A stretch of DNA of 64,000 bases from Clostridia bacterium. GTDB lineage: Bacteria; Bacillota; Clostridia; Christensenellales; Aristaeellaceae. Numbering within the stretch: the first letter of the stretch is position 1; each line of letters starts with the position of its first letter. The translations under genes were made by a program, and so were the position numbers. Under the pieces are notes generated by a model, which worked only from the letters and a program-made list of their open reading frames with translations, did not search any database and was not told where the DNA came from. The stretch lies in assembly GCA_017464305.1 (NCBI GenBank), contig JAFUDS010000005.1:167383-231382 (forward strand), read 5' to 3'. This document shows positions 1 to 64,000 of this stretch, piece by piece.

Positions 1-214
1 TCCCGGTGGAGGCGGGGAGCATGGCATATTCCGCCGTCACCCAACCTTGGCCCTTTCCCTTCAGGAAGGGGGGCACAACCTCCTCCACGCTGGCGGTGCA
101 AATCACCCTGGTCCCCCCGGTGGCGATGAGGCAGCTGCCCGCCGCCGTTTTTACAAAATCGGTCTGAATGGAAATCTCCCGCTGCTGGTCCGGCTCTCTT
201 CCGTCAAAACGCAT
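1..214 (-). CDS. rph: Ribonuclease PH, N-terminal part (runs off the left edge)
   Basis: Reading the minus strand from the ATG at 214-212 gives [14 protein letters not shown], then a stretch with [13 protein letters not shown] and [18 protein letters not shown], which are diagnostic of the N-terminus of RNase PH. The enzyme trims tRNA 3' ends by phosphorolysis in the cytoplasm. About 71 codons are visible; the rest lies outside the window. A GAGGAG ribosome binding site sits at about 226-231, and a consensus promoter lies upstream at 264-292. The gene is divergent from ruvC, with repeat R1 between them. Identification is by recalled family sequence and is very secure for so short a piece. Confidence 0.93.
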
Positions 215-263
215 CTCGCTTTAATCTCCTCTATTTGTCCTTATCCCGCTTTCGGAACACTTC

Positions 264-292
264 ATTTTATCGAAACCACCATAGCCTGTCAA
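264..292 (-). promoter_or_regulatory. Sigma-A type promoter of rph
   Basis: On the minus strand a perfect TTGACA (292-287) is followed after 17 bp by TAAAAT (269-264). The spacing and orientation fit transcription of rph, which starts 50 bp downstream. Confidence 0.8.
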
Positions 293-342
293 CTTGACTT
301 TTCCCCCTGTTCCAGGTACCATGACGGGTAGTTACCTATATC

Positions 343-571
343 TGTTTCGTCGTATGCGCGCGGGAGATTGCCCAGGGCTCCACCCGTTTTTCACTGAAAA
401 CAGTCCACTGGACTGTTTTCCGGGCGTGAAAAACCCCTCCGGGGCACGCTCTCGCTCCGTTCCAGACGTAGCGGCACAAAGCGGCTGTCTTCGGGCGAGC
501 CCTCGCCACCCACTAAGTGCCGACGTCTTCCAAGGGCCCCTGAGTGAAACATCCCTTCGCACGACGAAACA
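343..571. repeat. Element R, copy R1 (structured intergenic repeat)
   Basis: First of six copies of an imperfectly palindromic element. The outer arms TGTTTCGTCGT (343-353) and ACGACGAAACA (561-571) are perfect complements. Inside are a CGCGGGAG/CATCCCTTCG pair and a central hairpin in which GGCAC pairs with GTGCC and AGACGT with ACGTCT. This copy also carries a separate perfect palindrome, GAAAACAGTCC (396-406) with GGACTGTTTTC (410-420), shared only with R4. The element lies between divergent rph and ruvC and ends 36 bp before the ruvC start. Reading frames through it are not thought to be coding, because other copies do not preserve them. Confidence 0.85.
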
Positions 572-606
572 GCGCCGTAATATTGCATAGAAACGAGGCA
601 AACAGA

Positions 607-1101
607 TTGATCGTTCTTGGCATTGACCCGGGATATGCCCTGATGGGATGGGGCGTGGTGGAAAGCGTCGGCAGCCGCATGCGGCTGATTAACTATGGCT
701 GCGTGGAGACGAAGGCTGGAGTGCCGATGCAAACCCGGCTACGGACGCTGCAGCTGGGGGTTCGGGATCTGCTGCAAATCTACAAACCGGACGACGTAGC
801 CTTTGAGGAGCTGTTTTTCGCCCGCAATGTGACCACCGCCCTCATGGTGGGCGCGGCCCGCGGCGCCGCCATCATCGCCGCAGCGGAGTATACGGAAAAC
901 CTGTACGAATATACCCCCATGCAGATCAAGCAGGCCGTTACCGGATACGGCAAGGCGGATAAGAAGCAGGTCCAGCAGATGGTAAAGCTGCTGCTGAAAA
1001 TGGATACCATCCCCAAGCCGGATGACGCGGCGGACGCCATCGCCTGCGCCATCACCCATTGCCAAACCGGCCCCGCCAAATCCCAGTTCATGATGAAATA
1101 A
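607..1101 (+). CDS. ruvC: Crossover junction endodeoxyribonuclease RuvC
   Basis: RuvC cuts Holliday junctions symmetrically during recombinational repair, working with the RuvAB branch-migration motor. The 164-residue product has the RNase H-like acidic set: D7 in GIDPG, E67 in FEELFF, and D140 and D143 in PKPDDAADA, plus the conserved KQAVTGYGKADK stretch. I chose the TTG at 607 because a GAGG site lies 8 bp upstream and because this places the first Asp at residue 7, as in the family. The in-frame ATG at 544 lies inside repeat R1 and would add 21 unconserved residues. ruvA and ruvB, often adjacent in Bacillota, do not follow; the TIR island does. No terminator with a T-run follows, so read-through into the TIR gene is possible. 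Confidence 0.95.
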   Translation: MIVLGIDPGYALMGWGVVESVGSRMRLINYGCVETKAGVPMQTRLRTLQLGVRDLLQIYKPDDVAFEELFFARNVTTALMVGAARGAAIIAAAEYTENLYEYTPMQIKQAVTGYGKADKKQVQQMVKLLLKMDTIPKPDDAADAIACAITHCQTGPAKSQFMMK

Positions 1102-1187
1102 TTCGATCTGCCGTCGTAGTCAATTGCCTCCCTGTCAGGTAGGCAAAAGTTCAATGGCGAACAGCGTCGCCAGGGAGGAGAATCTTC

Positions 1188-3632
1188 TTGAGCACATCGG
1201 AAAAAAAGCATGTTTTCATCAGCTATAAATCAGATGAGTTCGATACAGCCAATTGGGTTCGGTCTATTCTGGAAACAAATGGCATTTCATGCTGGATGGC
1301 TCCCAGGGATATCCCAGGCGGTTCCAGTTACGCCGCAGAAATACCCGCGGCGATCCGCTCCTGCCGTGTATTCGTTGTCATTCTCTCTCAAAAGGCCCAA
1401 GAATCCACTTGGGTACCCAAAGAACTGGATATCGCCATTAATCATCATAAGATCATCATGCCCTTTATGCTGGAGGATTTCCAACTACGGGATGATTTTA
1501 ATTTTTACCTGTCAAACGTACAGCGATACGCAGCTTACGAAAACAAGTCCCGCGCCATGGAGCGAATGATCCGAGAAATCCAGGCGATTCTCGAAGTGTA
1601 CCCGAACAGCCAACCCATCATCCGACAGGAAACATCAAAACAAAACAAGCCCCCGTCTGCCACTCAACAAAAAAGAATCAAACAATGGATCATCATTTCC
1701 GCTTGTCTTACGCTGCTCATCTGCGGCGGAATATTCGGGCGTTTCGTTCTTTCTCCCACAGGGGAGTCCAGGAGCCATTCGAGAGAAGGAACAGAGCCGG
1801 CACAGATGGCCGAAGAATCCCTTCCCGCAGACCTGATTGACCAACTGTATCACATCACGGTCATCGCGCCTGAACGTATGACCGTGAAAAATTTCAACAC
1901 CGCCAAAAAAATACTGAACGGTAGAATCGAATTGTTCTCCGACGGAAAATCCTATCAGTTAGAAGAGCAGGAGGATCGATTAGATTTGTTTCTTCCAGTG
2001 GATTCCTTTGCCATGGAAACCATCGAGACCGCCCTTCGATGCTACATCACCAGAGCGATTAATTTATACATGATAGACAACGCCCTCGACTCCAGGGTAA
2101 TTCCGATTTCCCGGAATGATCTGGCCAGTGTGGCCCTGCACACAGGCACGATTCCTGGAGTAGATGCCGCATCATACGGAGTAACTGATCCAGAATACCA
2201 GTACATTACGATGGAACTAACAGATGATTTTGTTTCAGAAAACAAAGAAACCTATGAAGGATGGGAAGAACTGACCTTTGCGCAGGATGTAGTTGAGTTT
2301 CCAGACAGCTATGCTCGATACTACACTTTCCCTTCTGGAGACAGCAAAACATTCTATGTGCTGAACAATGATCTGGGCGGAAAATATAGCGAATTGGTTG
2401 TCTATAACCTGACGCACGAGAGTCTTTCTGAAAGCTTCCGGTTTATGGTCGACGCAAACTACCAAGTCACCTGGGAAACAGCTACAGAGCACAAATCCGA
2501 CTGGGGAACCCTGCAGCGCGAGTATCAGGAGTTTACAGAAGGAACTATTACATTCACTCTTTCCTCGGGGAACATATCCATGGGCGAACTGATTGACGAG
2601 TGCACCGCTTTAAAACTACGGCTGGATGTGTTAGGAAATCCATACGCATTTGGACTCAGCAGCTACGGGGATGGCTACCTCATCGCGATAAAAACCAAAC
2701 CAGACCGAATTAATCAGCATATCATCGACCTGATGCGGAAGAGCATCTACCCCAAAGTCCGTTCCTTAACCTATGAAGATCTCGGTCTGAGCGCAAGGAG
2801 CGTGATTCTGAAAGAAAAGGAATCAGGCAAGTATTCGCTGCAACTGGAAGGTCATGGAGCGGATTCTTCTAACAGAGCAAAGCTGCAAGCCACGCTGGCT
2901 CTGAGCCAACAGGTAAACGAAGAAGTGTATTTCTATATCAATGATCTGCCACTTTTCCCGATGAAAGATGTCCTCTATCATGATGACACCGCTGTCATCG
3001 ATGTCGCGAATTATTGCTTTATACGGGATGGCAAGATCACGCTGGAACCAATCACCGCAGAAAATCAATGGTATGTGAATTACATCAAAACACTGCTCGA
3101 AACAGAATCCTCCATGAAAGCCACTCTTTCCTATGACGCAATGCAAATGAACCCCGACAGTCAAGGTATTTTGCCAACTGAGGAAGAACTGTCGCCATCC
3201 CTGTACTCCAATGCGTCCCAATTGGAAAACATCGTCCGTCAAAGTTGGTCCCAGGCCAGCACATCCTATGATTCAGGTTTCCTCTCCGTTTTTCTCCATC
3301 TTTCTCTGGATGATCGTTTTATCAGCCGATCTGTCCATCTAACTGAAGAAATCTTCCATGCGCTGAAAGGAAAAGATCTTTACCTTACAGAAATCGGCTT
3401 CTATCTCATTGATGAAGAGGGCGAAGAGAGAGCCCGCATCTTCCTCCAAAGGTCATATCTTGAACCCCAAGCCACCGGTGAAGTTTTACCCGAGTCTGAT
3501 ACTGACAACTTCCATTATTACGGCATTATGAAAAATGGCATGATTGACGATTATCGCCAGCCGATGCTTGATGCATTAGAGGCGTCAGAATTCTATCAAA
3601 CCCATCGAACGGACTATTCCGTGATCTACTAA
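1188..3632 (+). CDS. Membrane TIR-domain protein with a large extracytoplasmic region
   Basis: The 814-residue product begins with a TIR domain of the bacterial TIR_2 type (about residues 7-130), recognised from HVFISYKSDEFD, CWMAPRDIPGG, VFVVILS and TWVPKELDIA. E79 in PKEL is at the position of the NADase catalytic glutamate of active TIR domains. One transmembrane helix (about 167-187) follows, leaving about 625 residues outside the cell. That region contains two stretches (about 215-300 and 440-530) that weakly resemble the SecD P1 head fold; this is inference. Bacterial TIR domains hydrolyse NAD+ or make cyclic ADP-ribose isomers, but whether this one is active is not known. The TTG start at 1188 follows a GGGAGGAG site. 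Base composition is clearly more A+T-rich than ruvC or ftsH. The RyR-domain gene follows 117 bp later on the same strand, suggesting a joint function. Confidence 0.85.
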   Translation: MSTSEKKHVFISYKSDEFDTANWVRSILETNGISCWMAPRDIPGGSSYAAEIPAAIRSCRVFVVILSQKAQESTWVPKELDIAINHHKIIMPFMLEDFQLRDDFNFYLSNVQRYAAYENKSRAMERMIREIQAILEVYPNSQPIIRQETSKQNKPPSATQQKRIKQWIIISACLTLLICGGIFGRFVLSPTGESRSHSREGTEPAQMAEESLPADLIDQLYHITVIAPERMTVKNFNTAKKILNGRIELFSDGKSYQLEEQEDRLDLFLPVDSFAMETIETALRCYITRAINLYMIDNALDSRVIPISRNDLASVALHTGTIPGVDAASYGVTDPEYQYITMELTDDFVSENKETYEGWEELTFAQDVVEFPDSYARYYTFPSGDSKTFYVLNNDLGGKYSELVVYNLTHESLSESFRFMVDANYQVTWETATEHKSDWGTLQREYQEFTEGTITFTLSSGNISMGELIDECTALKLRLDVLGNPYAFGLSSYGDGYLIAIKTKPDRINQHIIDLMRKSIYPKVRSLTYEDLGLSARSVILKEKESGKYSLQLEGHGADSSNRAKLQATLALSQQVNEEVYFYINDLPLFPMKDVLYHDDTAVIDVANYCFIRDGKITLEPITAENQWYVNYIKTLLETESSMKATLSYDAMQMNPDSQGILPTEEELSPSLYSNASQLENIVRQSWSQASTSYDSGFLSVFLHLSLDDRFISRSVHLTEEIFHALKGKDLYLTEIGFYLIDEEGEERARIFLQRSYLEPQATGEVLPESDTDNFHYYGIMKNGMIDDYRQPMLDALEASEFYQTHRTDYSVIY

Positions 3633-3749
3633 CCTCTTCGATGCTGCGGCCGTCAGCCATGAACGAGTCTCAACCGTTTTGGATTTTACTAAAATCATGA
3701 CCCTGCTCTGTCCAACCCTGGTACAGAGCCCGCTGAAAGGAGCCTTATT

Positions 3750-5174
3750 GTGAGCATAAAAGGAAAACAGCTATTCCGCGGATTCCTATTTTCCCTTCCT
3801 CTGATCATCGGGACCATCGGGTTGAAAATCAGCGGTGAATCCCTTTTGAACTCAATGTTTGATACCGTGACCATGTACGCGCTTAACTATGGAACGGAGC
3901 CAGTCAACCAGCTGGTGGAAATTGCGCGGTGGACAGCCCCACTCGCCACAGCGACGGGAATTATTCTGATGATTCAGCCAGTTCTCCGGGCGCTGCACGC
4001 AAAATTACTGTCTCTGCGCAAAGAGTCTATCGCTGTATATGGAGACCCTGCGCTCTTCCATCGTCTCCAGGCAAAGTATCCCGTCATTCAAGGGGATCAG
4101 GAATTGTTATCTGCCCATACTTATCTTCTTTTTGGAGAGGAGCAGGAAAATCTGGATTTTTATCAGGAGCATCTTGCAGCCCTATGTAATCATGAAGTTT
4201 ATCTTCGTTGCGCTTCCCTTCCTTCTCAAATGATACAAAATCCCCGCTTACATCTGTACAACCCTGAAGAAACAGCTGCCCGACTCTATTGGAAACAGCG
4301 GAATTTAATTTCCCTTTTCCAATCTCATCATTTCACACTTAATATTGTTATCATTGGCTTTGGACGCATCGGAGAAGAACTCCTTTTCTGGGGACTTCAA
4401 AACAACATCTTTTCACCAGATCAATCCATTGCCTATCATGTTTTCGGGGAAGAAAACGGATATCGGCTGCTGCATCCCGGTTTGAACAAGATCAGCGACG
4501 CCATACAGTTTTACTCCCCGGCCTGGTGGGAGCAACTGTCCTTGCTTCAGCAGGCCGATCGAATTATCATCTGCCAACAGGAAAACCAGATACAGACCGT
4601 TCAGAAGCTGTTATCCGCCCTACCCGGTAAGGATCTGGACATCTGGGCCTCACATGTAAAAACTTTCACGCTCTGTGAGGAACAGAAACGGCTCAAATTA
4701 TTCGACTGGAAAGAAGAAGCGCTACGCCCCGAATACATTTTTGACGCCACCACCTTATGCCGAGCCAAAGCAATCAGTTTACGATACGCACAGCTCTACA
4801 GTCAGAATTCGACCTCTACGCTGGATATAGAAACCGAATGGATGAAGCTCAGTTCCTTTGCGCGCTATTCCAACATCAGCAGCGCGGATTATCACGAGAT
4901 TCGCCTCCGCATGATGCAATCCGCAGGTCTTTCCACAGATGGCAGCAACTTGACAAATGATCAGCTCGAACAGCTCAGTGAACTAGAGCACATCCGATGG
5001 TGCCGTTTTCATTTCCTGAACAACTGGAAATACGGAAAGCCCTTGAAAGGCGCGACAAAAGATTCTCTTCTTCGAATTCATCAAGATCTTCTTCCCTACG
5101 CTGAACTAAGCGATGCCGAAAAAGAGAAGGATCGTGAAGCCATCCGTGTGCTTCTGAGTGTGCGAGAATACTAA
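3750..5174 (+). CDS. Two-helix membrane protein with TrkA_N-like nucleotide-binding and RyR domains
   Basis: The 474-residue product has two predicted transmembrane helices (about 9-28 and 62-84). A cytoplasmic Rossmann-like TrkA_N region follows, marked by IVIIGFGRIGEE at about 199-210. The C-terminal RyR (ryanodine receptor) domain at about 408-470 is marked by LEHIRWCRF, NNWKYG and LSDAEKEKDREAI. RyR domains in bacteria occur alongside TrkA_N, TIR and other nucleotide-signalling modules and have been proposed, from comparative genomics, to act in conflict and nucleotide-sensing systems; no ligand is proven. The GTG start at 3750 follows AAAGGAG. A GCTCTGT/ACAGAGC hairpin (3705-3729) lies just before the ribosome binding site. 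Its likely role, an effector or sensor for a nucleotide made by the upstream TIR protein, is inference. The gene ends 9 bp from the convergent transglutaminase gene. Confidence 0.8.
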   Translation: MSIKGKQLFRGFLFSLPLIIGTIGLKISGESLLNSMFDTVTMYALNYGTEPVNQLVEIARWTAPLATATGIILMIQPVLRALHAKLLSLRKESIAVYGDPALFHRLQAKYPVIQGDQELLSAHTYLLFGEEQENLDFYQEHLAALCNHEVYLRCASLPSQMIQNPRLHLYNPEETAARLYWKQRNLISLFQSHHFTLNIVIIGFGRIGEELLFWGLQNNIFSPDQSIAYHVFGEENGYRLLHPGLNKISDAIQFYSPAWWEQLSLLQQADRIIICQQENQIQTVQKLLSALPGKDLDIWASHVKTFTLCEEQKRLKLFDWKEEALRPEYIFDATTLCRAKAISLRYAQLYSQNSTSTLDIETEWMKLSSFARYSNISSADYHEIRLRMMQSAGLSTDGSNLTNDQLEQLSELEHIRWCRFHFLNNWKYGKPLKGATKDSLLRIHQDLLPYAELSDAEKEKDREAIRVLLSVREY

Positions 5175-5183
5175 GGAACCGCG

Positions 5184-6827
5184 TTATTTCTGCATCATCA
5201 CTTTCCAGCAATTAAACTCTGGAATCCTAACATACCGACCCGCGTCTCTGAAGCCTGCTCGGACAATATACTGCGCCAGCTTTTGCGGGCTGTCAATCAG
5301 CGATGGATCCGTCAAATAAACGTAAAAAACACTCAACTTGTCCTTCCGCGCTTGTCGGAACACATGCTGTAATTCCTTTTTTGAACCGCACCTATATTCG
5401 TGTATATTATCCGCCCTGTGAACGTCAGTAATGATCGCCAACTCCGGAGACATATCCCGATTCCATCGGTAATAATAATCCGCCCGATCCAGACCAACCA
5501 TGCAGTGGCTATATTCCAACGGATTCCCTTTTGCATTCTGATCCCATGTGGCATCCAGCGCAGTCCATCTTCCATCAATTTGCACCAAATTCCACAGATG
5601 ATTTGACGACGCCAGGTCCCCCTTTTCCTGTCCCGGAAGGTTGCTGCATCCGTACTGATACCTTACCTTCAACCCTGCTAATCCGGCGCACAAATAGAAA
5701 GCATCCGCGTACCCATCACAGTTTGCTTCTCCGTTCAGCAGCGGTCCTATCGCGCAGTCATCCTCATCCGTTGTCTCATCAATAGTATAAACTGTTCGCC
5801 GACCGATGGCCTCGGAAATCGCCAGCGCCATATTCCCCTGATGATGAGTCGGTATGCCCTGAAGCAAATCCCGCGCGGCCTGCAAGGTTAATTTTTCACG
5901 CACAGAGAGCCTGCTTTCCTGTTTCATCCTAACTAACTGTAAAATACGAAATCCAGGATAATAGTTCAAGTACCGCAGGCTGACATGCCCCTGAATAGGA
6001 TTAGTATGCATATGAAACATGCGCACTCCCGCATGCTGAGTCAAGTCCACGCTTCGAGGGATTCTCTTTCCAGCATTGTTTAGAATTCCCTCTTGAAGCT
6101 GTTTGATCAGCTGTGGATGGCATATAAACTCAATCATCTCCGGAAGCTTTGCCGTTGATTGTTCCACATATTGAATAATACTCTGCAGGCTGTCTAAAAC
6201 GGGTAGTTTCGCATTTGTACTTTGAGCTTTTGAAAAATCTACAGGCTTTTTCTGCTCTTTTCTTGAAGGTTGATACTTTGCCGTTTGTTGGGTTGCAGCG
6301 GATCTCTGGTAGGACGGCTGCTCCTTCGGGCAGCTCACGAAAAGCTTCTCCCCGCTGACACTTTGATAGAAGGATATAGCTGTATATCTGATCATTCCCT
6401 GTTCCGGATACAACGTGTATTCGCTCCGGATAACCCCCGCTGTCCCTTCCGCCAACCTTATTCCCTGCCAGTTATTCTCCGATATCGCGTCCATCAAGGG
6501 TTGGGAAAGCACAATCCGAAATGTTTCTCCTGTGTTTTTTTCCATATTCCGCAAGGTTTGTATCAATTCTTCTCTGGTTTGAGAGTAAAATACAGGCTCT
6601 GCGCAGGGAAACAGCTGATGGATTTTCAGATAGCCTTCTTCCACATTGATTCGGGCAAAGGGTTCATATCCAGCCCGTGCTAAAAGGCGAATCAGCGGAA
6701 GCCCATTTTCGACCGTCATCTGTTTCATCATCAACGGTGGAAGCCGCATATCGATTTCATTCAGCCCTTGCTGGAAACAGGTGCGAAAATACTCCACCAT
6801 TTCCCTGCTCATGGCTTCATCCATCAC
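5184..6827 (-). CDS. Transglutaminase-like (papain-fold) protein
   Basis: The C-terminal third carries a transglutaminase-like Cys-His-Asp triad: C370 in GEANCDGYADAF, H410 in SSNHLWNLVQIDGRW and D425 in ALDATWDQ. The family uses this triad to cleave or join amide bonds. The first 165 residues and residues about 210-305 look like two diverged copies of one alpha/beta module, joined by a polar linker rich in Gln, Lys and Ser. There is no signal peptide, so the protein appears cytoplasmic (547 residues). GTG at 6827 is directly followed by ATG, both after a GGGGG site that overlaps the stop of the upstream small gene, so the two are translationally linked. The gene is convergent with the RyR gene and shares the island's A+T-rich composition. 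Substrate and role are not known. Confidence 0.75.
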   Translation of the reverse strand: MMDEAMSREMVEYFRTCFQQGLNEIDMRLPPLMMKQMTVENGLPLIRLLARAGYEPFARINVEEGYLKIHQLFPCAEPVFYSQTREELIQTLRNMEKNTGETFRIVLSQPLMDAISENNWQGIRLAEGTAGVIRSEYTLYPEQGMIRYTAISFYQSVSGEKLFVSCPKEQPSYQRSAATQQTAKYQPSRKEQKKPVDFSKAQSTNAKLPVLDSLQSIIQYVEQSTAKLPEMIEFICHPQLIKQLQEGILNNAGKRIPRSVDLTQHAGVRMFHMHTNPIQGHVSLRYLNYYPGFRILQLVRMKQESRLSVREKLTLQAARDLLQGIPTHHQGNMALAISEAIGRRTVYTIDETTDEDDCAIGPLLNGEANCDGYADAFYLCAGLAGLKVRYQYGCSNLPGQEKGDLASSNHLWNLVQIDGRWTALDATWDQNAKGNPLEYSHCMVGLDRADYYYRWNRDMSPELAIITDVHRADNIHEYRCGSKKELQHVFRQARKDKLSVFYVYLTDPSLIDSPQKLAQYIVRAGFRDAGRYVRIPEFNCWKVMMQK

Positions 6828-6838
6828 CTATTCCCCCT

Positions 6839-7051
6839 TCAGGTCTTCCCCTTGATCCTGTTTTTCTCCGCCTTTTTATCTGAAATCTTACCACCAATCC
6901 AAAGAAGAAGGGTGCCGAGCAGCGCAAGGATGATTCCAGGTAGGATCTCTTTCTCTTCTATCGCGATCAACAGTCCAGACAGCAGAAACCCTGTGCCCAA
7001 TAGAGACACTACTGTTGCCAAGAATGAATTTCTGTACCACACTACCTTCAT
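6839..7051 (-). CDS. Small two-helix membrane protein
   Basis: This 70-residue product has two hydrophobic helices (about 10-31 and 38-55) separated by a short acidic turn, and a Lys-rich C-terminus (KKAEKNRIKGK), so both ends should be cytoplasmic. I chose the ATG at 7051 because GGGGAGG lies 6 bp upstream; the ATG at 7066 has no such site. The stop overlaps the ribosome binding site of the transglutaminase-like gene, 11 bp upstream of that gene's start, which makes them a two-gene unit. I do not recognise the family. A partner that anchors or regulates the transglutaminase-like protein is a guess from the arrangement. Confidence 0.6.
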   Translation of the reverse strand: MKVVWYRNSFLATVVSLLGTGFLLSGLLIAIEEKEILPGIILALLGTLLLWIGGKISDKKAEKNRIKGKT

Positions 7052-7136
7052 TTGCGTCCTCCCCATATTCTACGGTACGAAAGCGGAAATTTGATCATCC
7101 TCATGAAACGCGACATAGACTCGCTCTTGCTTTCAA

Positions 7137-8999
7137 CTATGCCAGCACTGTTTCCTCCGGTTGAGCGTTCAAAATCCTCATAAACTCCTCCCCCGTGATG
7201 GTTTCCTGCTTCAGCAGGAACGCCGCCAGCTCGTGGAGCTTTGCCTCATTTTCCCGCAGAATCTGGTCCGCCTTGCTCCGGGCCTGCTTCACCAGGCTCA
7301 CCACCTGATCGTCGATCTTCTCGGAATAGGCCGGGCTGCAGGCCAGGGAGGTATCCCCGCCCAGATACTGATTGGTCACCGTTTCCATAGCGACCATGCC
7401 AAATTCGCCCATTCCGTATCGGGTAATCATCCCCCGAGCCAGCTTGGTAGCCTTCTCGATGTCGTTGGAGGCGCCAGTGGTAATAGAATGGAAGATCAGC
7501 TGCTCCGCCGCCTGGCCCCCTGTCAGGGTGACGATCTTGTTCAGCAGCTCCTCCCGGCTCATCAGGTAATGCTCATCCTCGTCCACCTGCATGGTATATC
7601 CCAGGGCGCCGGAGGTCCGGGGGATGATGGTAATCTTCGTCACCGGAGCGGAATGAGTCTGCATAGCCGCCACCAGGGCATGGCCGATCTCATGGTAGGA
7701 TACGATTCGCTTCTCATTCTCAGACATTACGGCGTTCTTCCGCTGATAGCCGGCGATGACCGTCTCCACGCTTTCCATCAGGTCTCCCTGGCTGACCTCG
7801 CTGCGTCCCAGCCGAACCGCCCGCAGAGCTGCCTCGTTGATGATGTTGGCCAAGTCCGCGCCGGAAGCGCCGGAGGTGGCCCGGGCGATCTCCTTCAGAT
7901 CGATGCCGCTTTCGCATTTCACGTTCTTCGCGTGCACCCGCAGAATCGCCTCCCGGCCCTGCAGGTCCGGCAGCTCCACCGGCACCCGCCGGTCAAAGCG
8001 CCCCGGCCGCAGCAGGGCAGGATCCAGGCTCTCCGGCCGGTTGGTGGCCGCCAGAATCACCACGCCCTTCTTGCCGTCGAAGCCGTCCATCTCCGTCAGC
8101 AGCTGGTTCAAGGTCTGCTCCCGCTCGTCGTTGCCGCCGATGGCGCCGGCCCCGTCCCGCTTCTTGCCGATGGTATCAATTTCGTCGATAAACACAATGC
8201 AGGGCGCCTTTTCATTGGCCTGCTTGAACAGATCCCGCACCTTGGCGGCGCCCATGCCCACGAACATCTCCACAAATTCCGATCCGGAGATGGAGAAGAA
8301 GGGCACCTTCGCCTCCCCGGCCACCGCCTTGGCCAGCAGGGTCTTGCCCGTGCCGGGAGGGCCCACCAGCAGTGCCCCCTTGGGCAGCTTCGCGCCGATG
8401 CCGGCGTACTTGTCCGGATGCTCCAGGAAGTCCACGATTTCCTTCAAGGCATCCTTGGCCTCTTCCTCCCCCGCCACGTCCGCAAAGGTGACGCCGGTTT
8501 CCTTGTCCGCCACGATCTTGGCGTTGGCCTTGCCGAAGGACAGGGCGTTCATGCCCCCGCCCATGCGCTTTGTCAGCTGGTTGCTCAGCAGATGGCCCAG
8601 GCCCCAGAAGATGGCGATGGGCAAAATCCAGCTGAACACGAAGGACAGCAGGGTGTTATTCTGGGTCGGAATCGACGCGCTGAAACGAACCCCCGCGTTT
8701 TGCAGCCGGGTGATCAGCCCGTCATCCGGGAAAACCGCCGTCTTGTACAACTCCTCCTGCCCCTGGTCGTTGGTGGCCACAAAGATGATCTGGTCCGCCT
8801 CCTGCTCCAGGGAAACCTCGCTGACCCGGCCCGCGTCCACCCAGGTCAGAAAATCGCTGTATCCGACCACCTGAATTTGCCGCGCCATCATCGTAGGAAA
8901 GATGAAGGCGTTCAGCAGCAGCACGATCGTCGTTACGATCACCACATAGAAGATCAACGGCCTTTTCGCGTTGTGATCTCCATCATTGTTTTCAAACAT
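7137..8999 (-). CDS. ftsH: ATP-dependent zinc metalloprotease FtsH
   Basis: FtsH is the membrane-anchored AAA+ protease that extracts and degrades misfolded membrane proteins and some soluble regulators. The 620-residue product has two transmembrane helices (about 16-36 and 117-136) around an external domain. It has Walker A GPPGTGKT (213-220), Walker B IVFIDEID (268-275), the second region of homology ending RPGRFDRR, and the zinc motif HEIGH (436-440), with a distal Asp ligand in [11 protein letters not shown]. The ATG at 8999 follows AGGAGAGGA. Upstream a good TATAAT (9061-9056, minus strand) has only a weak -35 box. It marks the right border of the accessory island. Confidence 0.97.
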
Positions 9000-9164
9000 A
9001 TGCTTCCTCTCCTGCCCTCCCTCGTTTCCAATCCTTTTGCGGAAAGGGCATGGGTATTATATCCTGTTTTCCGGGGAAAGAAAAGTCAATTTGACTATCT
9101 TTCACCAAATGTTCATCTTTCGCACCCCTTCGGGGGAAGAGGCTTTCGCCAAGGTTTTCTCTCG

Positions 9165-9198
9165 AAAAAACCGGAGAGAAGAACAGGCTTCTCTCCGG
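9165..9198 (-). terminator. Rho-independent terminator after the DtxR-type regulator gene
   Basis: CCGGAGAGAAG (9171-9181) pairs with CTTCTCTCCGG (9188-9198), and on the minus strand the stem is followed by a run of six T (9170-9165). It lies 14 bp beyond the regulator stop codon and before the ftsH promoter region. Confidence 0.88.
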
Positions 9199-9211
9199 CT
9201 CATCCCATCGA

Positions 9212-9574
9212 TCACTTCAGCTTCTTTTCGCAGGCCTTCAGCGCCGCGAAGGTCTCGTCGCTGATGACATGCTCAATGCGGCAGGCATCCTCCGTGGCGT
9301 TCTCCTCGGAAACCCCCAGCTTCTTGAACAGACTGCTCAGCACCTGATGGCGCTCATAGATCTTTTCCGCGATGGCCTGCCCCTTCTCGGTGAAGGCCAG
9401 GTTTCCATCCTCCTCCACGATGATGCAGTCATCCTCCCGCAGCTTGGCCATGCCCCGGCTGACCGAGGGGCGGGAAAGCTCCATCTCCTCCGCCACATCG
9501 ATGGCCCGCACGGTGTGCTTTTTCTTCTTCAGGACCAGAATGGTCTCCAGGTACATCTCGCCGGATTCGCGCAT
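9212..9574 (-). CDS. DtxR/MntR-family metal-dependent transcriptional regulator
   Basis: The 120-residue protein has the winged helix-turn-helix of this family (about 1-60, including VRAIDVAEEMELSRPSVSRGMAKL). The helical metal-binding and dimerisation region follows, with ERHQVLSSLFKKLGVSEENATEDACRIEH. The E-x2-C and H ligands in that last stretch are typical of iron- or manganese-sensing members. It lacks the SH3-like C-terminal domain, as MntR does. Such proteins repress metal uptake genes when the metal is bound. No metal transporter gene is visible nearby. ATG at 9574 has GGAG 10 bp upstream; its own promoter is at 9626-9654. Confidence 0.85.
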   Translation of the reverse strand: MRESGEMYLETILVLKKKKHTVRAIDVAEEMELSRPSVSRGMAKLREDDCIIVEEDGNLAFTEKGQAIAEKIYERHQVLSSLFKKLGVSEENATEDACRIEHVISDETFAALKACEKKLK

Positions 9575-9625
9575 GATGATTCACGCTCCTTCCAGATTTC
9601 GCTCTACTTCTCTCGAGTTGGCGTC

Positions 9626-9654
9626 ATTATACTTTGTTTTTCTCTTTGACGCAA
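9626..9654 (-). promoter_or_regulatory. Promoter of the DtxR-type regulator
   Basis: TTGCGT (9654-9649) and TATAAT (9631-9626) on the minus strand are 17 bp apart, 52 bp upstream of the start codon. Repeat R2 begins directly upstream of the -35 box. Confidence 0.7.
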
Positions 9655-9665
9655 CGTATTTTTTC

Positions 9666-9835
9666 TGTTCAGTCGTGCGAAGGGATGTTTCACTCAGGGG
9701 CCCTTGGAGGACGTCGGTACTTAGCGGGTGGCAAGGGTGCTTGCGCCCGAAGGCAGCCGCTTTGTACCGCTACGTCCGGAACGGAGGCGCGAGCCGTGCC
9801 CCGGAGGGTAACTCCCGCGCGCATACGACTGGACA
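9666..9835. repeat. Element R, copy R2
   Basis: Opposite orientation to R1. The outer arms TGTTCAGTCGT (9666-9676) and ACGACTGGACA (9825-9835) pair along all 11 positions with one G-T wobble, although their sequence differs from the R1 arms. The central stem has GGTAC/GTACC and GGACGT/ACGTCC, where R1 and R5 have GGCAC/GTGCC and AGACGT/ACGTCT. The tip is GGGTGC/GCGCCC. This is the shortest complete copy and has no inserted palindrome. It separates the 3' end of glpK from the regulator promoter. Confidence 0.87.
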
Positions 9836-9843
9836 GCTATCTC

Positions 9844-11334
9844 CTAATGTTCAATCCACCCCATTGCCCGATCTACTGCCTTATGCCATCCCCGCAGGTT
9901 CAGCAGGCGGGTCGCTTCATCCATTCGGGGCGCAAACTCCAAATCCTTCTGCCACAGGCTGGCCAGCTCCTCCGTGCCGCTATACAGCCCGCAGCCCAGC
10001 CCCGCCAGCAGCGCTGCTCCCAGGGCGGTGGTTTCCAGCACCTGTGGCCGGACCACCGGCACGTGGCTGATGTCCGCCTGGAACTGCATCAGGAAGGCAT
10101 TGGCGCTGGCGCCGCCGTCCACCTGCAGTCGCTCCGGCTTCCGACCGGAATCCTTGATCATGGCCTGCATCAGATCCTCGCTCTGGTAGGCAATAGCCTC
10201 CAGCGCCGCCCGCACGATATGGGCCCGGCCCGTGCCCCGGGTCATGCCCACCAGGGTCCCCCGGGAATACATGTCCCACCAGGGAGCCCCCAGCCCCGTC
10301 ATGGCGGGCACCAGATAAACCCCGCCGGTACTCTGGACGCTCTCCGCCAGGCCCTCGCTCTCGGAGGCCCGGGTGATCATCTTCATCTCATCCCGCAGCC
10401 ACTGGATGGTGGCGCCCCCCATAAACACGCTGCCCTCCAGGGCATAGGTGGGCTTGCCGCCGATGCGCCAGGCCATGGTGGTCAAAAGGCCGTTCTGGCT
10501 CTGCACCGGCTGATCCCCGGTGTTCATCAGCATGAAGCATCCCGTGCCATAGGTGTTCTTCACATCCCCCACCTGCCAGCAGGCCTGGCCGAAGAGGCTG
10601 GCGTGCTGATCACCGGCCATGCCGGTGACCGGGATGGGGCGGCCCAAAATCGCCGGATCCAGCGTGCCGATGAACCCGGAAGAATCCACCACCTGGGGCA
10701 GGCAGGCCCGGGGAATCCCCAGCAGCTTCAGCAGCTCCTCGTCCCAGTCCTGGGTTTTCAGGTTAAACAGCATGGTCCGTCCGGCGTTGGTGGCATCCGT
10801 CACATGGGGCCGGCCCGTCAGCAGATTCCAGCACAGAAAGCTGTCCACCGTACCGAAGCAAAGCTCCCCTTTCTCCGCCCGGTCGTGCAGCTGATAATAG
10901 TCCAGCATCCATTTCAGCTTCGTGCCAGAAAAATACGCATCCGGAATCAGGCCCGTTTTTTCCCGAATCATGTCCCCCTGCCCCGCGGCCACCAGATCCT
11001 CCACGATCTGCGCGGTACGCCGGCATTGCCAGACGATGGCGTTGCCCACGCACTTCCCCGTCTGCCGATCCCACAGGAAGGTGGTTTCCCGCTGGTTGGT
11101 AATGCCGATGGCGGCGATGTCTCCCACGTCCACCCCACTGAGATGCACCGCTTCCTTCAGCGCGGTGATCTGGGTGTCCAGGATATCCTCCGGGTCATGC
11201 TCCACCCAGCCGGGGTGGGGGTAGTGCTGCGGAAATTCCACCGCGTGGGAGGCCACGATGACCCCCTCCGCACTGAAGACGATGGCCCGGGAACTGGTGG
11301 TTCCCTGGTCCAGCGCAACCAAATACTTCGCCAT
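9844..11334 (-). CDS. glpK: Glycerol kinase
   Basis: GlpK phosphorylates glycerol to sn-glycerol 3-phosphate with ATP. The 496-residue product opens with MAKYLVALDQGTTSSRAIVF, the FGGY kinase phosphate-1 motif. It also contains the conserved FPQHYPHPGWVEHDPEDI, NQRETTFLWDRQTG, TYGTGCFMLMNTG and TRGTGRAHIVRAALEAIAYQ segments. The ATG at 11334 follows GGAGG; longer in-frame starts run into repeat R3. No glpF or glpD gene is adjacent. The gene is flanked on both sides by R elements (R2 after, R3 before), so its promoter must lie in or beyond R3. Confidence 0.97.
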   Translation of the reverse strand: MAKYLVALDQGTTSSRAIVFSAEGVIVASHAVEFPQHYPHPGWVEHDPEDILDTQITALKEAVHLSGVDVGDIAAIGITNQRETTFLWDRQTGKCVGNAIVWQCRRTAQIVEDLVAAGQGDMIREKTGLIPDAYFSGTKLKWMLDYYQLHDRAEKGELCFGTVDSFLCWNLLTGRPHVTDATNAGRTMLFNLKTQDWDEELLKLLGIPRACLPQVVDSSGFIGTLDPAILGRPIPVTGMAGDQHASLFGQACWQVGDVKNTYGTGCFMLMNTGDQPVQSQNGLLTTMAWRIGGKPTYALEGSVFMGGATIQWLRDEMKMITRASESEGLAESVQSTGGVYLVPAMTGLGAPWWDMYSRGTLVGMTRGTGRAHIVRAALEAIAYQSEDLMQAMIKDSGRKPERLQVDGGASANAFLMQFQADISHVPVVRPQVLETTALGAALLAGLGCGLYSGTEELASLWQKDLEFAPRMDEATRLLNLRGWHKAVDRAMGWIEH

Positions 11335-11370
11335 GTTGTTTCCTCCGATCTGCAAAATAAGCAAACTCCG

Positions 11371-11559
11371 CGTGCGCGCGGGAGTTCCCCTCCGGGGCAC
11401 GCTCTCTTACCGCAACCTCAATGGTCGCGACTCCCCACAGGGGAGCTCGCTTCCTTTCGGTTGACCTCACCTCTGGCGAAATTTCCGCCACTGGCGGTCG
11501 CCAGAGGTTCGCCCGTTCCAGACGTCCAAGGGCCCCTGAGTGAAACATCCCTTCGCACG
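11371..11559. repeat. Element R, copy R3, carrying a nested element S
   Basis: The ends match the other R copies: GCGTGCG pairs with CGCACGC, with the shared CGGGAGTTCCCC and CCCTGAGTGAAACATCCC segments. The central R hairpin is missing: the sequence jumps between the two GACGT motifs that flank it in other copies. In its left arm is an insertion (11407-11512) that aligns, reversed, with element S found at 40332-40541. The copy lies between glpK and the propeller-protein gene. Confidence 0.8.
11407..11512 (-). repeat. Element S, third copy, nested in R3
   Basis: Hairpin A has arms CCTCTGGCGA (11470-11479) and TCGCCAGAGG (11498-11507), with inner CCGCC-ACT-GGCGG. Hairpin B has GCGACTCCCC (11427-11436) with GGGGAG (11440-11445) and the offset CGC after it. 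In the reverse orientation these align with the two hairpins of the tandem S pair at 40332-40541, but with different bases in the outer stems and preserved pairing. Confidence 0.75.
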
Positions 11560-11574
11560 CCTAATCAATTTCCA

Positions 11575-14529
11575 TTACTCAATCCGAATCCCATAAATAT
11601 TATTCTTGTTCTTCTCCGTGGTGCCGATCACCATCATGCTGTCGAACACCGCCGGGCTGGCTTCGATGGTGCCGTCGATCTGCAGGGCGGCCCGCTCCTG
11701 GCCCGTTACGCCGTCCAGCATCAGGATGCTGCCATCCCCAGCGCATTGAATGATGGCTCCGTTGCCTGCTTCGTCATACACCGCCACGGGGGAGGAATAT
11801 CCCCGGCCGCTGAGCCCCCGGGCCCAGACCACTTCGCCGTCCGCCTTGCGCAGGCAGATCAGGGCCGCGGTTTCGCTGCCCAGGCCCAGCTGTTCCTGGC
11901 CCGCGTCGCTCAGGTTGTTCACCGTGTAGTACACATATTCACTCAGGCCGTTCTGCCCCACCACCGGGGAAGCCCGGAATCCGCTAATGGTCTTGTTTTT
12001 CGTATCCTTCTTGACCCCGAAGGCCGCGGTCCACCTCTCCTCCCCCGTCAGGGCGTCGAAGCACTTGATCTCCGCGTCCCCCTTCTTGCGGGTGGCCAGC
12101 TCCGTGGCGGTATAGAGATCCAGGCCATCCTCCCCATGCCAATCCAGGGCCGGGGTAGATTCCACCGTGTCTCCCAGGGAAACCGCCCATACCGGGGTCA
12201 GGCTGTTGGTATCCACGCACCGCAGGAAGCCGCCCACATCCGCGTAGTACACATACCGATCGTACATGGCGATGGAAGCTTCCACCGCCGTGGAGGCTTC
12301 CTTTTCCCCTTTGGCCTTGCTTTTCATGACCACGGTGCTGGGGCTCTGGGTATAGGTGCCCGCGTTGTAGTCGAATTCCGAATTCAGGTTGATCAAATAA
12401 AGCATGCCGTTGGTGCCCGCTGTGATCATGCATCCCGTGGTCCGGTCGATGAGGGCGGAGGTTTCGAAGGAGCCCACCGTGTTGTAGGGCCGGTTGTTCT
12501 TCCCGTCCAGCCCGTCGATGAGGCTCAGCTCCTTCAGCATGTATAGGTTATATTGCCGCAGGCCGATGGTACCCTGCTTGCCCGCCATCTTCCGGGCGAA
12601 CTGGCCCACCGTCATGTAAGGCGCGCCGCCGGGATGCACGCTGGGGCTGGCCTTCATGGGGAAGCCCAGCTTGATGGAATTCCGGGTGGCGGAGCCATCG
12701 GACAGGTCCAGGAAATAGATGCGCCCATCCAGGCCGCCGACGATAACCTCCTTCAAGCCGGATTTCTCCTTCTTGGAGTCGTACATCTCGCTCTGTTCCC
12801 GAACCTCTTTGCTCCATTTCACGATGGCGGGTTGGCCCACCCAGCCGATGCCATAATAGGTCTGGCTGGCGCCCTTGATGCTGCCCGCCTCCGCGGTCCA
12901 AGCCATCTCCAGGCTGTCCATGCCCTTCACCGTGCCCACCGCCGCGTTCTGGCGGAAGGCATCGTTCCGGAAGGTCAGGACGCCGATCTTCTGCTTGGTA
13001 TATTCTCCCAGGGTCGGCATATGGATCTTTTCCTTGTCCGACCGGGCATATTCCACCACCTTCTTGGTGCCGTTATAAACCACCGTGGTGGCGATGAGGG
13101 AGGGATCTGCGTTCTCCCCAGCGCTGGCGGTCAGCAGTCGCCGCTCCAGCGTGGGTTCCTCCGCCGTGGTAGCCGCGGGCTCCGCCGTCGGCAGCGTCTC
13201 CGCGATGGTCGCCGTTTCTTCCTCGGATTGGCTCGCCGCTTCGATCGCTTCTGTCTCTTCCTCTTCGGTCTTGCTTTCTATGTCCTCCCACTGTTCCTGG
13301 GCGGTAAAAGGCGCGGCGTCCTCCTCCGCTGCATCATCTGTCTCTTCCGTGTCCCATGTATCCCCAGGATCATCCGGGTCCAGCGCGCCAATGGCATCCT
13401 CTCCCAGGCCTTCCTTCTCCGCGTCCAGCTCCTCTTCCTCCAGCGGCTCCTCCTCCGGGCTCGGCACGGCCGTCGGCGTCGGCGTAGCGGTGGGAACCGG
13501 CGTCGCCGTGGGCGCTTCCGTCATAAAGGCCACCGGCAGCTCCGTCACCTCCGGCTCCGGCGTCGGCCGCAGGGTCAGGGCAACCTGCACCCGGGCCTCC
13601 GTGTCCATCCATTGATCCTGGGCCAGGGTCTGCAGCCGAACCTCGCCTATATAGGCCTCCTCTGCGTACCAGCTCATGGCCCAGCGGATCTCCTCCTCCG
13701 CCTCCACCACGTTCTCCTCGCAGGGCAGCACATTTCCGTTTTCATCCAGCAGGCGCACATCCGCCACGCCCTTGCCCGTCACCGCCAGGAAATCCACATA
13801 ACCCGGCGCTTCCCGGCCGCTGTTTTCCGCCAAAGAGAGGGATATATTCACCGGCGCGGGGGTCGGCGCCCCGCCCAGCATGCCGATCACATTCTGCCGC
13901 AGGCCGCCAAGGGCGCTATCCTCCGGCATCACCAGCATCGCCACCAGGCAGGCCACGATCACCAGCAGCACCACTACCAGCACCTTGAGCCCCTTATGGC
14001 CGCGGCCTCCGTCCGTCTTTTTCTCCGCGATCACCGGTCGCCCGACGTATCTGCTGTCCTGCCCCCGGGCACTCTCCGCCCCGGGATAGGCCATCCGCTG
14101 ACGGTTCTGGCTTTCCTCCGCCAGCCGGGCCCGGCCATTCTCGCTCATTCGGGCCCGCTGGGTGGCGTCCATGCCCATGCGCCCAGCGGGGTACCCCACC
14201 CGTTCCGTGGGGGCGCTCCCCTGCCGGGGCCGGGCCTCGCCTGTCAGCGCCCGCGCTGGTTGAATCATGGTCCGCCCCATGTCCTCCTGGGCCGCGGCCT
14301 GCCGCTGGCGGTAGCGATTCGCCACCTCTCGGGCGGTTTCGCTGCTGGAGCTCAAGGCCGGCTGCGCCGTGTAATTTGGCGCGGCATGCTCCCCGCTGTC
14401 CTCCGCGTATTTTTCCGCCCGCCTTCTCCGCCGGGGCGCTTCCTCCGTCGCGGCTGTTTCCGCGGGCTGGCTGTTCTTATTCTCTTCCACAGGCGCGCTG
14501 GCCTGCAGCTTTTCTTCTCTTTCGCTCAA
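11575..14529 (-). CDS. Membrane-anchored PQQ-like beta-propeller protein
   Basis: The 984-residue product has a long basic and polar cytoplasmic N-terminus (1-180, with RRRRR at 33-37) and one transmembrane helix (181-201). An external part follows: a small beta domain (about 220-310), a Pro/Thr then Glu/Asp-rich linker (about 320-480), and a C-terminal region with repeated WxxxL/GxxxSSP-type blades (about 545-984). The blade motifs such as GRIYFLDLSDG, YVYYADVGGFLRCVD, GEERWTAAFG and GEVVWARGL are those of PQQ-like propellers, which usually bind protein or wall ligands. No enzyme active site is evident. I prefer the TTG at 14529 (GGAG 8 bp upstream) over the ATG at 14571, whose purine tract abuts the codon. 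A promoter lies at 14589-14617. Function in envelope structure is an inference from topology. Confidence 0.75.
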   Translation of the reverse strand: MSEREEKLQASAPVEENKNSQPAETAATEEAPRRRRRAEKYAEDSGEHAAPNYTAQPALSSSSETAREVANRYRQRQAAAQEDMGRTMIQPARALTGEARPRQGSAPTERVGYPAGRMGMDATQRARMSENGRARLAEESQNRQRMAYPGAESARGQDSRYVGRPVIAEKKTDGGRGHKGLKVLVVVLLVIVACLVAMLVMPEDSALGGLRQNVIGMLGGAPTPAPVNISLSLAENSGREAPGYVDFLAVTGKGVADVRLLDENGNVLPCEENVVEAEEEIRWAMSWYAEEAYIGEVRLQTLAQDQWMDTEARVQVALTLRPTPEPEVTELPVAFMTEAPTATPVPTATPTPTAVPSPEEEPLEEEELDAEKEGLGEDAIGALDPDDPGDTWDTEETDDAAEEDAAPFTAQEQWEDIESKTEEEETEAIEAASQSEEETATIAETLPTAEPAATTAEEPTLERRLLTASAGENADPSLIATTVVYNGTKKVVEYARSDKEKIHMPTLGEYTKQKIGVLTFRNDAFRQNAAVGTVKGMDSLEMAWTAEAGSIKGASQTYYGIGWVGQPAIVKWSKEVREQSEMYDSKKEKSGLKEVIVGGLDGRIYFLDLSDGSATRNSIKLGFPMKASPSVHPGGAPYMTVGQFARKMAGKQGTIGLRQYNLYMLKELSLIDGLDGKNNRPYNTVGSFETSALIDRTTGCMITAGTNGMLYLINLNSEFDYNAGTYTQSPSTVVMKSKAKGEKEASTAVEASIAMYDRYVYYADVGGFLRCVDTNSLTPVWAVSLGDTVESTPALDWHGEDGLDLYTATELATRKKGDAEIKCFDALTGEERWTAAFGVKKDTKNKTISGFRASPVVGQNGLSEYVYYTVNNLSDAGQEQLGLGSETAALICLRKADGEVVWARGLSGRGYSSPVAVYDEAGNGAIIQCAGDGSILMLDGVTGQERAALQIDGTIEASPAVFDSMMVIGTTEKNKNNIYGIRIE

Positions 14530-14588
14530 GGTTCCGTCTCCTTCTATCTTTCCTCTGCTATGCAAAAACATTCCTCTACGCCGATTTT

Positions 14589-14617
14589 ATTATATACCCA
14601 AATCGTCCCCCTCACAA
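14589..14617 (-). promoter_or_regulatory. Promoter of the propeller-protein gene
   Basis: TTGTGA (14617-14612) and TATAAT (14594-14589) on the minus strand are separated by 17 bp and lie 60 bp upstream of the TTG start. Confidence 0.75.
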
Positions 14618-14641
14618 GTCCGTTTCTTTCCCGGCAATCCC

Positions 14642-14670
14642 TTGCTCCCCCGGGAATGGATGGGTATAAT
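14642..14670 (+). promoter_or_regulatory. Promoter of the PflX-like radical SAM gene
   Basis: TTGCTC (14642-14647) and TATAAT (14665-14670) are 17 bp apart, 56 bp before the start codon. It diverges from the propeller-protein promoter, the two being back to back within 80 bp. Confidence 0.65.
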
Positions 14671-14725
14671 ACCTCCATGTCGTTTCGCCGCGCTTCGCTT
14701 TTTCCCAGCGATGGCGGAGCATTAA

Positions 14726-15616
14726 ATGAGAGGAGCCCTGTTCTTGATCTGTACCCTATGTCCCCGGCGCTGCGGGAAGGATCGCAGCCTCCAGCCCGGC
14801 TTTTGCGGCCTGGGGGAGCAAATGCTCATCGCCCGCATCGCGCCCCATCTGTGGGAGGAGCCGCCCATCTCCGGAAAGCGGGGCACCGGCGCCGTGTTCT
14901 TCTCCGGCTGCACCCTCCGCTGCGCCTATTGCCAAAATGGGGATATTTCCCATCGGAACCAAGGCCAACCCTTTACGCCCCGGCAGCTGGCGGACAGCCT
15001 GCAACGCCTGGAGGAGATGGGCATGCAGTCCATCTCCTTCATCACCGCCACCCCCTTCCTGCCCCAGATTTTAGAGGCGCTGGAATGCTATCGCCCCGCC
15101 CTGCCCCTGGTGTGGAACAGCTCTGGATACGAGCGGTTGGAAACCCTGCGGCGCCTGGAGGGCGTCATAGACGTCTATCTCCCGGACCTGAAGCACTATT
15201 CCTCCCGGATGGGCGCCCTCTGCGCCAAGGCTCCAGATTATTTTGATATCGCCTCCGCCGCCCTCCAGGAGATGTGCCGCCAAACAGGAGTACCGATATA
15301 TAACGAGGAGGGGATCATGACCCGGGGCACCTTGATTCGACATCTGATCCTGCCCTCTCTCACCGGGGAAAGCCTGAAGCTGCTCACCTGGGTGAAGGAT
15401 ACCCTGCCTCCGGGCACCCCCGTCAGCCTCATGCGCCAATATATCCCCTACAACGGGGTGTCGATTCCGGGGTTAGATCGCCGGGTGACGGAGAAGGAGT
15501 ACCGCCGGGTGCGGGACCACATGCTGGCCCTGGATCTCCCCGGCTTTCTGCAGGAGCCGGAGGCTGCCGACCCCAATTTCGTCCCCGTCTTTAACCAGCC
15601 AGAGAGTTTTGTATGA
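14726..15616 (+). CDS. Radical SAM protein of the PflX/COG1313 type
   Basis: The 296-residue protein has the radical SAM cluster motif as SGCTLRCAYCQN (CxxxCxxC, about residues 61-68), preceded by an extra N-terminal Cys group (CTLCPRRCGKDR and GFCGLG) that could hold a second iron-sulfur cluster. The layout and the VYLPDLKHYSS, RHLILP and SLMRQYIP segments match proteins annotated as PflX, relatives of pyruvate formate-lyase activase. Their substrate is not established, and no glycyl radical enzyme gene lies nearby. The ATG at 14726 has only a weak upstream purine tract (GGAG within about 10 bp). The gene has its own promoter and a strong bidirectional terminator, so it is monocistronic. Confidence 0.82.
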   Translation: MRGALFLICTLCPRRCGKDRSLQPGFCGLGEQMLIARIAPHLWEEPPISGKRGTGAVFFSGCTLRCAYCQNGDISHRNQGQPFTPRQLADSLQRLEEMGMQSISFITATPFLPQILEALECYRPALPLVWNSSGYERLETLRRLEGVIDVYLPDLKHYSSRMGALCAKAPDYFDIASAALQEMCRQTGVPIYNEEGIMTRGTLIRHLILPSLTGESLKLLTWVKDTLPPGTPVSLMRQYIPYNGVSIPGLDRRVTEKEYRRVRDHMLALDLPGFLQEPEAADPNFVPVFNQPESFV

Positions 15617-15620
15617 AATC

Positions 15621-15658
15621 AAAAAACCCCCAGGAGGTCAGCCGCCTCCTGGGGTTCT
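15621..15658. terminator. Bidirectional rho-independent terminator
   Basis: A perfect 10-bp stem, CCCCAGGAGG (15627-15636) with CCTCCTGGGG (15645-15654), has six A on its left side, giving a T-run for minus-strand transcription, and a T-rich right side. It serves the radical SAM gene on the plus strand and probably the minus-strand E2-like gene that converges on it. Confidence 0.88.
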
Positions 15659-15684
15659 GTGTTTCTTTTACTCGATATTAAATC

Positions 15685-15806
15685 TCCCCCGCGAAGCGGG
15701 GGAATAAGAAGCACTGAACGAAGCTCCCCCGCGGAGCGGGGGAGCGAATAAAATCAATCAACAGAACGACGAAAACGCTTTCCTGCTGATTCGAACAAAT
15801 CAGCCT
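15685..15806. repeat. REP-like composite (two GC-rich palindromes plus an AAATCAGC hairpin)
   Basis: TCCCCCGC-GAA-GCGGGGGA (15685-15703) and GCTCCCCCGCGGAGCGGGGGAGC without the last bases shown (15723-15745) are followed by GCTGATT/AATCAGC at about 15785-15804. The same order of parts occurs twice at 43671-43887. The hairpins lie at the 3' end of the E2-like gene. Confidence 0.7.
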
Positions 15807-16702
15807 TTCTTCAACTTGGGCACGTGGTATTCCACGCCCGGATCATACCGCACTGTCTCCGGCGGCGTTTCCAGCAGCTCCGGATGATTCAGGCAACGCA
15901 CCACGTCCGCGAAGAAAGCCGCGTAATGGGCCCCGGAGGTAATTCGTTCATCCACCGTGACGCCGATGGGCAACCACCGCTTCATCCGGGCCTTGCCCTC
16001 CGCGTCCACCGTGGCCTCCTTCAGCACGCTGCCCATGCCATAGAAGGCGCTGACATTGCCGAAATTATAGATATGATGCCATACATGGTGCAGACCGATG
16101 GAGGCGTTATTGGTAATAAACATACTGCTGTAGAAGGGCAGCTCCTTCAGGAAGGCACCGGGCACCAGCCCATAGCGATCCAGCAGTCGAACCAACCCGA
16201 CGATGACGCTGGCCACGCCAGGCACCGCCAGCACCACCTTTACCAGCTTGTCGATAAACACATCTCCGCCTTCGCCCGTTCCATCACCCCGGTTAGCCTC
16301 GATGGCGGCGATCATCCGGTCCCGCACGTCAAAGAGGGTGTCGGTAGGGTCGAACTCAATCCGCACCACCGATTCCGGGCTGTCGTGGTTCTGGCTGTCC
16401 TTCAGCAGCGTGAAGGACACGGAAAGATTATTTCGCGAAAAGAATTGCTTATTCTTGATGAAGCGATTGATCTCCGGATGCTGGCTCACCCCCCGCACAT
16501 AGGCCGCGATGATGATCTGCATAAAGGTGATCTTCTCCCCCTCCACGCCCTTTTGGGCAATGTAGCGGGAAAGCATTTCATAATCCAGCTTGTGCTCCAG
16601 GAAAACCTGGGCATCGCATCGCATGGGCATCAGATAAGGGGTAATCTGTACCACGCCATCAATGTTCTTTAGTCTCCGTCCATCGGGTCTGCGTCCGAAC
16701 AT
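15800..16702 (-). CDS. 2-oxoacid dehydrogenase E2-like acyltransferase-fold protein, catalytic His replaced
   Basis: The 300-residue protein resembles a free-standing catalytic domain of dihydrolipoyl acyltransferases: an N-terminal FxxxDVT-like block (DAQVFLEHKLDYEML), a central MFITNNASIGLHHVWHH segment and a C-terminal VTVDERITSGAHYAAFFADV. In true E2 enzymes that last stretch reads as DHRxxDG, carrying the catalytic His and Asp. Here they are Glu and Ser, so ordinary acyl transfer is unlikely. There is no lipoyl or E1/E3-binding domain and no dehydrogenase gene nearby. Similar stand-alone proteins occur in Clostridia; I recall them sharing the ER variant but cannot check. ATG at 16702 follows GGAGAAGGA. 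Function unknown. Confidence 0.7.
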   Translation of the reverse strand: MFGRRPDGRRLKNIDGVVQITPYLMPMRCDAQVFLEHKLDYEMLSRYIAQKGVEGEKITFMQIIIAAYVRGVSQHPEINRFIKNKQFFSRNNLSVSFTLLKDSQNHDSPESVVRIEFDPTDTLFDVRDRMIAAIEANRGDGTGEGGDVFIDKLVKVVLAVPGVASVIVGLVRLLDRYGLVPGAFLKELPFYSSMFITNNASIGLHHVWHHIYNFGNVSAFYGMGSVLKEATVDAEGKARMKRWLPIGVTVDERITSGAHYAAFFADVVRCLNHPELLETPPETVRYDPGVEYHVPKLKKG

Positions 16703-16781
16703 GGTTCTTCCTTCTCCTTACTTTTCGGGGAATACCGCTCGATTCAAATCAGCTCTTCCCGAAGGGATGCATAGGGGCGAA

Positions 16782-17267
16782 TTAAAACAGCTCCGTCGCC
16801 TTTTCCAGAGCTTCCTGCTGGGCAGCCAGCAGCTGCTCAAACTGCTGCCGATAGCTGGCGGCGGTGGCCTTCAGCTCGCTGATCTGCCGAGTCAGGGCGT
16901 CCCGCTCCTCGCTCAGGCCGTCCAGCCGCTCGGTAGCCTCCGCTTCCGCCTTGGCCCGAATGGCCTCCGCGTCCTCCTTGGCCTTGCGGATGGTTTCATC
17001 CTTCACCTGCTGGGCCGTGGTCAGAATCTCCCGGAACTGGTTGGTGATTTCCTCGCTGGGCACTGCGGCAGCATTCTCCTCCGCAGCCACCGGCACCACA
17101 GGATGAACCGCCGTGGTCTTCTGGCGCAGGTCCTTAATCTCCGCCTCCATCCGCTCCATCTCATCGCAGATGTCGTCCAGGAACTCATCCACTTCCTTGG
17201 GGTTGTATCCCTTGTTTACGTGGGAAAACTCCTTGGTGCTGATCAGATCTACTGTGACTCTTTCCAT
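16782..17267 (-). CDS. divIVA: DivIVA-family cell division/polarity protein
   Basis: The 161-residue protein starts with the DivIVA membrane-binding region (VTVDLISTKEF, then GYNPKEVDEFLDDI). A long coiled coil follows (about 75-155), rich in Ala, Glu, Lys and Arg with heptad spacing. DivIVA proteins sense negatively curved membrane at poles and septa and recruit division or wall-synthesis factors. The ATG at 17267 has AAAGGAG 10 bp upstream; a TTG at 17288 lacks spacing. sepF lies 63 bp upstream on the same strand and the HlyD-like gene beyond, an arrangement seen in the clostridial division cluster. Confidence 0.88.
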   Translation of the reverse strand: MERVTVDLISTKEFSHVNKGYNPKEVDEFLDDICDEMERMEAEIKDLRQKTTAVHPVVPVAAEENAAAVPSEEITNQFREILTTAQQVKDETIRKAKEDAEAIRAKAEAEATERLDGLSEERDALTRQISELKATAASYRQQFEQLLAAQQEALEKATELF

Positions 17268-17330
17268 TTTACTGTTGCTCCTTTCCAATTTTCGATTTCT
17301 TCAATGCCCTTTTCGGGCCAGCTTCCTTGC

Positions 17331-18209
17331 TCAATATCCGCCAAAGGCACCATAGGCCCCCGCGGCGGCGGGCATGCTTCCGGTGTAAGGATTCACACCC
17401 TGGCTCCCCGCCTGGGCAGCGTTCTCCCATCCCATGGCGTTCTGGCTCACCCGGCGCTCCCTTCGCGGCTGATAGCTTTCCTCCCCGTAGGGTTGCACCT
17501 GGGGAACATAGCTTTCCGGCGCCTCATATCTCCGGGCCTGTTGCTCCGGCAGAATCTTCACCCCCGGCGGCGCGATGACCACCACCCCTACGCTGGCCAG
17601 ATTCCGCACCGTGCAATGCAGGGTGAAGGCGGCTCCCGCCAGCATATCCTGGCATCGCAGGCTTTCCCCCTCGCTGCCCAGCACATCCAGGGTCACCACC
17701 AGGGTCTCCCCATTCTTCATGCACTCGATGGCTTCGTAACAGCTTTGCAGCGAGGTGATGGCCATAATGTGCTCCACATGGGTGAAGCTATTGCCAGCAT
17801 CCGGCGCGAACACCCCGGGCATGTAAGAGATGTTATCCGCTGGCGGCTGTTCCTGAAAAGCGGGCACATACCCGCTGGCGGGCTCCATCTGCCCATTGCC
17901 GCGGAACCCCTGCTGCGCCGCCTGAGCCGCGCCGTATCCATAGGGATCGCCAGCGAAGGTACTCTGCACCGGGGCCTGCCCCGTCATGGGCGGGTTCATT
18001 CCCGTGAAGCCCGTATGGGCGTAGGGAACCTGGGGCTGGGCAGCCGCGTACTCCGCTGCCTTCTCCCGGGCTAATTCCTCCTCCCGCCGGTCTCGCCGCT
18101 GCACAGGCCGATAGCAGCTGGTCCCTCCGTCCGGCCGTCGGGAGGAGGCTTCCCCTCCCCGGCCGCTCAGCAGACCTCTGATGCGGGCCTGTACATCCTT
18201 CCATGCCAT
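17331..18209 (-). CDS. sepF: SepF-like cell division protein with long low-complexity extensions
   Basis: Residues about 142-218 form a SepF core: HVEHIMAITSLQSCYEAIECMKNGETLVV, then LRCQDMLAGAAFTLHCTVRNLASVGVVVIAPPGVKI, matching the family's YEEAQ...DFLxGxxYAL...xxFLxxP pattern. (Segments are quoted in part.) SepF binds FtsZ filaments and anchors them to the membrane at midcell. The start, MAWKDVQARI, fits the amphipathic membrane-binding helix. The protein is 292 residues, about twice the usual size. The extra length is a Gly/Pro/Gln/Tyr-rich linker (50-140) and a C-terminal tail ending in PAAAGAYGAFGGY. ATG at 18209 follows GGAGG. Confidence 0.82.
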   Translation of the reverse strand: MAWKDVQARIRGLLSGRGGEASSRRPDGGTSCYRPVQRRDRREEELAREKAAEYAAAQPQVPYAHTGFTGMNPPMTGQAPVQSTFAGDPYGYGAAQAAQQGFRGNGQMEPASGYVPAFQEQPPADNISYMPGVFAPDAGNSFTHVEHIMAITSLQSCYEAIECMKNGETLVVTLDVLGSEGESLRCQDMLAGAAFTLHCTVRNLASVGVVVIAPPGVKILPEQQARRYEAPESYVPQVQPYGEESYQPRRERRVSQNAMGWENAAQAGSQGVNPYTGSMPAAAGAYGAFGGY

Positions 18210-18312
18210 AACTGAAATTGCCTCCTTTTTTCCTGGCTTTTTCGGAAACCGCTGATGGCGCAATCTGGCCCCCGGATGCCTCCGGGGTTCGCTGCTGTCC
18301 ATCCCGTTTCCT

Positions 18313-19542
18313 TTAGAACAGGCGTACCGTCTGCCCTTCCGCCAGCACCCCCTGCTGAATCGCGGAGATATAAACCTCCCCTTCCCGCCGGTCCAGAATG
18401 TTCACCGGGATGAAGGTCTGATATTGTCCGTCCACCACCACGACGCCTGCCATGTTATCCTGATAATAAATCGCCCGGGCGGGCACCTTTAGGGTGGATA
18501 CATTGTCCCCCAGCTCGCCGGTGCAGGTACGGATATACAGGATGGGGTTCACCTTGGCCTGCACCGCCAGGCGCACCACCATCTCCCCGCCGCTGCGGGT
18601 AAAGGAAACGACCCGAGCCTTCACCGTCGTATCCTGGAAGCTTTCCAGCTTCAGCTCGTATTCCGCGCCCTCTACCGGGTTCCAATTGCTGTCCCGAACC
18701 ATCATCAGCACGTACCAGTAATCATCCCGGATCATGCGATAAATGGTGGTCTTCCCCTTCTGCAGGGCGCTCTGCTCCGGCTTGTTGCCGTTGAGCATGG
18801 ATCGCACCTGGGCGGGGGTAAACTGGTCATAATTGTTCACCGTCAAGCCATATTCATATCCGTCGGAATAGAAGCTGACGATCCCTTCTGTCAAGGCTGC
18901 ATATTGCTTCGTCCAGGAGCTGATGCGCTGCATCTGGCTCTGCTCATCGTCGTAGAGCCGGGTCATGCGCTGATCCTCGCTGTACTTTTGCTTCAGGTAG
19001 CTCTGGCGGGCCTGAATAGCCGTTTCCAGCAGGCTCTCCTGGTTGTTCATATTTCCCCGGGCGCCACCCACGATGGCCCGCACCTCTCGAGCCCGGGTCA
19101 TAACCTCGCTTTCCAGCTTCTCCATCCGGGCGTCCGTCGCCACCTCGGAACGCAGCAGCTTCAGCTGATATTCCTTAATCTGGTCCCGATAATCCTGCAG
19201 GGTGGTCATCTCCCGGGTGCTGAATCCAGAGGAATAAACATTGCAGATGGTTGTCCCCCGGAACACGGCGGCCCCTTCCTCCGCGATGTATTCAATGCTG
19301 GTCAGGCCCTCCGCGTCGTAGGGCGTTTCATCCCGAACCAGCAGGCAATCCCCCGCGTATCGGGCCCCCAGCGTCCCGGAGCTGATCTGCCCATAGGGCT
19401 CCGCCTCCGGGGTCAGGGCTGTCACCAGATACCACACCACAAAACCCAGCACCACCACGATCAGCGCGATCTGCGCCACGCTCATGCGCTTGGGCTCCTC
19501 CGGCTGCGGCGCTACGGGCTGCACCGGCTGCGGCGGCGTCAT
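18313..19542 (-). CDS. HlyD-like membrane fusion/adaptor protein
   Basis: The 409-residue protein has a Pro/Gln-rich cytoplasmic N-terminus, one transmembrane helix (about 24-43), and a split barrel-type region (about 55-100). A helical hairpin (about 105-215) follows, then a C-terminal beta region including VPARAIYYQDNMAGVVVVDG. This is the layout of HlyD-type adaptors of export systems. In Clostridia a similar gene often sits just before sepF in the division cluster, as here, so a wall or division role rather than toxin export is plausible. No ABC exporter gene is adjacent. ATG at 19542 is preferred to the TTG at 19551 because GGGAGG lies 11 bp upstream of it. Confidence 0.72.
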   Translation of the reverse strand: MTPPQPVQPVAPQPEEPKRMSVAQIALIVVVLGFVVWYLVTALTPEAEPYGQISSGTLGARYAGDCLLVRDETPYDAEGLTSIEYIAEEGAAVFRGTTICNVYSSGFSTREMTTLQDYRDQIKEYQLKLLRSEVATDARMEKLESEVMTRAREVRAIVGGARGNMNNQESLLETAIQARQSYLKQKYSEDQRMTRLYDDEQSQMQRISSWTKQYAALTEGIVSFYSDGYEYGLTVNNYDQFTPAQVRSMLNGNKPEQSALQKGKTTIYRMIRDDYWYVLMMVRDSNWNPVEGAEYELKLESFQDTTVKARVVSFTRSGGEMVVRLAVQAKVNPILYIRTCTGELGDNVSTLKVPARAIYYQDNMAGVVVVDGQYQTFIPVNILDRREGEVYISAIQQGVLAEGQTVRLF

Positions 19543-19626
19543 CTGATACAAGGCCTCCCTCTCCTTCCCCGGAAATAATCACCCTTTATCTTATCACATC
19601 CCGCAGGGGTTTGCAAATTTCGCAAT

Positions 19627-19858
19627 TTGCGAGTGAACGAAGGGATGTTCCCCGTAGGGTGCCTTGGAGAACGTCGGTACTTAGGCGGTGGCGAGCGCGA
19701 ACGCGCGAAGGCAGCGCCTTTGTACCGCTACGTTCGGAACGGGGGTTCGAAACGCCCGGAAAACTGTCCAGTGGACAGTTTTCAGTGGGAGAACGGGCGG
19801 CAGCCCCGGGCCGGAGAGCCGTTACCCCAAGGGGAACTCCCGCGCGTTCACGGCGCAA
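19627..19858. repeat. Element R, copy R4
   Basis: Same orientation as R2. The outer arms are TTGCG-A-GTGAACG (19627-19639) and CGTTCAC-GG-CGCAA (19845-19858), again different from the other copies but complementary. The central stem has GAACGT/ACGTTC, GGTAC/GTACC and GGCG/CGCC, with tip GCGCG/CGCGC. The copy contains the second example of the inserted palindrome, GAAAACTGTCC (19759-19769) with GGACAGTTTTC (19773-19783). Compared with R1 one pair is flipped from A-T to T-A. It fills most of the 320-bp gap between the HlyD-like gene and purR; nothing else is seen in that gap. Confidence 0.87.
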
Positions 19859-19862
19859 CGCA

Positions 19863-20681
19863 TCACCCGTTCAACCAGGACGCCGGCCGAACGATGGCTT
19901 CGGGGGCCTCGCCGGAAAGCACCTCCAGGGTCATGAGGCTCCTTTCCCCTACCACCCGCTTCTTCTCCGGGTTCACCGTGGCCATCACAAATCCCATGCC
20001 AACCACCGCCACATTGAATTCCCGCATCAGCTCCACCATGCCCCGGGCCGTGCCGCCCCCCTTCAGGAAGTCATCCACAATCAGGGCGCGCTGGTTCTCT
20101 TTCACCGCCCGGCGGCTCAGGCTCATGGTCTCGATGTTTCCGGAGCCGGAAACATAGTTGATGTTCACCGCCGACCCCTCATACACCTTGGAGGAGTGCC
20201 GGGCGATGACCAGGGGCACCCCCAGGGCGTTGGCCGTGGCGAAGGCCACGGGAATCCCCTTGGTCTCCATGGTCAGCACAAAATCCGCCCGCTTGTTTTC
20301 AAACTCCGTGGCCAGAATCTCCCCCATGCGGTTCACGATCTCCGGCGTGGAAAGGATATCCGAATAATAAAGGAAATCCCCCGGCAGCACCCGCTCCGTA
20401 CCGCTGAGCTGGCGGCCCAGATCAGCAATGAAGGTTCGGGCGGATTCCCGGCTATGCTGCGGGCGATAGAGCACGCCCCCCGCCGCGCCAGTAATGGTTT
20501 CAATCTCCCCCAGGTCAAATTCCTTCGCCACCCGACGCAGAGCGTCGATATCCTCGCTGATCGTGGATTTCGCCGCGCCAAAAAGCTCGCAGAATTGGTT
20601 CAGGGTAAACATCTTCCCCGGCGCGCCGGAAAGAATCTTCATCATCACGCTCATCCGCTCGTTGCGGCGAATCTTCTCCAT
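19863..20681 (-). CDS. purR: Purine operon repressor PurR (Bacillota type)
   Basis: The 272-residue protein has an N-terminal winged helix (about 1-72, MEKIRRNERMSVMMKILS, FCELFGAAKSTISEDI) fused to a phosphoribosyltransferase-fold domain. The PRPP loop reads RALIVDDFLKGGGTARG. Bacillota PurR represses purine synthesis genes and is released by PRPP. The fold is not catalytic in this family. The ATG at 20681 follows GGAGG; the longer reading frame would cross a terminator. No PurBox could be assigned by eye. The gene follows the HPr-like gene on the same strand, separated by the terminator at 20723-20752. Confidence 0.95.
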   Translation of the reverse strand: MEKIRRNERMSVMMKILSGAPGKMFTLNQFCELFGAAKSTISEDIDALRRVAKEFDLGEIETITGAAGGVLYRPQHSRESARTFIADLGRQLSGTERVLPGDFLYYSDILSTPEIVNRMGEILATEFENKRADFVLTMETKGIPVAFATANALGVPLVIARHSSKVYEGSAVNINYVSGSGNIETMSLSRRAVKENQRALIVDDFLKGGGTARGMVELMREFNVAVVGMGFVMATVNPEKKRVVGERSLMTLEVLSGEAPEAIVRPASWLNG

Positions 20682-20722
20682 GGGTGGCTCCTCCTTCCTG
20701 CCCCGCCGGCTTTCCAGGCAGC

Positions 20723-20752
20723 AAAAAAACCTCCGGCTTTGACAGTCGGAGG
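20723..20752 (-). terminator. Terminator or attenuator between the HPr-like gene and purR
   Basis: On the minus strand CCTCCG (20752-20747) pairs with CGGAGG (20735-20730) and is followed by a run of seven T (20729-20723). It lies between the HPr-like stop and the purR start. No second promoter for purR was recognised, so partial read-through could set purR level. Confidence 0.8.
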
Positions 20753-20859
20753 CTATTTTACCACAATTTACGAATATTGCAAGCAATTATCCCGGGAAAG
20801 TTCGTCTTTTTGCCGTTCCTTCTCCACTTCATCCGCCGCAATGTGCGGAAATGGGATGC

Positions 20860-21096
20860 TTACTCCTGAGCCACCACGAAGGGTTGAATCTCCTTCAGCA
20901 GGTCGTCACAATCGTCGCTGTAAATCTCCAGAGTGATGGCTCTGCTCAGATCCAGGGAAAAGATCCCTAAAATCGACTTGGCGTCCACCACGTGGCGGCC
21001 CGCCCGCAGATCCATGTCGAAGGGGTACCGGCCCACAATGTTCACAAATTTGTTCACGTTCTCCACCAGGCTGAGCCGAATCTGCACTGTTTTCAT
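20860..21096 (-). CDS. HPr-like phosphocarrier-fold protein lacking the active-site His
   Basis: The 78-residue protein has the HPr fold signature DAKSILGIFSLDLSRAITL, with the regulatory Ser (position 46 of HPr) preserved. The active-site segment, normally GLHARPA, is replaced by SLVENVNKFVNI, so it cannot accept phosphate at His15. In this it resembles Crh-type regulators more than PTS phosphocarriers; similar small proteins are common in Clostridia and are uncharacterised. ATG at 21096 follows GTGAGGTG, and a promoter lies at 21132-21160. A signalling role through Ser phosphorylation is inference. Confidence 0.78.
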   Translation of the reverse strand: MKTVQIRLSLVENVNKFVNIVGRYPFDMDLRAGRHVVDAKSILGIFSLDLSRAITLEIYSDDCDDLLKEIQPFVVAQE

Positions 21097-21131
21097 CCGG
21101 ATGCACCTCACTTTCTTGTCCGGCTGAATTC

Positions 21132-21160
21132 ATCATACAATATTTTTCCCGTTTTCGCAA
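21132..21160 (-). promoter_or_regulatory. Promoter of the HPr-like gene
   Basis: TTGCGA (21160-21155) and TATGAT (21137-21132) on the minus strand are 17 bp apart, 36 bp upstream of the ATG. Confidence 0.7.
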
Positions 21161-21175
21161 GATGGCCGCAGGCCT

Positions 21176-22639
21176 TTAATCCGAATAGAGGGCGGGATTT
21201 TTCTCGGGAATCCGCAGCATCAGCGTCTCCTCTTCCTCGTCCCACTCCCAGGAGCCATCCAGCGCCCGGGTCAGGAAGTCCACGCGGATAAAATGCCCCT
21301 CGGCGAACTCGAAATCGATGTTCTCCGTCACCATTTCCAGCCCATCCACCGTGGAAACGAAGCCCGCATCCTCGTTCAGCAGCGCCAGGGTGAACCCTTG
21401 GGCCTCCAGAATCAGGGAATCCCCCTCATCCGTCAGCTGCCAGCTTTCCACCGCGCTGCACAGGTCGTCCAGGCTGACCCGAATATCCTCTTCAAACCGC
21501 TGCAGCCGGGGGGAGCGCACCACAGGCACCCCATCCTCCAGGGCCGTCCACTGCATGCTTTCGCCGCTATCGTTCAGCACAATCCAGCCCGCCAGATCTT
21601 CATAGACCGCTTCCGGCTCCGGCTCTGCCGTCGGGGCGGGGGGGAGCGTCTGCTCCGCCTCGTCCAGGTCGATCTCCTCAATCACCTCCGGCACCTCGGT
21701 CGGCGCTTCTGTCGGAGCTTCCGTTGGCTCAGCTGTTGGCGCTTCCGTGGGTTGCTCCGTCAGCGCTGCGGTAGGCACCTCAGTCGGTGCTACGGTAGGT
21801 TCTTCAGTCGGCTCTGCCGTTGGTTCCGCTGTCGGAACCTCCGTAGGCGTGGCCGTGGGCTCCGCAATCGGCGCTTCCGTCGGTTCTGTTGTTGGCGCTG
21901 CGGTTACCGTCTGGATCACCGTGCTCTTCGCTGTCTCTGTAGCCGCCAAAGCGGATTCCTGCTTTTCTTCCGCAGCCTCAGAAGTCGCTTCTTCCGTCGG
22001 AGCTTCTGTGAGTTCAGCGGTGGGTTCCGCAGTCGGAGCCTCTGTAGGCTCAGTCGTCGGCTCCGCGGTAGGAGCCTCTGTAGGCTCAGCCGTCGGCGCT
22101 TCCGTGGGCTCCGCTGTCGGCGCTGCCGTCTCCGGCACAGGGGTTTCCGTCACTTCCGGCGTCGCCGTCTCCTCTCCCGGGTAAGGCGCAGCGTCCGGAT
22201 TTTCAAACAGGTTGGTCTGGGTCGCCCGGCCGGCAATGCCATCCACCGTCAGTCCATTATAATATTGGAAGCGACGCACCGCGTTCCGCGTCTGCCCACC
22301 GTAGGCACCGTCCGCCGACCCTTCCGGCAGATAGCCCATCTCGATCAACCGCTCCTGCAGCCGCTTGACCTCTTCCCCCTTATCCCCCTGGGCCAGGTTG
22401 TGATAGGCCTTGGTGTTGGGGGTAATGGTGGGCACAGGCGCCGGCGTCACAGACACGGTGGGCGCCGGGGTAACCGTCTCTTCCAGCAGCGGTGTCGCTT
22501 CCATCTCTTCCGCCACCTCCACCGCCGTAACCACGGGGGAAGGAGTCGGCACCGGGGTCACAGAAGGCGTAGACGTGCTTTCCACCGCCACCACCAGGGT
22601 TGTGGCCATATAGGCCAGCAGGGTCTTCAGAAAATCCAT
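21176..22639 (-). CDS. Peptidoglycan-binding-domain surface protein with Pro-Thr-Glu-Ala repeats
   Basis: The 487-residue product has a short signal or anchor segment (about 2-20), a Thr/Pro-rich stalk, and a PG_binding_1 domain (about 78-145, QGDKGEEVKRLQERLIEMGYL and FQYYNGLTVDGIAGRATQ). A long run of short PTEAPTAE-type repeats follows (about 165-345), then a C-terminal acidic domain with SMQWTALEDGVPVV and FDLA-like elements. PG_binding_1 modules bind the wall, and the repeat region looks like a flexible stalk that spans it. Repeats of this sort expand and shrink by slippage, so length may vary between strains. ATG at 22639 follows GGAGG by 12 bp. A promoter at 22675-22703 overlaps that of divergent recD2. 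Confidence 0.75.
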   Translation of the reverse strand: MDFLKTLLAYMATTLVVAVESTSTPSVTPVPTPSPVVTAVEVAEEMEATPLLEETVTPAPTVSVTPAPVPTITPNTKAYHNLAQGDKGEEVKRLQERLIEMGYLPEGSADGAYGGQTRNAVRRFQYYNGLTVDGIAGRATQTNLFENPDAAPYPGEETATPEVTETPVPETAAPTAEPTEAPTAEPTEAPTAEPTTEPTEAPTAEPTAELTEAPTEEATSEAAEEKQESALAATETAKSTVIQTVTAAPTTEPTEAPIAEPTATPTEVPTAEPTAEPTEEPTVAPTEVPTAALTEQPTEAPTAEPTEAPTEAPTEVPEVIEEIDLDEAEQTLPPAPTAEPEPEAVYEDLAGWIVLNDSGESMQWTALEDGVPVVRSPRLQRFEEDIRVSLDDLCSAVESWQLTDEGDSLILEAQGFTLALLNEDAGFVSTVDGLEMVTENIDFEFAEGHFIRVDFLTRALDGSWEWDEEEETLMLRIPEKNPALYSD

Positions 22640-22674
22640 CGTAAACGCACTTCCTCCCCGAAAAAACTGCCCCA

Positions 22675-22703
22675 ATTATACCAAACCTTTTCCTCCATGA
22701 CAA
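22675..22703 (-). promoter_or_regulatory. Promoter of the repeat surface protein
   Basis: TTGTCA (22703-22698) and TATAAT (22680-22675) on the minus strand are 17 bp apart. The -35 box occupies the same bases as the plus-strand -35 box of recD2. Confidence 0.75.
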
Positions 22704-22725
22704 TACAGGAATTTTATGGTAAAAT
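22697..22725 (+). promoter_or_regulatory. Promoter of recD2
   Basis: ATGACA (22697-22702) and TAAAAT (22720-22725) are 17 bp apart, 41 bp upstream of the recD2 start. The -35 box is shared, on the other strand, with the divergent gene. Confidence 0.65.
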
Positions 22726-22766
22726 GGCCTCCAACCCAGTCCATGAACCCCTGCAGGAGAGACGCT

Positions 22767-24998
22767 ATGGAAAAGCTCGAAGCAAGCATTCTCGGAACCA
22801 TTTTCCGCAATGAGGAGAATGGTTATTCCGTGCTGACCGTTCGCGCCGGCCGCAGCGAGCATACGGTCATCGGCGTCCTGCCGGAATTGAACCCCGGCGA
22901 ACAGGCCATTTTCTCCGGCGAATGGGTAGAGCATAAATCCTATGGCCGCCAGTTCAAATGCACCTCCTGCGAAATTCAAATGCCTACCACCCTGCTGGGC
23001 ATCGAGCGCTATCTGGCCAGCGGCGCCATTCGAGGCATCGGCCCCAGCACGGCCCGGCAGCTGGTAGAACACTTTGGCGAGGAAACCATGGAGGTCCTGG
23101 CCGAGCATCCCCATCGGCTGACAGAGCTGCCCGGCATTGGGAAAAAGCGGGCCGCCATGATCGCGGAAAGCTTCGCCTCCCAGCAGGGTGCCCGCCAGGC
23201 CATTATCTTTCTCCAATCCTATGGCATTCCCGCCTCCCTGGCCCTCAAAATCAGCCAGCGCTACGGCGAAGGGGCCAAAGAGGTGGTTCAAACCAATCCC
23301 TATCAGCTCTGCGACGATCTGGAGGGTGTCGGTTTTCAGACCGCTGACCACATCGGCATCGCCCTGGGAGTTGCCCCCGAAGGCGCGGCCCGGATTCGCT
23401 GCGCGCTAAAATATCTGATGCGGGAGGCTGCCGCCAGCGCGGGCCATTGCTATCTGCCGGAGGCGGAGCTGCAGCGCCAGGCTGCCAGCCTGCTGCAGAT
23501 CTCCCCCACGCTCTGCGCCGAGGGCATGACAAGGCTGCTGCTTTCCCGGGAGCTGGTGGCGGAAATGGAGGAGGACGGCTCCTCTCGCCGGTTCTATCTG
23601 CCGGAATACTACCGCGCCGAGCAAGAGGTGGCCCTGCGAATTCAGGAGCTCATGGCCGCCATCCATCCCGGCACGTTTCGCCGCGCCGCCCGGGCCATTG
23701 CCCAGTTCGAAGCCTCCCATGGCATTCAGTTTTCTCCCCGCCAGAAGGAGGCCATCACCCAGGCGCTGGAAACCGGTGTCTTTGTCATCACCGGCGGCCC
23801 AGGTACCGGGAAAACCACCATCATCAATTGCATTCTGTCCCTCCTGAGCCAGGAGAACGAGGTGCTCCTCTGCGCCCCCACTGGCCGGGCGGCCAAGCGC
23901 ATGACCGAGGCCACCGGCGCCGAGGCGAAAACCATCCATCGGCTGCTGGAGTTCAATGGGGAGGAGGGCGTCTTCGCCCGGAATGTGGAAAATCCCCTGG
24001 AGGCGGACTGCGTCATCGCCGACGAGGCCTCCATGATCGATCTGAGCCTGATGAAATCCCTCCTGCGGGCCATTTCTCCCGGTGCCCGTCTGATCCTGGT
24101 GGGGGATGCGGACCAGCTCCCCTCTGTGGGGGCGGGCAATGTGCTGGGGGATATCCTCGCCAGCGGCGCGGTGCCCTGCGCCCGGCTGACGGATATCTAT
24201 CGTCAGAGTGAGCAGAGCCGCATCGTGCTCAATGCCCATTTGATCAATCGGGGGGAGATGCCCCTGCTGAATGAGAAGGGCACGGATTTCTTCTTCGAGC
24301 GCAAGCCCCTCCTGCGGGAGGCGGCGACCACCATCGTTTCCCTGGTGAAGAATCGGCTGCCCGGATATTTGGGGTATCCTCCGGCAGAAGCCGCCGCCCT
24401 GGCCGCCCGGAACATCCAGGTGCTGGCCCCCGCCAAGAAAGGGGAATGCGGCGTGCTGAACCTGAACGTCCTGCTGCAGGAGGCCCTGAACCCTCCCTCC
24501 CGCACCTCCCTGCAGCTGACCTGGGGGGAGAATACCTTCCGCCTGGGGGATAAGGTAATTCAGACTCGGAATAACTATGATCTGGTCTGGCATAAAAAGA
24601 CCGCCACCGGATGGGAGGATGGCAGCGGCATTTTCAATGGCGATATCGGCTTTATCATTCAGGTGGACCCCGGAGAGCACACCCTGGTGGTGCGCTTCGA
24701 TGAGGATCGGGATGTGCTGTACGAATCCGGCGACCTGGAGGATCTGAGCCTGGCCTATTGCCTCTCCGTCCATAAGAGCCAGGGCAGCGAATTCCCGGTG
24801 GTGATTATGCCCGTCACCGGCGGCCCGCCCATGCTCCTGACCCGGAATCTGTTTTATACCGCCCTGACCCGGGCCAAGGCCCTGGTGGTGCTGGTGGGCA
24901 CGGAGAGCATTATCCAGACCATGGTACAGAATGATCACATTGCCAAGCGATACACCACCCTGGCCCTGCGGCTGACGGCGGAAACATATGATCTTTAG
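22767..24998 (+). CDS. recD2: RecD2-type ATP-dependent DNA helicase
   Basis: The 743-residue protein has the RecD2 layout: an N-terminal OB-like domain, tandem helix-hairpin-helix motifs (GAIRGIGPSTARQLV and LTELPGIGKKRAAMI), then SF1B helicase motifs with Walker A GGPGTGKT (343-350), CVIADEASMID (motif II), VGDADQLPSVGAG (motif III), and the late SVHKSQGSEFPVVI and LFYTALTRAK motifs. RecD2 unwinds DNA 5' to 3' and acts in repair in bacteria that lack RecBC. ATG at 22767 follows AGGAG; the upstream in-frame ATGs have no ribosome binding site. The gene is monocistronic. Confidence 0.94.
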   Translation: MEKLEASILGTIFRNEENGYSVLTVRAGRSEHTVIGVLPELNPGEQAIFSGEWVEHKSYGRQFKCTSCEIQMPTTLLGIERYLASGAIRGIGPSTARQLVEHFGEETMEVLAEHPHRLTELPGIGKKRAAMIAESFASQQGARQAIIFLQSYGIPASLALKISQRYGEGAKEVVQTNPYQLCDDLEGVGFQTADHIGIALGVAPEGAARIRCALKYLMREAAASAGHCYLPEAELQRQAASLLQISPTLCAEGMTRLLLSRELVAEMEEDGSSRRFYLPEYYRAEQEVALRIQELMAAIHPGTFRRAARAIAQFEASHGIQFSPRQKEAITQALETGVFVITGGPGTGKTTIINCILSLLSQENEVLLCAPTGRAAKRMTEATGAEAKTIHRLLEFNGEEGVFARNVENPLEADCVIADEASMIDLSLMKSLLRAISPGARLILVGDADQLPSVGAGNVLGDILASGAVPCARLTDIYRQSEQSRIVLNAHLINRGEMPLLNEKGTDFFFERKPLLREAATTIVSLVKNRLPGYLGYPPAEAAALAARNIQVLAPAKKGECGVLNLNVLLQEALNPPSRTSLQLTWGENTFRLGDKVIQTRNNYDLVWHKKTATGWEDGSGIFNGDIGFIIQVDPGEHTLVVRFDEDRDVLYESGDLEDLSLAYCLSVHKSQGSEFPVVIMPVTGGPPMLLTRNLFYTALTRAKALVVLVGTESIIQTMVQNDHIAKRYTTLALRLTAETYDL

Positions 24999-25043
24999 TC
25001 TGTGAAGCAAGCTCCTGCCTGCCCTCGAAGAAGCACGAAAAAA

Positions 25044-25127
25044 GCTCCCCCGCGAAGCAGGGGAACGGAATAGCTCTTGTCCATCAACAAAAATCCTGAT
25101 AAATGCTCCCCCGCAAAGCGAGGGAGC
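25044..25127. repeat. Two REP-like palindromes between convergent recD2 and GH28 genes
   Basis: GCTCCCCCGCGAAGCAGGGG (from 25044) and GCTCCCCCGCAAAGCGAGGG (from 25105, continuing AGC) are variants of the REP-like palindrome found at 15685, 43673, 43783 and 55565. They occupy the 148-bp convergent gap and may act as weak terminators, though no T-runs follow. Confidence 0.65.
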
Positions 25128-25146
25128 AAAATAATATCCTTGCAAA

Positions 25147-26487
25147 TCAATCCGTGTTTTTCTCGAATTCAAATGCCTTACAGTCTTTCACATCCGCCTC
25201 CCCGGAGATATACCTCTCCATGAACTCATCCATCGTTACGCTGCTTTGAACCTTCAATCCCTTCACGCCCCGGGCATAAAGCCAGGAAAGAGCATGGCGA
25301 TACACTCCACGGGCCGAAGGCTGCTCGTCGTAATATTCCGGGGTATGTTCGCTCTGCCGCCGCAGGAACAGGTCGCAGTCCGTCAGGGATACATGCTCGA
25401 TGACCCCGCCGCCCCTCGCCGCCAGGAAATAACCCAGCTCGGCGTCCAATTGCAAATGATCTATCGAAATCCTGCGAATGGTTCCCGGGACCGGATGCGT
25501 CTCGCTCCGAGGCACTGCGGATAGGAAAATCGCCTCGCCCTTGCCCCACCATCCGGTGGGCTTTCCCTCCCGGAAATGCTCCGCGTATCTGCGGGTAGAG
25601 CCCGTTAGGTGATGAATATTGATCCGCTCCACGCATCCCCCGTCCCGCACCCAGATGCCCACTGCCCGGGAACAGCGATCAATCACGCAATCGGAGAATA
25701 CCACGTTTCGAATATCTCCCCAGGTTTCCGTACCAATCTTCAGCGCGGAATCCCGGGAGTGCAGCACGCAGCCAGAGATGGTCACATTCTCACAGTTGCC
25801 ATATTTCGCCGCGATGGGCCGAGTGGCCTTCAGCACGATGGCGTCATCCCCGGTGGAAACGATGCAGTTCCGAATGACCACATTCTGGCAGCCATCCGGA
25901 TCAATGCCGTCGTTGTTGGGCCCCCGGTCATCGTTCAGAATGCGAATGCCCTCCACCATCACGTTTCGACATCCTGCCATGTGCAGCGTCCAGAAGCAGG
26001 AATCATAAAAGGTGATCCCCTGCACCGTCAGCCCGTCCACATCCTCCAGATAGGAGGTTCTGGGGCGGAAGCCCCGCACTGCCAGGGGGGCCTCGTGGAA
26101 GCCGTTGTCATTATCCGCGTCATAGTACACGTTCCGGCCGCCGCCATCGATCTTCCCCTGGCCGCAAATGGTGATTCCCTCTGCGTGGCAGGCATACAGG
26201 AAGCATCCATCCTTCGCCCCGTCCATGCCGGTGGCGGCGTCCCCGCTGTCCTCCGCGGCGAAGTCGATCATATCCTCCGGCCGATGGCTGGCCGTCAAGG
26301 TAGCCCCCTGGGCCAAATACAGCCGGGTGTGAGAATATATCCGCAGGCTGCCGGAGAGAAAATTTCCCGCCGGAATTTCCACCGTGCCCCCCGTGCGGGC
26401 GCAGGCGTCCAGCGCCGCCTGAATCGCCGCGCCGTTATTGGTCGTCCCGTCTGCCACCGCACCAAAGTCCAGAATAGAATAAACCAT
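25147..26487 (-). CDS. Glycoside hydrolase family 28 (polygalacturonase-like) enzyme
   Basis: The 446-residue protein is a right-handed beta-helix enzyme. It begins DFGAVADGTTNNGAAIQAALDAC, carries NNDGIDPDGCQNVVI (the NTD-type block) and STGDDAIVLK (the paired catalytic Asp block). The canonical GHG block is replaced by SRDSALKIGTE, as in members acting on substituted pectins or other uronides. GH28 enzymes cut glycosidic bonds in pectin and related polymers. There is no signal peptide, so it probably acts in the cytoplasm on imported oligosaccharides. ATG at 26487 follows GGGAGGAAG. No pectin transporter is adjacent. Confidence 0.85.
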   Translation of the reverse strand: MVYSILDFGAVADGTTNNGAAIQAALDACARTGGTVEIPAGNFLSGSLRIYSHTRLYLAQGATLTASHRPEDMIDFAAEDSGDAATGMDGAKDGCFLYACHAEGITICGQGKIDGGGRNVYYDADNDNGFHEAPLAVRGFRPRTSYLEDVDGLTVQGITFYDSCFWTLHMAGCRNVMVEGIRILNDDRGPNNDGIDPDGCQNVVIRNCIVSTGDDAIVLKATRPIAAKYGNCENVTISGCVLHSRDSALKIGTETWGDIRNVVFSDCVIDRCSRAVGIWVRDGGCVERINIHHLTGSTRRYAEHFREGKPTGWWGKGEAIFLSAVPRSETHPVPGTIRRISIDHLQLDAELGYFLAARGGGVIEHVSLTDCDLFLRRQSEHTPEYYDEQPSARGVYRHALSWLYARGVKGLKVQSSVTMDEFMERYISGEADVKDCKAFEFEKNTD

Positions 26488-26520
26488 CGTTACTTCCTCC
26501 CACCTGTGATCAACAGCTCG

Positions 26521-26549
26521 ATTATATTCGATTTCAGCGGTGCTGTAAA
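26521..26549 (-). promoter_or_regulatory. Promoter of the GH28 gene
   Basis: TTTACA (26549-26544) and TATAAT (26526-26521) on the minus strand are 17 bp apart, 34 bp upstream of the start codon. Confidence 0.75.
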
Positions 26550-26594
26550 TGGGAGGATTGAAACTGATGATCCATGCGCCGCAAGCGAAACCTG

Positions 26595-26623
26595 TTGAAA
26601 CTAAAACTCATATATGGTAAATT
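26595..26623 (+). promoter_or_regulatory. Promoter of the alpha/beta hydrolase gene
   Basis: TTGAAA (26595-26600) and TAAATT (26618-26623) are 17 bp apart. The resulting leader is about 145 nt; no riboswitch fold was recognised in it. Confidence 0.55.
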
Positions 26624-26772
26624 AGGCAAGCGAAAGCATCGTCACGTACCGAGGGATCCACTGCCCATTTGACATACGCGATTGTCCGTAATCGAAAAAG
26701 GGCCAGTGTATAGGCGATATCAACAGCGTAACGCTCATCCGAACGATATGAACGAAGATAGGAGGACCATCT

Positions 26773-27609
26773 ATGGAACAGGATATCAAGCTGCCCGGTG
26801 GTACCATTCACCTCAGCGTTGCAGGCCAGGGGCCTGCAACCATTGTACTGCTGCCAGGATTAGGAGAGCCCTGCCCGATCCTCGAAATGAAGCCGCTGGC
26901 TTCCGCCCTGCAGGATCATCTGCGGGTCATCTCTCTGGAGCCCTATGGCTACGGCGGGAGCGATCCGGCCCCCACGCCCCGAACGATCGAAAACATCTGC
27001 GAAGAGCTGCATCAGGTCATGAAAGCCTTGGGTATCGAAAAATACACCCTGGCAGCCCACTCTATCAGCGGCATCTACGCTCTGTATCACCTGCATCAAT
27101 ACGCCGAGGAGGTAAGTACCTTTGTGGGCCTGGATATCTCGGTCCCCTGCCAGTTTACCCATCCCATGGCCAAGGAGGAGATCGGCCTCATGACCCAAAT
27201 GCGTCAGGAGCAGGCCCAGGCAGCGTCCGAGGAAGTCCTGTCGGAGATTCGGGAGGGTGCGATTCAGCAGCTCACCTCCCTAACCAGCTATCCCTTCTCC
27301 CCGGAGGAGCTCAAGCGATACGGAGAGATGGCTCTTAAGAGCGTAAAGGATCCCACGGTGCTGGATGAAATCCGCCACACGGAGGAAAACGCCTCGAAGG
27401 CGCTGTCCCTCAAGATTCCTGACGAGCTACCCGCGGTAATGTTGATCGCGAAGGAAAACACCAAGCGGCTTTCGGAATGGGAGCCCTGGCATCGGGCTAT
27501 CTGTGGATCAAACACGACCCTGGAAATCCTCGACAGCGATCACTATGTGCATCTCCAGCAGACCCAGCAAGTGGCGGAGGCCATTCGTTCCCTGTTGCTT
27601 GGCCGATAA
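26773..27609 (+). CDS. Alpha/beta-fold hydrolase
   Basis: The 278-residue protein has the alpha/beta hydrolase core: TIVLLPGLGEPCPI (oxyanion loop), the nucleophile elbow AAHSISG with Ser in the usual position, and SDHYVHLQQ near the C-terminus supplying His. An HTTEENAS-like acidic region precedes it. It has no signal peptide. The family covers esterases, lipases, peptidases and others, and the sequence does not settle the substrate. ATG at 26773 follows GGAGG. It is monocistronic, with its own promoter and a good terminator. Confidence 0.8.
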   Translation: MEQDIKLPGGTIHLSVAGQGPATIVLLPGLGEPCPILEMKPLASALQDHLRVISLEPYGYGGSDPAPTPRTIENICEELHQVMKALGIEKYTLAAHSISGIYALYHLHQYAEEVSTFVGLDISVPCQFTHPMAKEEIGLMTQMRQEQAQAASEEVLSEIREGAIQQLTSLTSYPFSPEELKRYGEMALKSVKDPTVLDEIRHTEENASKALSLKIPDELPAVMLIAKENTKRLSEWEPWHRAICGSNTTLEILDSDHYVHLQQTQQVAEAIRSLLLGR

Positions 27610-27628
27610 AAGTTCTCATAGCATTTTC

Positions 27629-27657
27629 GCTTCCCCGCTCTTCGGGGGAGCTTTTTT
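27629..27657 (+). terminator. Terminator of the alpha/beta hydrolase gene
   Basis: GCTTCCCCG (27629-27637) pairs with CGGGGGAGC (27643-27651), including one T-G wobble, followed by seven T (27652-27658). Confidence 0.85.
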
Positions 27658-27668
27658 TCACTGAAAAG

Positions 27669-27688
27669 CCCTCCCCCGAAGGGGAGGG
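27669..27688 (-). terminator. Terminator of the peptide-uptake operon
   Basis: CCCTCCCC (27669-27676) and GGGGAGGG (27681-27688) flank CGAA. On the minus strand GCTTTTC follows. It lies 26 bp beyond the stop of the binding-protein gene and faces the hydrolase terminator. Confidence 0.7.
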
Positions 27689-27713
27689 TCGAAAACTATA
27701 CCTCAAAAGCTGA

Positions 27714-29243
27714 TCAGTTGATCCGAATATGGCTCAGATCGCCAATGGAGGTCACTTCCGGGGCGGACAGGGGCGTATCGCTGAGGTTGGCCGCGGCCGT
27801 CTCCGTGATCACCGCTTCGCACAGAGGAACGATGGGCAGATCCTGGCTCAGCACCTTCTGGGCCGCCTTGTAGGCCGCCGCCCGTTCCTCCTGATCCGTG
27901 GTGGCCGCGCCCGCCGCGAAATAAGCGTCCACTTCCGCGCTGGAATAGGCCATGATGTTCACCGCGCCACCGGTTCCGACGCGCATCGCCATGGCGGAGG
28001 CATCCGGGCCATGGTATCCGCTAAGCACAGTCAGATCATATTCGCCGGCAAACACCTGCTCCTGCCAGGCTGCGGGCTCCATGCTGGAAATCACCACATT
28101 GACGCCGATATCCTTCAGGCTATCCTTCAGCACGCTGGTAATATCCGTGAACTCCGTCATGGTGGGGGCGGACAGGGTGGCATAGTAGCCGTCCGCGTCC
28201 TTCGTGTATCCGGCTTCCTCCAGAATGGCCACGGCCTTTTCCACATCCCGCTCCGGCAGGATATCCTCTCCATTATAGGCCCAGGCAATGGCGGCAGGGG
28301 CAAAGCCCTCCGCGATGGCACCGCTGCCCATCAGGGCCTTGTCCAGAATCGCCTGACGGTCTGCGCCGTAGGCGATAGCCTGGCGCAGGGCCAGATCGGT
28401 GGCGGGAGCACCCTCCCGCAGGTTGAAGGCGATATAATACCGGGAGGCGAAGGGCTGTTCATACACCAGGTTGCCCTGAGCCCGCAGATTATCATACTCC
28501 GTGGGCGGCGCAGCCGCACCCAGATAGTCCAATTCGCCATTGTAGAAGGCCTGCACAGCGGTGTTAGCGTCCGGGATGATGGAGAAGATCAGATTGTCCG
28601 TCTGCGCGATCTCCCCAAAGTAATCCAGGTTCGCCGCCAGGGTCACGCTGACGCCCTGCTGATGCTCCACGAACTTGTAGGGGCCGGTTCCCACAGGATG
28701 GGCGATAGCCGCGTCGCAGGCGTAGAAATCCTGGCCGTCATACAGGTGCTTGGGCAGAATAGCCGCGCCGTAATAGGACAGGTTATACAGCAGGGAGGCA
28801 TCCGGCTGGGTCAGGGTCAACACCACGGTGTGATCGTCGGTCTTTTCGGCGGTCACGTCCGCGAAGGCGTATCCGGTGATGCCGTAGACCTTGATGGTAT
28901 CCAGGGTCCAGAGCACATCATCCGCGGTGAATTCCTCTCCGTCATGCCACTTGGTGGTCACCAGATGGAAGGTGTAGGTCAGGCCATCCTCGGAAACCTC
29001 CCAGGAAGCGGCCAGGTCCGGAATCAGGTTGCCAGCATAGTCGAACTTAATCAGCTTGTTGAAAACATTCTCCATGGTCATCAGGGAGAAGTCATCCATG
29101 GCGCCGTCAGGGTTGAAGGACGTAGGGTCGCCCCCCAGCCAGGCGATCAGGGTGCCGCCGGATCTTTCGCTCTCCGCCATGGCCGGAGCCAGCAGCCCCA
29201 GCGCCAGCATCAGCGCCAGCAGAATGGACAGGGTCTTTTTCAT
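27714..29243 (-). CDS. Peptide ABC transporter substrate-binding protein (SBP family 5)
   Basis: The 509-residue protein has a classical signal peptide (about 1-23, ending APAMAES) with no lipobox Cys. The family-5 binding-protein fold follows, with GGTLIAWLGGDPTSFNP, WEVSEDGLTYTFHL, KWHDGEEFTADDVLWTL and GTGPYKFVE. It captures oligopeptides or similar ligands for the OppBCDF-type transporter encoded upstream in the same operon. How it stays at the cell surface without a lipid anchor is unclear. ATG at 29243 follows AGGAGG. The 66-bp gap to the peptidase gene holds a small hairpin that could raise its mRNA level over the upstream genes. Confidence 0.92.
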   Translation of the reverse strand: MKKTLSILLALMLALGLLAPAMAESERSGGTLIAWLGGDPTSFNPDGAMDDFSLMTMENVFNKLIKFDYAGNLIPDLAASWEVSEDGLTYTFHLVTTKWHDGEEFTADDVLWTLDTIKVYGITGYAFADVTAEKTDDHTVVLTLTQPDASLLYNLSYYGAAILPKHLYDGQDFYACDAAIAHPVGTGPYKFVEHQQGVSVTLAANLDYFGEIAQTDNLIFSIIPDANTAVQAFYNGELDYLGAAAPPTEYDNLRAQGNLVYEQPFASRYYIAFNLREGAPATDLALRQAIAYGADRQAILDKALMGSGAIAEGFAPAAIAWAYNGEDILPERDVEKAVAILEEAGYTKDADGYYATLSAPTMTEFTDITSVLKDSLKDIGVNVVISSMEPAAWQEQVFAGEYDLTVLSGYHGPDASAMAMRVGTGGAVNIMAYSSAEVDAYFAAGAATTDQEERAAAYKAAQKVLSQDLPIVPLCEAVITETAAANLSDTPLSAPEVTSIGDLSHIRIN

Positions 29244-29279
29244 GTGCTTTTCCTCCTATATGGTTTGTTTTGTCTATGG

Positions 29280-29299
29280 TAAGCCCCCGAAAGGGCTTA
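29280..29299 (-). promoter_or_regulatory. Intercistronic hairpin before the binding-protein gene
   Basis: TAAGCCC (29280-29286) pairs with GGGCTTA (29293-29299), with no T-run. Such hairpins between transporter genes and the binding-protein gene often stabilise the downstream message; here that is inference. Confidence 0.45.
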
Positions 29300-29309
29300 T
29301 CATCCTCGT

Positions 29310-30680
29310 TCACGGCCGCTCCGCCGCCAGCTGCGCCGCGACGCGCAGGCCGCTTTCCAGCTGAACGGATACCAGGCGGCGAATGGCGACGGCCTCAAAG
29401 GTGGTTACCTGCTCCAACTCCGCGCACCGCGTCCGGATCAGCTCGTCCGCCTCCGCGACCACCCGATCCAGCTCCTCCGCCCTCTCCGGATGCAGGGTTT
29501 TCGCCTTCTCCGCTCCCTTGGCGATCATCCCTGCCCCCAGCAGGTGATAGAAGGGGATGGCATAGAGGTTGTCGAATCGCTGCGCCACCGTGGCAGGCGC
29601 CTCATATTCCGGGCTCTGGAGCGCGAAATTCTGGTTGGCCAGCAGAGAGGGCTCGTATACCGCCATCCGCTCCTCCAGGGCCAGGCGGTAGGAATCCCGC
29701 TCCGGCAGCAGGGGACACAGCGTCTCCGCCAGCGGCTTCATCCGCCGATAAAGCTCCTGCACAATCTCCACGTTCTTCAGCACCGCCTCCCGCCGGGAAA
29801 CCTCCGTGGGAGTCATGTCCATGGCCTGGGGATACATAAAATAGGGCATCTCGCAGACCAGGCCAAAGCAGGGGCCCTGCAGCTTCGCGAAATCCACGCT
29901 GGAGGCGCCGCCATTCAGCATACCGACAGGGTCCTGCCCAGTCATAGATTCGTAGAAATCATACATCATGGGCATGCCCGGAAACTCGAAAATTGCGTCG
30001 CTGTACACGGTGCAGCATGGCATCTCCGGCTCTCCCAGGTTCAGGGGAATTCCCTGGCGGCCCGCCGCCAGAGGCAGCTGGTTCAGCAAAGCGGGCTTCG
30101 CCTCGGAGATGTACCAGTAAGCGCCGCCAAAGGCGGAATTGTGCAGGGAGAAAAGGAAGCGGGGCTTGATCTCCTCCAACAGACGCATCACCGCCGCGGT
30201 TTCCGGCAGAGGGGAATGGAAATGCAGGGTTTTATAATCCAGGGGGAAGGTCCATTCCACCTGCTGATCGCTGGCAGGGCGGTAAAAATGCCGGGCATAG
30301 TTGTACAGGGTGAAGGGGCCCTGGAACCAGCCCTCGTTCAGCTTCACCCCATCGGGATCCGCCGTTTTCAGAATGTACCAGGTAAAGCCCAGTTCCTGCC
30401 GCAGTTCCTCGTTGGTGGCCAGCTCCTCCGTCAGGAATTCCAGCATCATGGCGCCGATGGGCTCGTTGGGATGGGGGCAGCCCATGATGTAGGCGTTCTC
30501 CTGGCCCTCCCCGATCTTGAGCACATACATGGGATGGCCCTGCTGGCTTTCGCCAATCTTCCGGACGGAAACCACCTCCGGGTATTTTTCCGCCAGGGCC
30601 AGGGAGTGCCGGTCCATCTCCTCCACCGTCAGGAAGGTTTGATAATCCGGCACCCGATTTAGAATCTCCTGAATATTCAT
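29310..30680 (-). CDS. M14-family zinc carboxypeptidase-like protein
   Basis: The 456-residue protein carries the M14 zinc ligands as H70-x2-E73 in MGCPHPNEPIGAMM and H180 in FLFSLHNSAFGG, with the catalytic Glu probably in GLVCEMPYF. M14 enzymes remove C-terminal residues from peptides. There is no signal peptide, so it should act on peptides after import. Its ATG overlaps the stop of the upstream ATPase gene (ATGA), and it sits inside the oligopeptide transporter operon, before the binding-protein gene. That placement argues for processing of the imported peptide. Start chosen from GGAG 10 bp upstream and the overlap. Confidence 0.85.
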   Translation of the reverse strand: MNIQEILNRVPDYQTFLTVEEMDRHSLALAEKYPEVVSVRKIGESQQGHPMYVLKIGEGQENAYIMGCPHPNEPIGAMMLEFLTEELATNEELRQELGFTWYILKTADPDGVKLNEGWFQGPFTLYNYARHFYRPASDQQVEWTFPLDYKTLHFHSPLPETAAVMRLLEEIKPRFLFSLHNSAFGGAYWYISEAKPALLNQLPLAAGRQGIPLNLGEPEMPCCTVYSDAIFEFPGMPMMYDFYESMTGQDPVGMLNGGASSVDFAKLQGPCFGLVCEMPYFMYPQAMDMTPTEVSRREAVLKNVEIVQELYRRMKPLAETLCPLLPERDSYRLALEERMAVYEPSLLANQNFALQSPEYEAPATVAQRFDNLYAIPFYHLLGAGMIAKGAEKAKTLHPERAEELDRVVAEADELIRTRCAELEQVTTFEAVAIRRLVSVQLESGLRVAAQLAAERP

Positions 30681-31672
30681 GGCGTTTCCACTCCTTTCAT
30701 CGCGCAATGGCAACAGCTGACAAAATGGCCTGGAGCCAACTCCATCAGCGGGGGATAGTTCTCCCCACATTCGGGGCCTGCCTCGAAGCATCTGGGGGCA
30801 AAGTAGCATCCCGGCCCTGCTCCGATGGGCACCGGCGGCTCCCCGGCGATCTCGATGGGATCGAAGGATTCCTGATCCACCGATCCGCAGGCGGAGAGCA
30901 GCGCTCGGGTATAGGGATGCAGGGGATGGTTCAGCACCTCCTCGGAGGCGCCGATCTCTACAAACCGGCCCAGATACATGACAGCGATTCGATCCGCGAT
31001 GTATCGCGTGGTGGCCAGGTCGTGGCTGATAAACACCAGCGCCATATGCCGCTGGGACGTCAGGCGCTGCAGCAGGTTCATGACGTCCGCCCGCACGGAT
31101 ACATCCAGCATGGACACCGGCTCGTCCGCCACCATAAAGCGGGGCTCCAGCAGCATGGACCGCAGGATGGAAATCCGCTGCAGCTGGCCGCCGCTCAGCT
31201 CATGAGGAAAGCGCCGCAGGAAGTCATCCGGCGGCGTCAGCCCCGCGGAGACCAGCGCCTGGCGGCACAGCTCCTTCCGCTCCCCGTCGTTTCGGCCAAT
31301 GCCATGAATCTTCAAGGGCCGCAGCATGGATTTCAGAATCGTAAACCGGGGATTAAAGGCGTCGAAGGGATTTTGAAAAACGATCTGCGCCGCTCGCTTG
31401 AACGCCAGCGGATCCTTCCGATGCAGGGCCACCGCGTCCTGTCCCGCCAGGGTCAGGTTCCCGGCGTCCTGGGTCTCCAGCTGCACCAGCAGCCGCCCCA
31501 GGGTGGATTTTCCGCAGCCGCTTTCGCCAATGATGCTCAGAGTTTCTCCGGCCTTCAGGGCGAAGGAAACCCCGTCCACCGCCTTGACTGGCGGATAGGC
31601 GTCCCCGATCTTCACGGATCGCTGGGGATAGAACCGGCTCAGATTCTCCGCTGCCATCACGTACTCAGGCAT
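30677..31672 (-). CDS. Peptide ABC transporter ATP-binding protein, OppF/DppF type
   Basis: The 331-residue ATPase has Walker A GESGCGKST, the signature ELSGGQLQRISI, Walker B PRFMVADEPVSMLD and a C-terminal oligopeptide/dipeptide cluster region with GPGCYFAPRCFEAGPECG, whose Cys residues may bind an iron-sulfur cluster as in dipeptide ATPases. It pairs with the OppD-type ATPase encoded just upstream. ATG at 31672 follows GGGAGG and overlaps the upstream stop by 8 bp; its own stop overlaps the peptidase start. Confidence 0.93.
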   Translation of the reverse strand: MPEYVMAAENLSRFYPQRSVKIGDAYPPVKAVDGVSFALKAGETLSIIGESGCGKSTLGRLLVQLETQDAGNLTLAGQDAVALHRKDPLAFKRAAQIVFQNPFDAFNPRFTILKSMLRPLKIHGIGRNDGERKELCRQALVSAGLTPPDDFLRRFPHELSGGQLQRISILRSMLLEPRFMVADEPVSMLDVSVRADVMNLLQRLTSQRHMALVFISHDLATTRYIADRIAVMYLGRFVEIGASEEVLNHPLHPYTRALLSACGSVDQESFDPIEIAGEPPVPIGAGPGCYFAPRCFEAGPECGENYPPLMELAPGHFVSCCHCAMKGVETP

Positions 31673-32642
31673 CCGGCTCCCTCCCTTCCACCGCCCGGGG
31701 GCAGCTGGCCCGCCATCCCGCCTCAATGGTCACCTCTTCGGGCCGCCGCTGGCGGCAATCCTCCGTGGCCCAGGGACATCTGGGCGCGAATACGCATCCC
31801 GGAATCTCCTCTTTCAGGTCCGGCAAGGCGCCGGGGATCCCCTGCATCCCGGTCTTCTCCCCTCGCAGGGAAGGATACGCCCGCAGCAGCCCCTGGGTAT
31901 AAGGGTGCCTCGGAGAGCGAAGCACCTTTGCCGTGGGCCCGTATTCCATCAGCCGACCCGCGTACATCACCGCCACATGGCTGCAGCTGGCCGCCACCAC
32001 GGAGATGTCATGGGTAATCATCAGGCGAGTCAGGCCCAGCTCCCGCTCCAGATATTGAATCTCCTTCAAAATCTGCCCCTGGGTGACCACGTCCAGGGCC
32101 GTGGTCGCTTCGTCGAAAATGATCAGGTCCGGATGGTTCAGCAGGCTCAGGGCGATGGACACCCGCTGCATCATGCCGCCAGAAAGCTCATGGGGATAGG
32201 AGGTATAGACCCGCTCCGCCAGATTCACCTGGCGCAGGGTCTCCAGCGCCCGCTGCTTCGCTTGCTCCCGGCTGGCCTCCGGATGGTGCACCCGATATAC
32301 ATCCGCCATCTGCTTACCGATCTTATGCACTGGGCTCAGGGCGTTCATGCTCTTTTGAAACACGGCAGCCATCCTTCGCCATCTCAGCTCCTGCAGATCC
32401 TTCTCCGCCAGGGTCAACAGATCCATCCCCTCCAGCAGGGCCTCTCCCCGAACCTCCGCCGTGGGCTCACCCAGCAGCCGCAGCAGGGCCAGCCCCAGGG
32501 TGCTCTTGCCGCTGCCGCTCTCCCCCACGATGCCAACGGAATCCCCTTTTTCCACCGGGAAAGAGACGCCATCCACCGCGTGAACGCGCTGGGCGCCCAT
32601 CAGATAATCCACAGACAGATTCCGCAGCTCCAGAAATGCCAA
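31665..32642 (-). CDS. Peptide ABC transporter ATP-binding protein, OppD/DppD type
   Basis: The 325-residue ATPase has Walker A GESGSGKST, signature ELSGGMMQRVSI, Walker B PDLIIFDEATTALD, and the C-terminal GCVFAPRCPWATEDCRQ cluster motif. It powers import together with the OppF-type ATPase. The TTG at 32642 is the best start: GGGAGG lies 10 bp upstream, and the codon follows the permease stop by 5 bp. An ATG much further upstream would overlap the permease gene by over 100 bp. Confidence 0.93.
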   Translation of the reverse strand: MAFLELRNLSVDYLMGAQRVHAVDGVSFPVEKGDSVGIVGESGSGKSTLGLALLRLLGEPTAEVRGEALLEGMDLLTLAEKDLQELRWRRMAAVFQKSMNALSPVHKIGKQMADVYRVHHPEASREQAKQRALETLRQVNLAERVYTSYPHELSGGMMQRVSIALSLLNHPDLIIFDEATTALDVVTQGQILKEIQYLERELGLTRLMITHDISVVAASCSHVAVMYAGRLMEYGPTAKVLRSPRHPYTQGLLRAYPSLRGEKTGMQGIPGALPDLKEEIPGCVFAPRCPWATEDCRQRRPEEVTIEAGWRASCPRAVEGREPDA

Positions 32643-32647
32643 TGGAT

Positions 32648-33490
32648 TTACGCCTCCCTTCTCGCGTTCTTGGGATTCAAAACATGATTGAGCCCATCGC
32701 AGATCAGATAGATGCTCATCACCGTGAAGATGATCGCCAGCCCGGGGAACAGGGATACCCACCAGGCGGAGGTCATGTAGGATTTCCCCGCATAGACCAT
32801 CTGGCCCCAGCTGACGATGTTGGGATCCCCCAGCCCGATGAAGGACAGGCTGGCCTCCATCAGGATGGCCCCCGCCACCCCCATGGCCGTATTGGTAATC
32901 ACGGGAAAGATGCCGTTGGGGATGATGTAGCGGAAAAGGATGGAGAGTCGGGATTCTCCCAGCGCCTCAGCGGACCGGACAAACACTCGTTCTTTCAGGC
33001 TCATGGCCTGGACCCGCATCAGCCGCGCGTTGCCCGGCCAGGAGGTGAGCCCGATGATGATCATCACATTGGTCATGCTGCTGCCGAACAGAGCCACCGT
33101 CATCAGCACCAAGAAGAAGGTAGGCAGCATGAGAAAGATATTCACGATCTCGCTGACAATCCGATCCGTCTTTCCGCCCAGGAACCCGGACACGCCGCCC
33201 ACCAGCACGCCGATGACGCCGGAAATCAGCGCGGCAATGAAACCCACCTTCAGGGAGGTGCGGCTGCCTTCAATAATCATGGAATAGATATCCCCGCCCA
33301 GGGCGTCCGTACCCAGCAGCCACTCTCCCCCCGGCGCCATCCGGGAAGGGGCGGACAGGCGATAGGGATCATGGGTTTCCAGCAGTGGGGCAAACAGCGC
33401 CACCAGGGCCACCAGGGTGAACATCACCAAACCAATCCGCAGGTGAGGGCTTTGGCGCCACCAGGCTTTGAATTGAGTTAATCTCCTCAT
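32648..33490 (-). CDS. Peptide ABC transporter permease, OppC/DppC type
   Basis: The 280-residue protein has an N-terminal helix (about 18-38), then the five- to six-helix permease domain. It includes the external LLGTDALGGDIYS block and the ATPase-docking EAA loop (SAEALGESRLSILFRYIIPN). It forms the membrane channel with the OppB-type partner. ATG at 33490, directly downstream of the OppB-type gene. Coding density and spacing support one operon. Confidence 0.94.
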   Translation of the reverse strand: MRRLTQFKAWWRQSPHLRIGLVMFTLVALVALFAPLLETHDPYRLSAPSRMAPGGEWLLGTDALGGDIYSMIIEGSRTSLKVGFIAALISGVIGVLVGGVSGFLGGKTDRIVSEIVNIFLMLPTFFLVLMTVALFGSSMTNVMIIIGLTSWPGNARLMRVQAMSLKERVFVRSAEALGESRLSILFRYIIPNGIFPVITNTAMGVAGAILMEASLSFIGLGDPNIVSWGQMVYAGKSYMTSAWWVSLFPGLAIIFTVMSIYLICDGLNHVLNPKNARREA

Positions 33491-33506
33491 GTTCCGTCGC
33501 CCCTCC

Positions 33507-34472
33507 TTACTTCAGCCGGATGCGGGGATCGATCCAGGCGTACAACAGATCCACCGCCAGGGTGACTACCGCCACGGACACGGAGAGCATCAGATAAATC
33601 CCCATCAGCAGGGGATAATCCCGCCGATTGATGGCGTTCAGCATCAGCCGCCCAATGCCTGGCCAGGCGAATACGATTTCCACCAGCGCTGCCCCCGTAA
33701 CCACATAGGCCAGGGAAATGCCAAAAACGGTAATCGTGGGCAGAATAGCGTTTTTCAGCACATATTTCCGAAAGATCTGCTTCTCGCTCATGCCTGTGGC
33801 CCGGAAGGTGGTGATATAGTCCTCCTGCATAACCTGGGACACGGAGGAACGGGTCAGCCGCAGGTATCCGGGAATCTGGATCAGTGTCATGGTCCCGCAG
33901 GGGAGAATCAAATGGGTAGCGATGTCCACCCCCAGGGCCCATCCGGTGTTCTGCGCCCGAAGATTCACCATGCCCGAAGTGGGTAACAGGTGCAGCGTGG
34001 AGGCGAAAACCAGGATGGAAACCAGCCCCAGCCAGAAGGGCGGCATGGAGTCGAAGAAATAAGAGACGTAGGACAAAGTGGAGTCGATCCAGGACCCCTG
34101 ATGCCGGGCGGTAAATAGCCCCAGCAAGGTGCCGATCAGGAAAGAAAGCACGCAGGAGGTCAGCGCCAGCAGCGCGCTGGGCCCCAGGGTGTCCGCGATC
34201 AGGGAAAGCACCGGCGTGTTATAGGTATAAGAGGTACCCAAATCCCCCCGGGCCACCTGCCCCATGTAGATAAACAGCTGCTGCCACAGGGGTTTATCCA
34301 GCCCAAAACGGACACGGAGCTCCTCCATCTGCGCCTCGCTGGGATGCTCCATGCCCGCCATGATGCGGACGGGATCTCCCGGCGCGGCGTGGATGATGAC
34401 AAAGTTTAGCACCATGACCACCACCACCGTCAGCAGCCCTGTCAGCAGTCGCCTGGCAACATACCGTTTCAT
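33507..34472 (-). CDS. Peptide ABC transporter permease, OppB/DppB type
   Basis: The 321-residue permease starts MKRYVARRLLTGLLTVVVV (first helix) and carries the conserved PGDPVRIMAG, DLGTSY and EAA-loop YITTFRATGMSEKQIFRKYVLKN segments. It is the first gene of the six-gene uptake operon. ATG at 34472 follows a GGGGG tract; the upstream in-frame ATG at 34502 has none. The promoter is at 34535-34562. Confidence 0.94.
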   Translation of the reverse strand: MKRYVARRLLTGLLTVVVVMVLNFVIIHAAPGDPVRIMAGMEHPSEAQMEELRVRFGLDKPLWQQLFIYMGQVARGDLGTSYTYNTPVLSLIADTLGPSALLALTSCVLSFLIGTLLGLFTARHQGSWIDSTLSYVSYFFDSMPPFWLGLVSILVFASTLHLLPTSGMVNLRAQNTGWALGVDIATHLILPCGTMTLIQIPGYLRLTRSSVSQVMQEDYITTFRATGMSEKQIFRKYVLKNAILPTITVFGISLAYVVTGAALVEIVFAWPGIGRLMLNAINRRDYPLLMGIYLMLSVSVAVVTLAVDLLYAWIDPRIRLK

Positions 34473-34534
34473 TTGTCCCCCTACCCTTTCCCTACGCGTC
34501 AAATTTCCTATGTATATGGTAGGAAATCAAAGTA

Positions 34535-34562
34535 ATTGTAGACCTTTACAAGGGAAAGTCAA
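34535..34562 (-). promoter_or_regulatory. Promoter of the peptide-uptake operon
   Basis: TTGACT (34562-34557) and TACAAT (34540-34535) on the minus strand are 16 bp apart, 63 bp upstream of the first permease gene. Confidence 0.65.
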
Positions 34563-34705
34563 TAACCAAATTCTTGCTGGATCCAAAAATGCAAACAAAA
34601 TACACACGGAGCATCCCCTCCGTCTGGTTGTAACTGCAATTGTATTCGAAAGTTCGTTTTCGAGGACTTGTTCGCCAAATCCAGAGCTCTCGCAAGCTAA
34701 TCCTG

Positions 34706-34734
34706 TTGAAAATGCAAGCCGTCTATGATAGACT
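34706..34734 (+). promoter_or_regulatory. Promoter of the TetM-like gene
   Basis: TTGAAA (34706-34711) and TAGACT (34729-34734) are 17 bp apart. The short leader carries no obvious attenuator of the type found before tetM. Confidence 0.5.
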
Positions 34735-34800
34735 GTTCCAGCCAAAGGGGCCCATACAAGTGTCACGCGTTACAACAGGTCATGATGGAGAGGATATCGC

Positions 34801-36723
34801 ATGCGAAACATTGGCATTTTCGCTCATGTGGATGCTGGAAAAACCACGCTTTCTGAGCAACTGCTTTTGAAGGCGGGCGCAATTCGCGCCGCAGGCAGCG
34901 TGGATAGCGGAACAGCCCATACCGATACGCTGCCCGTAGAACGGCAGCGCGGCATATCCGTCCGCTCCAGCTGCGTCCGTTTGACCTGGAAGGGCGAGGA
35001 AATCAACCTGATTGATACGCCTGGGCATACGGACTTCTCCGCGGAGATTGAGCGCTCCCTCTGGGCCTTGGATGGCGCGATTCTCGTCGTCAGCGGTGCG
35101 GAAGGCGTGCAGCCACAGACGGAGCTCCTCTTTGAAGCCCTAAAACGCCAGGGCATGCCCCTGTTTTTCTTCATCAACAAAATGGACCGGGAGGGTGCAG
35201 ACGCAGCCCGGGTCATTCGTCAAATCCAGCGCCGTCTCAGCCCGCGAGCCTTCCTCTATTCGGACGAAGAAGGTCTGGTAGAGGCCGTTTGTGACGCCGA
35301 GGAAAAGCTCATGGAACGATATCTGGAGGGAGAAAATATTACAGAGGAGGCCCATGGTGTGCTTCCCTCCTTGGCGAAAAAGGGAGAGCTTTTCCCCGCC
35401 TTTCTCGGTTCCGCTCTCCGTGGGCAGGGCATAGAGGCTGTGCTGGATGGCATCATTGATTTTCTGCCGCCTCCCGAGTCGCAAGGAAAGGAGCTTTCCG
35501 GAATCGCCTTCGCGATGGAACAGGATAGGCTTCTTGGAAAGGGCCTGTGGATTCGCTTATATGGCGGGCAGCTGGAAAACCGATCCGCGGTTTCCCTTCC
35601 GGGAAACCTGGATCCCCTGACCGGGGAACGTGCCATCGTTCAAAGCAAGATTACCCAGATTCGAAGCGTAACCGGAGAGGATATCGGAGCGCTGCACGCC
35701 GGAGAAATCGGCATCCTCTATGGATGCGGTCAGATGAAGGTGGGCCAGGTGCTGGGGGATCCCGCTTTGCTGCCGAGAAAGATACAGCCTGGCGCGCTTC
35801 GCACACCCCTGACCACCATCCGGGTGGAAGCCGAGGATCCATCGAAGCAGCGGGAGCTTTCTCAGGCCTGCAGCCTGCTGGCTGATGAGGATCCTCTGCT
35901 GCAAACCAGATATATCCGGGATACCGGGGAACTGCATATCGACGCCATGGGGGCCATGCAGCTGGAAATTCTGCAGGATGCCCTCCAAACCCGTTTTGGC
36001 TTGCAAGCGCATTTTTCCAATCCTACGATCATCTATCGGGAGACCATCGCCCGCCCTGCCGAGGGCTTCTGCGCCTATACCATGCCCAAGCCCTGCTGGG
36101 CCATTCTGAAATTCTGGATTCAACCCGGGCCCCGGGGAAGCGGCGTCCGCTTTCACTCCGAGGTATCCGGCCAGCAGATTCTTCCGCGGTATCAGCATCA
36201 GGTGGAGCAGGCCCTTCCGCTGGCCCTGGCCCAGGGGCGGCTGGGATGGCAGGTCACAGATGTGGATATTACCCTGATCGACGGCAATCATCATCAGTTT
36301 CACACTCACCCGTTGGACTTCATTGTGGCCACCCCCTGGGGGATTCAGGATGGCCTCCAGCGGGGCGGCAGCACTTTGCTGGAGCCCATTCTGGAAACCG
36401 TGTTCCGGGTGCCCCCGGAGTTTATTGGCAAGATGATGAGCGATGTGAATACCATGCGCGGGGAGGTCATCTCCGTGCAAAATGAGGAAGAGGTAGCCAC
36501 CCTCCGGGCGATGATCCCGGCCGCAGAGAGCATGGACTACCCGACCCGGCTGGCACAGATCACCAGTGGCCGAGGCGGCATGAGCGTGCGGCTGCAGGGA
36601 TATCGAGAATGCCCCCGCGAGTTAGGCGCTGTCATGCCTCGGCGGGGCATTGATCCCTTGGATACCAGCCGGTACATTCTCAGCGCCAGAAGCGCTCTGG
36701 AAAATGGGATTTTCGATGCGTGA
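34801..36723 (+). CDS. TetM/TetO-like ribosomal-protection-type translational GTPase
   Basis: The 640-residue protein matches the length of TetM and has its order of parts: G1 AHVDAGKTT (8-16), switch RQRGISVRS, G3 DTPGH, G4 NKMD, then EF-G-like domains II-V. Members of this family bind the ribosome and can release tetracycline; relatives of unknown role are also common in Clostridia. The C-terminal loop region (YPTRLAQITSGRGGMSVRLQGY, quoted in part by position 585-610) differs from TetM, so resistance should not be assumed. ATG at 34801 follows GGAGAGG. Base composition is close to that of neighbours, with no mobile element nearby. Confidence 0.82.
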   Translation: MRNIGIFAHVDAGKTTLSEQLLLKAGAIRAAGSVDSGTAHTDTLPVERQRGISVRSSCVRLTWKGEEINLIDTPGHTDFSAEIERSLWALDGAILVVSGAEGVQPQTELLFEALKRQGMPLFFFINKMDREGADAARVIRQIQRRLSPRAFLYSDEEGLVEAVCDAEEKLMERYLEGENITEEAHGVLPSLAKKGELFPAFLGSALRGQGIEAVLDGIIDFLPPPESQGKELSGIAFAMEQDRLLGKGLWIRLYGGQLENRSAVSLPGNLDPLTGERAIVQSKITQIRSVTGEDIGALHAGEIGILYGCGQMKVGQVLGDPALLPRKIQPGALRTPLTTIRVEAEDPSKQRELSQACSLLADEDPLLQTRYIRDTGELHIDAMGAMQLEILQDALQTRFGLQAHFSNPTIIYRETIARPAEGFCAYTMPKPCWAILKFWIQPGPRGSGVRFHSEVSGQQILPRYQHQVEQALPLALAQGRLGWQVTDVDITLIDGNHHQFHTHPLDFIVATPWGIQDGLQRGGSTLLEPILETVFRVPPEFIGKMMSDVNTMRGEVISVQNEEEVATLRAMIPAAESMDYPTRLAQITSGRGGMSVRLQGYRECPRELGAVMPRRGIDPLDTSRYILSARSALENGIFDA

Positions 36724-36770
36724 ATGCGGTTTCTCAGATGACCGCAAACAATATGAGGAGGAGTTTCAAA

Positions 36771-38336
36771 ATGCATCAGTTTCAGCATGACACAAGCACC
36801 GCCCTGGTCACCACGGCCAAGGGCAAGATTCAAGGCTACCGCCACGACGGGCTGTCTATCTTTAAGGGCATTCCCTATGCGAAGGCGGCTCGCTTCCATG
36901 CGCCCCAGCCCCTGGAGCCCTGGGAAGGAGTGCTGGACGCCTGCAGCTATGGATACGTTTGCCCCCTCCTGTCCAATGATGCCCCCCGGGGTGAGCTTTA
37001 CGTGCCCCATCGCTTCTGGCCCATGGACGAGAACTGCCAGAACCTGAACATCTGGACCCCGGATACGGACGAGGCCAAGCGGCCGGTGCTGGTTTGGCTC
37101 CATGGCGGCGGCTTCTCCGCTGGTTCCGCCATCGAGCATATCGCCTATGACGGCGCGGCCATGAGCCGGATGGGAAACGTGGTAGTGGTGACCATCAATC
37201 ACCGTCTGAACGTGCTGGGGTATTTCGATCTCTCGGATTTCGGCGAAGAATATGAAAACTCCGGCAATGCCGGTGGGGATGACATCATCGCGGCGCTAGC
37301 CTGGATCCATGAAAACATCCAGCATTTCGGTGGAGATCCGGAGAACGTGACCGTCTTCGGCCAATCCGGCGGCGGCGCGAAGGTGACAACGCTGCTGCAA
37401 TCTCCCGCCGCGGATGGCCTTTATCACAAGGGCATCGTCATGAGCGGGGTCATCGGCCCGGTGCTGGCCGACGCCCAGGGCAGTGGGAAGGAGCTGGCGG
37501 AAGCCGTCATGCAGGAATTGGGCGTCCAGACCGTTCAGGAGCTGGAGACTGTGGATTATGCCGCCCTGGCCCGGGCTTATCTGAAGGTCAGCCCCCAGCT
37601 CAAGGCGGAAGGAAAATACACCGGCAATTGTCCCCATCCCAACAAGCATTATGTAGGCGAGCCCGTCCGAAACGGCTTCCGGCCGGAAACCAGCCAGGTT
37701 CCCCTGATGGTGGGCAGCGTGTTCGGTGAATTCACCTCCTTCAGCCCCCTGCCCTGGCCCCGGGAAGGGCTTTCCGAAGAAGAGCAGGCCGAGATCATTC
37801 GCAAAAGCTGGGGAGAGGAGCCGGCCGAAAAGCTGATTCCCTTGTTCCGGGCGGCTTATCCGGACCGTCCCCTGACCGATCTGCTGCGGCTGGATTTCAT
37901 CTTCCGGCTGCCCGAAATTGATTATATCGCGGAGAGAAGCAAGCTGAACCAGTGCACCTGGTCCTATCTTTTCAACATGGATCAGCCCATCGATGGTGGA
38001 AACACCCCCTGGCATTGCAGCGATATCCCCTATGTTTTCCACAACATCGACCTGGTGGAGTATCCCCATGGGCCCCAGGCAGAGGAAGGCCTGTCGGAGA
38101 AAATTCAGGAGCAGGTCTTCCAAGCAGTCATCGCCTTCGCCAGAACCGGCAATCCGGCCTGCAGCCAAATTCCCGCCTGGCCTGCCAGCACGGCGGAAAG
38201 GGAAAATGTGCTGGTGGTGGACGGGAACACCCGGGTGCTGACGAACTATGATCACGAGCTGATCCGCACCCTGGGCGTCTACGCGGAAACAATTACACGC
38301 AAGATGCGGGAAGCAGCTGGACAGATTCAGCACTAA
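36771..38336 (+). CDS. Type-B carboxylesterase/lipase-family protein
   Basis: The 521-residue protein has the cholinesterase-like fold: KGKIQGYRHDGLSIFKGIPYA at the start (first 20 residues of the block), oxyanion HGGGF (111-115), and the nucleophile Ser199 in FGQSGGG, where the family usually has GESAG. The acid and base are supplied further on, with the His in NTPWHCSDIPYVF. No signal peptide is present, so it probably hydrolyses esters inside the cell. ATG at 36771 follows AGGAGGAG. It follows the TetM-like gene by 47 bp and may be cotranscribed with it; the ABC genes after it have their own promoter. Confidence 0.88.
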   Translation: MHQFQHDTSTALVTTAKGKIQGYRHDGLSIFKGIPYAKAARFHAPQPLEPWEGVLDACSYGYVCPLLSNDAPRGELYVPHRFWPMDENCQNLNIWTPDTDEAKRPVLVWLHGGGFSAGSAIEHIAYDGAAMSRMGNVVVVTINHRLNVLGYFDLSDFGEEYENSGNAGGDDIIAALAWIHENIQHFGGDPENVTVFGQSGGGAKVTTLLQSPAADGLYHKGIVMSGVIGPVLADAQGSGKELAEAVMQELGVQTVQELETVDYAALARAYLKVSPQLKAEGKYTGNCPHPNKHYVGEPVRNGFRPETSQVPLMVGSVFGEFTSFSPLPWPREGLSEEEQAEIIRKSWGEEPAEKLIPLFRAAYPDRPLTDLLRLDFIFRLPEIDYIAERSKLNQCTWSYLFNMDQPIDGGNTPWHCSDIPYVFHNIDLVEYPHGPQAEEGLSEKIQEQVFQAVIAFARTGNPACSQIPAWPASTAERENVLVVDGNTRVLTNYDHELIRTLGVYAETITRKMREAAGQIQH

Positions 38337-38346
38337 AGAAACTCTA

Positions 38347-38375
38347 TTGACGAAAAAGTCATTTTCAGGTAAACT
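38347..38375 (+). promoter_or_regulatory. Promoter of the carbohydrate-type ABC operon
   Basis: TTGACG (38347-38352) and TAAACT (38370-38375) are 17 bp apart, 78 bp before the first permease gene. Confidence 0.65.
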
Positions 38376-38452
38376 ATGTTCCAGATTCAACAGGCGCAGT
38401 GCATGGCGTCTGTTTTTGACGAGACATATCTACGGGGAAGGACGGGTTTATT

Positions 38453-39403
38453 ATGAGCGCGAAGTCGGTCAAAGCGCCCAGCCTGCGGGAAAGCACCAGC
38501 TGGAAAAAGGCGCTGCAGCGGGACTGGCATCTGTATCTGATGCTGCTGGTCCCGGTGGCTCTGGTCATCATTTTCAACTACGCGGCCTATCCCGGGCTGC
38601 GGATGGTCTTTATGGACTATAAGCCCGCCAAGGGCTATGCCGGTTCCAAATGGGTGGGGTGGGAAACCTTTGCCAAGGTGTTCCGGGATAAGGATTTTAA
38701 CCGGGCGCTGAAGAATTCCATCGTCTTCAACCTGCTGGATCTGCTGATCAGTTTCCCCATGCCCATCATCCTGGCCCTGATGCTGAACGAGCTGCGCTTC
38801 CCCCGGTTCAAGAAGGTGACGCAGACCATTCTGTATCTGCCCCACTTCCTCAGCTGGGTTATCGTGGGCTCCGTGGCCTATCAGCTGTTTAAGCCCAGCA
38901 GCGGCATCGTCAACGTGCTGTTGAAAAATTGGGGCTGGATCCAGGAGGGCATCCCCTTCCTGACAGAGAAGAATCACTGGGCCGTGACCTATCTGCTCAT
39001 CGGCGTGTGGCAGGGCATGGGCTGGGGCACCATCATTTACCTGGCCGCCATCACTGGCATCAGCGGCGAGCTGTACGAGGCCGCCATGATCGACGGGGCC
39101 AGCCGCATGCAGCGCATCTGGCATATTACCCTGCCCGGCATCCGCTCCACCATCGTGGTACTGCTGATCATGAATCTGGGCAAGATCATGGGCAGCAACT
39201 TCGAGCGGCTGGACGTGTTCGCCAACACTCAGGTCCGGGATTATCAATACCAATTGGCCATCTATATCTACGAAAAAGGTCTGGCCAACAGCAAGTTCAG
39301 CATGGCTACCGCCGTGGGTCTGTTCCAGTCCCTGGTTGGGCTGATGCTGGTGTTGATCAGCGACCGCTTCTCCAAAGCCCTTGGAGAAGACGGGCTTCTG
39401 TAA
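38453..39403 (+). CDS. ABC transporter permease, LplB/YteP type
   Basis: The 316-residue protein has six predicted helices, an N-terminal WHLYLMLLVPVALVIIFNYA segment and the EAA loop YEAAMIDGASRMQRIWHITLPG. This is the first permease of the LplB-YtcP class, which imports complex or modified oligosaccharides and usually relies on a shared ATPase encoded elsewhere. No ATPase gene is present in this cluster. ATG at 38453 follows GGAAGGA at a long spacing. The next permease gene begins 13 bp after its stop. Confidence 0.9.
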   Translation: MSAKSVKAPSLRESTSWKKALQRDWHLYLMLLVPVALVIIFNYAAYPGLRMVFMDYKPAKGYAGSKWVGWETFAKVFRDKDFNRALKNSIVFNLLDLLISFPMPIILALMLNELRFPRFKKVTQTILYLPHFLSWVIVGSVAYQLFKPSSGIVNVLLKNWGWIQEGIPFLTEKNHWAVTYLLIGVWQGMGWGTIIYLAAITGISGELYEAAMIDGASRMQRIWHITLPGIRSTIVVLLIMNLGKIMGSNFERLDVFANTQVRDYQYQLAIYIYEKGLANSKFSMATAVGLFQSLVGLMLVLISDRFSKALGEDGLL

Positions 39404-39416
39404 GGAGGTGGGAAAG

Positions 39417-40337
39417 ATGGCAAAGAATAAGGAAAAAGAATTTGACACCATCAATGACGGTTCCCACGCGATCCGCAAATTCTCCATCGGTGATTTTATC
39501 ATCATCCTGGTGCTGGTGATTCTGTGCGCTACCTGCATACTGCCCTTCATTCACCTGGCGGCCAAGTCCATTTCCAGCAACACGGCGGTCATGCAGAAGT
39601 CCGTGGTGCTGCTGCCCAAGGGCATCAATTTTGATGCCTACGCCTCCATCTTCCAGGATGGTACCCTGGTGCACTCCTTTGTGTACAGCGTGGGGGTGGT
39701 GGCGCTGTTCACCCTGCTGGGCATGATCGCCTGCACCTGCGCAGCCTATCCCCTGTCCAAGAAGCGCCTGAAGGGCCGAACCTTCTTTACCATTCTGCTG
39801 ATGATCCCCATGTACTTCAACGCCGGCCTGATTCCGACCTACCTGCTGTACAAGAATCTGGGTATGCTGAACACCATGTGGGTGCTGATTCTGCCGCTGA
39901 TTTATTCCTCCTATAACATGCTCATCATGAAGAACTACTTCCAGAGCAATATTCCTGACAGCCTGGAGGAAGCGGCTTTCCTGGACGGGGCCTCCAATTT
40001 CCAGATTCTTTTCCAGATCGTGCTGCCCCTGTCCCTGCCCATTATCGCGACCCTGAGCCTGTTCTACGCCGTGGGCCGGTGGAACGCCTACGCGGACAAT
40101 AAGTATTACATCACCAAGGAAGCCCTGAAGATGATCCAGTATAAGCTGTATCAGCTGGTTTCCTCGGCCACGGAGGCCCAGACCGCTACCCTGTCCGAGG
40201 CCATCGAGGTCACCAGCACCCCCGAGGTGCTCCAGGCCGCCTGCATCATGTTCGCTACATTGCCGATCATTTGCATCTATCCCTTCTTGCAGAAGTATTT
40301 TGTGAAGGGTGTTATGGTCGGGGCCGTTAAGGGGTGA
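39417..40337 (+). CDS. ABC transporter permease, YtcP/LplC type
   Basis: The 306-residue permease has six helices and the EAA loop LEEAAFLDGASNFQILFQIVLP, with the typical FNAGLIPTYLLYKNLGML segment. It pairs with the LplB-type protein. ATG at 39417 follows GGAGGTG. Its stop codon TGA (40335-40337) is itself part of the first unit of repeat S. Confidence 0.92.
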   Translation: MAKNKEKEFDTINDGSHAIRKFSIGDFIIILVLVILCATCILPFIHLAAKSISSNTAVMQKSVVLLPKGINFDAYASIFQDGTLVHSFVYSVGVVALFTLLGMIACTCAAYPLSKKRLKGRTFFTILLMIPMYFNAGLIPTYLLYKNLGMLNTMWVLILPLIYSSYNMLIMKNYFQSNIPDSLEEAAFLDGASNFQILFQIVLPLSLPIIATLSLFYAVGRWNAYADNKYYITKEALKMIQYKLYQLVSSATEAQTATLSEAIEVTSTPEVLQAACIMFATLPIICIYPFLQKYFVKGVMVGAVKG

Positions 40338-40541
40338 GAAATCTGCGACCGCCTGTGGCGGAAATTTCGCAGATTTCTCACAGAGCCAACAAGGAGCGAG
40401 CTCGCCAGTGGCGAGTCGCGACAATGTCGGCGACTGGGTGAGAAATCTGTGACCGCCAGTGGCGGAAATCTCACAGATTTCTTACAGAGCCAATAAGAAG
40501 TGATCTCCACAGTGTGGAGTCACGACTATATTGGCGACCGG
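40332..40541. repeat. Element S, tandem pair (two units of about 105 bp)
   Basis: Unit 1 (40332-40435) and unit 2 (40436-40541) both begin GGGTGAGAAATCTG. Hairpin A: AGAAATCTGCGA (40337-40348) with TCGCAGATTTCT (40367-40378) in unit 1; AGAAATCTGTGA (40441-40452) with TCACAGATTTCT (40471-40482) in unit 2. Each encloses CCGCC/GGCGG. Hairpin B: GCGAGCTCGCC with GGCGAGTCGC (40396-40419) in unit 1; GTGATCTCCAC with GTGGAGTCAC (40500-40523) in unit 2. Base changes between units are matched on both arms. The rest of the 334-bp gap to the binding-protein gene shows no gene. Confidence 0.85.
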
Positions 40542-40671
40542 AATCCCCGCTGGGATATACGCAGAAAAAACTAACTTCGCGGCGAAGCCGCCAAAGCCAA
40601 TCGCCAAGCGAACCTAACCAATTGTGTTATTCGGAGCTATGCTCTGAAAATAAAAAAGGAGGAGATCCCCT

Positions 40672-42309
40672 ATGAAAAAGATCCTTGCCCTGGTGCTGAC
40701 AGCCATCATGATGCTGTCCGTGCTGCCCCTGGCTTCCGCGGAATCCGCGACGGCCTGGGAACCCTTCGCGGAGAACGTGTCCATCACGATCCCGGTCTAT
40801 GACCGTGGTCAGGCGGGCGTACCCAACGTGGAGGACAACTACTGGACCAAGTGGATCCAGGAAAACTTCGGCGACAAGTACAACATCACCGTGAATTTCG
40901 TCGCCATTCCCCGGACCGACGTTATGACCAAGTACTCCATGCTGGCGGCGGCGGATGATCTGCCCACCGTGCTGATGGAATACGACTATCCCAAGGTTTC
41001 TCAGTGGGCCGCTGACGGCTATCTGACCACCTTCAACATGGATGATTTCGCGGCGGTTGCCCCCACCTACTACAATCGCATGGTGGAAAACAACCAGCTG
41101 TCCTTCACCCAGCTGAATGGCGAAACCTTCCTGGTAGCGGCCCTGCGCCCCTACTATGACACCGCCTACACCTTCCAGACCTTCGTCCGTATGGACTGGC
41201 TGCGGCAGGTGGGCTATGACTATGTGCCCGTGAAGACCTCTGAGTGGAACGAAGCCATGCAGAAGATCAAGGATGCCGGCATCGCAGAGCATCCCGCTGG
41301 CGGCGTCATGGTGACCGGCCTTGGTTCTGACCAGAACTACGCCTGGCGCACCTGGCCCCTGGATGAGAAAGAATGGGCCATGTACGGCGATTACAACATT
41401 CCTTCCCTGTCCTGGGAACCCAACAAGAACCTGCTGAAGAACGAGAACTACAAGTACAACGCGGGCCTGCTGAATCCGGAATATTATCTGACCGGCACCG
41501 AGGATGAGAAGACCAACTTCATCAACGGCGAATATTATCAGTACGCGGCTTACATCTCCTCCAGCATGGATTGGCTGAATGCCTTCTATGAAGCCAACCC
41601 CGATGCCGAGCTGGCCATCGCGCCCGTGGGCGGCGAAATCGACGAAGCCACCAACACCAACCCCGGCTATCGCACCGACAACCCCTTCGGCATGATGGTT
41701 GGTTTCTCCAAGGACGCCACCGAAGATCAGCTGAAGGCCGCCTGGATGTACATGGAATGGCTGACCCAGGAAGAAAACCTGTTCACCTTCCAGTGGGGCT
41801 TCGAGGGCGAGAACTTCAACTATGACGAAAAGGGTCTGCCTGTGGCCGTCAGCGATTATGAAGGCGAATACAAGCAGGGCTTCAGCAACAACAAGGACTA
41901 CTGGTGCATCACCATCGAAGCTCGCCAGGCCGGTACCATTGAGGACATGATCAAGAACAATCTGCCTCATGACCTGCCCCAGGACTTCACGGAAGAAATC
42001 ATCAAGTGGTACAACGATAAGGTGCAGGTGAAGGATGCTGGCTGGGCCATCGACAACGCCAAGTGGGGCGTGACCATGGAAGCGGAAGCCGAGTATCAGA
42101 CCGTGCTGACCAACCTGTACAAGGAATATCGCGACAAGCTGACCATGTGCGCTCCCGAAGAATTCGACGCGCTGTATGATCAGTTCGCCCAGGAATATCT
42201 GGACGCCGGTTATCAGGAAGTCATCGACGAGCGCGCGGAAGCCTATGAGGCGGGATATTCCACTCATATGCTGAACACCGAAGCGACCGAAGTCGAGCTG
42301 GCGAAGTAA
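40672..42309 (+). CDS. Extracellular solute-binding protein, LplA type
   Basis: The 545-residue protein has a signal peptide (about 1-23, ending PLASAES) with no lipobox Cys. The family-1 type oligosaccharide-binding fold follows, with VTVNFVAIPR-like, MLAAADDLPTVLMEYDYP and WAADGYLTTFNMDDF segments. It captures the ligand for the two permeases encoded before it. Codon use is strongly biased (AAG, CTG, GAA), as expected of a highly expressed protein. ATG at 40672 follows GGAGGAG. The S repeat pair between it and the permeases may set differential expression. Confidence 0.88.
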   Translation: MKKILALVLTAIMMLSVLPLASAESATAWEPFAENVSITIPVYDRGQAGVPNVEDNYWTKWIQENFGDKYNITVNFVAIPRTDVMTKYSMLAAADDLPTVLMEYDYPKVSQWAADGYLTTFNMDDFAAVAPTYYNRMVENNQLSFTQLNGETFLVAALRPYYDTAYTFQTFVRMDWLRQVGYDYVPVKTSEWNEAMQKIKDAGIAEHPAGGVMVTGLGSDQNYAWRTWPLDEKEWAMYGDYNIPSLSWEPNKNLLKNENYKYNAGLLNPEYYLTGTEDEKTNFINGEYYQYAAYISSSMDWLNAFYEANPDAELAIAPVGGEIDEATNTNPGYRTDNPFGMMVGFSKDATEDQLKAAWMYMEWLTQEENLFTFQWGFEGENFNYDEKGLPVAVSDYEGEYKQGFSNNKDYWCITIEARQAGTIEDMIKNNLPHDLPQDFTEEIIKWYNDKVQVKDAGWAIDNAKWGVTMEAEAEYQTVLTNLYKEYRDKLTMCAPEEFDALYDQFAQEYLDAGYQEVIDERAEAYEAGYSTHMLNTEATEVELAK

Positions 42310-42360
42310 TTTCGGCAAATCAAGCGAACGAGGGGAATTCTCCTTTCGCCGCTGAAAAAG

Positions 42361-42392
42361 GGGAGGGTGGCTCAGCCAACCTCCCTGTTTTT
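42361..42392 (+). terminator. First of two tandem terminators after the binding-protein gene
   Basis: GGGAGG-g-TGGCT (42361-42372) pairs with AGCCA-a-CCTCCC (42374-42385), followed by TGTTTTT. Confidence 0.8.
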
Positions 42393-42394
42393 CA

Positions 42395-42422
42395 CCCACC
42401 CTTTGGGGTGGGTTTTATTTTA
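42395..42422 (+). terminator. Second tandem terminator after the binding-protein gene
   Basis: CCCACCC (42395-42401) pairs with GGGTGGG (42406-42412), followed by TTTTATTTTA. Two strong terminators in a row fit a highly transcribed gene. Confidence 0.85.
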
Positions 42423-42463
42423 CTCTGAAAATGGCGCGCCAAGAAAAATCATCAAATTCCATC

Positions 42464-42491
42464 TTGAAAGATCCTGGTTTTTATATATAAT
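42464..42491 (+). promoter_or_regulatory. Promoter of the radical SAM gene
   Basis: TTGAAA (42464-42469) and TATAAT (42486-42491) are 16 bp apart, 68 bp before the start codon. Confidence 0.72.
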
Positions 42492-42559
42492 AAAACTATA
42501 TCTGAAGCGATATAAACATCGTTCAGATAGAATAGAGAAAAACACAGAAGGACACGAGG

Positions 42560-43663
42560 ATGGAAAACAATCAGACATTTGATATTCAGGATTACATGAC
42601 CAAAGGGGTGGAACGGGTGGTGTCCGATGCCATCAAGGCCACGCTGAAGGATCCCCGGGAGAGCGCCTTCATGGCCCGGTTCGCCCTGGCCAGCAAAAAG
42701 GCCTCCAACAAGCGCCGCAAGGCGGAGGACGCGGGAGAGCATATCCCGCCCTTCCTCATCGCCAGCATTACCAGCCAGTGCAATTTGCACTGCGCGGGCT
42801 GCTATTCCCGCTGCAATCACGCCACGGTGGACAGCGCCCCCGTGAAACAAATGACCAGCAAGGAATGGTTCCGGGTGTTCGACGAGGCGGATGACCTGGG
42901 CATCAGCTTTATCCTGCTGGCCGGGGGCGAGCCCATGCTGCGCCGGGATATCATCGAAGCCGCGGGGCAGAAGCCCAATATCCTGTTTCCCATCTTTACC
43001 AACGGCACCTTTATGGACAGCAAGTATTTCGATCTTTTTGACCAGCATCGGAACCTGATTCCCATTATGAGCATCGAAGGAGAAAAGGAAATCACGGACG
43101 CCCGCCGGGGAACCGGGATTTATGACCGCCTGATTGCCAACATGGATGAGCTGCACCGCCGGGGCTTGATCTTTGGCGCGTCGGTCACGGTGACGACGGA
43201 GAACCTGCGGGAGGTATCCTCCCCCGCCTTCCTGAAAAGCCTTTCAGATCGGGGCTGCAAGGCGGTTATCTTTGTGGAATTCGTCCCTGTGACGGAGGAC
43301 AGCCAGGAGCTGGCCCCCGGGGACGCGGATCGGGAATACCTGGCGGCGGAGATTCAACGGCTCCGGGCCGAGCATCCTGAAATGGTTTATATCTCCTTCC
43401 CCGGGGATGAAAAAAGCTCCGGCGGCTGCGTGGCGGCCGGGCGAGGGTTCTTCCACATCAATTCCCATGGTGGCGCGGAGCCCTGCCCCTTCTCCCCCTA
43501 TTCGGACATCAACGTTCGGGATACCTCGCTAAAAGAGGCCATCAATTCCCGGCTTTTCCGCACTCTGCGGGAGAATGGACATCTGCTGGAGGATCATGCC
43601 GGCGGCTGCGTACTGTATGAAAAGCGGGAGCTGGTGGAGCAGATTCTGGCGGGTCAAATATAG
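42560..43663 (+). CDS. Radical SAM protein with SPASM-like C-terminal Cys pattern
   Basis: The 367-residue protein has the radical SAM motif TSQCNLHCAGCYSRC (CxxxCxxC), preceded by about 70 residues of helical N-terminus. Glycine-rich SAM-binding ILLAGGEPMLRRDI follows, then LFPIFTNGTFMD. Three later Cys residues (SGGCVAAG, AEPCPFSP, GGCVLYE) have the spacing of a reduced SPASM or twitch auxiliary cluster. Such enzymes modify peptides or cofactors; no precursor-peptide gene is evident near it, so the substrate is open. ATG at 42560 follows GAAGGA. It has its own promoter and is followed by tandem REP-like repeats. Confidence 0.82.
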   Translation: MENNQTFDIQDYMTKGVERVVSDAIKATLKDPRESAFMARFALASKKASNKRRKAEDAGEHIPPFLIASITSQCNLHCAGCYSRCNHATVDSAPVKQMTSKEWFRVFDEADDLGISFILLAGGEPMLRRDIIEAAGQKPNILFPIFTNGTFMDSKYFDLFDQHRNLIPIMSIEGEKEITDARRGTGIYDRLIANMDELHRRGLIFGASVTVTTENLREVSSPAFLKSLSDRGCKAVIFVEFVPVTEDSQELAPGDADREYLAAEIQRLRAEHPEMVYISFPGDEKSSGGCVAAGRGFFHINSHGGAEPCPFSPYSDINVRDTSLKEAINSRLFRTLRENGHLLEDHAGGCVLYEKRELVEQILAGQI

Positions 43664-43670
43664 ATCATGC

Positions 43671-43887
43671 AAGCTTCCCCGCGAAGCGGGGGAGCGAGGC
43701 AATGCTTGTTATGTAAAAAATCAACAGGTTTTATTTGTGCTAATTTACACGAATCAGCGTTTTCTAAAATATTACCCTGAAAGCTCCCCCGCGAAGCGGG
43801 GGAGCGAGATAACACCTGTTACGTGCATAATCAAGAGGTTGTATTTGCGCTGATTTGTGTAAATCAGCGTTTTCTTCTGGAAAACGG
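43671..43887. repeat. Tandem duplication of a REP-like composite
   Basis: Unit 1 (43671-43780) and unit 2 (43781-43887) have the same layout. A GCTTCCCCGCGAAGCGGGGG or GCTCCCCCGCGAAGCGGGGG palindrome is followed by about 55 bp of A+T-rich sequence with ATCAACAGG/ATCAAGAGG. An AAATCAGC-type hairpin (GCTGATTT/AAATCAGC, perfect in unit 2) follows, then GTTTTCT. The units differ at scattered positions, so the duplication is not recent. The exporter promoter begins immediately after unit 2. Confidence 0.78.
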
Positions 43888-43888
43888 A

Positions 43889-43918
43889 TTTACATGGCGC
43901 AAAGGCGCATGGTATAAT
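43889..43918 (+). promoter_or_regulatory. Promoter of the ABC exporter gene
   Basis: TTTACA (43889-43894) and a perfect TATAAT (43913-43918) are 18 bp apart, 31 bp before the start codon. Confidence 0.75.
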
Positions 43919-43948
43919 CCCTGCAAAGCAAGGGAGGGGGCGATTTTC

Positions 43949-45793
43949 ATGCCAGGACCGGGGGGCCCGAGGGGGCGCACACAGTTTCTGACGGAGGAGG
44001 AGAAACAGAATTCTCCCCGAATCACAAAGGCGCTGCTCACAAGAGTTTTTTCCTATCTGAAGCCCTATTGGCGGCAGCTGGCGCTGGTGCTGATCTGCAT
44101 CATCGTCTCTTCCGTCTGCGCGATTTTCCCTTCCATCCTGACCGGTAACATCATCGATGTGCTGACGGGGAAGGATCTGGGCGGCTGGTTCGGGGCTGGG
44201 GTTTCCGCCCTGATCCGGCTGATTCTGCTTTCCCTGGCCCTGAATCTGGCCTCGAACCTCATCGGCGTAGGAGAAGCCTATCTGAACAACTGGATTGCCC
44301 AGCATATCTCCTTCGATATGCGGAATCAGATGTACCGCCACCTGCAGAAGATGTCTCAGCGGTTCTTTACCTCGGAAAACCAAGGGGATATCATCACCCG
44401 CATGACCAGCGACATCTCCGGGGTGGAGTCCGTCATTACCAATACCTTTACCAGTATTCTCTCCAATGTCATCACCCTGGCGGTGGCGGTCATCGCCATG
44501 TTTCAGAAAAACTGGATTCTGGCGCTGGTAGGCATCGCGGTGGTGCCGCTGTTCACCCTGCCCACCCGTCTGGCCGGAAAGGCCAGCTGGAAGCTGGCGG
44601 GCGAGGCCCAGGCCTGTAACGACGAAATCAACGGCATTCTGAATGAAACCCTTTCCGTCAGCGGCCAGCTGCTGGTGAAGCTTTTCAGCCGAGAAGAAAA
44701 GGAGTATCAGCGATACGAGAATGCCAATGCTCGGATGATCGGGCTGAACATCCGGGCGCGGATGGCCGGCCGATGGTTCTTCATGCTGCTAAATACCCTG
44801 ACTACCATTGGCCCCATGCTGCTGTATCTGGTGGGCGGAATCCTGATCATGCAACGGGACAGCAGCCTCAGCGTGGGCGATATCACCGTGCTGGTGGCGC
44901 TGCTGGGTCGGATGTACGGCCCGGTGAACAGCCTGCTGAATATCCAGGTGGACTGGATTCGGTCCATGGCCATGTTTACCCGTATCTTTGAATATTACGA
45001 TATGCAGCCGGAAATAGATGATCGGCCGGACGCGAAAATTCTCACCGGGGCCAAGGGCGAAATCACCTTCGAGCATGTGGATTTCAGCTATGATGGAGAT
45101 CGAAAAATCCTGAAGGATATCAATTTTACCCTGCACAGCGGGGACTGTATCGCCATCGTGGGCCCCAGCGGCAGCGGAAAAAGCACCATCGTCAATCTGA
45201 TCCCCCGGCTCTGGGATGTATCCGCCGGGCGGGTCACCTTCGATGGCCAGGATGTACGGGATTGGACCCTACACTCCCTGCGGGATGAGGTAGGCGTGGT
45301 GACCCAGGAAACTTATCTGTTCAATGGCACCATTCGGGATAACCTGCTGTACGCGAAGCCCGAGGCCACGGAGCAGGAGATGATCGAAGCCTGCAAGCAG
45401 GCAAATATATATGATTTTATTCAGAAACAGCCAGAAGGCTTGGATACCCTGGTGGGCAATCGAGGCTTGAAGCTTTCCGGCGGGGAAAAGCAGCGCATTT
45501 CCATCGCCCGGGCCCTGCTGAAGGATCCGGCCCTGCTGATCTTCGACGAGGCCACCTCCGCCCTGGATTCCATCTCAGAGGCGGCCATCCAAGCGGCCAT
45601 CAATCCTCTGATTGAGGAACGAACCTCCATCCTGATCGCCCATCGGCTGTCCACCATCCTGGCCGCGGATGAGATTTTAGTGGTGCGGGATGGCGAAATT
45701 GTGGAGCGCGGAACCCACAAGGAGCTGGTCCACGCCGGCGGCACCTATCAGGAGCTGTACGAAACCCAGTTCAGCAAAGCCATGGAAGAATAA
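43949..45793 (+). CDS. ABC transporter with fused permease and ATPase domains (exporter type)
   Basis: The 614-residue half-transporter has a six-helix type-1 exporter membrane domain (about 45-340) and an ATPase domain with Walker A GPSGSGKST, signature KLSGGEKQR, Walker B PALLIFDEATSALD and the switch IAHRLSTI. It probably works as a homodimer; substrates of this class include lipids, peptides and drugs and cannot be told from sequence. ATG at 43949 follows GGGAGGGGG. An in-frame ATG at 43823 lies inside the repeat and before the promoter, so it is rejected. Confidence 0.92.
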   Translation: MPGPGGPRGRTQFLTEEEKQNSPRITKALLTRVFSYLKPYWRQLALVLICIIVSSVCAIFPSILTGNIIDVLTGKDLGGWFGAGVSALIRLILLSLALNLASNLIGVGEAYLNNWIAQHISFDMRNQMYRHLQKMSQRFFTSENQGDIITRMTSDISGVESVITNTFTSILSNVITLAVAVIAMFQKNWILALVGIAVVPLFTLPTRLAGKASWKLAGEAQACNDEINGILNETLSVSGQLLVKLFSREEKEYQRYENANARMIGLNIRARMAGRWFFMLLNTLTTIGPMLLYLVGGILIMQRDSSLSVGDITVLVALLGRMYGPVNSLLNIQVDWIRSMAMFTRIFEYYDMQPEIDDRPDAKILTGAKGEITFEHVDFSYDGDRKILKDINFTLHSGDCIAIVGPSGSGKSTIVNLIPRLWDVSAGRVTFDGQDVRDWTLHSLRDEVGVVTQETYLFNGTIRDNLLYAKPEATEQEMIEACKQANIYDFIQKQPEGLDTLVGNRGLKLSGGEKQRISIARALLKDPALLIFDEATSALDSISEAAIQAAINPLIEERTSILIAHRLSTILAADEILVVRDGEIVERGTHKELVHAGGTYQELYETQFSKAMEE

Positions 45794-45824
45794 GGTGAAA
45801 TGGCACCATCCCTTGGATTTCTCC

Positions 45825-46838
45825 CTACATGTATTTGATGCTGGCTTCATACGCATAGTGTAAATATGGATACCTCTTCAGCGCATCGCTCAGCACTTTG
45901 AGGTTTTCTATGTCCTGTTTGTCTGCCTGCCGCATATACCGTTTCAGCATAGCTTCTGAATAGTTCCCGCCAGGATTAGCGAGGTATGCCTGATTGTTGT
46001 CGAAATTCGGTGCCAGGCGAAGCACAGCGCCTGTGGCTGAAGAACGAATCACCCCATAATTACGCATGTGCCGATCCGTATTGAGGAAAACGGCATCCGC
46101 CAGCAGAATCCGTTTCCATGCGTTCTCCTGCTCGGATCCCAGCGAAGCAATATTCCGATAGATCACTTCATCATCATCGCTGGGGTCCTCAAAATAGAAG
46201 CGGAAGGAATCATAGGGTTCATAGAATTCATGCTCCTTCAGAAAGTTGCGCGTTTTCACGCGCTTGCGGAATCTTCCCACAAAGCGATATTCTGCCGCGT
46301 CCCATCCGACATCCTGCAACACCCGGCCAATTTCCACCTCTGCTTCTGTGGCCGCTGCGGATTGAAGCTTATATAACCACCAGGCATTCCCTTCATATTT
46401 CCATGTTTTGGTGAAACTTCCATCCGTAGACGCGTTTGGGGTTGCCACATGCAGGTTACGAAGACTGGTATCTGTTGAAAGCAAAATATAGTCGCTGACC
46501 TTGTTCTGCTCCTCTGTCTGGCAAAGCTGCATCCGTGGAACAAACGCCCCCTCCTCAAAGCAGGTGAATGTATCCGAGATACTAAACATATATGTCAGCA
46601 GGGCCAAGGTAATCTTATCTCGGCTGCCAATCAATTCATTCATCAGGCGACGATGCATTACGCTGTTTAAATCTACCGCCCGCTCACGAAGCCAGGAGGA
46701 AAAAGCGTCAGCCGTTCCATGCCGAATCTGCATCGGCAGCAAATCAGGTCTTTCCGGACTGAAATCAGTAATGATGGAATGTTGCACTTCAAACCTCGCA
46801 ACCTGCACATCATCATTATAGAGAATATACCGTGCCAC
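45825..46838 (-). CDS. Orphan HipA-like kinase-fold protein
   Basis: The 337-residue protein has the HipA/CtkA-type catalytic core: a lysine in WWLYKLQS (K157) followed by an acidic helix (TEAEVE), the catalytic loop FLNTDRHMRNYG (D255, N260) and the metal-binding APNFDNNQAY (D280). The N-terminal 110 residues do not look like the usual HipA N-lobe. HipA proteins phosphorylate translation factors such as GltX and are normally held by a HipB antitoxin. No helix-turn-helix gene is seen beside it. GTG at 46838 follows GGAGGGGAG. A+T-rich relative to the exporter gene, with which it is convergent. Confidence 0.78.
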   Translation of the reverse strand: MARYILYNDDVQVARFEVQHSIITDFSPERPDLLPMQIRHGTADAFSSWLRERAVDLNSVMHRRLMNELIGSRDKITLALLTYMFSISDTFTCFEEGAFVPRMQLCQTEEQNKVSDYILLSTDTSLRNLHVATPNASTDGSFTKTWKYEGNAWWLYKLQSAAATEAEVEIGRVLQDVGWDAAEYRFVGRFRKRVKTRNFLKEHEFYEPYDSFRFYFEDPSDDDEVIYRNIASLGSEQENAWKRILLADAVFLNTDRHMRNYGVIRSSATGAVLRLAPNFDNNQAYLANPGGNYSEAMLKRYMRQADKQDIENLKVLSDALKRYPYLHYAYEASIKYM

Positions 46839-46867
46839 ACTTCTCCCCTCCTTCCCTTTGCGTCCGT

Positions 46868-46896
46868 ATTTTACACTATTTGCTTTTTTTGTTCAA
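46868..46896 (-). promoter_or_regulatory. Promoter of the HipA-like gene
   Basis: TTGAAC (46896-46891) and TAAAAT (46873-46868) on the minus strand are 17 bp apart, 30 bp upstream of the GTG start. Confidence 0.65.
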
Positions 46897-46951
46897 TCAG
46901 CACCTCAGGCCAGTCAGACTGCAACTCACCAGCTAAATCAGCTTGCTCCAT
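46871..46951 (-). pseudogene. Possible fragment of an MBL-fold gene related to 48923-49729
   Basis: A 26-codon minus-strand frame reads MEQADLAGELQSDWPEVLIE and ends in TAA. Its ADLAGELQ matches AADLAGELQPN of the MBL-fold hydrolase encoded at 48923-49729, and the DNA is similar over about 30 bp. It has no ribosome binding site and overlaps the HipA-like promoter. It may be a decayed duplicate or chance; the match is short. Confidence 0.3.
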
Positions 46952-46994
46952 AGATACTGGGGATCCCTAAACGGGCCATCACCCTCTGTCAGCA

Positions 46995-48671
46995 TCAAGC
47001 AATAAACGCTACGCTCGCTTTTTTCTGATGACAGACTATCGCGTATTTCAAACGGGTAGTATATCCATGATACGTAGCGTTGCTTTCGTATTTCTGCCGA
47101 ATGATTTGGCTGGTTGCCTCCGACAGCGCCTGAGCCATTTTCTCCTCCGCCGTAACATGCTTCAGTTCCAGAATCAACGCTCTTTCTCTGGCCGGATCCA
47201 AAACGATCAGGTCACTTCTGCCATATCCAGCTTCCTGTTCCGAAAGCACCTGATATCCAAACCCGGTAAAAAATCCGTCCAGGATCAAATGATAACTGTA
47301 TTCATGGTATTCATGATAGAAGGATAGCGTTGCCTCCAATATTTGATTCAGCGCCGCCTCCGCTTGCTGTGCTTCCCCTGCCCAAAGGGTGTTTACCAAA
47401 TCTCGGACAAAGGCATTTTCAACCTTATCCTGGAAATAATCCCAAACCTCCTGCCGGAAAACATCCTGGATCCCTCGGTTTGGAATGCGCAGTGGCATGC
47501 GAGCCATACGCTCCGGCAACGCCTTTGTCAGATAGCCAGTTTCTAACAGCGCTGACCAGATATTCTCCCCTTTTTCATAAATCAAATGATAAGGCAAACT
47601 GTCGTTTACCACGCAATCAATGGACTTTCCAGCCAGCAGCTGCTCAAAGCTTTCCATCACCCCTGGTGTTTTTCCCAGAAAGCCATGAACCACCTCCAGA
47701 GATGTTTCGGACGTATTAACCCAATAGCTTTCGGGTCCCATGGCTTCGCTATAGGAGCCATCCTGCACCGCACTGACGTAGCGCAGCACATCCCAGGGAC
47801 AATACATCCGCTCCCTGCCGAAGAGATACCCATCATACCATTCCTGCACGGTTTCATAATGATCCTGCAGGTCGGCGTCTGACAGCAATTTCTGTACATC
47901 CGCGTCCGTAAAGCCAATATCCGCTGCGTAGTTTGGCGACAGAACCGTATATGGAATGATGTTGTTCACGCCCGTGTAGGTGCTGTTTTTGACTGTGTAC
48001 AGACATCCGGAGAGCAATACGGCCTTCACGTGTTCATTGGTTTTGCAAACATAGCTCAGCATATGCTCCACCATGTCCCTGACCTTATCATAGTCCGCTG
48101 TCCCTGCCGCCTTCGCCATTGGCACGTCGTATTCATCAATCAACACAAACGCCGGACGTTGGTACCTGGCAAAAAGCATGCGCGTCAGCAGGTCCAGGAA
48201 GGCGATTGTATTGCTTTCATCCGCCTTCTGATCCGCCAAAGCTGAAAACAGGTTCCAGTCGTATGGATTGATGGACCCCTGCTGCAAATCCGTCTCCAAA
48301 TCCTTGCAAATGTTCGCGGCCTGGATTCGAAGGTTTGCCAGGGTATTATCATAGCTGTCGCCATGAATTTCCTTAAGAGAGAGGAAAACAACAGGGAATT
48401 GATTCATATATGCAGCCACTGTCTGGGGATGCTCCATGATTTTCGTCCCTGCAAAGATGTCGTCGCTCTTCTGGCGGATATCCAGGAAATCACGAAACAT
48501 CGTCATGGTGATGGTCTTCCCAAACCGACGTGGCCGGGCGAAGAGAACAGCCGCTTTGAAATTTTCCGTCAGATATCGATGCAGCATCTCGGTTTTATCC
48601 ACGTAATAGGCATGGCTCGTCCTGATTTTCCAAAAGCTATCACAGGATTCATCGATTCTTACCTTCTGCAT
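46995..48671 (-). CDS. AAA-ATPase-like protein with C-terminal PD-(D/E)XK nuclease domain
   Basis: The 558-residue protein is of the AAA-ATPase_like plus PDDEXK_9 type. The N-terminal part has the family's FWKIRTSHAYYVDKTEML and P-loop RPRRFGKTITMTM (about 46-58), with Walker B PAFVLIDEYDVPM. The C-terminal domain has GYGRSDLIVLD and ALILELKH, giving the Asp and Glu-x-Lys of a nuclease. Such proteins are abundant in anaerobes, often in many copies, and their role is unproven; defence or mobile-element origin is suspected. ATG at 48671 is preferred over the GTG two codons upstream, given the GAGAAGGA spacing. A+T-rich, and adjacent to the HipA-like gene. Confidence 0.85.
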   Translation of the reverse strand: MQKVRIDESCDSFWKIRTSHAYYVDKTEMLHRYLTENFKAAVLFARPRRFGKTITMTMFRDFLDIRQKSDDIFAGTKIMEHPQTVAAYMNQFPVVFLSLKEIHGDSYDNTLANLRIQAANICKDLETDLQQGSINPYDWNLFSALADQKADESNTIAFLDLLTRMLFARYQRPAFVLIDEYDVPMAKAAGTADYDKVRDMVEHMLSYVCKTNEHVKAVLLSGCLYTVKNSTYTGVNNIIPYTVLSPNYAADIGFTDADVQKLLSDADLQDHYETVQEWYDGYLFGRERMYCPWDVLRYVSAVQDGSYSEAMGPESYWVNTSETSLEVVHGFLGKTPGVMESFEQLLAGKSIDCVVNDSLPYHLIYEKGENIWSALLETGYLTKALPERMARMPLRIPNRGIQDVFRQEVWDYFQDKVENAFVRDLVNTLWAGEAQQAEAALNQILEATLSFYHEYHEYSYHLILDGFFTGFGYQVLSEQEAGYGRSDLIVLDPARERALILELKHVTAEEKMAQALSEATSQIIRQKYESNATYHGYTTRLKYAIVCHQKKASVAFIA

Positions 48672-48825
48672 TTCCACGGTCCTTCTCCCCTCTCCTCATT
48701 CTCTGAAAAGCACTGATCGATTCCAATCAGTACGAAAGCACACTGCATCCTCTGCTGATTTTGCGAAAGCCTACTTCCTACATCACTCCGTGTGGAAGTA
48801 TTTAACCATTCCACCCCGCGCTGTT

Positions 48826-48854
48826 ATTCTACACGATTCGCGAAGTTCTTTCAA
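48826..48854 (-). promoter_or_regulatory. Promoter of the AAA/PD-(D/E)XK gene
   Basis: TTGAAA (48854-48849) and TAGAAT (48831-48826) on the minus strand are 17 bp apart. The implied leader of about 150 nt contains two short CTGATT/AATCAG inverted motifs. Confidence 0.6.
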
Positions 48855-48922
48855 TCAGCGGAAATTTCCTATGCTGCACACTTATTACATCCAATCCCTC
48901 ATAGGTAAAAAACAAACTTCTC

Positions 48923-49729
48923 TTACCCGATTCGAATTGGCTCCATATACTGAGGAATCCGCACCGGGACGAGGGCGCCGTATTTCACCTTGACGTAATT
49001 CTCGAATTGCTTGGGATCCTCGCTGTTGCCGGCGAACATATCCCAGTGGCCGGGGAGAGCCAGATTGGGCTGCAGTTCGCCTGCCAAGTCGGCTGCCTCC
49101 TGGAAGGTCATGTTCCCGATGCAGTTTCTGCTGTACCTCGCCGCGTCCCGGCCGTTGATGGGCAGCAGGGCTGCGTTGATTTTTCCCATTCCCTTCAGCT
49201 TCGGCAGCATACCCTCATACCGCAGGGTATCCCCGGCGTGATAAACCCGGACGCCGTTGCCCTCGATGATATACTGCAGGCAAGGATAGAGCCCAGTCGC
49301 TGGATCCTGATCCAGAAATTCATGGGCCGCGGCGATGGCGCGAATGGTTACCTCTCCCACCTGGCAGCTTTCCCCCTCATTGAGGCCCAGGCAATTTTGC
49401 TCAAGAATCCCATCCTCCAGGATGGCAGCCTGATGCATCCGGGGGAAGATGAATTTTGCCCCCGGACAGGTTTTGGCCCAGACGCGCCAAGCCTCATGGT
49501 CAATATGATCCAGGTGATCATGGGTGCCCAGGAAAGCATGGATCCCCTCCATCTCTTCCATGGGAACTGGTGGCGGCACCTGCCGATCCTCCCGCAGGGA
49601 GGCAAAATAATCCACGCAAAGCAGGGTATCCCCCATCTTGATCAGCAAGCCCATCTGGCCCATCCACCAGAGGACTGCTTCCCCCGGCGCGACCCGGGTT
49701 TCCTGAACGGACTGTAAAAATGGATGCAT
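48923..49729 (-). CDS. MBL-fold metal-dependent hydrolase, UlaG-like
   Basis: The 268-residue protein has the metallo-beta-lactamase motif THDHLDH (H70, H72, D74, H75), later ligands in AAAHEFLD and VYHAGDT, and LALPGHWDMFAGN near the end. This resembles UlaG, the L-ascorbate 6-phosphate lactonase family. The neighbours do not form an ascorbate operon, so the substrate is uncertain. ATG at 49729 follows GGAGG. The gene lies 93 bp after the GH20 gene on the same strand and may be cotranscribed. Confidence 0.85.
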   Translation of the reverse strand: MHPFLQSVQETRVAPGEAVLWWMGQMGLLIKMGDTLLCVDYFASLREDRQVPPPVPMEEMEGIHAFLGTHDHLDHIDHEAWRVWAKTCPGAKFIFPRMHQAAILEDGILEQNCLGLNEGESCQVGEVTIRAIAAAHEFLDQDPATGLYPCLQYIIEGNGVRVYHAGDTLRYEGMLPKLKGMGKINAALLPINGRDAARYSRNCIGNMTFQEAADLAGELQPNLALPGHWDMFAGNSEDPKQFENYVKVKYGALVPVRIPQYMEPIRIG

Positions 49730-49822
49730 CGTATCCCTCCATCTGTCACGTTACGTCTCGGCTTTTCCCTCCCCCTCCGGGGGTGGGATTTCCTCTATTC
49801 TTTCTTTTCCATCTGCCTGGCC

Positions 49823-51631
49823 TTACACAATCACGCTGGCGCTGATGAGCCGATGATAGAATTGATACCGATCATTGGGCAGGGGCTCTGCCTCCAGCTC
49901 CTCTATCACATCAATCTCACCCTTGAGCCAGCTTTCCAGCTTAGCGGCTGTTTCCTCCAATCGATAGATGGCGCCGCCATACCGATGACCCATGACCTCC
50001 CAGCCAAAGGCTCGATAGCTTCTTTCCCACAGGGCTCGATGAGTCTCCGCCAGGGAGCGATAGCGAGCGATGAGATCGGGAATCAGCTCCTCCAGCAGCC
50101 AGGAGAGCTTTTCCCGATCCTTGGCCAGATAGGCAGGCCGCAGCTGCTGCACCAGCTCCGCCTTGCCCAAGGCCGCCTCGAACAGCGCGCAGGCATAGCG
50201 GCAATCCAGCCGCTCCTCCCAGGGCCGCAGCGTCCGCAACGCCAGTGCATATCTCTCCGTCAGGCTTTCCCAGGTGTCCCCCTCCAAGGTAACGAGCGGT
50301 AGCAATGGATCGCCCCAGATCAGAGCTTTCCCGTTTCGATGATCCTCCGGGCTGGGATAGAAATCTCCCCAGGCGTCGATGACCTCCCGGGGCAAGCCCG
50401 TCAGGCATTCACCCATGGCCTGTATTTCGGTCTCAGCCGCCTCCGGCCCCTGCCAGCAGGTTTCGGAGAACAGCGGCAGCAGCCCATCCGCCAGGAAAAG
50501 ATCCGTCTCCGCGCCATCATCCCCCCAGAGGGTGGCAAAAACGGTATCCAGCCGATGCTTCGCCGCCTGGCGCAGGGCCGGGCGCATAGTAGCCTCCGTG
50601 CGCTTCACATGGGGCAGGAAGCCGGACCAGGTCCAGTTTCCGCCGGCGAACACCGTTCCCCGGCCCATCCGCGCATGCTCCTTCAGCATCAGGTCGTAGG
50701 TTTCCTCCTCCTGATGATAATAATCCCAATAAACCATCTCCACCTGGGGCAGATGAGCGATGACCTCCTCCGGCACATGGGCTTCCGAGTCATAATAATT
50801 CCCAGTCTTGGAGCCCAGGCGGAAGAACATATCGCTCCACATCATGGGCTGCAGGCCATTCTTTTCGCAGATTTCCGTCACCCGGGCCAGATGCTGATTC
50901 AATAGCTGGAAGCGATTGGTTTCCCCATTCAGGTCATGGTACCTACCCAAGCCCACCATATGAGCCTCATCCATGCCGATATGAATCCGGCGGGAGCGCA
51001 CCATCTTCGCCAGGGCGGCAATCTCCGTCTCCAGCAGCTGATAGACCTTCTCCTCCCCGATCAGATAAATATCATCAATATCCCCCATGCCCGCGGCCGC
51101 AGGCCATTGCAGGAATTGCTTCATATGAGCCAGAGTCTGGATGCAGGGGATCAGCTCCACGCCCATGGCGGCGGCATAATCATCCATCTGCTGCATCTCC
51201 TGCAGGGTATAGCGCCCCCGCAGATAGCCGAAATAGGGCTGCCCCGGCACCTCCACGGTATCCTCCGTGTAAAGCATCAGCAGATTCATGCCCAGGGCCG
51301 ACAGGTGATCAATATAGCGACAAACAGCCTCCGGCTTCATCACCGCATTTCGGGACATATCGATCATGGCCCCACAATGAGCATAATGCCGGTTCTCCTG
51401 CAATGTCAGCTCCGTCTTCCCTTCCCGCAGGGCTCGACTCAGGCGGAAGAGGCCCCGAGCCGCCGTGGAAGCATCCCCCGCCACGATGCGGGCAGCTTCT
51501 CCCTGCCGCCAGGAGATTTCCAGCCCCGGACCTTCCGTCAATTCCACAGGGAAGGGCAAATGGATGCCCGTGGTTTCTTCCACCCGCTGCTGCAGGAATG
51601 CCAGATTGATCTTCCCTACTTCTGCCGCCAT
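49823..51631 (-). CDS. Glycoside hydrolase family 20-like (beta-N-acetylhexosaminidase-type) protein
   Basis: The 602-residue protein has a short N-terminal domain, then a TIM barrel with MIDMSRNAVMKPEAV, MNLLMLYTEDT and the catalytic pair D221-E222 in RIHIGMDEAH, placed as in GH20. It then has a helical C-terminal region. GH20 enzymes release terminal N-acetylhexosamines by substrate-assisted catalysis. No signal peptide is present, so it should act on imported sugars or recycled wall fragments. ATG at 51631 follows AGGAGG by 9 bp. Confidence 0.85.
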   Translation of the reverse strand: MAAEVGKINLAFLQQRVEETTGIHLPFPVELTEGPGLEISWRQGEAARIVAGDASTAARGLFRLSRALREGKTELTLQENRHYAHCGAMIDMSRNAVMKPEAVCRYIDHLSALGMNLLMLYTEDTVEVPGQPYFGYLRGRYTLQEMQQMDDYAAAMGVELIPCIQTLAHMKQFLQWPAAAGMGDIDDIYLIGEEKVYQLLETEIAALAKMVRSRRIHIGMDEAHMVGLGRYHDLNGETNRFQLLNQHLARVTEICEKNGLQPMMWSDMFFRLGSKTGNYYDSEAHVPEEVIAHLPQVEMVYWDYYHQEEETYDLMLKEHARMGRGTVFAGGNWTWSGFLPHVKRTEATMRPALRQAAKHRLDTVFATLWGDDGAETDLFLADGLLPLFSETCWQGPEAAETEIQAMGECLTGLPREVIDAWGDFYPSPEDHRNGKALIWGDPLLPLVTLEGDTWESLTERYALALRTLRPWEERLDCRYACALFEAALGKAELVQQLRPAYLAKDREKLSWLLEELIPDLIARYRSLAETHRALWERSYRAFGWEVMGHRYGGAIYRLEETAAKLESWLKGEIDVIEELEAEPLPNDRYQFYHRLISASVIV

Positions 51632-51702
51632 TTTGCTTGCCTCCTGATACCGTTCTGTTTTATCGTTTCATCCCTTGTATGCTTTTATTGCCTTCCAGAC
51701 CG

Positions 51703-52614
51703 TCACTCCTGCTCCACAATCCCCGCAATCCGCAATCCCTTTTGAAAATCCTCCGGCAGGGGAGCCTGGAAGAATAATTCCTCCCCCGTGCGGGGATGAC
51801 GGAAACGCAGGGACCAGGCATGGAGCATGAGGCAGGGAACCTTCACACCCTTTTCCCAGCCATAGAGGGGATCCCCGCAGACGGGGTGATGAAGGGCCTT
51901 CATATGGACCCGAATTTGGTGAGTTCGACCGGTCAAAATGTGTACATCCAGCAAGGTAGCTTCCCGGCCCTCCGCCAACACCTGCCATTCGGTGACGGCC
52001 TCCCGTCCCTCCGGGTCTACTGCCATTTTCTTGCGATCCTTCTTGCTGCGGTCGATAGGTAGCTCCACCCGGCCTGCCGGCTCCTTCATCCGGCCCTCCA
52101 CCAGGGCCCGATAATGCTTTTCAATCTCCCGATCCGCCAGCATGCGGCTGAGGGCCAGCTGGCTTTCATCATTCTTGGCCACGATCATCAATCCGGAGGT
52201 ATCCTTATCCAGCCGATGCACAATGCCGGGCCGCAGTTCTCCGCCAATGCCTCCCAGGGAATCCAAATGATGCATCAGAGCATTGACCAGTGTCCCCTCC
52301 GCGTGTCCCGCCGCGGGATGGGTCACCATGCCCCGAGGCTTCACCACCACCGCCAGATCCGTATCCTGATAAAGAATCTGCAGGGGCAGATCCTCCGCCT
52401 GGGGCAGGGCGGGCTTCGGTTCCGGCACCGTCAATTCCAGCTCTTGTCCAGCGGGAGCCTTGGTTCCGGCTTTCGTGCAGGACTTGCCAGCCAGGGTGCA
52501 GCAGCCTTCCGCCATCAGCGTCGCCACCCGGCTGCGACTGAGGCCAGAGACCTCGCTCAAAATCACATCCGCCCGCCGGCCGTCCCCGGTTGCCTTCCAA
52601 ATCGTTTCAGCCAT
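51703..52614 (-). CDS. RluA/RluD-family pseudouridine synthase
   Basis: The 303-residue protein has an S4-like RNA-binding N-terminus (about 12-75, LSRSRVATLMAEG) and the synthase domain with the catalytic Asp in HRLDKDTSGLMIVAKN. ILTGRTHQIRVHMKALHHPVCGDPLYG follows (quoted block spans two motifs). These enzymes isomerise specific uridines in 23S rRNA. ATG at 52614 follows GGAGAGGA and overlaps the end of lspA by 8 bp. The lspA-rluD pairing is common in Bacillota. Confidence 0.94.
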   Translation of the reverse strand: MAETIWKATGDGRRADVILSEVSGLSRSRVATLMAEGCCTLAGKSCTKAGTKAPAGQELELTVPEPKPALPQAEDLPLQILYQDTDLAVVVKPRGMVTHPAAGHAEGTLVNALMHHLDSLGGIGGELRPGIVHRLDKDTSGLMIVAKNDESQLALSRMLADREIEKHYRALVEGRMKEPAGRVELPIDRSKKDRKKMAVDPEGREAVTEWQVLAEGREATLLDVHILTGRTHQIRVHMKALHHPVCGDPLYGWEKGVKVPCLMLHAWSLRFRHPRTGEELFFQAPLPEDFQKGLRIAGIVEQE

Positions 52615-53047
52615 GTTCCTCTCCCCTGAACAGATCAATCATCACCAGCAGGCAGCCCACCACCAAGGCCACATCCGCCAGATTAAAGATGGCAAAGCGG
52701 ACAAAAAGCAGCTCGATCATATCCGGCACGAAGCCGGTGATCAACCGATCCACCAGATTACCTACCGCACCTCCCAGCATCATCATGAGCCCTACCCAGC
52801 ACAGCGGCCGGAGGTTTTTCTTTCGCAGGAAGAAGAAGCCACCCACAATGACCCCGAGGCTCAGCAGGCCCAGCAGCCAGGGCCTCCCGGACAACAGGGA
52901 AAAAGCCATACCCGTGTTTTGGGCGGGATACAGGCCCAGGACGCCGGGGATCAGGGGGAAGCCTGAGGACGGGATTCGGGGCCAGAGGAGCTTGCTGGCC
53001 CGATCCAGCAGGAATACCAGCAGCGCAATCCATCCATATTTTTTCAT
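52607..53047 (-). CDS. lspA: Lipoprotein signal peptidase (signal peptidase II)
   Basis: LspA cleaves the signal peptide of prolipoproteins after lipidation. The 146-residue protein has four helices. Its aspartic protease pair is D100 in GNLVDRL and D125 in IFNLADVAL, with NTGMAFS before them. Its presence shows lipoproteins are made, although both binding proteins in this window lack a lipobox. ATG at 53047; the upstream gap holds GC-rich palindromes rather than a clear promoter. Confidence 0.94.
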   Translation of the reverse strand: MKKYGWIALLVFLLDRASKLLWPRIPSSGFPLIPGVLGLYPAQNTGMAFSLLSGRPWLLGLLSLGVIVGGFFFLRKKNLRPLCWVGLMMMLGGAVGNLVDRLITGFVPDMIELLFVRFAIFNLADVALVVGCLLVMIDLFRGEEHG

Positions 53048-53094
53048 TCGTTATACTCTATCTGTTCTCCCATTCGCAGGAGAAATTCTTTTTT

Positions 53095-53179
53095 CTCCCC
53101 CTTCGGGGGAGGATTTTCTTATTTTTCCCCTTTTCCGGGGAGGATTTCTTTGTCCTTCCTCCCCTTTTTTAGGGGGAGG
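53095..53179. repeat. Cluster of three short GC-rich palindromes
   Basis: CTCCCCCTTCGGGGGAG (53095-53111), TCCCC-N-GGGGA (53126-53141) and CCTCCCC/GGGGGAGG (53158-53179) stand in a row between rfbD and lspA. They are simple members of the same GC-rich hairpin class seen at 27669 and 60551-60714. Confidence 0.6.
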
Positions 53180-53192
53180 CCTTTTTGAAAAC

Positions 53193-53214
53193 AGGGGAGC
53201 CTGACGGCTCCCCT
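53193..53214 (-). terminator. Probable terminator of rfbD
   Basis: AGGGGAGCC (53193-53201) pairs perfectly with GGCTCCCCT (53206-53214) across TGAC. On the minus strand GTTTTC follows. It lies 9 bp after the rfbD stop. Confidence 0.7.
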
Positions 53215-53222
53215 GACAGTCA

Positions 53223-54083
53223 TTATTGTTCCATCTTTTCCAGCGCCAGCTCCTGCATGAATCGGCCCAGGGCATTTTCCACCGTCGGCATGGGCGCCAC
53301 ACCAGCTTCCCGCAGCTTCTGGGAAGACAGGCGGGAATTCAGCGGCCGTTGCGCAGGGGTAGGATAATCGCTGGAGGGCACGGGAATTACCCGGCATTTC
53401 AGCCCCTGTCCGGCCAGAATCAGCCGAGCGAAATGAGCCCAGGACATGTAGCCCTCGTTGGCCACATGATAAATGCCAAACTTCTCCGTCGGGATCAGGT
53501 CACAGATGACCCGCGCCAGATCCGCCGCATAGGTGGGGGAACCGATCTGATCATCCACCACTCGAATTTCGGATTTTTCAGCCCCCAGGCGCAGCATGGT
53601 CCGGACAAAGTTCTTGCCATGGATACCATAAACCCAGGAGGTCCGCAGCAGGAAATAGCGCTTCATCAGGCTGCGAACAGCAATCTCCCCTTGCACCTTG
53701 CTGAGGCCATACACATTCTGCGGATCATAGGGCGCATCCTCCGTCCAGGGCTCTTCTCCCTTCCCGGAGAACACATAATCCGTGGAAATATAGACCATCT
53801 TCGCGCCAACGCTGAGGGCGGCCCGCACCACGTTCATGGTGCCATCTCCATTCACCGCCGCACAGACCTCCGGTTCGCTTTCCGCCTTATCCACAGCGGT
53901 GTAAGCAGCGCAATGAACCACCACATCCGGCGCATATTCCTGGACGCAGGCCTTCACCGCCGGGCCATCCGTCAGGTCAAAATCCTGCACGTCCACGCCC
54001 TTGCAGGGCACGCCTCGCTGATTCAGCAGCTGCACCACTTCCCAGCCCAGCTGGCCGTTAACTCCGGTCACCAGTACCCTCAT
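53223..54083 (-). CDS. rfbD: dTDP-4-dehydrorhamnose reductase
   Basis: The 286-residue protein has the SDR glycine motif TGVNGQLG, HCAAYTAVDKAE, the catalytic YGLSK (Tyr, Lys) after VYISTDYVFSG, and a C-terminal RPLNSRL. RfbD makes dTDP-L-rhamnose from the 4-keto sugar with NADPH, for surface polysaccharide. The partner genes rfbA, rfbB and rfbC are not in this window. ATG at 54083 follows GGAGG. An R-element remnant lies just upstream. Confidence 0.93.
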   Translation of the reverse strand: MRVLVTGVNGQLGWEVVQLLNQRGVPCKGVDVQDFDLTDGPAVKACVQEYAPDVVVHCAAYTAVDKAESEPEVCAAVNGDGTMNVVRAALSVGAKMVYISTDYVFSGKGEEPWTEDAPYDPQNVYGLSKVQGEIAVRSLMKRYFLLRTSWVYGIHGKNFVRTMLRLGAEKSEIRVVDDQIGSPTYAADLARVICDLIPTEKFGIYHVANEGYMSWAHFARLILAGQGLKCRVIPVPSSDYPTPAQRPLNSRLSSQKLREAGVAPMPTVENALGRFMQELALEKMEQ

Positions 54084-54112
54084 GGGTTTTTTCCTCCATT
54101 ATTTTGCCTAAT

Positions 54113-54162
54113 CTGCGCGCGAGAGGTTCTCTCCGATCATCCCTGAGCGAAACATCCCTACA
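54113..54162. repeat. Element R, remnant R6
   Basis: The sequence TCTGCGCGCGAGAGGTTCTC and, after a few bases, CCCTGAGCGAAACATCCCTA are the two ends of an R element with the whole core lost. The orientation is that of R1, R3 and R5. It lies between rfbD and the aspartate kinase gene. Confidence 0.6.
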
Positions 54163-54168
54163 CATTTA

Positions 54169-55491
54169 TTAACCAACGAATTCATGATAAATTGCGCGAA
54201 TCGTGGCTTCAAAGTCACTGTCGTTGACGCCGACGATGATGCTCAGTTCGCTGGAGCCCTGGTCGATCATGCGAACATTGATCCGGGCCCGGCTCATGGC
54301 GGAGAAAAGCCTAGCCGCGGTACCGCAATTGCGCACCATGCCCCGGCCTACCGTGGCGATGATGGACAGATTGTCGTTCACCGCGACGGAACCGCTGCCC
54401 CGAACCATCTCCTCCAGGCGGGCCATGATCTCCTCCCGATGGGGAGAGAGCAGCTCGCTCTTCACCACCACGCACATGGAATCGATGCCCGTGGGCATAT
54501 GTTCAAAGGAGATGCCGTATTCCTCCAGCACGGAGAGCACCTTCCGGCCAAAACCCACCTCGCTGTTCATCATGTTCTTTTCCACATAGATGACGCTATA
54601 GCCCTTGTGGCCGGCAATGCCAGTGATGGTGGGCACGGACACCTCGTTGGGGGCATTCTTAGTGATCAGAGTGCCGGGATGATAGGGCTTGTTGGTGTTG
54701 CGGATGTTGGTGGGAATCCCCGCCTGATGCACCGGGAACATAGCGTCCTCATGCAGCACGGAGGCGCCCATATGGCTCAGCTCCCGCAGCTCCTTATAGG
54801 TAATGGCGGAGATTTCGGAAGGGCCATCCACGATCCGGGGGTCCGCCATCAGGAAACCGGACACATCCGTCCAGTTTTCATATACATCGGCATTCACCGC
54901 CCGGGACACCAGGGCGCCAGTAATGTCGCTGCCGCCCCGGGAGAAGGTGACCACCTCGCCGTTTTCCAGCGCGCCGTAAAACCCGGGCACCACGGCGGAC
55001 TGCCCATCCGCCAGCAGGGCAGAAAGCAGCTCCTGGGTCTTTTCGTCATCCAGGGTACCGTCATCATGAAAACGAATCCCCTCCGCGGCATCCACAAACT
55101 TCCAGCCCAGATAATCTGCCATCAGCAGGCCGCAGAGATATTCCCCGCGGCTGGCGCACCAATCCCGATTCTTCCCGCTTTCGATGCCCTCCGCCACCTG
55201 ATTCAGGGCGGACTCGATATCCACCTTCAGATGCAGGGCCTGGGCGATGGAAAGATAGCGCTCCCGAATCTTCCCAAAGGGCTCCTGGATGGGTTTCCCC
55301 TCCGCCGCCTGGGCATGGCAGACATACAGCAGATCCGTCACCTTGTCATCGGAGGCAAACCTTTTTCCCGGCGCGCTGGGCACCAGATATCTACGCGTAG
55401 GCTCCAGCTCCAGGATGCTGCGAACCTTGCGGAATTGTTCATCATTAGCCAAACTGCTGCCGCCAAACTTGGTGACAATACATTCAAGCAC
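54169..55491 (-). CDS. Aspartate kinase
   Basis: This enzyme phosphorylates aspartate, the first step toward lysine, threonine, methionine and, in some species, diaminopimelate for the wall. The 440-residue protein has the N-terminal KFGGSSL, the FSRGGSDITGALV motif, and two C-terminal ACT domains (SVIYVEKNMMNSEVGFGRKV and NLSIIATVGRGMVRNCGTA), so feedback inhibition by an amino acid is likely. The GTG at 55491 follows GGGGAGGA by 8 bp and places KFGGSS at residue 8; longer starts would pass through the promoter. Promoter and a palindromic spacer are at 55526-55554. Confidence 0.94.
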   Translation of the reverse strand: MLECIVTKFGGSSLANDEQFRKVRSILELEPTRRYLVPSAPGKRFASDDKVTDLLYVCHAQAAEGKPIQEPFGKIRERYLSIAQALHLKVDIESALNQVAEGIESGKNRDWCASRGEYLCGLLMADYLGWKFVDAAEGIRFHDDGTLDDEKTQELLSALLADGQSAVVPGFYGALENGEVVTFSRGGSDITGALVSRAVNADVYENWTDVSGFLMADPRIVDGPSEISAITYKELRELSHMGASVLHEDAMFPVHQAGIPTNIRNTNKPYHPGTLITKNAPNEVSVPTITGIAGHKGYSVIYVEKNMMNSEVGFGRKVLSVLEEYGISFEHMPTGIDSMCVVVKSELLSPHREEIMARLEEMVRGSGSVAVNDNLSIIATVGRGMVRNCGTAARLFSAMSRARINVRMIDQGSSELSIIVGVNDSDFEATIRAIYHEFVG

Positions 55492-55525
55492 GAAGACAGT
55501 CCTCCCCATCATGTGATACGAGGCT

Positions 55526-55554
55526 ATTCTACCGCCCAGTTTCTGGGCTGTCAA
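55526..55554 (-). promoter_or_regulatory. Aspartate kinase promoter with a palindromic spacer
   Basis: A perfect TTGACA (55554-55549) and TAGAAT (55531-55526) on the minus strand are 17 bp apart. Of the spacer, 15 bp are the palindrome GCCCAG-TTT-CTGGGC (55534-55548), abutting the -35 box, a position suited to a repressor operator. Confidence 0.75.
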
Positions 55555-55564
55555 TCTTTTTCTC

Positions 55565-55587
55565 GCTCCCCCGCTCCGCGGGGGAGC
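55565..55587. repeat. REP-like palindrome before the aspartate kinase gene
   Basis: GCTCCCCCGC-TCC-GCGGGGGAGC is a perfect copy of the REP-like unit found at 15685-15745, 25044-25127 and 43671-43805. It lies between the comF-like stop and the aspartate kinase promoter. Confidence 0.7.
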
Positions 55588-55643
55588 TTCAATCAGGTTC
55601 TTTTTCCGCCCTACCCTTTCGCTGTCAAGGATAACGCGGATTT

Positions 55644-56306
55644 TCACTCCACCGCCCTGGTACAGGTCAGGACGGTGATTTCCTTCGCTCCGCCCTGCTT
55701 GAGGGCGGCGATGCAGCGCAGGGCGGTAGTGCCCGTGGTCAGCACATCGTCCACCAGCAGCACCGGGCTTCCCACCTTTCCCAGGGGCTCAAAGGCCTTT
55801 TCCAGATTCCGCTGCCGGCGCTCCCGGTCCAGCCGGGCCTGGGGTGTATCGTTGCCCCTTCGGGCCAGCAGGGGCCGGCATTCCAGCCCCAGTTGCTCCG
55901 CCACCGCCTCCGCCAGCAGCTGCCCATGATCCACGCACCGCTCCCGCAGGCGGGGTCGGGGAGTGGGCACCCAGGTCACCACTGTATCCGGAGAAAATTC
56001 CGGAAAGAAGGCCGGCCGGGTTTGCAGCACGCCGGCCAGCTCCGCCGCGGCCCGGGCCTCCGCCCCATATTTCAGCCGCAGCACCAGCTCCCGACTCAGC
56101 CCCCGATGGGGCCGCATGCTCCAGGCGGGCACTCCCTGCAGCTCCCGAAACTCCCAGGATTCCAGGCTGTCGCTATAAAACAGCTGCTCCCGGCAGGTAG
56201 GGCACAGGCACTCCCCTCGAGCGGTTTTTCCACAGCCCAGGCATACTGCGCCCTCGGGATACAGCACCTCCCGCAGGCATCTTTTGATCTCTCGCCAGGC
56301 CCTCAT
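55644..56306 (-). CDS. ComF-family phosphoribosyltransferase-fold protein
   Basis: The 220-residue protein starts with a zinc-ribbon-like Cys set (CLGCGKTARGECLCPTC) and ends with a PRPP-type loop, VLLVDDVLTTGTT. This is the ComF layout, linked to DNA uptake during transformation in some bacteria. Its ATG overlaps the mfd stop (ATGA), with GGAG upstream, so the two are coupled. Whether the host is competent cannot be told here; no other com genes are visible. Confidence 0.88.
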   Translation of the reverse strand: MRAWREIKRCLREVLYPEGAVCLGCGKTARGECLCPTCREQLFYSDSLESWEFRELQGVPAWSMRPHRGLSRELVLRLKYGAEARAAAELAGVLQTRPAFFPEFSPDTVVTWVPTPRPRLRERCVDHGQLLAEAVAEQLGLECRPLLARRGNDTPQARLDRERRQRNLEKAFEPLGKVGSPVLLVDDVLTTGTTALRCIAALKQGGAKEITVLTCTRAVE

Positions 56307-59300
56307 GCGGCGGGCTCCTTTTCGATTTCCGCCGTCAGGCGGCGCACCAGCTTCAGTAGGGCCTTCATCAGCTCCCGATCCGAGGACAGCTGGGTGCGAT
56401 ACACCATGGCGGGGCGGCTGTCCCGGGCGAAGTTCAGATCCGGGCTGACCCGCACCATGGCCTGCATCAGCTTCGCCGGATCGGGTATATACTTCTCGTC
56501 CAGGCGGAACACGGCTCCGCCCTTGCCCCGGCTGACCTGGCTGACCCCCAGCCGGTTGCTCATGGCCCGCAGCTGGCTGACATCCAGCAGGGTTTCCACC
56601 ACCGCCGGCACATCTCCATAGCGGTCGATGAGCTCGTCCGTCACCTCCGCCCGATCCTGATCCGTCAAGATGGAGGCGATGCGCTTATAGATCTCCATGC
56701 GCTGCTTTTCGTCAGCAATATAATCTCCCGGCAGGAAGGCGTCCACCCGCAGATCCACCCGGGTTTCCAGATCCCGCCGGGGAGCCCCCTCGTTCACCTC
56801 CGCCAGGGTTTCCTCGATCAGCTTGCAATACATATCATAGCCCACGGTGGCCAGATGGCCATGCTGCTCCGGGCCCAGGATGTTGCCAGCGCCCCGAATC
56901 TCCAGATCCCGCATGGCGATGCGGAAGCCCGCGCCGAATTCCGTAAACTCCCGAATAGCCTCCAGCCGCTGCTGGGCGGTTTCGCTGAGAATCTTATCCA
57001 TCCGTACCGTGAAATAGGCATAGGCCTGGCGATTGCTGCGGCCCACCCGGCCCCGCAGCTGATACAGCTGGCTGAGGCCGAAGCGCTCCGCGTCATAGAC
57101 GATGAGGGTGTTGGCGCTGGGCACATCCAGGCCGCTCTCGATGATGGTAGTGCACAGCAGTACATCATAGCTGCCGGCATAGAAATCCATCATCACATCC
57201 TCCAGGGCGTGCTCCTTCATCTGCCCATGGGCCACGCCGATGCGGGCCTCAGGCACCAGGGCCCGCAGCCGGGCATAGAAGCTCTCGATGCTGCGCACCC
57301 GATTATACAGGAAATAGACCTGGCCGCCCCGGCCCAGCTCCCGCAGGATGGCGTCCCGAATCACGGCATCGGAATATTCCATCACCATGGTTTGCACGGG
57401 CATCCGCTCCTCCGGCGGGGTTTCCAGCACGCTCATATCCCGAATGCCCGTCATGGACATATGCAGCGTCCGGGGGATGGGGGTGGCGCTGAGGGTCAGC
57501 ACGTCCACCTGGCGCTTCAGGTTCTTGATGGCCTCCTTATGGGCCACGCCGAAGCGCTGCTCCTCGTCCACGATCAAGAGCCCCAAATCCTTAAACTTTA
57601 CATCCTTCGCCAGCAGCCGATGGGTGCCCACCAGGATATCGATCTTTCCCTCCGCCAGGTCCGCAAGCACCTGCTTTTGCTCCTTGGCGGTGCGGAAGCG
57701 GCTGAGGAAATCCACCCGGGCCCCGGTGTTCCGGAAGCGCTTCAGGATGGTGTTGTAATGCTGCTGCACCAGGATAGTGGTCGGGGCCAGCAGGGCCACC
57801 TGCTTTCCATCCACAATGGCCTTGAAGGCCGCCCGCAGGCTGACCTCGGTCTTGCCATAGCCCACGTCGCCACACAGCAGCCGGTCCATGCTGCGGTCGC
57901 TTTCCATGTCGGCCTCGATCTCCCGGACGCTTTCCCTTTGGTCCGGGGTCAGCTCCCAGGGGAATTCATCCTCGAACTCCCGCTGCCAGGGGGTGGCCTT
58001 GCTGAAAGCATAACCCGTCCGCTGGCTGCGCTCCGCATAGAGTTTTTTCAGGTCGAAGGCCAGGTGCTTCAGCCCCTCCTTCACCTTGCCCTTCTGCTTC
58101 GCCCACTCGCCGCCTCCCAGGCTGTTCAGCTTCGGAGGCTGGGAAGGATTGCCGATGTACCGCTGGACCCGCTCCAACTGCTCCACGGGCACATAGAGCT
58201 TATCATTGCCGTTATATTGAATCAGCAGATAATCCCGCCAGGTGCCCTCGCTTTGCAGCCGGGTGATGCCCTTATAGATGCCGACGCCGTGATCTTCGTG
58301 CACGACAAAATCCCCCACCTTCAGCTCCGTAAAGGTGGAGATGCGCTCTCCCGTCCGTTTTTTGCTCTTGCTCTTCCGATAGCCCTCGCCCCAGATATCC
58401 GCATCGCTGACCAGGGCCAGGTTGCCGCCAGGCATCAGGAAGCCCCGGCTCAGGGTCAGGGGCAGAATCACCGCCCCCTCCTTTGGCAGCGGCGCCTCCG
58501 GGTTTTCCAGGAAGGTGGCCTTCTCCTCCAGCTCCGCCAGATTTTCCGCCAGACGGCGGCCCCGGGCCTCGCCGCCGCTAAGCAGCAGCATCCGATAACC
58601 CTTCTCCCGCAAGGCCGCCAGATCGTTTTTCAACAGGCGAATCTGCCCCTGATAGCCCACCAGGCCGCCGGCCCCCAGGTCCACGCTGTCCACCGGGCGG
58701 ACGCCCCCCAGGCCCTGCAGCATTTCCGTCAGCACCAGCATGGGCAGGGTTTCCATCTTTCGCCGGAGGGTCTCCCAATCCTGCAGCAGATCCTCCTGGG
58801 GCTGCACCGCCTCGCCCCGGGCGATGGCGCTCTGCAGATCCTCTCCAAAGCCGGCCAGGCGCTCCTCCGTGCGGCTGCGGATCCGGTCCGGCTCCCACAG
58901 CAGCACCACATCCGGCTGCATCCAGTCCAGGAGGTCCGCGGTGTCCTCCGTCAGCACCGAAATCCAGCTGCGCATCCGCCGGAAGGGGACACCGCTTTCC
59001 ACCAGATCCGCGTCCGCCCGCAAGCGGGCCCTCCGCCGCTCCATCTCGTCGCTTTCCCGGCTCTGATAGGCCGCCTCCCGGGCTTTGGGGGCAATCTGGG
59101 CGTCGAAATATTCCTCGTCCTCGTCATCCTCCGGCAGGGGCGGCAAATCCGCCAATAGCCGGGGCGTCTCCTTTGGGGCCGCTCCTGCCTCCCGCAGGGC
59201 GTTCCGCATCCTTTCCGCCGCGGCGGGGCCTTCCTCCGGCGTCAGTAGGGCTTCACAGGCCGGGGTGATGCGAGCTTCCTCCAATCGATCCTGGCTGCGC

Positions 59301-59911
59301 TGGCTGATGCAGTCAAAGGAGCGCAGGGAGTCCACCTCGTCGTCGAAAAACTCAATGCGGATGCCCTCCTTGCCAGCGGGGGGATACAGATCCAGAATGG
59401 CCCCCCGCAGGGCAAACTGGCCCTTGCCCTCCACCATGTTCACCCGCTCGTATCCCATCCGCGTCAGGCGGGACACCAGGCTGCTGAGGCTCATCCGATC
59501 CCCGGGGCGCAGGGTGAAACAGGCCTGCCGGAAGGGCTCCGGCCGGCCCATGCGCTGCATCAGCGCCTCGCCGCTGGTGACCAGCAAACGGGCCCCCTGG
59601 GTCATGGCGGAGAGGGCCTCCAGCCGCCGCCAGCTGCTTTCCAAGCTGCCAGCGGCCCGGGTCAGGTCGATTTCACCCCCGGGTAGGCAGGGGCAGTCCA
59701 GCCCCGTCCACTGGCGGGCATCATCCGCCAGACGGCTGGCCTTCAGGTCGTGCTCCGCCACCAACAAAACTTTTTTCCCTTCCGCGGCCAGCCGGGCGGC
59801 CACTGCCGCCGCCAGAGCCTGCGTAACGCCGGAAAGGGCCAGGGGCTGACCGGCGGAAGCGCCGCCGATTTTCTCCCACGCCGGGATCGGAATTAAATCT
59901 AATAATTTCAA
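56303..59911 (-). CDS. mfd: Transcription-repair coupling factor
   Basis: Mfd pushes RNA polymerase off lesions and recruits UvrA. The 1202-residue protein has the UvrB-like N-terminal region, the RNA polymerase-interacting domain (KVGDFVVHEDHGVGIY, quoted start of the block), and helicase motifs LLCGDVGYGKTEVSLRAAF, LIVDEEQRFGV, TLSATPIPRTL and QLRGRVGRS, then the C-terminal TRCF domain. Its length is normal. The start is a TTG at 59911 with only a weak GGGA site. It lies 43 bp after pth and is coupled to the comF-like gene. Confidence 0.97.
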   Translation of the reverse strand: MKLLDLIPIPAWEKIGGASAGQPLALSGVTQALAAAVAARLAAEGKKVLLVAEHDLKASRLADDARQWTGLDCPCLPGGEIDLTRAAGSLESSWRRLEALSAMTQGARLLVTSGEALMQRMGRPEPFRQACFTLRPGDRMSLSSLVSRLTRMGYERVNMVEGKGQFALRGAILDLYPPAGKEGIRIEFFDDEVDSLRSFDCISQRSQDRLEEARITPACEALLTPEEGPAAAERMRNALREAGAAPKETPRLLADLPPLPEDDEDEEYFDAQIAPKAREAAYQSRESDEMERRRARLRADADLVESGVPFRRMRSWISVLTEDTADLLDWMQPDVVLLWEPDRIRSRTEERLAGFGEDLQSAIARGEAVQPQEDLLQDWETLRRKMETLPMLVLTEMLQGLGGVRPVDSVDLGAGGLVGYQGQIRLLKNDLAALREKGYRMLLLSGGEARGRRLAENLAELEEKATFLENPEAPLPKEGAVILPLTLSRGFLMPGGNLALVSDADIWGEGYRKSKSKKRTGERISTFTELKVGDFVVHEDHGVGIYKGITRLQSEGTWRDYLLIQYNGNDKLYVPVEQLERVQRYIGNPSQPPKLNSLGGGEWAKQKGKVKEGLKHLAFDLKKLYAERSQRTGYAFSKATPWQREFEDEFPWELTPDQRESVREIEADMESDRSMDRLLCGDVGYGKTEVSLRAAFKAIVDGKQVALLAPTTILVQQHYNTILKRFRNTGARVDFLSRFRTAKEQKQVLADLAEGKIDILVGTHRLLAKDVKFKDLGLLIVDEEQRFGVAHKEAIKNLKRQVDVLTLSATPIPRTLHMSMTGIRDMSVLETPPEERMPVQTMVMEYSDAVIRDAILRELGRGGQVYFLYNRVRSIESFYARLRALVPEARIGVAHGQMKEHALEDVMMDFYAGSYDVLLCTTIIESGLDVPSANTLIVYDAERFGLSQLYQLRGRVGRSNRQAYAYFTVRMDKILSETAQQRLEAIREFTEFGAGFRIAMRDLEIRGAGNILGPEQHGHLATVGYDMYCKLIEETLAEVNEGAPRRDLETRVDLRVDAFLPGDYIADEKQRMEIYKRIASILTDQDRAEVTDELIDRYGDVPAVVETLLDVSQLRAMSNRLGVSQVSRGKGGAVFRLDEKYIPDPAKLMQAMVRVSPDLNFARDSRPAMVYRTQLSSDRELMKALLKLVRRLTAEIEKEPAA

Positions 59912-59954
59912 TGTATTTTTCCCTACAATTACGCGTATTGATCTTTATACCAGC

Positions 59955-60530
59955 TTACTTCTGATTGCCCAGCTGCATGGCATGGTCAATGCCATGGGCC
60001 ACCCAATCGATGGCGGCCTCCGCCGCCTTCTGGAAGGCGGCTTCCATCACGGGGCGATCCTCCACCCCCGGCCGACCCAGCACCCAGTCCGCCAGGTCCT
60101 GCCCGGCGGGGCGATCCCCCACGCCAACGCGGATTCGCGGAAAATCCTGGCCCCCCAGATGCTCCACGATGCTGCGCATGCCATTATGGGTACCCGGGCC
60201 ACCGCCCCGCCGCACCCGAACCCGCCCCGGGGGCAGGTCGATATCGTCATAGATCACCAGCAGGTGATCCGACGTGCAGTGATACCAGCGCATCAGCTTC
60301 GCCACGCACTCTCCGCTGGCGTTCATGAAGGTCTGGGGGGTACAAAGGACCACCTTCCGATCCTCCTGGGTGATTTCAGTCAAAAGGCCCTGGAGCATCT
60401 TGCGCCCCAGGGTGACCTGATAATGCTTTTCCAGCAGGGCCATGGTGTCGAACCCTGCGTTGTGGCGGGTGTGGGCATATTCCTCTCCAGGGTTGCCCAA
60501 CCCTACTATGAGGTATACTTCTTTGCTCAT
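59955..60530 (-). CDS. pth: Peptidyl-tRNA hydrolase
   Basis: Pth releases peptides from peptidyl-tRNA dropped by ribosomes. The 191-residue protein has LIVGLGNPGEEYAHTRHNAGF (conserved Asn and His, block split by position 5-25), TPQTFMNASGE, DDIDLPPGRVRVRRGGGPGTHNGMRS region and FPRIRVGVGDRP. ATG at 60530 has only a weak purine tract upstream. The first codons and the leader are part of a tandem duplication (60522-60656), so a second ATGAGCAAAG occurs upstream. Confidence 0.95.
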   Translation of the reverse strand: MSKEVYLIVGLGNPGEEYAHTRHNAGFDTMALLEKHYQVTLGRKMLQGLLTEITQEDRKVVLCTPQTFMNASGECVAKLMRWYHCTSDHLLVIYDDIDLPPGRVRVRRGGGPGTHNGMRSIVEHLGGQDFPRIRVGVGDRPAGQDLADWVLGRPGVEDRPVMEAAFQKAAEAAIDWVAHGIDHAMQLGNQK

Positions 60531-60656
60531 TTTTCTACTTTGCTTTTTTAGTCTCCCCCATTCGGGGGGAGACAATTTGGGTCATTTTTCTTTGCTCATT
60601 TTTACTTTGCTTTTTTAGTCTCCCCCTTCTGTGAGAGACAAATTTGATCATTTTTC
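60522..60656. repeat. Tandem duplication covering the start and leader of pth
   Basis: Unit 1 (60522-60590) and unit 2 (60591-60656) both read TTTGCTCATTTTT, then ACTTTGCTTTTTTAGTCTCC, then a GTCTC palindrome, CAAATTT-like sequence and a TCATTTTTC end. Unit 1 contains the pth start codon and unit 2 a silent copy of it. The palindrome is perfect in unit 1 (60551-60573) and decayed in unit 2. Confidence 0.75.
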
Positions 60657-60659
60657 CCT

Positions 60660-60714
60660 GTCCCCCTCCGGGGGACGCTTTAATGAGATTTTCAACTCCC
60701 CCTCCGGGGGAGTT
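60660..60714. repeat. Two GC-rich palindromes downstream of the Lgt-like gene
   Basis: GTCCCCCTCCGGGGGAC (60660-60676) and AACTCCCCCTCCGGGGGA followed by GTT (60694-60714) are perfect inverted repeats. The second lies 14 bp beyond the Lgt-like stop and may work as its terminator, though no T-run follows. Confidence 0.6.
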
Positions 60715-60728
60715 GACTCATTAGGGTT

Positions 60729-61697
60729 TTAGTTCTTCATCGCCAGGTTCCAGGAGGTAACGCCCATGCCTATGCAGCAAATTGTTTCCAGCAGGTAGGC
60801 CATCCCTACGCTGAGGGTGGGGCTCTTGTCCACGGCAAATTCCAAAATCACAATGATGGGCACCATCAGGAGGAAGATCACCCCGTTCCCGATCAGCTTT
60901 TTCTGGGACATGCGCTGCCCCTCCGGCCGTTTCATCCACCGCAGGATCCCGAAAACCACCAGCCCCAGCAGCACCACTGCCGCCGTCACCTGGCTGACCC
61001 GCACGAACAGCCACCGCAGGAAATTATCCCGCCGCAGGGCCTCCAGGATGATCTGGGAGCTGCTATACAGCACCAGGAACATCCGAGCCCGATACCCCTG
61101 CGCCAGCCTGCGTCCATAAGTAATCAACAGGACGAAGATAATCAGCCCCACCAGGCCCTCCAGCATGAACAGGGCGTAATTCCATTCCTCCCATTCATTG
61201 ACCACCGAAAGGGGGAAGAACTGCAGAGCTTCCACGTCCACCTCCGGGCCAATGCCCTCCCCAATGGAGAATTCTCCAAAGCGGGAAATGGCAATCCCCA
61301 GGGCTCCCGCTGGGGCCAGGGCGTCCAGCAGATCAGCCGCCTTCACCCGGGTCAGCTTTCCTGCCAGCAGCGCCCCCAGAGCTACGCCGCCCACCGCGCC
61401 CCAGAAGGCCGCCCCGGTGGCCGCGCCCCAGATTCGCAGCTCCTCATCCTCAATGTAAAAGAAGTTTTGCAGCCCAATATCCAAGAACAGCTCCCACCGG
61501 GCCGCCACATAGAACAGCCGCGCCCCCAGGAGCCCCAGTACAGCGCTCAGCACCACCGTGGCCAGACGGGCGCTGGTTTTCAGCTTTCTCCCCTGCCACA
61601 GGAAGACACCCAGGGCCACCAGGCAGGCGACCCATACGGCCACCGCGTAGGGCGTCATGGGCCGCCCCAGGATATTCCACATCACCGTTTCTTCCAA
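60729..61697 (-). CDS. Lgt-like membrane protein with altered signature residues
   Basis: The 322-residue protein has seven or more hydrophobic helices and resembles prolipoprotein diacylglyceryl transferase. The Lgt signature (R-x-G-N-F-x-N-x-E-x2-G) reads SRFGEFSIGEGIG at 138-150: the Arg, Gly, Phe and last Glu are kept, but both Asn positions are changed, to Glu and Ile. The C-terminal Arg-Glu pair appears as SQIILEALRR, with Gln for Arg. Loss of the invariant Asn makes ordinary Lgt activity doubtful; a second, normal lgt may exist elsewhere. The TTG at 61697 is preferred because GGAG lies 10 bp upstream. The phosphodiester glycosidase gene is 39 bp upstream. Confidence 0.65.
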   Translation of the reverse strand: MEETVMWNILGRPMTPYAVAVWVACLVALGVFLWQGRKLKTSARLATVVLSAVLGLLGARLFYVAARWELFLDIGLQNFFYIEDEELRIWGAATGAAFWGAVGGVALGALLAGKLTRVKAADLLDALAPAGALGIAISRFGEFSIGEGIGPEVDVEALQFFPLSVVNEWEEWNYALFMLEGLVGLIIFVLLITYGRRLAQGYRARMFLVLYSSSQIILEALRRDNFLRWLFVRVSQVTAAVVLLGLVVFGILRWMKRPEGQRMSQKKLIGNGVIFLLMVPIIVILEFAVDKSPTLSVGMAYLLETICCIGMGVTSWNLAMKN

Positions 61698-61736
61698 AGC
61701 TTTGTTACTCCTTTCCCGCGCCCACAGGGGCCACCA

Positions 61737-62762
61737 TCAATCCGGCAGCCAGGCGTCGGCGAAATAGATCAGATCCCGCAGCTGCCGCTTCTTGCCGCTC
61801 TTGGGGCAATTCACCTTGGCCCAGGTTTCCGTTCCTTTCCGGAACACCAGAGTAGAGGAGGCGCCGCCGTCCAGATTATAGGCAGTTTCAATATCCGGGA
61901 AGGAGGCCAGCAGCTCCACGAACTGGTCCAGCTTCAGCCCGGTGCTGCCCGGATCCTCCGGCCCCTCGCTGGTGATCAGCAGATACTCCAGGGGCCCGGT
62001 TTGGCAGATGGCCATCCGCTGCGCCGGGCGGTTGGAGGACATCTGGCGGCTGTCATAGCCATAGCGAGGTTCCCCCTCCACCACCAGGGCAGGGCCAAAG
62101 GCGAAGACATTCACGGCGCTGTCGCCCATGTCCAGGATCTTGCTATAAATCTCTCCCCAGCTTTCCGCCTCCAGCACCACCAGATTCCCCTGATCGTCAA
62201 TCACCAGGGTATCCCGGCCCTGCTCTTCCTTCCAGTTGTTCAGCTTGGCCTCGCTGGTCTTGGCGCTGGGCCGCTTCCAGGCCCCGTGATGCAGGACGGG
62301 GCCATCCACAAAGGCGACGCCGCCGCTGGAAACATCCGCCTCCAGCACCCCATTCACCGCCACTACCGCCTTGACCCGGCCCGCCAGCTTGCTGCCCAAA
62401 ACCTTGGTGGTCTTCGCCAGGGAGTCCTCGGTGGTAACCGTACGAATCTGCGCGGGAGAGGCGATCTTCACCCGGGCGTACATATAATTGGTCTTATAGA
62501 TGCGCCCCGTTCCCAAATTCACGGTGATGGAGGGATCCGCGTATCCATAGGGGCTCTTTTCCCCCGGCTGGAAGAGGTAATGCCCTTCGTGAGGCCCGAT
62601 GAAGGGATCCGACTGGGCCGTCAGGTCGGCAAACTGCCCCCCCTCCGCTGCCGGCAGCTCCAGGGCCATCACCTGATCATCATAGTCCTCTCCCAGGGCT
62701 GGGGCCGCCAAGAAGCACAGGGACACCAGCCAAAGCAGCGATTTCCGAATCCAGTTTCTCAT
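61737..62762 (-). CDS. Secreted phosphodiester glycosidase-domain (NAGPA-like) protein
   Basis: The 341-residue protein has a signal peptide (about 1-25, LLWLVSLCFLAAPALGED) and the NAGPA/DUF2233 domain, with VVAVNGVL, GPALVVEGEPRYGYDSRQMSS and the hallmark AYNLDGGASSTLVF. The domain removes sugar 1-phosphodiester caps; in Bacillota it is often linked to wall polymers. It should act outside the membrane. ATG at 62762 follows GGAGG. It lies between asnA and the Lgt-like gene on the same strand. Confidence 0.85.
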   Translation of the reverse strand: MRNWIRKSLLWLVSLCFLAAPALGEDYDDQVMALELPAAEGGQFADLTAQSDPFIGPHEGHYLFQPGEKSPYGYADPSITVNLGTGRIYKTNYMYARVKIASPAQIRTVTTEDSLAKTTKVLGSKLAGRVKAVVAVNGVLEADVSSGGVAFVDGPVLHHGAWKRPSAKTSEAKLNNWKEEQGRDTLVIDDQGNLVVLEAESWGEIYSKILDMGDSAVNVFAFGPALVVEGEPRYGYDSRQMSSNRPAQRMAICQTGPLEYLLITSEGPEDPGSTGLKLDQFVELLASFPDIETAYNLDGGASSTLVFRKGTETWAKVNCPKSGKKRQLRDLIYFADAWLPD

Positions 62763-62818
62763 TTTTCCTCCCGACCTGTGTAGGTTCATCATGCGCACGC
62801 GGTAATTCCCCGCCAGGA

Positions 62819-63823
62819 TCACAGCAGCAGAATGTTCGCCCGATGGCAGGCTTCCACCACTTCCTCCGGCCAGATGCTGGCCTGCACCTCGCCCACATGG
62901 GCCTTCCGCAGGAAATAAACGCACATCCGGCTCTGGCCAATGCCACCGCCGATGGTCTGGGGCAGCTCGCCGTTCAGCAGCGCCTTCTGGAAGGGCAGCT
63001 CCGCCCGCTCTTCACAGCCCCGAATTTTCAGCTGGCGCCGCAGGGCCTCCGGGTCCACCCGGATGCCCATGCTAGACACCTCCAGGCTCATATCCAGCAG
63101 GGGATCATACAGCAGGATATCCCCGTTCAGGTTCCAGTCGTCATAGTCCGGCGCCCGGCCATCATGAATCTCGCCGCTTTTCAGCGCGCCGCCCACCTGC
63201 ATCAGGAACACAGCCCCATACTCCTTCGCCGCCAGATATTCCCGCTGACGAGGGGTCTTCTCCGGATACCGATCCTCCAGCTCCTGGGTGGTCACAAAGG
63301 TGATCTCATCCGGCAGCTCCGGCTTGATATGGGGATAATGGGCGCAGACGTATCCTTCCGTCTTCCGCAGGGTCAGATAAATCTTGCGGACGATCTTCCG
63401 CAGGAATTCCTCGTTTCGCTCCTCCGGCGCCATAATCCGCTCCCAGTCCCACTGGTCCACAAAGATGGAGTGGATATTGTCCGTCTCCTCGTCCCGGCGG
63501 ATGGCGTTCATGTCGGTATAGAGCCCTTCCCCCGGCTGGAAGCCATAGGTTTTCAGGGCCTGGCGCTTCCATTTGGCCAGGGAATGAACGATCTCCACCG
63601 TGCGGCCCGTCTCCAGCACATCGAAGGCCACTGGCCGCTCCACGCCGTTCAGGTTATCGTTGAGGCCGCTTTCCGGAGCCACCATGATGGGGGCGGACAC
63701 CCGGGTCAGGTTCAGCGCCCGGCTCAGCTCCGCCTCGAAGAAGTCCTTCACCAGCTTGATGGCGATCTCCGTGTCCCGCAGGTCCAGGACCGGATTATAA
63801 TCCTTAGGAATAATCAGATTCAT
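62819..63823 (-). CDS. asnA: Aspartate-ammonia ligase (asparagine synthetase A)
   Basis: AsnA makes asparagine from aspartate, ammonia and ATP. The 334-residue protein has the class II synthetase-like fold with RVSAPIMVAPESGLNDNLNG, VHSLAKWKR, GEGLYTDMNAIRRDE and the C-terminal GGGIGQSRMCVYFL. Its length is that of the family. ATG at 63823 follows GGAGG. Element R5 begins 30 bp upstream, so the promoter is in or beyond it. No T-box was recognised in the visible leader. Confidence 0.97.
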   Translation of the reverse strand: MNLIIPKDYNPVLDLRDTEIAIKLVKDFFEAELSRALNLTRVSAPIMVAPESGLNDNLNGVERPVAFDVLETGRTVEIVHSLAKWKRQALKTYGFQPGEGLYTDMNAIRRDEETDNIHSIFVDQWDWERIMAPEERNEEFLRKIVRKIYLTLRKTEGYVCAHYPHIKPELPDEITFVTTQELEDRYPEKTPRQREYLAAKEYGAVFLMQVGGALKSGEIHDGRAPDYDDWNLNGDILLYDPLLDMSLEVSSMGIRVDPEALRRQLKIRGCEERAELPFQKALLNGELPQTIGGGIGQSRMCVYFLRKAHVGEVQASIWPEEVVEACHRANILLL

Positions 63824-63853
63824 GCTCTTACCTCCATATTCTTAGCATATCAC

Positions 63854-64000
63854 ATGCGCGCGGGAGTTCCCCTCCGGGGCACGGCTCGCGCCTCCGTTCC
63901 AGACGTAGCGGCACAAAGCGGCTGCCTTCGCGCGTGCGCGCTCGCCACCCGCTAAGTGCCGACGTCTTCCAAGGGCCCCTGAGTGAAACATCCCTTCGCA
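63854..64000. repeat. Element R, copy R5 (reaches the right edge)
   Basis: Same orientation as R1 and R3. It has the shared CGGGAGTTCCCCTCCGGGGC and CCCCTGAGTGAAACATCCCT ends, and a central stem of AGACGT/ACGTCT, GGCAC/GTGCC and GCGG/CCGC with tip GCGCG/CGCGC. The final arm is cut by the window edge, so the outermost pairing cannot be checked. It lies upstream of asnA. Confidence 0.85.

Follow-up and report, generated by a model that had tools for sequence, protein, structure and literature searches.

The question raised by this locus is what kind of element recurs between its genes with hairpin arms that change together from copy to copy. The window, that is, the whole stretch of DNA analyzed here, comprises 64,000 nt of assembly GCA_017464305.1 (contig JAFUDS010000005.1, 167,383–231,382; all positions below follow window numbering). 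The first-pass annotation had claimed five copies, R1–R5, and a short remnant, R6, and these were confirmed at their positions upon rechecking of the arms; R1–R5 are copies of one dispersed intergenic element. Our preferred reading, to which we assign a probability of about 0.5, is that they belong to an undescribed, non-autonomous, chromosome-borne family of structured repeats (MITE-, ERIC-, or bcr1-like) that is scattered over the Bacillota and that we infer to be mobile. It builds on direct observations of the structure, the structured strand, the distribution and copy number, the arms, the tips of orthologues, scarred losses, and nested modules. Beyond what had been noted before, the element occurs in many Bacillota, folds into a three-way junction that includes a GNRA hairpin, and has copy-specific outer arms. 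The features of the window are as follows.

342..572, minus strand: R1, with outer arms CTGTTTCGTCG/CGACGAAACAG at 342–352 and 562–572 and hairpin A at 464–528
367–433: extra nested hairpin module D of R1, within the R1 base stem
544–1101, plus strand: ruvC, which follows R1; its actual start lies further in
9212–9574, minus strand: iron-dependent repressor gene, neighbor of R2
9665..9836, plus strand: R2, with outer arms CTGTTCAGTCG/CGACTGGACAG, hairpin A at 9709–9777, and the GNRA hairpin C within 9783–9798
9844–11400, minus strand: FGGY kinase gene, neighbor of R2
11371..11559, minus strand: R3, with the outer scaffold kept, without hairpin A, and with module B (nested hairpins) at 11410–11513
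18313–19551, minus strand: HlyD-like gene, neighbor of R4
19633..19851, plus strand: R4, of a variant subfamily, with outer arms GTGAACG/CGTTCAC and hairpin A at 19669–19735
19743–19811: nested module D of R4, at hairpin C
19863–20786, minus strand: purine-repressor-like gene, neighbor of R4
54113..54162, minus strand: R6, a remnant comprising the base hairpin only, read by eye
62819–63823, minus strand: AsnA gene, neighbor of R5
63854..64000, minus strand: R5, of the main subfamily, with hairpin A at 63901–63967; it stops at the contig end and was used as query

The arms quoted in the first-pass annotation are correct, namely GGACGT/ACGTCC and GGTAC/GTACC in R2, GAACGT/ACGTTC in R4, and AGACGT/ACGTCT with GGCAC/GTGCC in R1 and R5. 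R3 carries another hairpin module in place of the central hairpin and therefore adds nothing to that helix. A full copy is approximately 145 bp long, and the plus strand is the one that begins with TGCGAAGGGATG. The fold is a three-way junction composed of a long base stem, hairpin A, and the small hairpin C. Hairpin A commonly reads GGTTCTTAGCGATTGGCGAG-tip-CGAAGACAGAGCTTAGAACC and has conserved mismatches; its form in the window is AGACGTCGGCACTTAGCGG...CCGCTTTGTGCCGCTACGTCT. The loop of hairpin C, read by eye, matches GNRA in 79 of 84 rows, the exceptions being five loops that are empty, offset, or ACGA.

The earlier claim that changes on one hairpin arm are matched on the opposite arm at several helices was borne out far beyond chance. 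When 19 copies were aligned with MAFFT, using no structure, 93.4% of the cells paired, compared with 80.9% in shuffles, and 30 of 51 pairs changed on both sides, compared with 14.6 ± 2.1. Neither value was reached in any of 500 shuffles, and the signal was destroyed when partners were slid by 1 to 3 columns. For 58 copies from the genus, RNAalifold predicted 43 pairs, 39 of them with two-sided change. Two-sided change was seen for 48 of 51 pairs among 86 matches from many Bacillota (alignment A4), a set that still included odd rows (partial or opposite-strand).

A tree-aware test was performed in the manner of R-scape, not with R-scape itself, by re-dealing substitutions over a FastTree tree and using an APC-corrected G statistic. 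With 82 rows (A4 minus four partial or opposite-strand rows) in a structure-fitted alignment, which favors the structure, 27 of 50 structure pairs and no other pairs were significant at E < 0.05. Sequence-only MAFFT alignments gave three significant pairs for the 82 rows and four for 54 of the 58 genus rows of alignment A3 (four rows with inserted modules were dropped), all of them in hairpin A; in each of these alignments, one significant pair is a position at which standard pairs alternate with G.A and G.G, the standard pair being present in just 53% and 52% of the rows, respectively. Covariation thus persists in many more copies and supports the conserved structure proposed in the first-pass annotation, be it an RNA or a DNA hairpin.

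Covariance models and wider genome searches, as suggested earlier, yielded copies in the window's own genome, in its genus, and in the phylum. The window's genome (G000), from a gut bacterium, is a 2.53-Mb draft of 51 contigs that is 68.6% complete. BLASTN with R5 gave 49 matching pieces in this genome (40 of 51 candidates were scored), R6 not being among them, and covariance models, whose E-values as built here are rough, gave 32 element matches. Copies at separate loci of G000 are up to 97–100% identical. Six contigs of this genome (C1, C11, C25, C30, C31, and C33) start or stop inside element copies, which means that the assembly is probably interrupted by the repeats and that the number of copies is not certain.

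Within the window's genus, at least 28 of 45 genomes, including its own, carry the element (first covariance model, strict filters). In a sample of the phylum, at least 8 of 398 genomes do, again including its own (wider model, built on A4 with its partial or opposite-strand rows still included; strict filters, with at most eight candidates scored per genome). Both counts are lower bounds because of the filters, and the latter also because of the number of candidates scored. Wherever present, the element is multicopy, with 49 copies in G282, 32 in G000, 28 in G396, 24 in G044, 20 each in G046 and G280, 18 in G306, 14 each in G255 and G042, 13 in G202, 12 in G043, and 11 in G421. The distribution is patchy: G457, which shares its family with G282, has no copies.

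A pattern scan of named genomes gave at least 117 stretches. The matches listed comprise 80 loci, with record titles including Mogibacterium, Selenomonadaceae, Schwartzia, Lachnospiraceae, Peptococcaceae, Blautia, Eubacterium, Bacilliculturomica (B. massiliensis), and others. Inspection by eye, among the matches listed, shows the complete three-way plan preserved in several copies from Mogibacterium and Selenomonadaceae; in several records of Lachnospiraceae, Blautia, and Eubacterium, hairpin A is the one part that stands out, with tandem pairs in L191. A contig filed under Succinivibrionaceae (L224, JAFURY010000052.1) bears the window's own element subfamily and is probably misbinned. Carriage by plasmids or viruses was rejected: one Mogibacterium copy (L219) used as query found no match in plasmid records and one weak match in phage records, and the pattern found one stretch in viral contigs.

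Folding differs between the two strands. With RNA parameters, the fold of the plus strand is the better one in 139 of 144 copies (58/58, 40/43, and 41/43), and with DNA parameters in 132 of 144 (58/58, 40/43, and 34/43). G.T combinations occupy 127 cells and A.C combinations 78, in a tally that excluded four ill-defined pairs (including the one at which standard pairs alternate with G.A and G.G) and dropped two partial or opposite-strand rows; within hairpin A the order is reversed, with 25 A.C and 13 G.T. That the plus strand is the structured one, as RNA or as single-stranded DNA, is well supported.

The main rival to a mobile repeat family is a functional structured RNA, regulatory or protein-binding, made from many copies under host-operon or own promoters, with the copies spread incidentally. 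The GNRA loop, the conserved internal loops, and the fact that one strand folds better under RNA parameters would fit such an RNA, which could equally account for the conservation of hairpin A. DNA parameters, however, favor the same strand, and the gene context is not constant. Neighbor orientation bears on this rival in both directions. With a codon-trained gene caller, both neighbors were antisense in 57 and both sense in 17 of 109 entries from the window's genus (L131 repeats the two L075 copies, and some G000/G044 orthologues are counted twice), which argues weakly against it, as a simpler caller gave antisense-to-sense ratios of 17 to 19 in this genus and 17 to 28 elsewhere. Tandem neighbors in four high-copy genomes from other genera were sense in 16 and antisense in 10 cases, which favors the RNA rival. 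A general antisense orientation was dropped as an argument. On balance, we regard a functional RNA as an unlikely explanation, if a serious one.

The first-pass annotation had not recognized the element as a named family, and indeed Rfam 15 gave no match in the window at gathering score. An Rfam E-value search of seven loci gave eight matches; none of them reached the gathering score, and none covered the element. Being dispersed, multicopy, and intergenic with a common fold, the element falls within the ERIC-like or bcr-like kind of repeat. Structured intergenic repeats have mostly been reported species by species. REP and REPIN sequences are extragenic palindromic repeats associated with a RAYT (Y1) transposase; the present element also forms close inverted pairs, and its head-to-head pairs recall REP doublets, but it is much larger, and several copy-rich genomes lack the Y1 transposase. 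HEARO/OMEGA RNA, which goes with IscB, is likewise a dispersed structured intergenic element; in contrast, our element has no Rfam match, and the RRXRR domain of IscB (PF14239) gave no match above cut-off in 30 genomes, with one weak match in copy-less G129.

The bcr1–bcr18 sequences are described as intergenic repeats of a Firmicute group, the Bacillus cereus group; bcr1–bcr3 are MITE-like, bcr10 and bcr18 have a conserved secondary structure, and 51% and 40% of the copies lie within transcripts in two strains (PMC3446304). Compared by these descriptions, the element shares with them the nature of an intergenic repeat of Firmicutes; they are described there from the B. cereus group, whereas the core of our element recurs in many genera and comes with a three-way junction and copy-specific arms. 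The ERIC and YPAL palindromic repeats are dispersed, folding sequences of roughly 130–170 bp with known shortened copies (PMC2267715). By description, the likeness extends to size, dispersal, folding, and shortened copies, but E. coli, Y. pestis, and V. cholerae are the organisms named on their side, and the present element branches and has both conserved internal loops and a GNRA hairpin. By analogy, the ERIC, YPAL, and bcr families are the nearest kind. It seems improbable that the element is an RNA or repeat family known by a different name and missing from Rfam, as literature searches by core letters and by keywords, covering a partial library with supplements outside the search, found no prior description; the papers listed for the core letters were, judged by title, on unrelated topics.

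The outer arms are specific to individual copies. In 39 of 41 copies from four genomes, an alignment-free comparison of the outer 18-nt arms showed that the 5′ arm pairs best with the 3′ arm of its own copy. Between copies of G282, G306, G202, and G421, the outermost ten arm bases are 50–55% alike (47% for random sequences), and the cores are 68–79% alike on average; in copy pairs whose cores are at least 85% alike, the outer arms are 55–64% alike, compared with 47% for random 10-mers. L334 and L335, both in G282, share arms, which indicates that arms can travel with copies. The terminal arms are thus inverted but largely copy-specific; a classical MITE would be expected to have terminal inverted repeats shared by its copies and by a transposase gene. 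A terminator origin of the outer arms was considered and rejected; some copies are terminator-like and many are not, and no orthologous bare terminator was found.

Orthologues reveal where copies change. The sister genomes G000 and G044 are 93–95% identical over most shared loci. Orthologues L007 and L080 have seven differences, six of which lie within 20 tip bases, including one compensated pair. In L011/L090 (G000/G044) and L334/L401 (G282/G486), too, most differences fall in the tip. Tip rewriting is not seen in three of the six full-length pairs of orthologues, namely L015/L087 and L005/L088 (one base each) and L024/L096 (base stem); L029 is truncated. In sequence comparison, the clustering of tip changes between orthologues suggests that hairpins undergo template switching or conversion, at any rate in the pairs whose tips have changed. 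DNA-level rewriting of hairpins, not slow compensatory mutation, may be the source of part of the paired change.

Taken to its extreme, this idea would make the covariation a mere by-product of DNA palindrome correction, one arm being copied onto the other by template switching, with no selected structure. The scarcity of G.T intermediates (127 of 3416 standard-pair cells), the clustered tip changes with their compensated pair, and the copy-specific arms are all compatible with it. Under such correction, hairpin A should have lost its mismatches and loops; both are nevertheless found again from genus to genus, and the bias toward one strand is pronounced. We therefore consider it very unlikely as an account of the whole element; palindrome correction may explain the arms and tips, not the core. 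Covariation is often taken as proof of RNA function but can partly stem from palindrome rewriting in DNA, and the element could serve to tell these two sources apart.

Gain and loss were assessed by looking up G000 copies in G044. From 26 flanks sent, 20 matches and 18 comparisons were obtained, 14 with a junction, three as gapless alignments, and one without alignment. Seven of the 14 junctions, read by eye, keep a bare base hairpin or an element end in G044 (R1, R4, L004, L014, L019, L033, and L034, with L014 and L033 being weak), and the remaining junctions have an altered spacer. R6 resembles such scars at orthologous sites of the sister genome (compare L153). Between G486 and G282, the L330 site is a deletion between short direct repeats, and the L336 site is a replaced spacer. 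Losses that leave scars are thus documented. Gains are inferred from the near-identical copies at separate loci; neither a clean empty site nor an insertion with target duplication was found in the 18 comparisons with G044 or in 11 around G282.

Several candidate mobilizers were rejected. ORF comparison at 116 pattern-scan loci gave no recurrent close neighbor gene, which speaks against an associated gene in cis; the largest cluster comprises eight ORFs from seven loci, 59 to 4573 bases away from the element. A Y1 transposase (PF01797; IS200/IS605 or RAYT) does not track copy number, with no match in copy-bearing G044, G042, G043, G017, G014, G282, G306, G421, G255, G280, and G396, some of which are incomplete. 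IscB was rejected in the same way, showing no match with copy number. A bacterial SINE-like retroelement, RNA-templated and copied in trans by a reverse transcriptase, would suit the RNA-like fold, the near-identical dispersed copies, and the RVT_1 (PF00078) matches in ten copy-bearing genomes (in G044 only below cut-off), but is highly improbable, since reverse transcriptase does not track copy number, RVT_1 being found in copy-less G053, G129, G086, G438, and G419 and missing from 8 of the 18 genomes with copies that were searched (G049, G043, G042, G015, G017, G014, G396, and G002, some incomplete).

For the non-autonomous mobile repeat that we prefer, the lack of a constant neighbor gene, together with Y1, RVT, and IscB not tracking the element, favors a factor acting in trans. 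The folded single strand, hairpin A above all, would serve as the recognition structure of a putative enzyme that copies or moves the element in trans, and template switching or conversion would rewrite arms and tips in the DNA while preserving their pairing. Weighing against this reading are the scarred or altered orthologous sites, which show loss and not gain, the failure to find a clean insertion or, among Y1, RVT_1, and IscB, a mobilizing enzyme, the three orthologous pairs with unrewritten tips, and the excess of A.C over G.T within hairpin A. The shape of hairpin A is preserved with near-invariant mismatches, which makes a reader of this hairpin probable. As the core is kept in this way across widely separated Bacillota, something, whether a transposase, a recombinase, or an RNA-binding protein, probably reads the shape. 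A broader proposal, which we put forward only tentatively, is that these are phylum-wide mobile elements selected as a folded strand: a putative trans-acting enzyme would read the three-way junction, arms and tips would be rewritten copy by copy, modules would nest, and the element would evolve as a shape and not as a sequence.

Several copies contain additional hairpins. An extra module sits in the hairpin A tip of L022, L025, L026, and L028, and module B replaces hairpin A or C in R3, L018, L021, and L033–L036. The exact module B core was found in 17 of 410 loci and the module D pattern in 5 of 410. Module B (CCGCCAGTGGCGG core) occurs at varying positions in or beside elements of several species (window 11410–11513, L018, L021, L033–L036, L069, L128, L132, L138, L176, and L192) and may be a second structured repeat family. 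Module D (window 367–433 and 19743–19811; L202 and L211) combines an AGT loop with a similar flank; from one species to another its arms change but remain complementary (GGAAAACTGTCC/GGACAGTTTTC versus GAGAAAGAGCC/GGCTCTTTCTC), which is the same arm rewriting as in the element. A short second hairpin with arms variable between copies follows hairpin A in G255, G396, G280, and one Peptococcaceae record (L366, L363, L369, and L169); in L366, the unit is repeated.

Inverted element pairs less than 200 bp apart were head to head in eight of eight cases among the A2, A4, and A5 matches (L075, L240, L330, L333, L335, L339, L341, and L343), a pattern noticed post hoc, for which a two-sided binomial calculation by hand, assuming independence of the copies, gives 0.008. 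Four of these pairs are in G282 and two in G306. One close pair, at L067, is in direct order.
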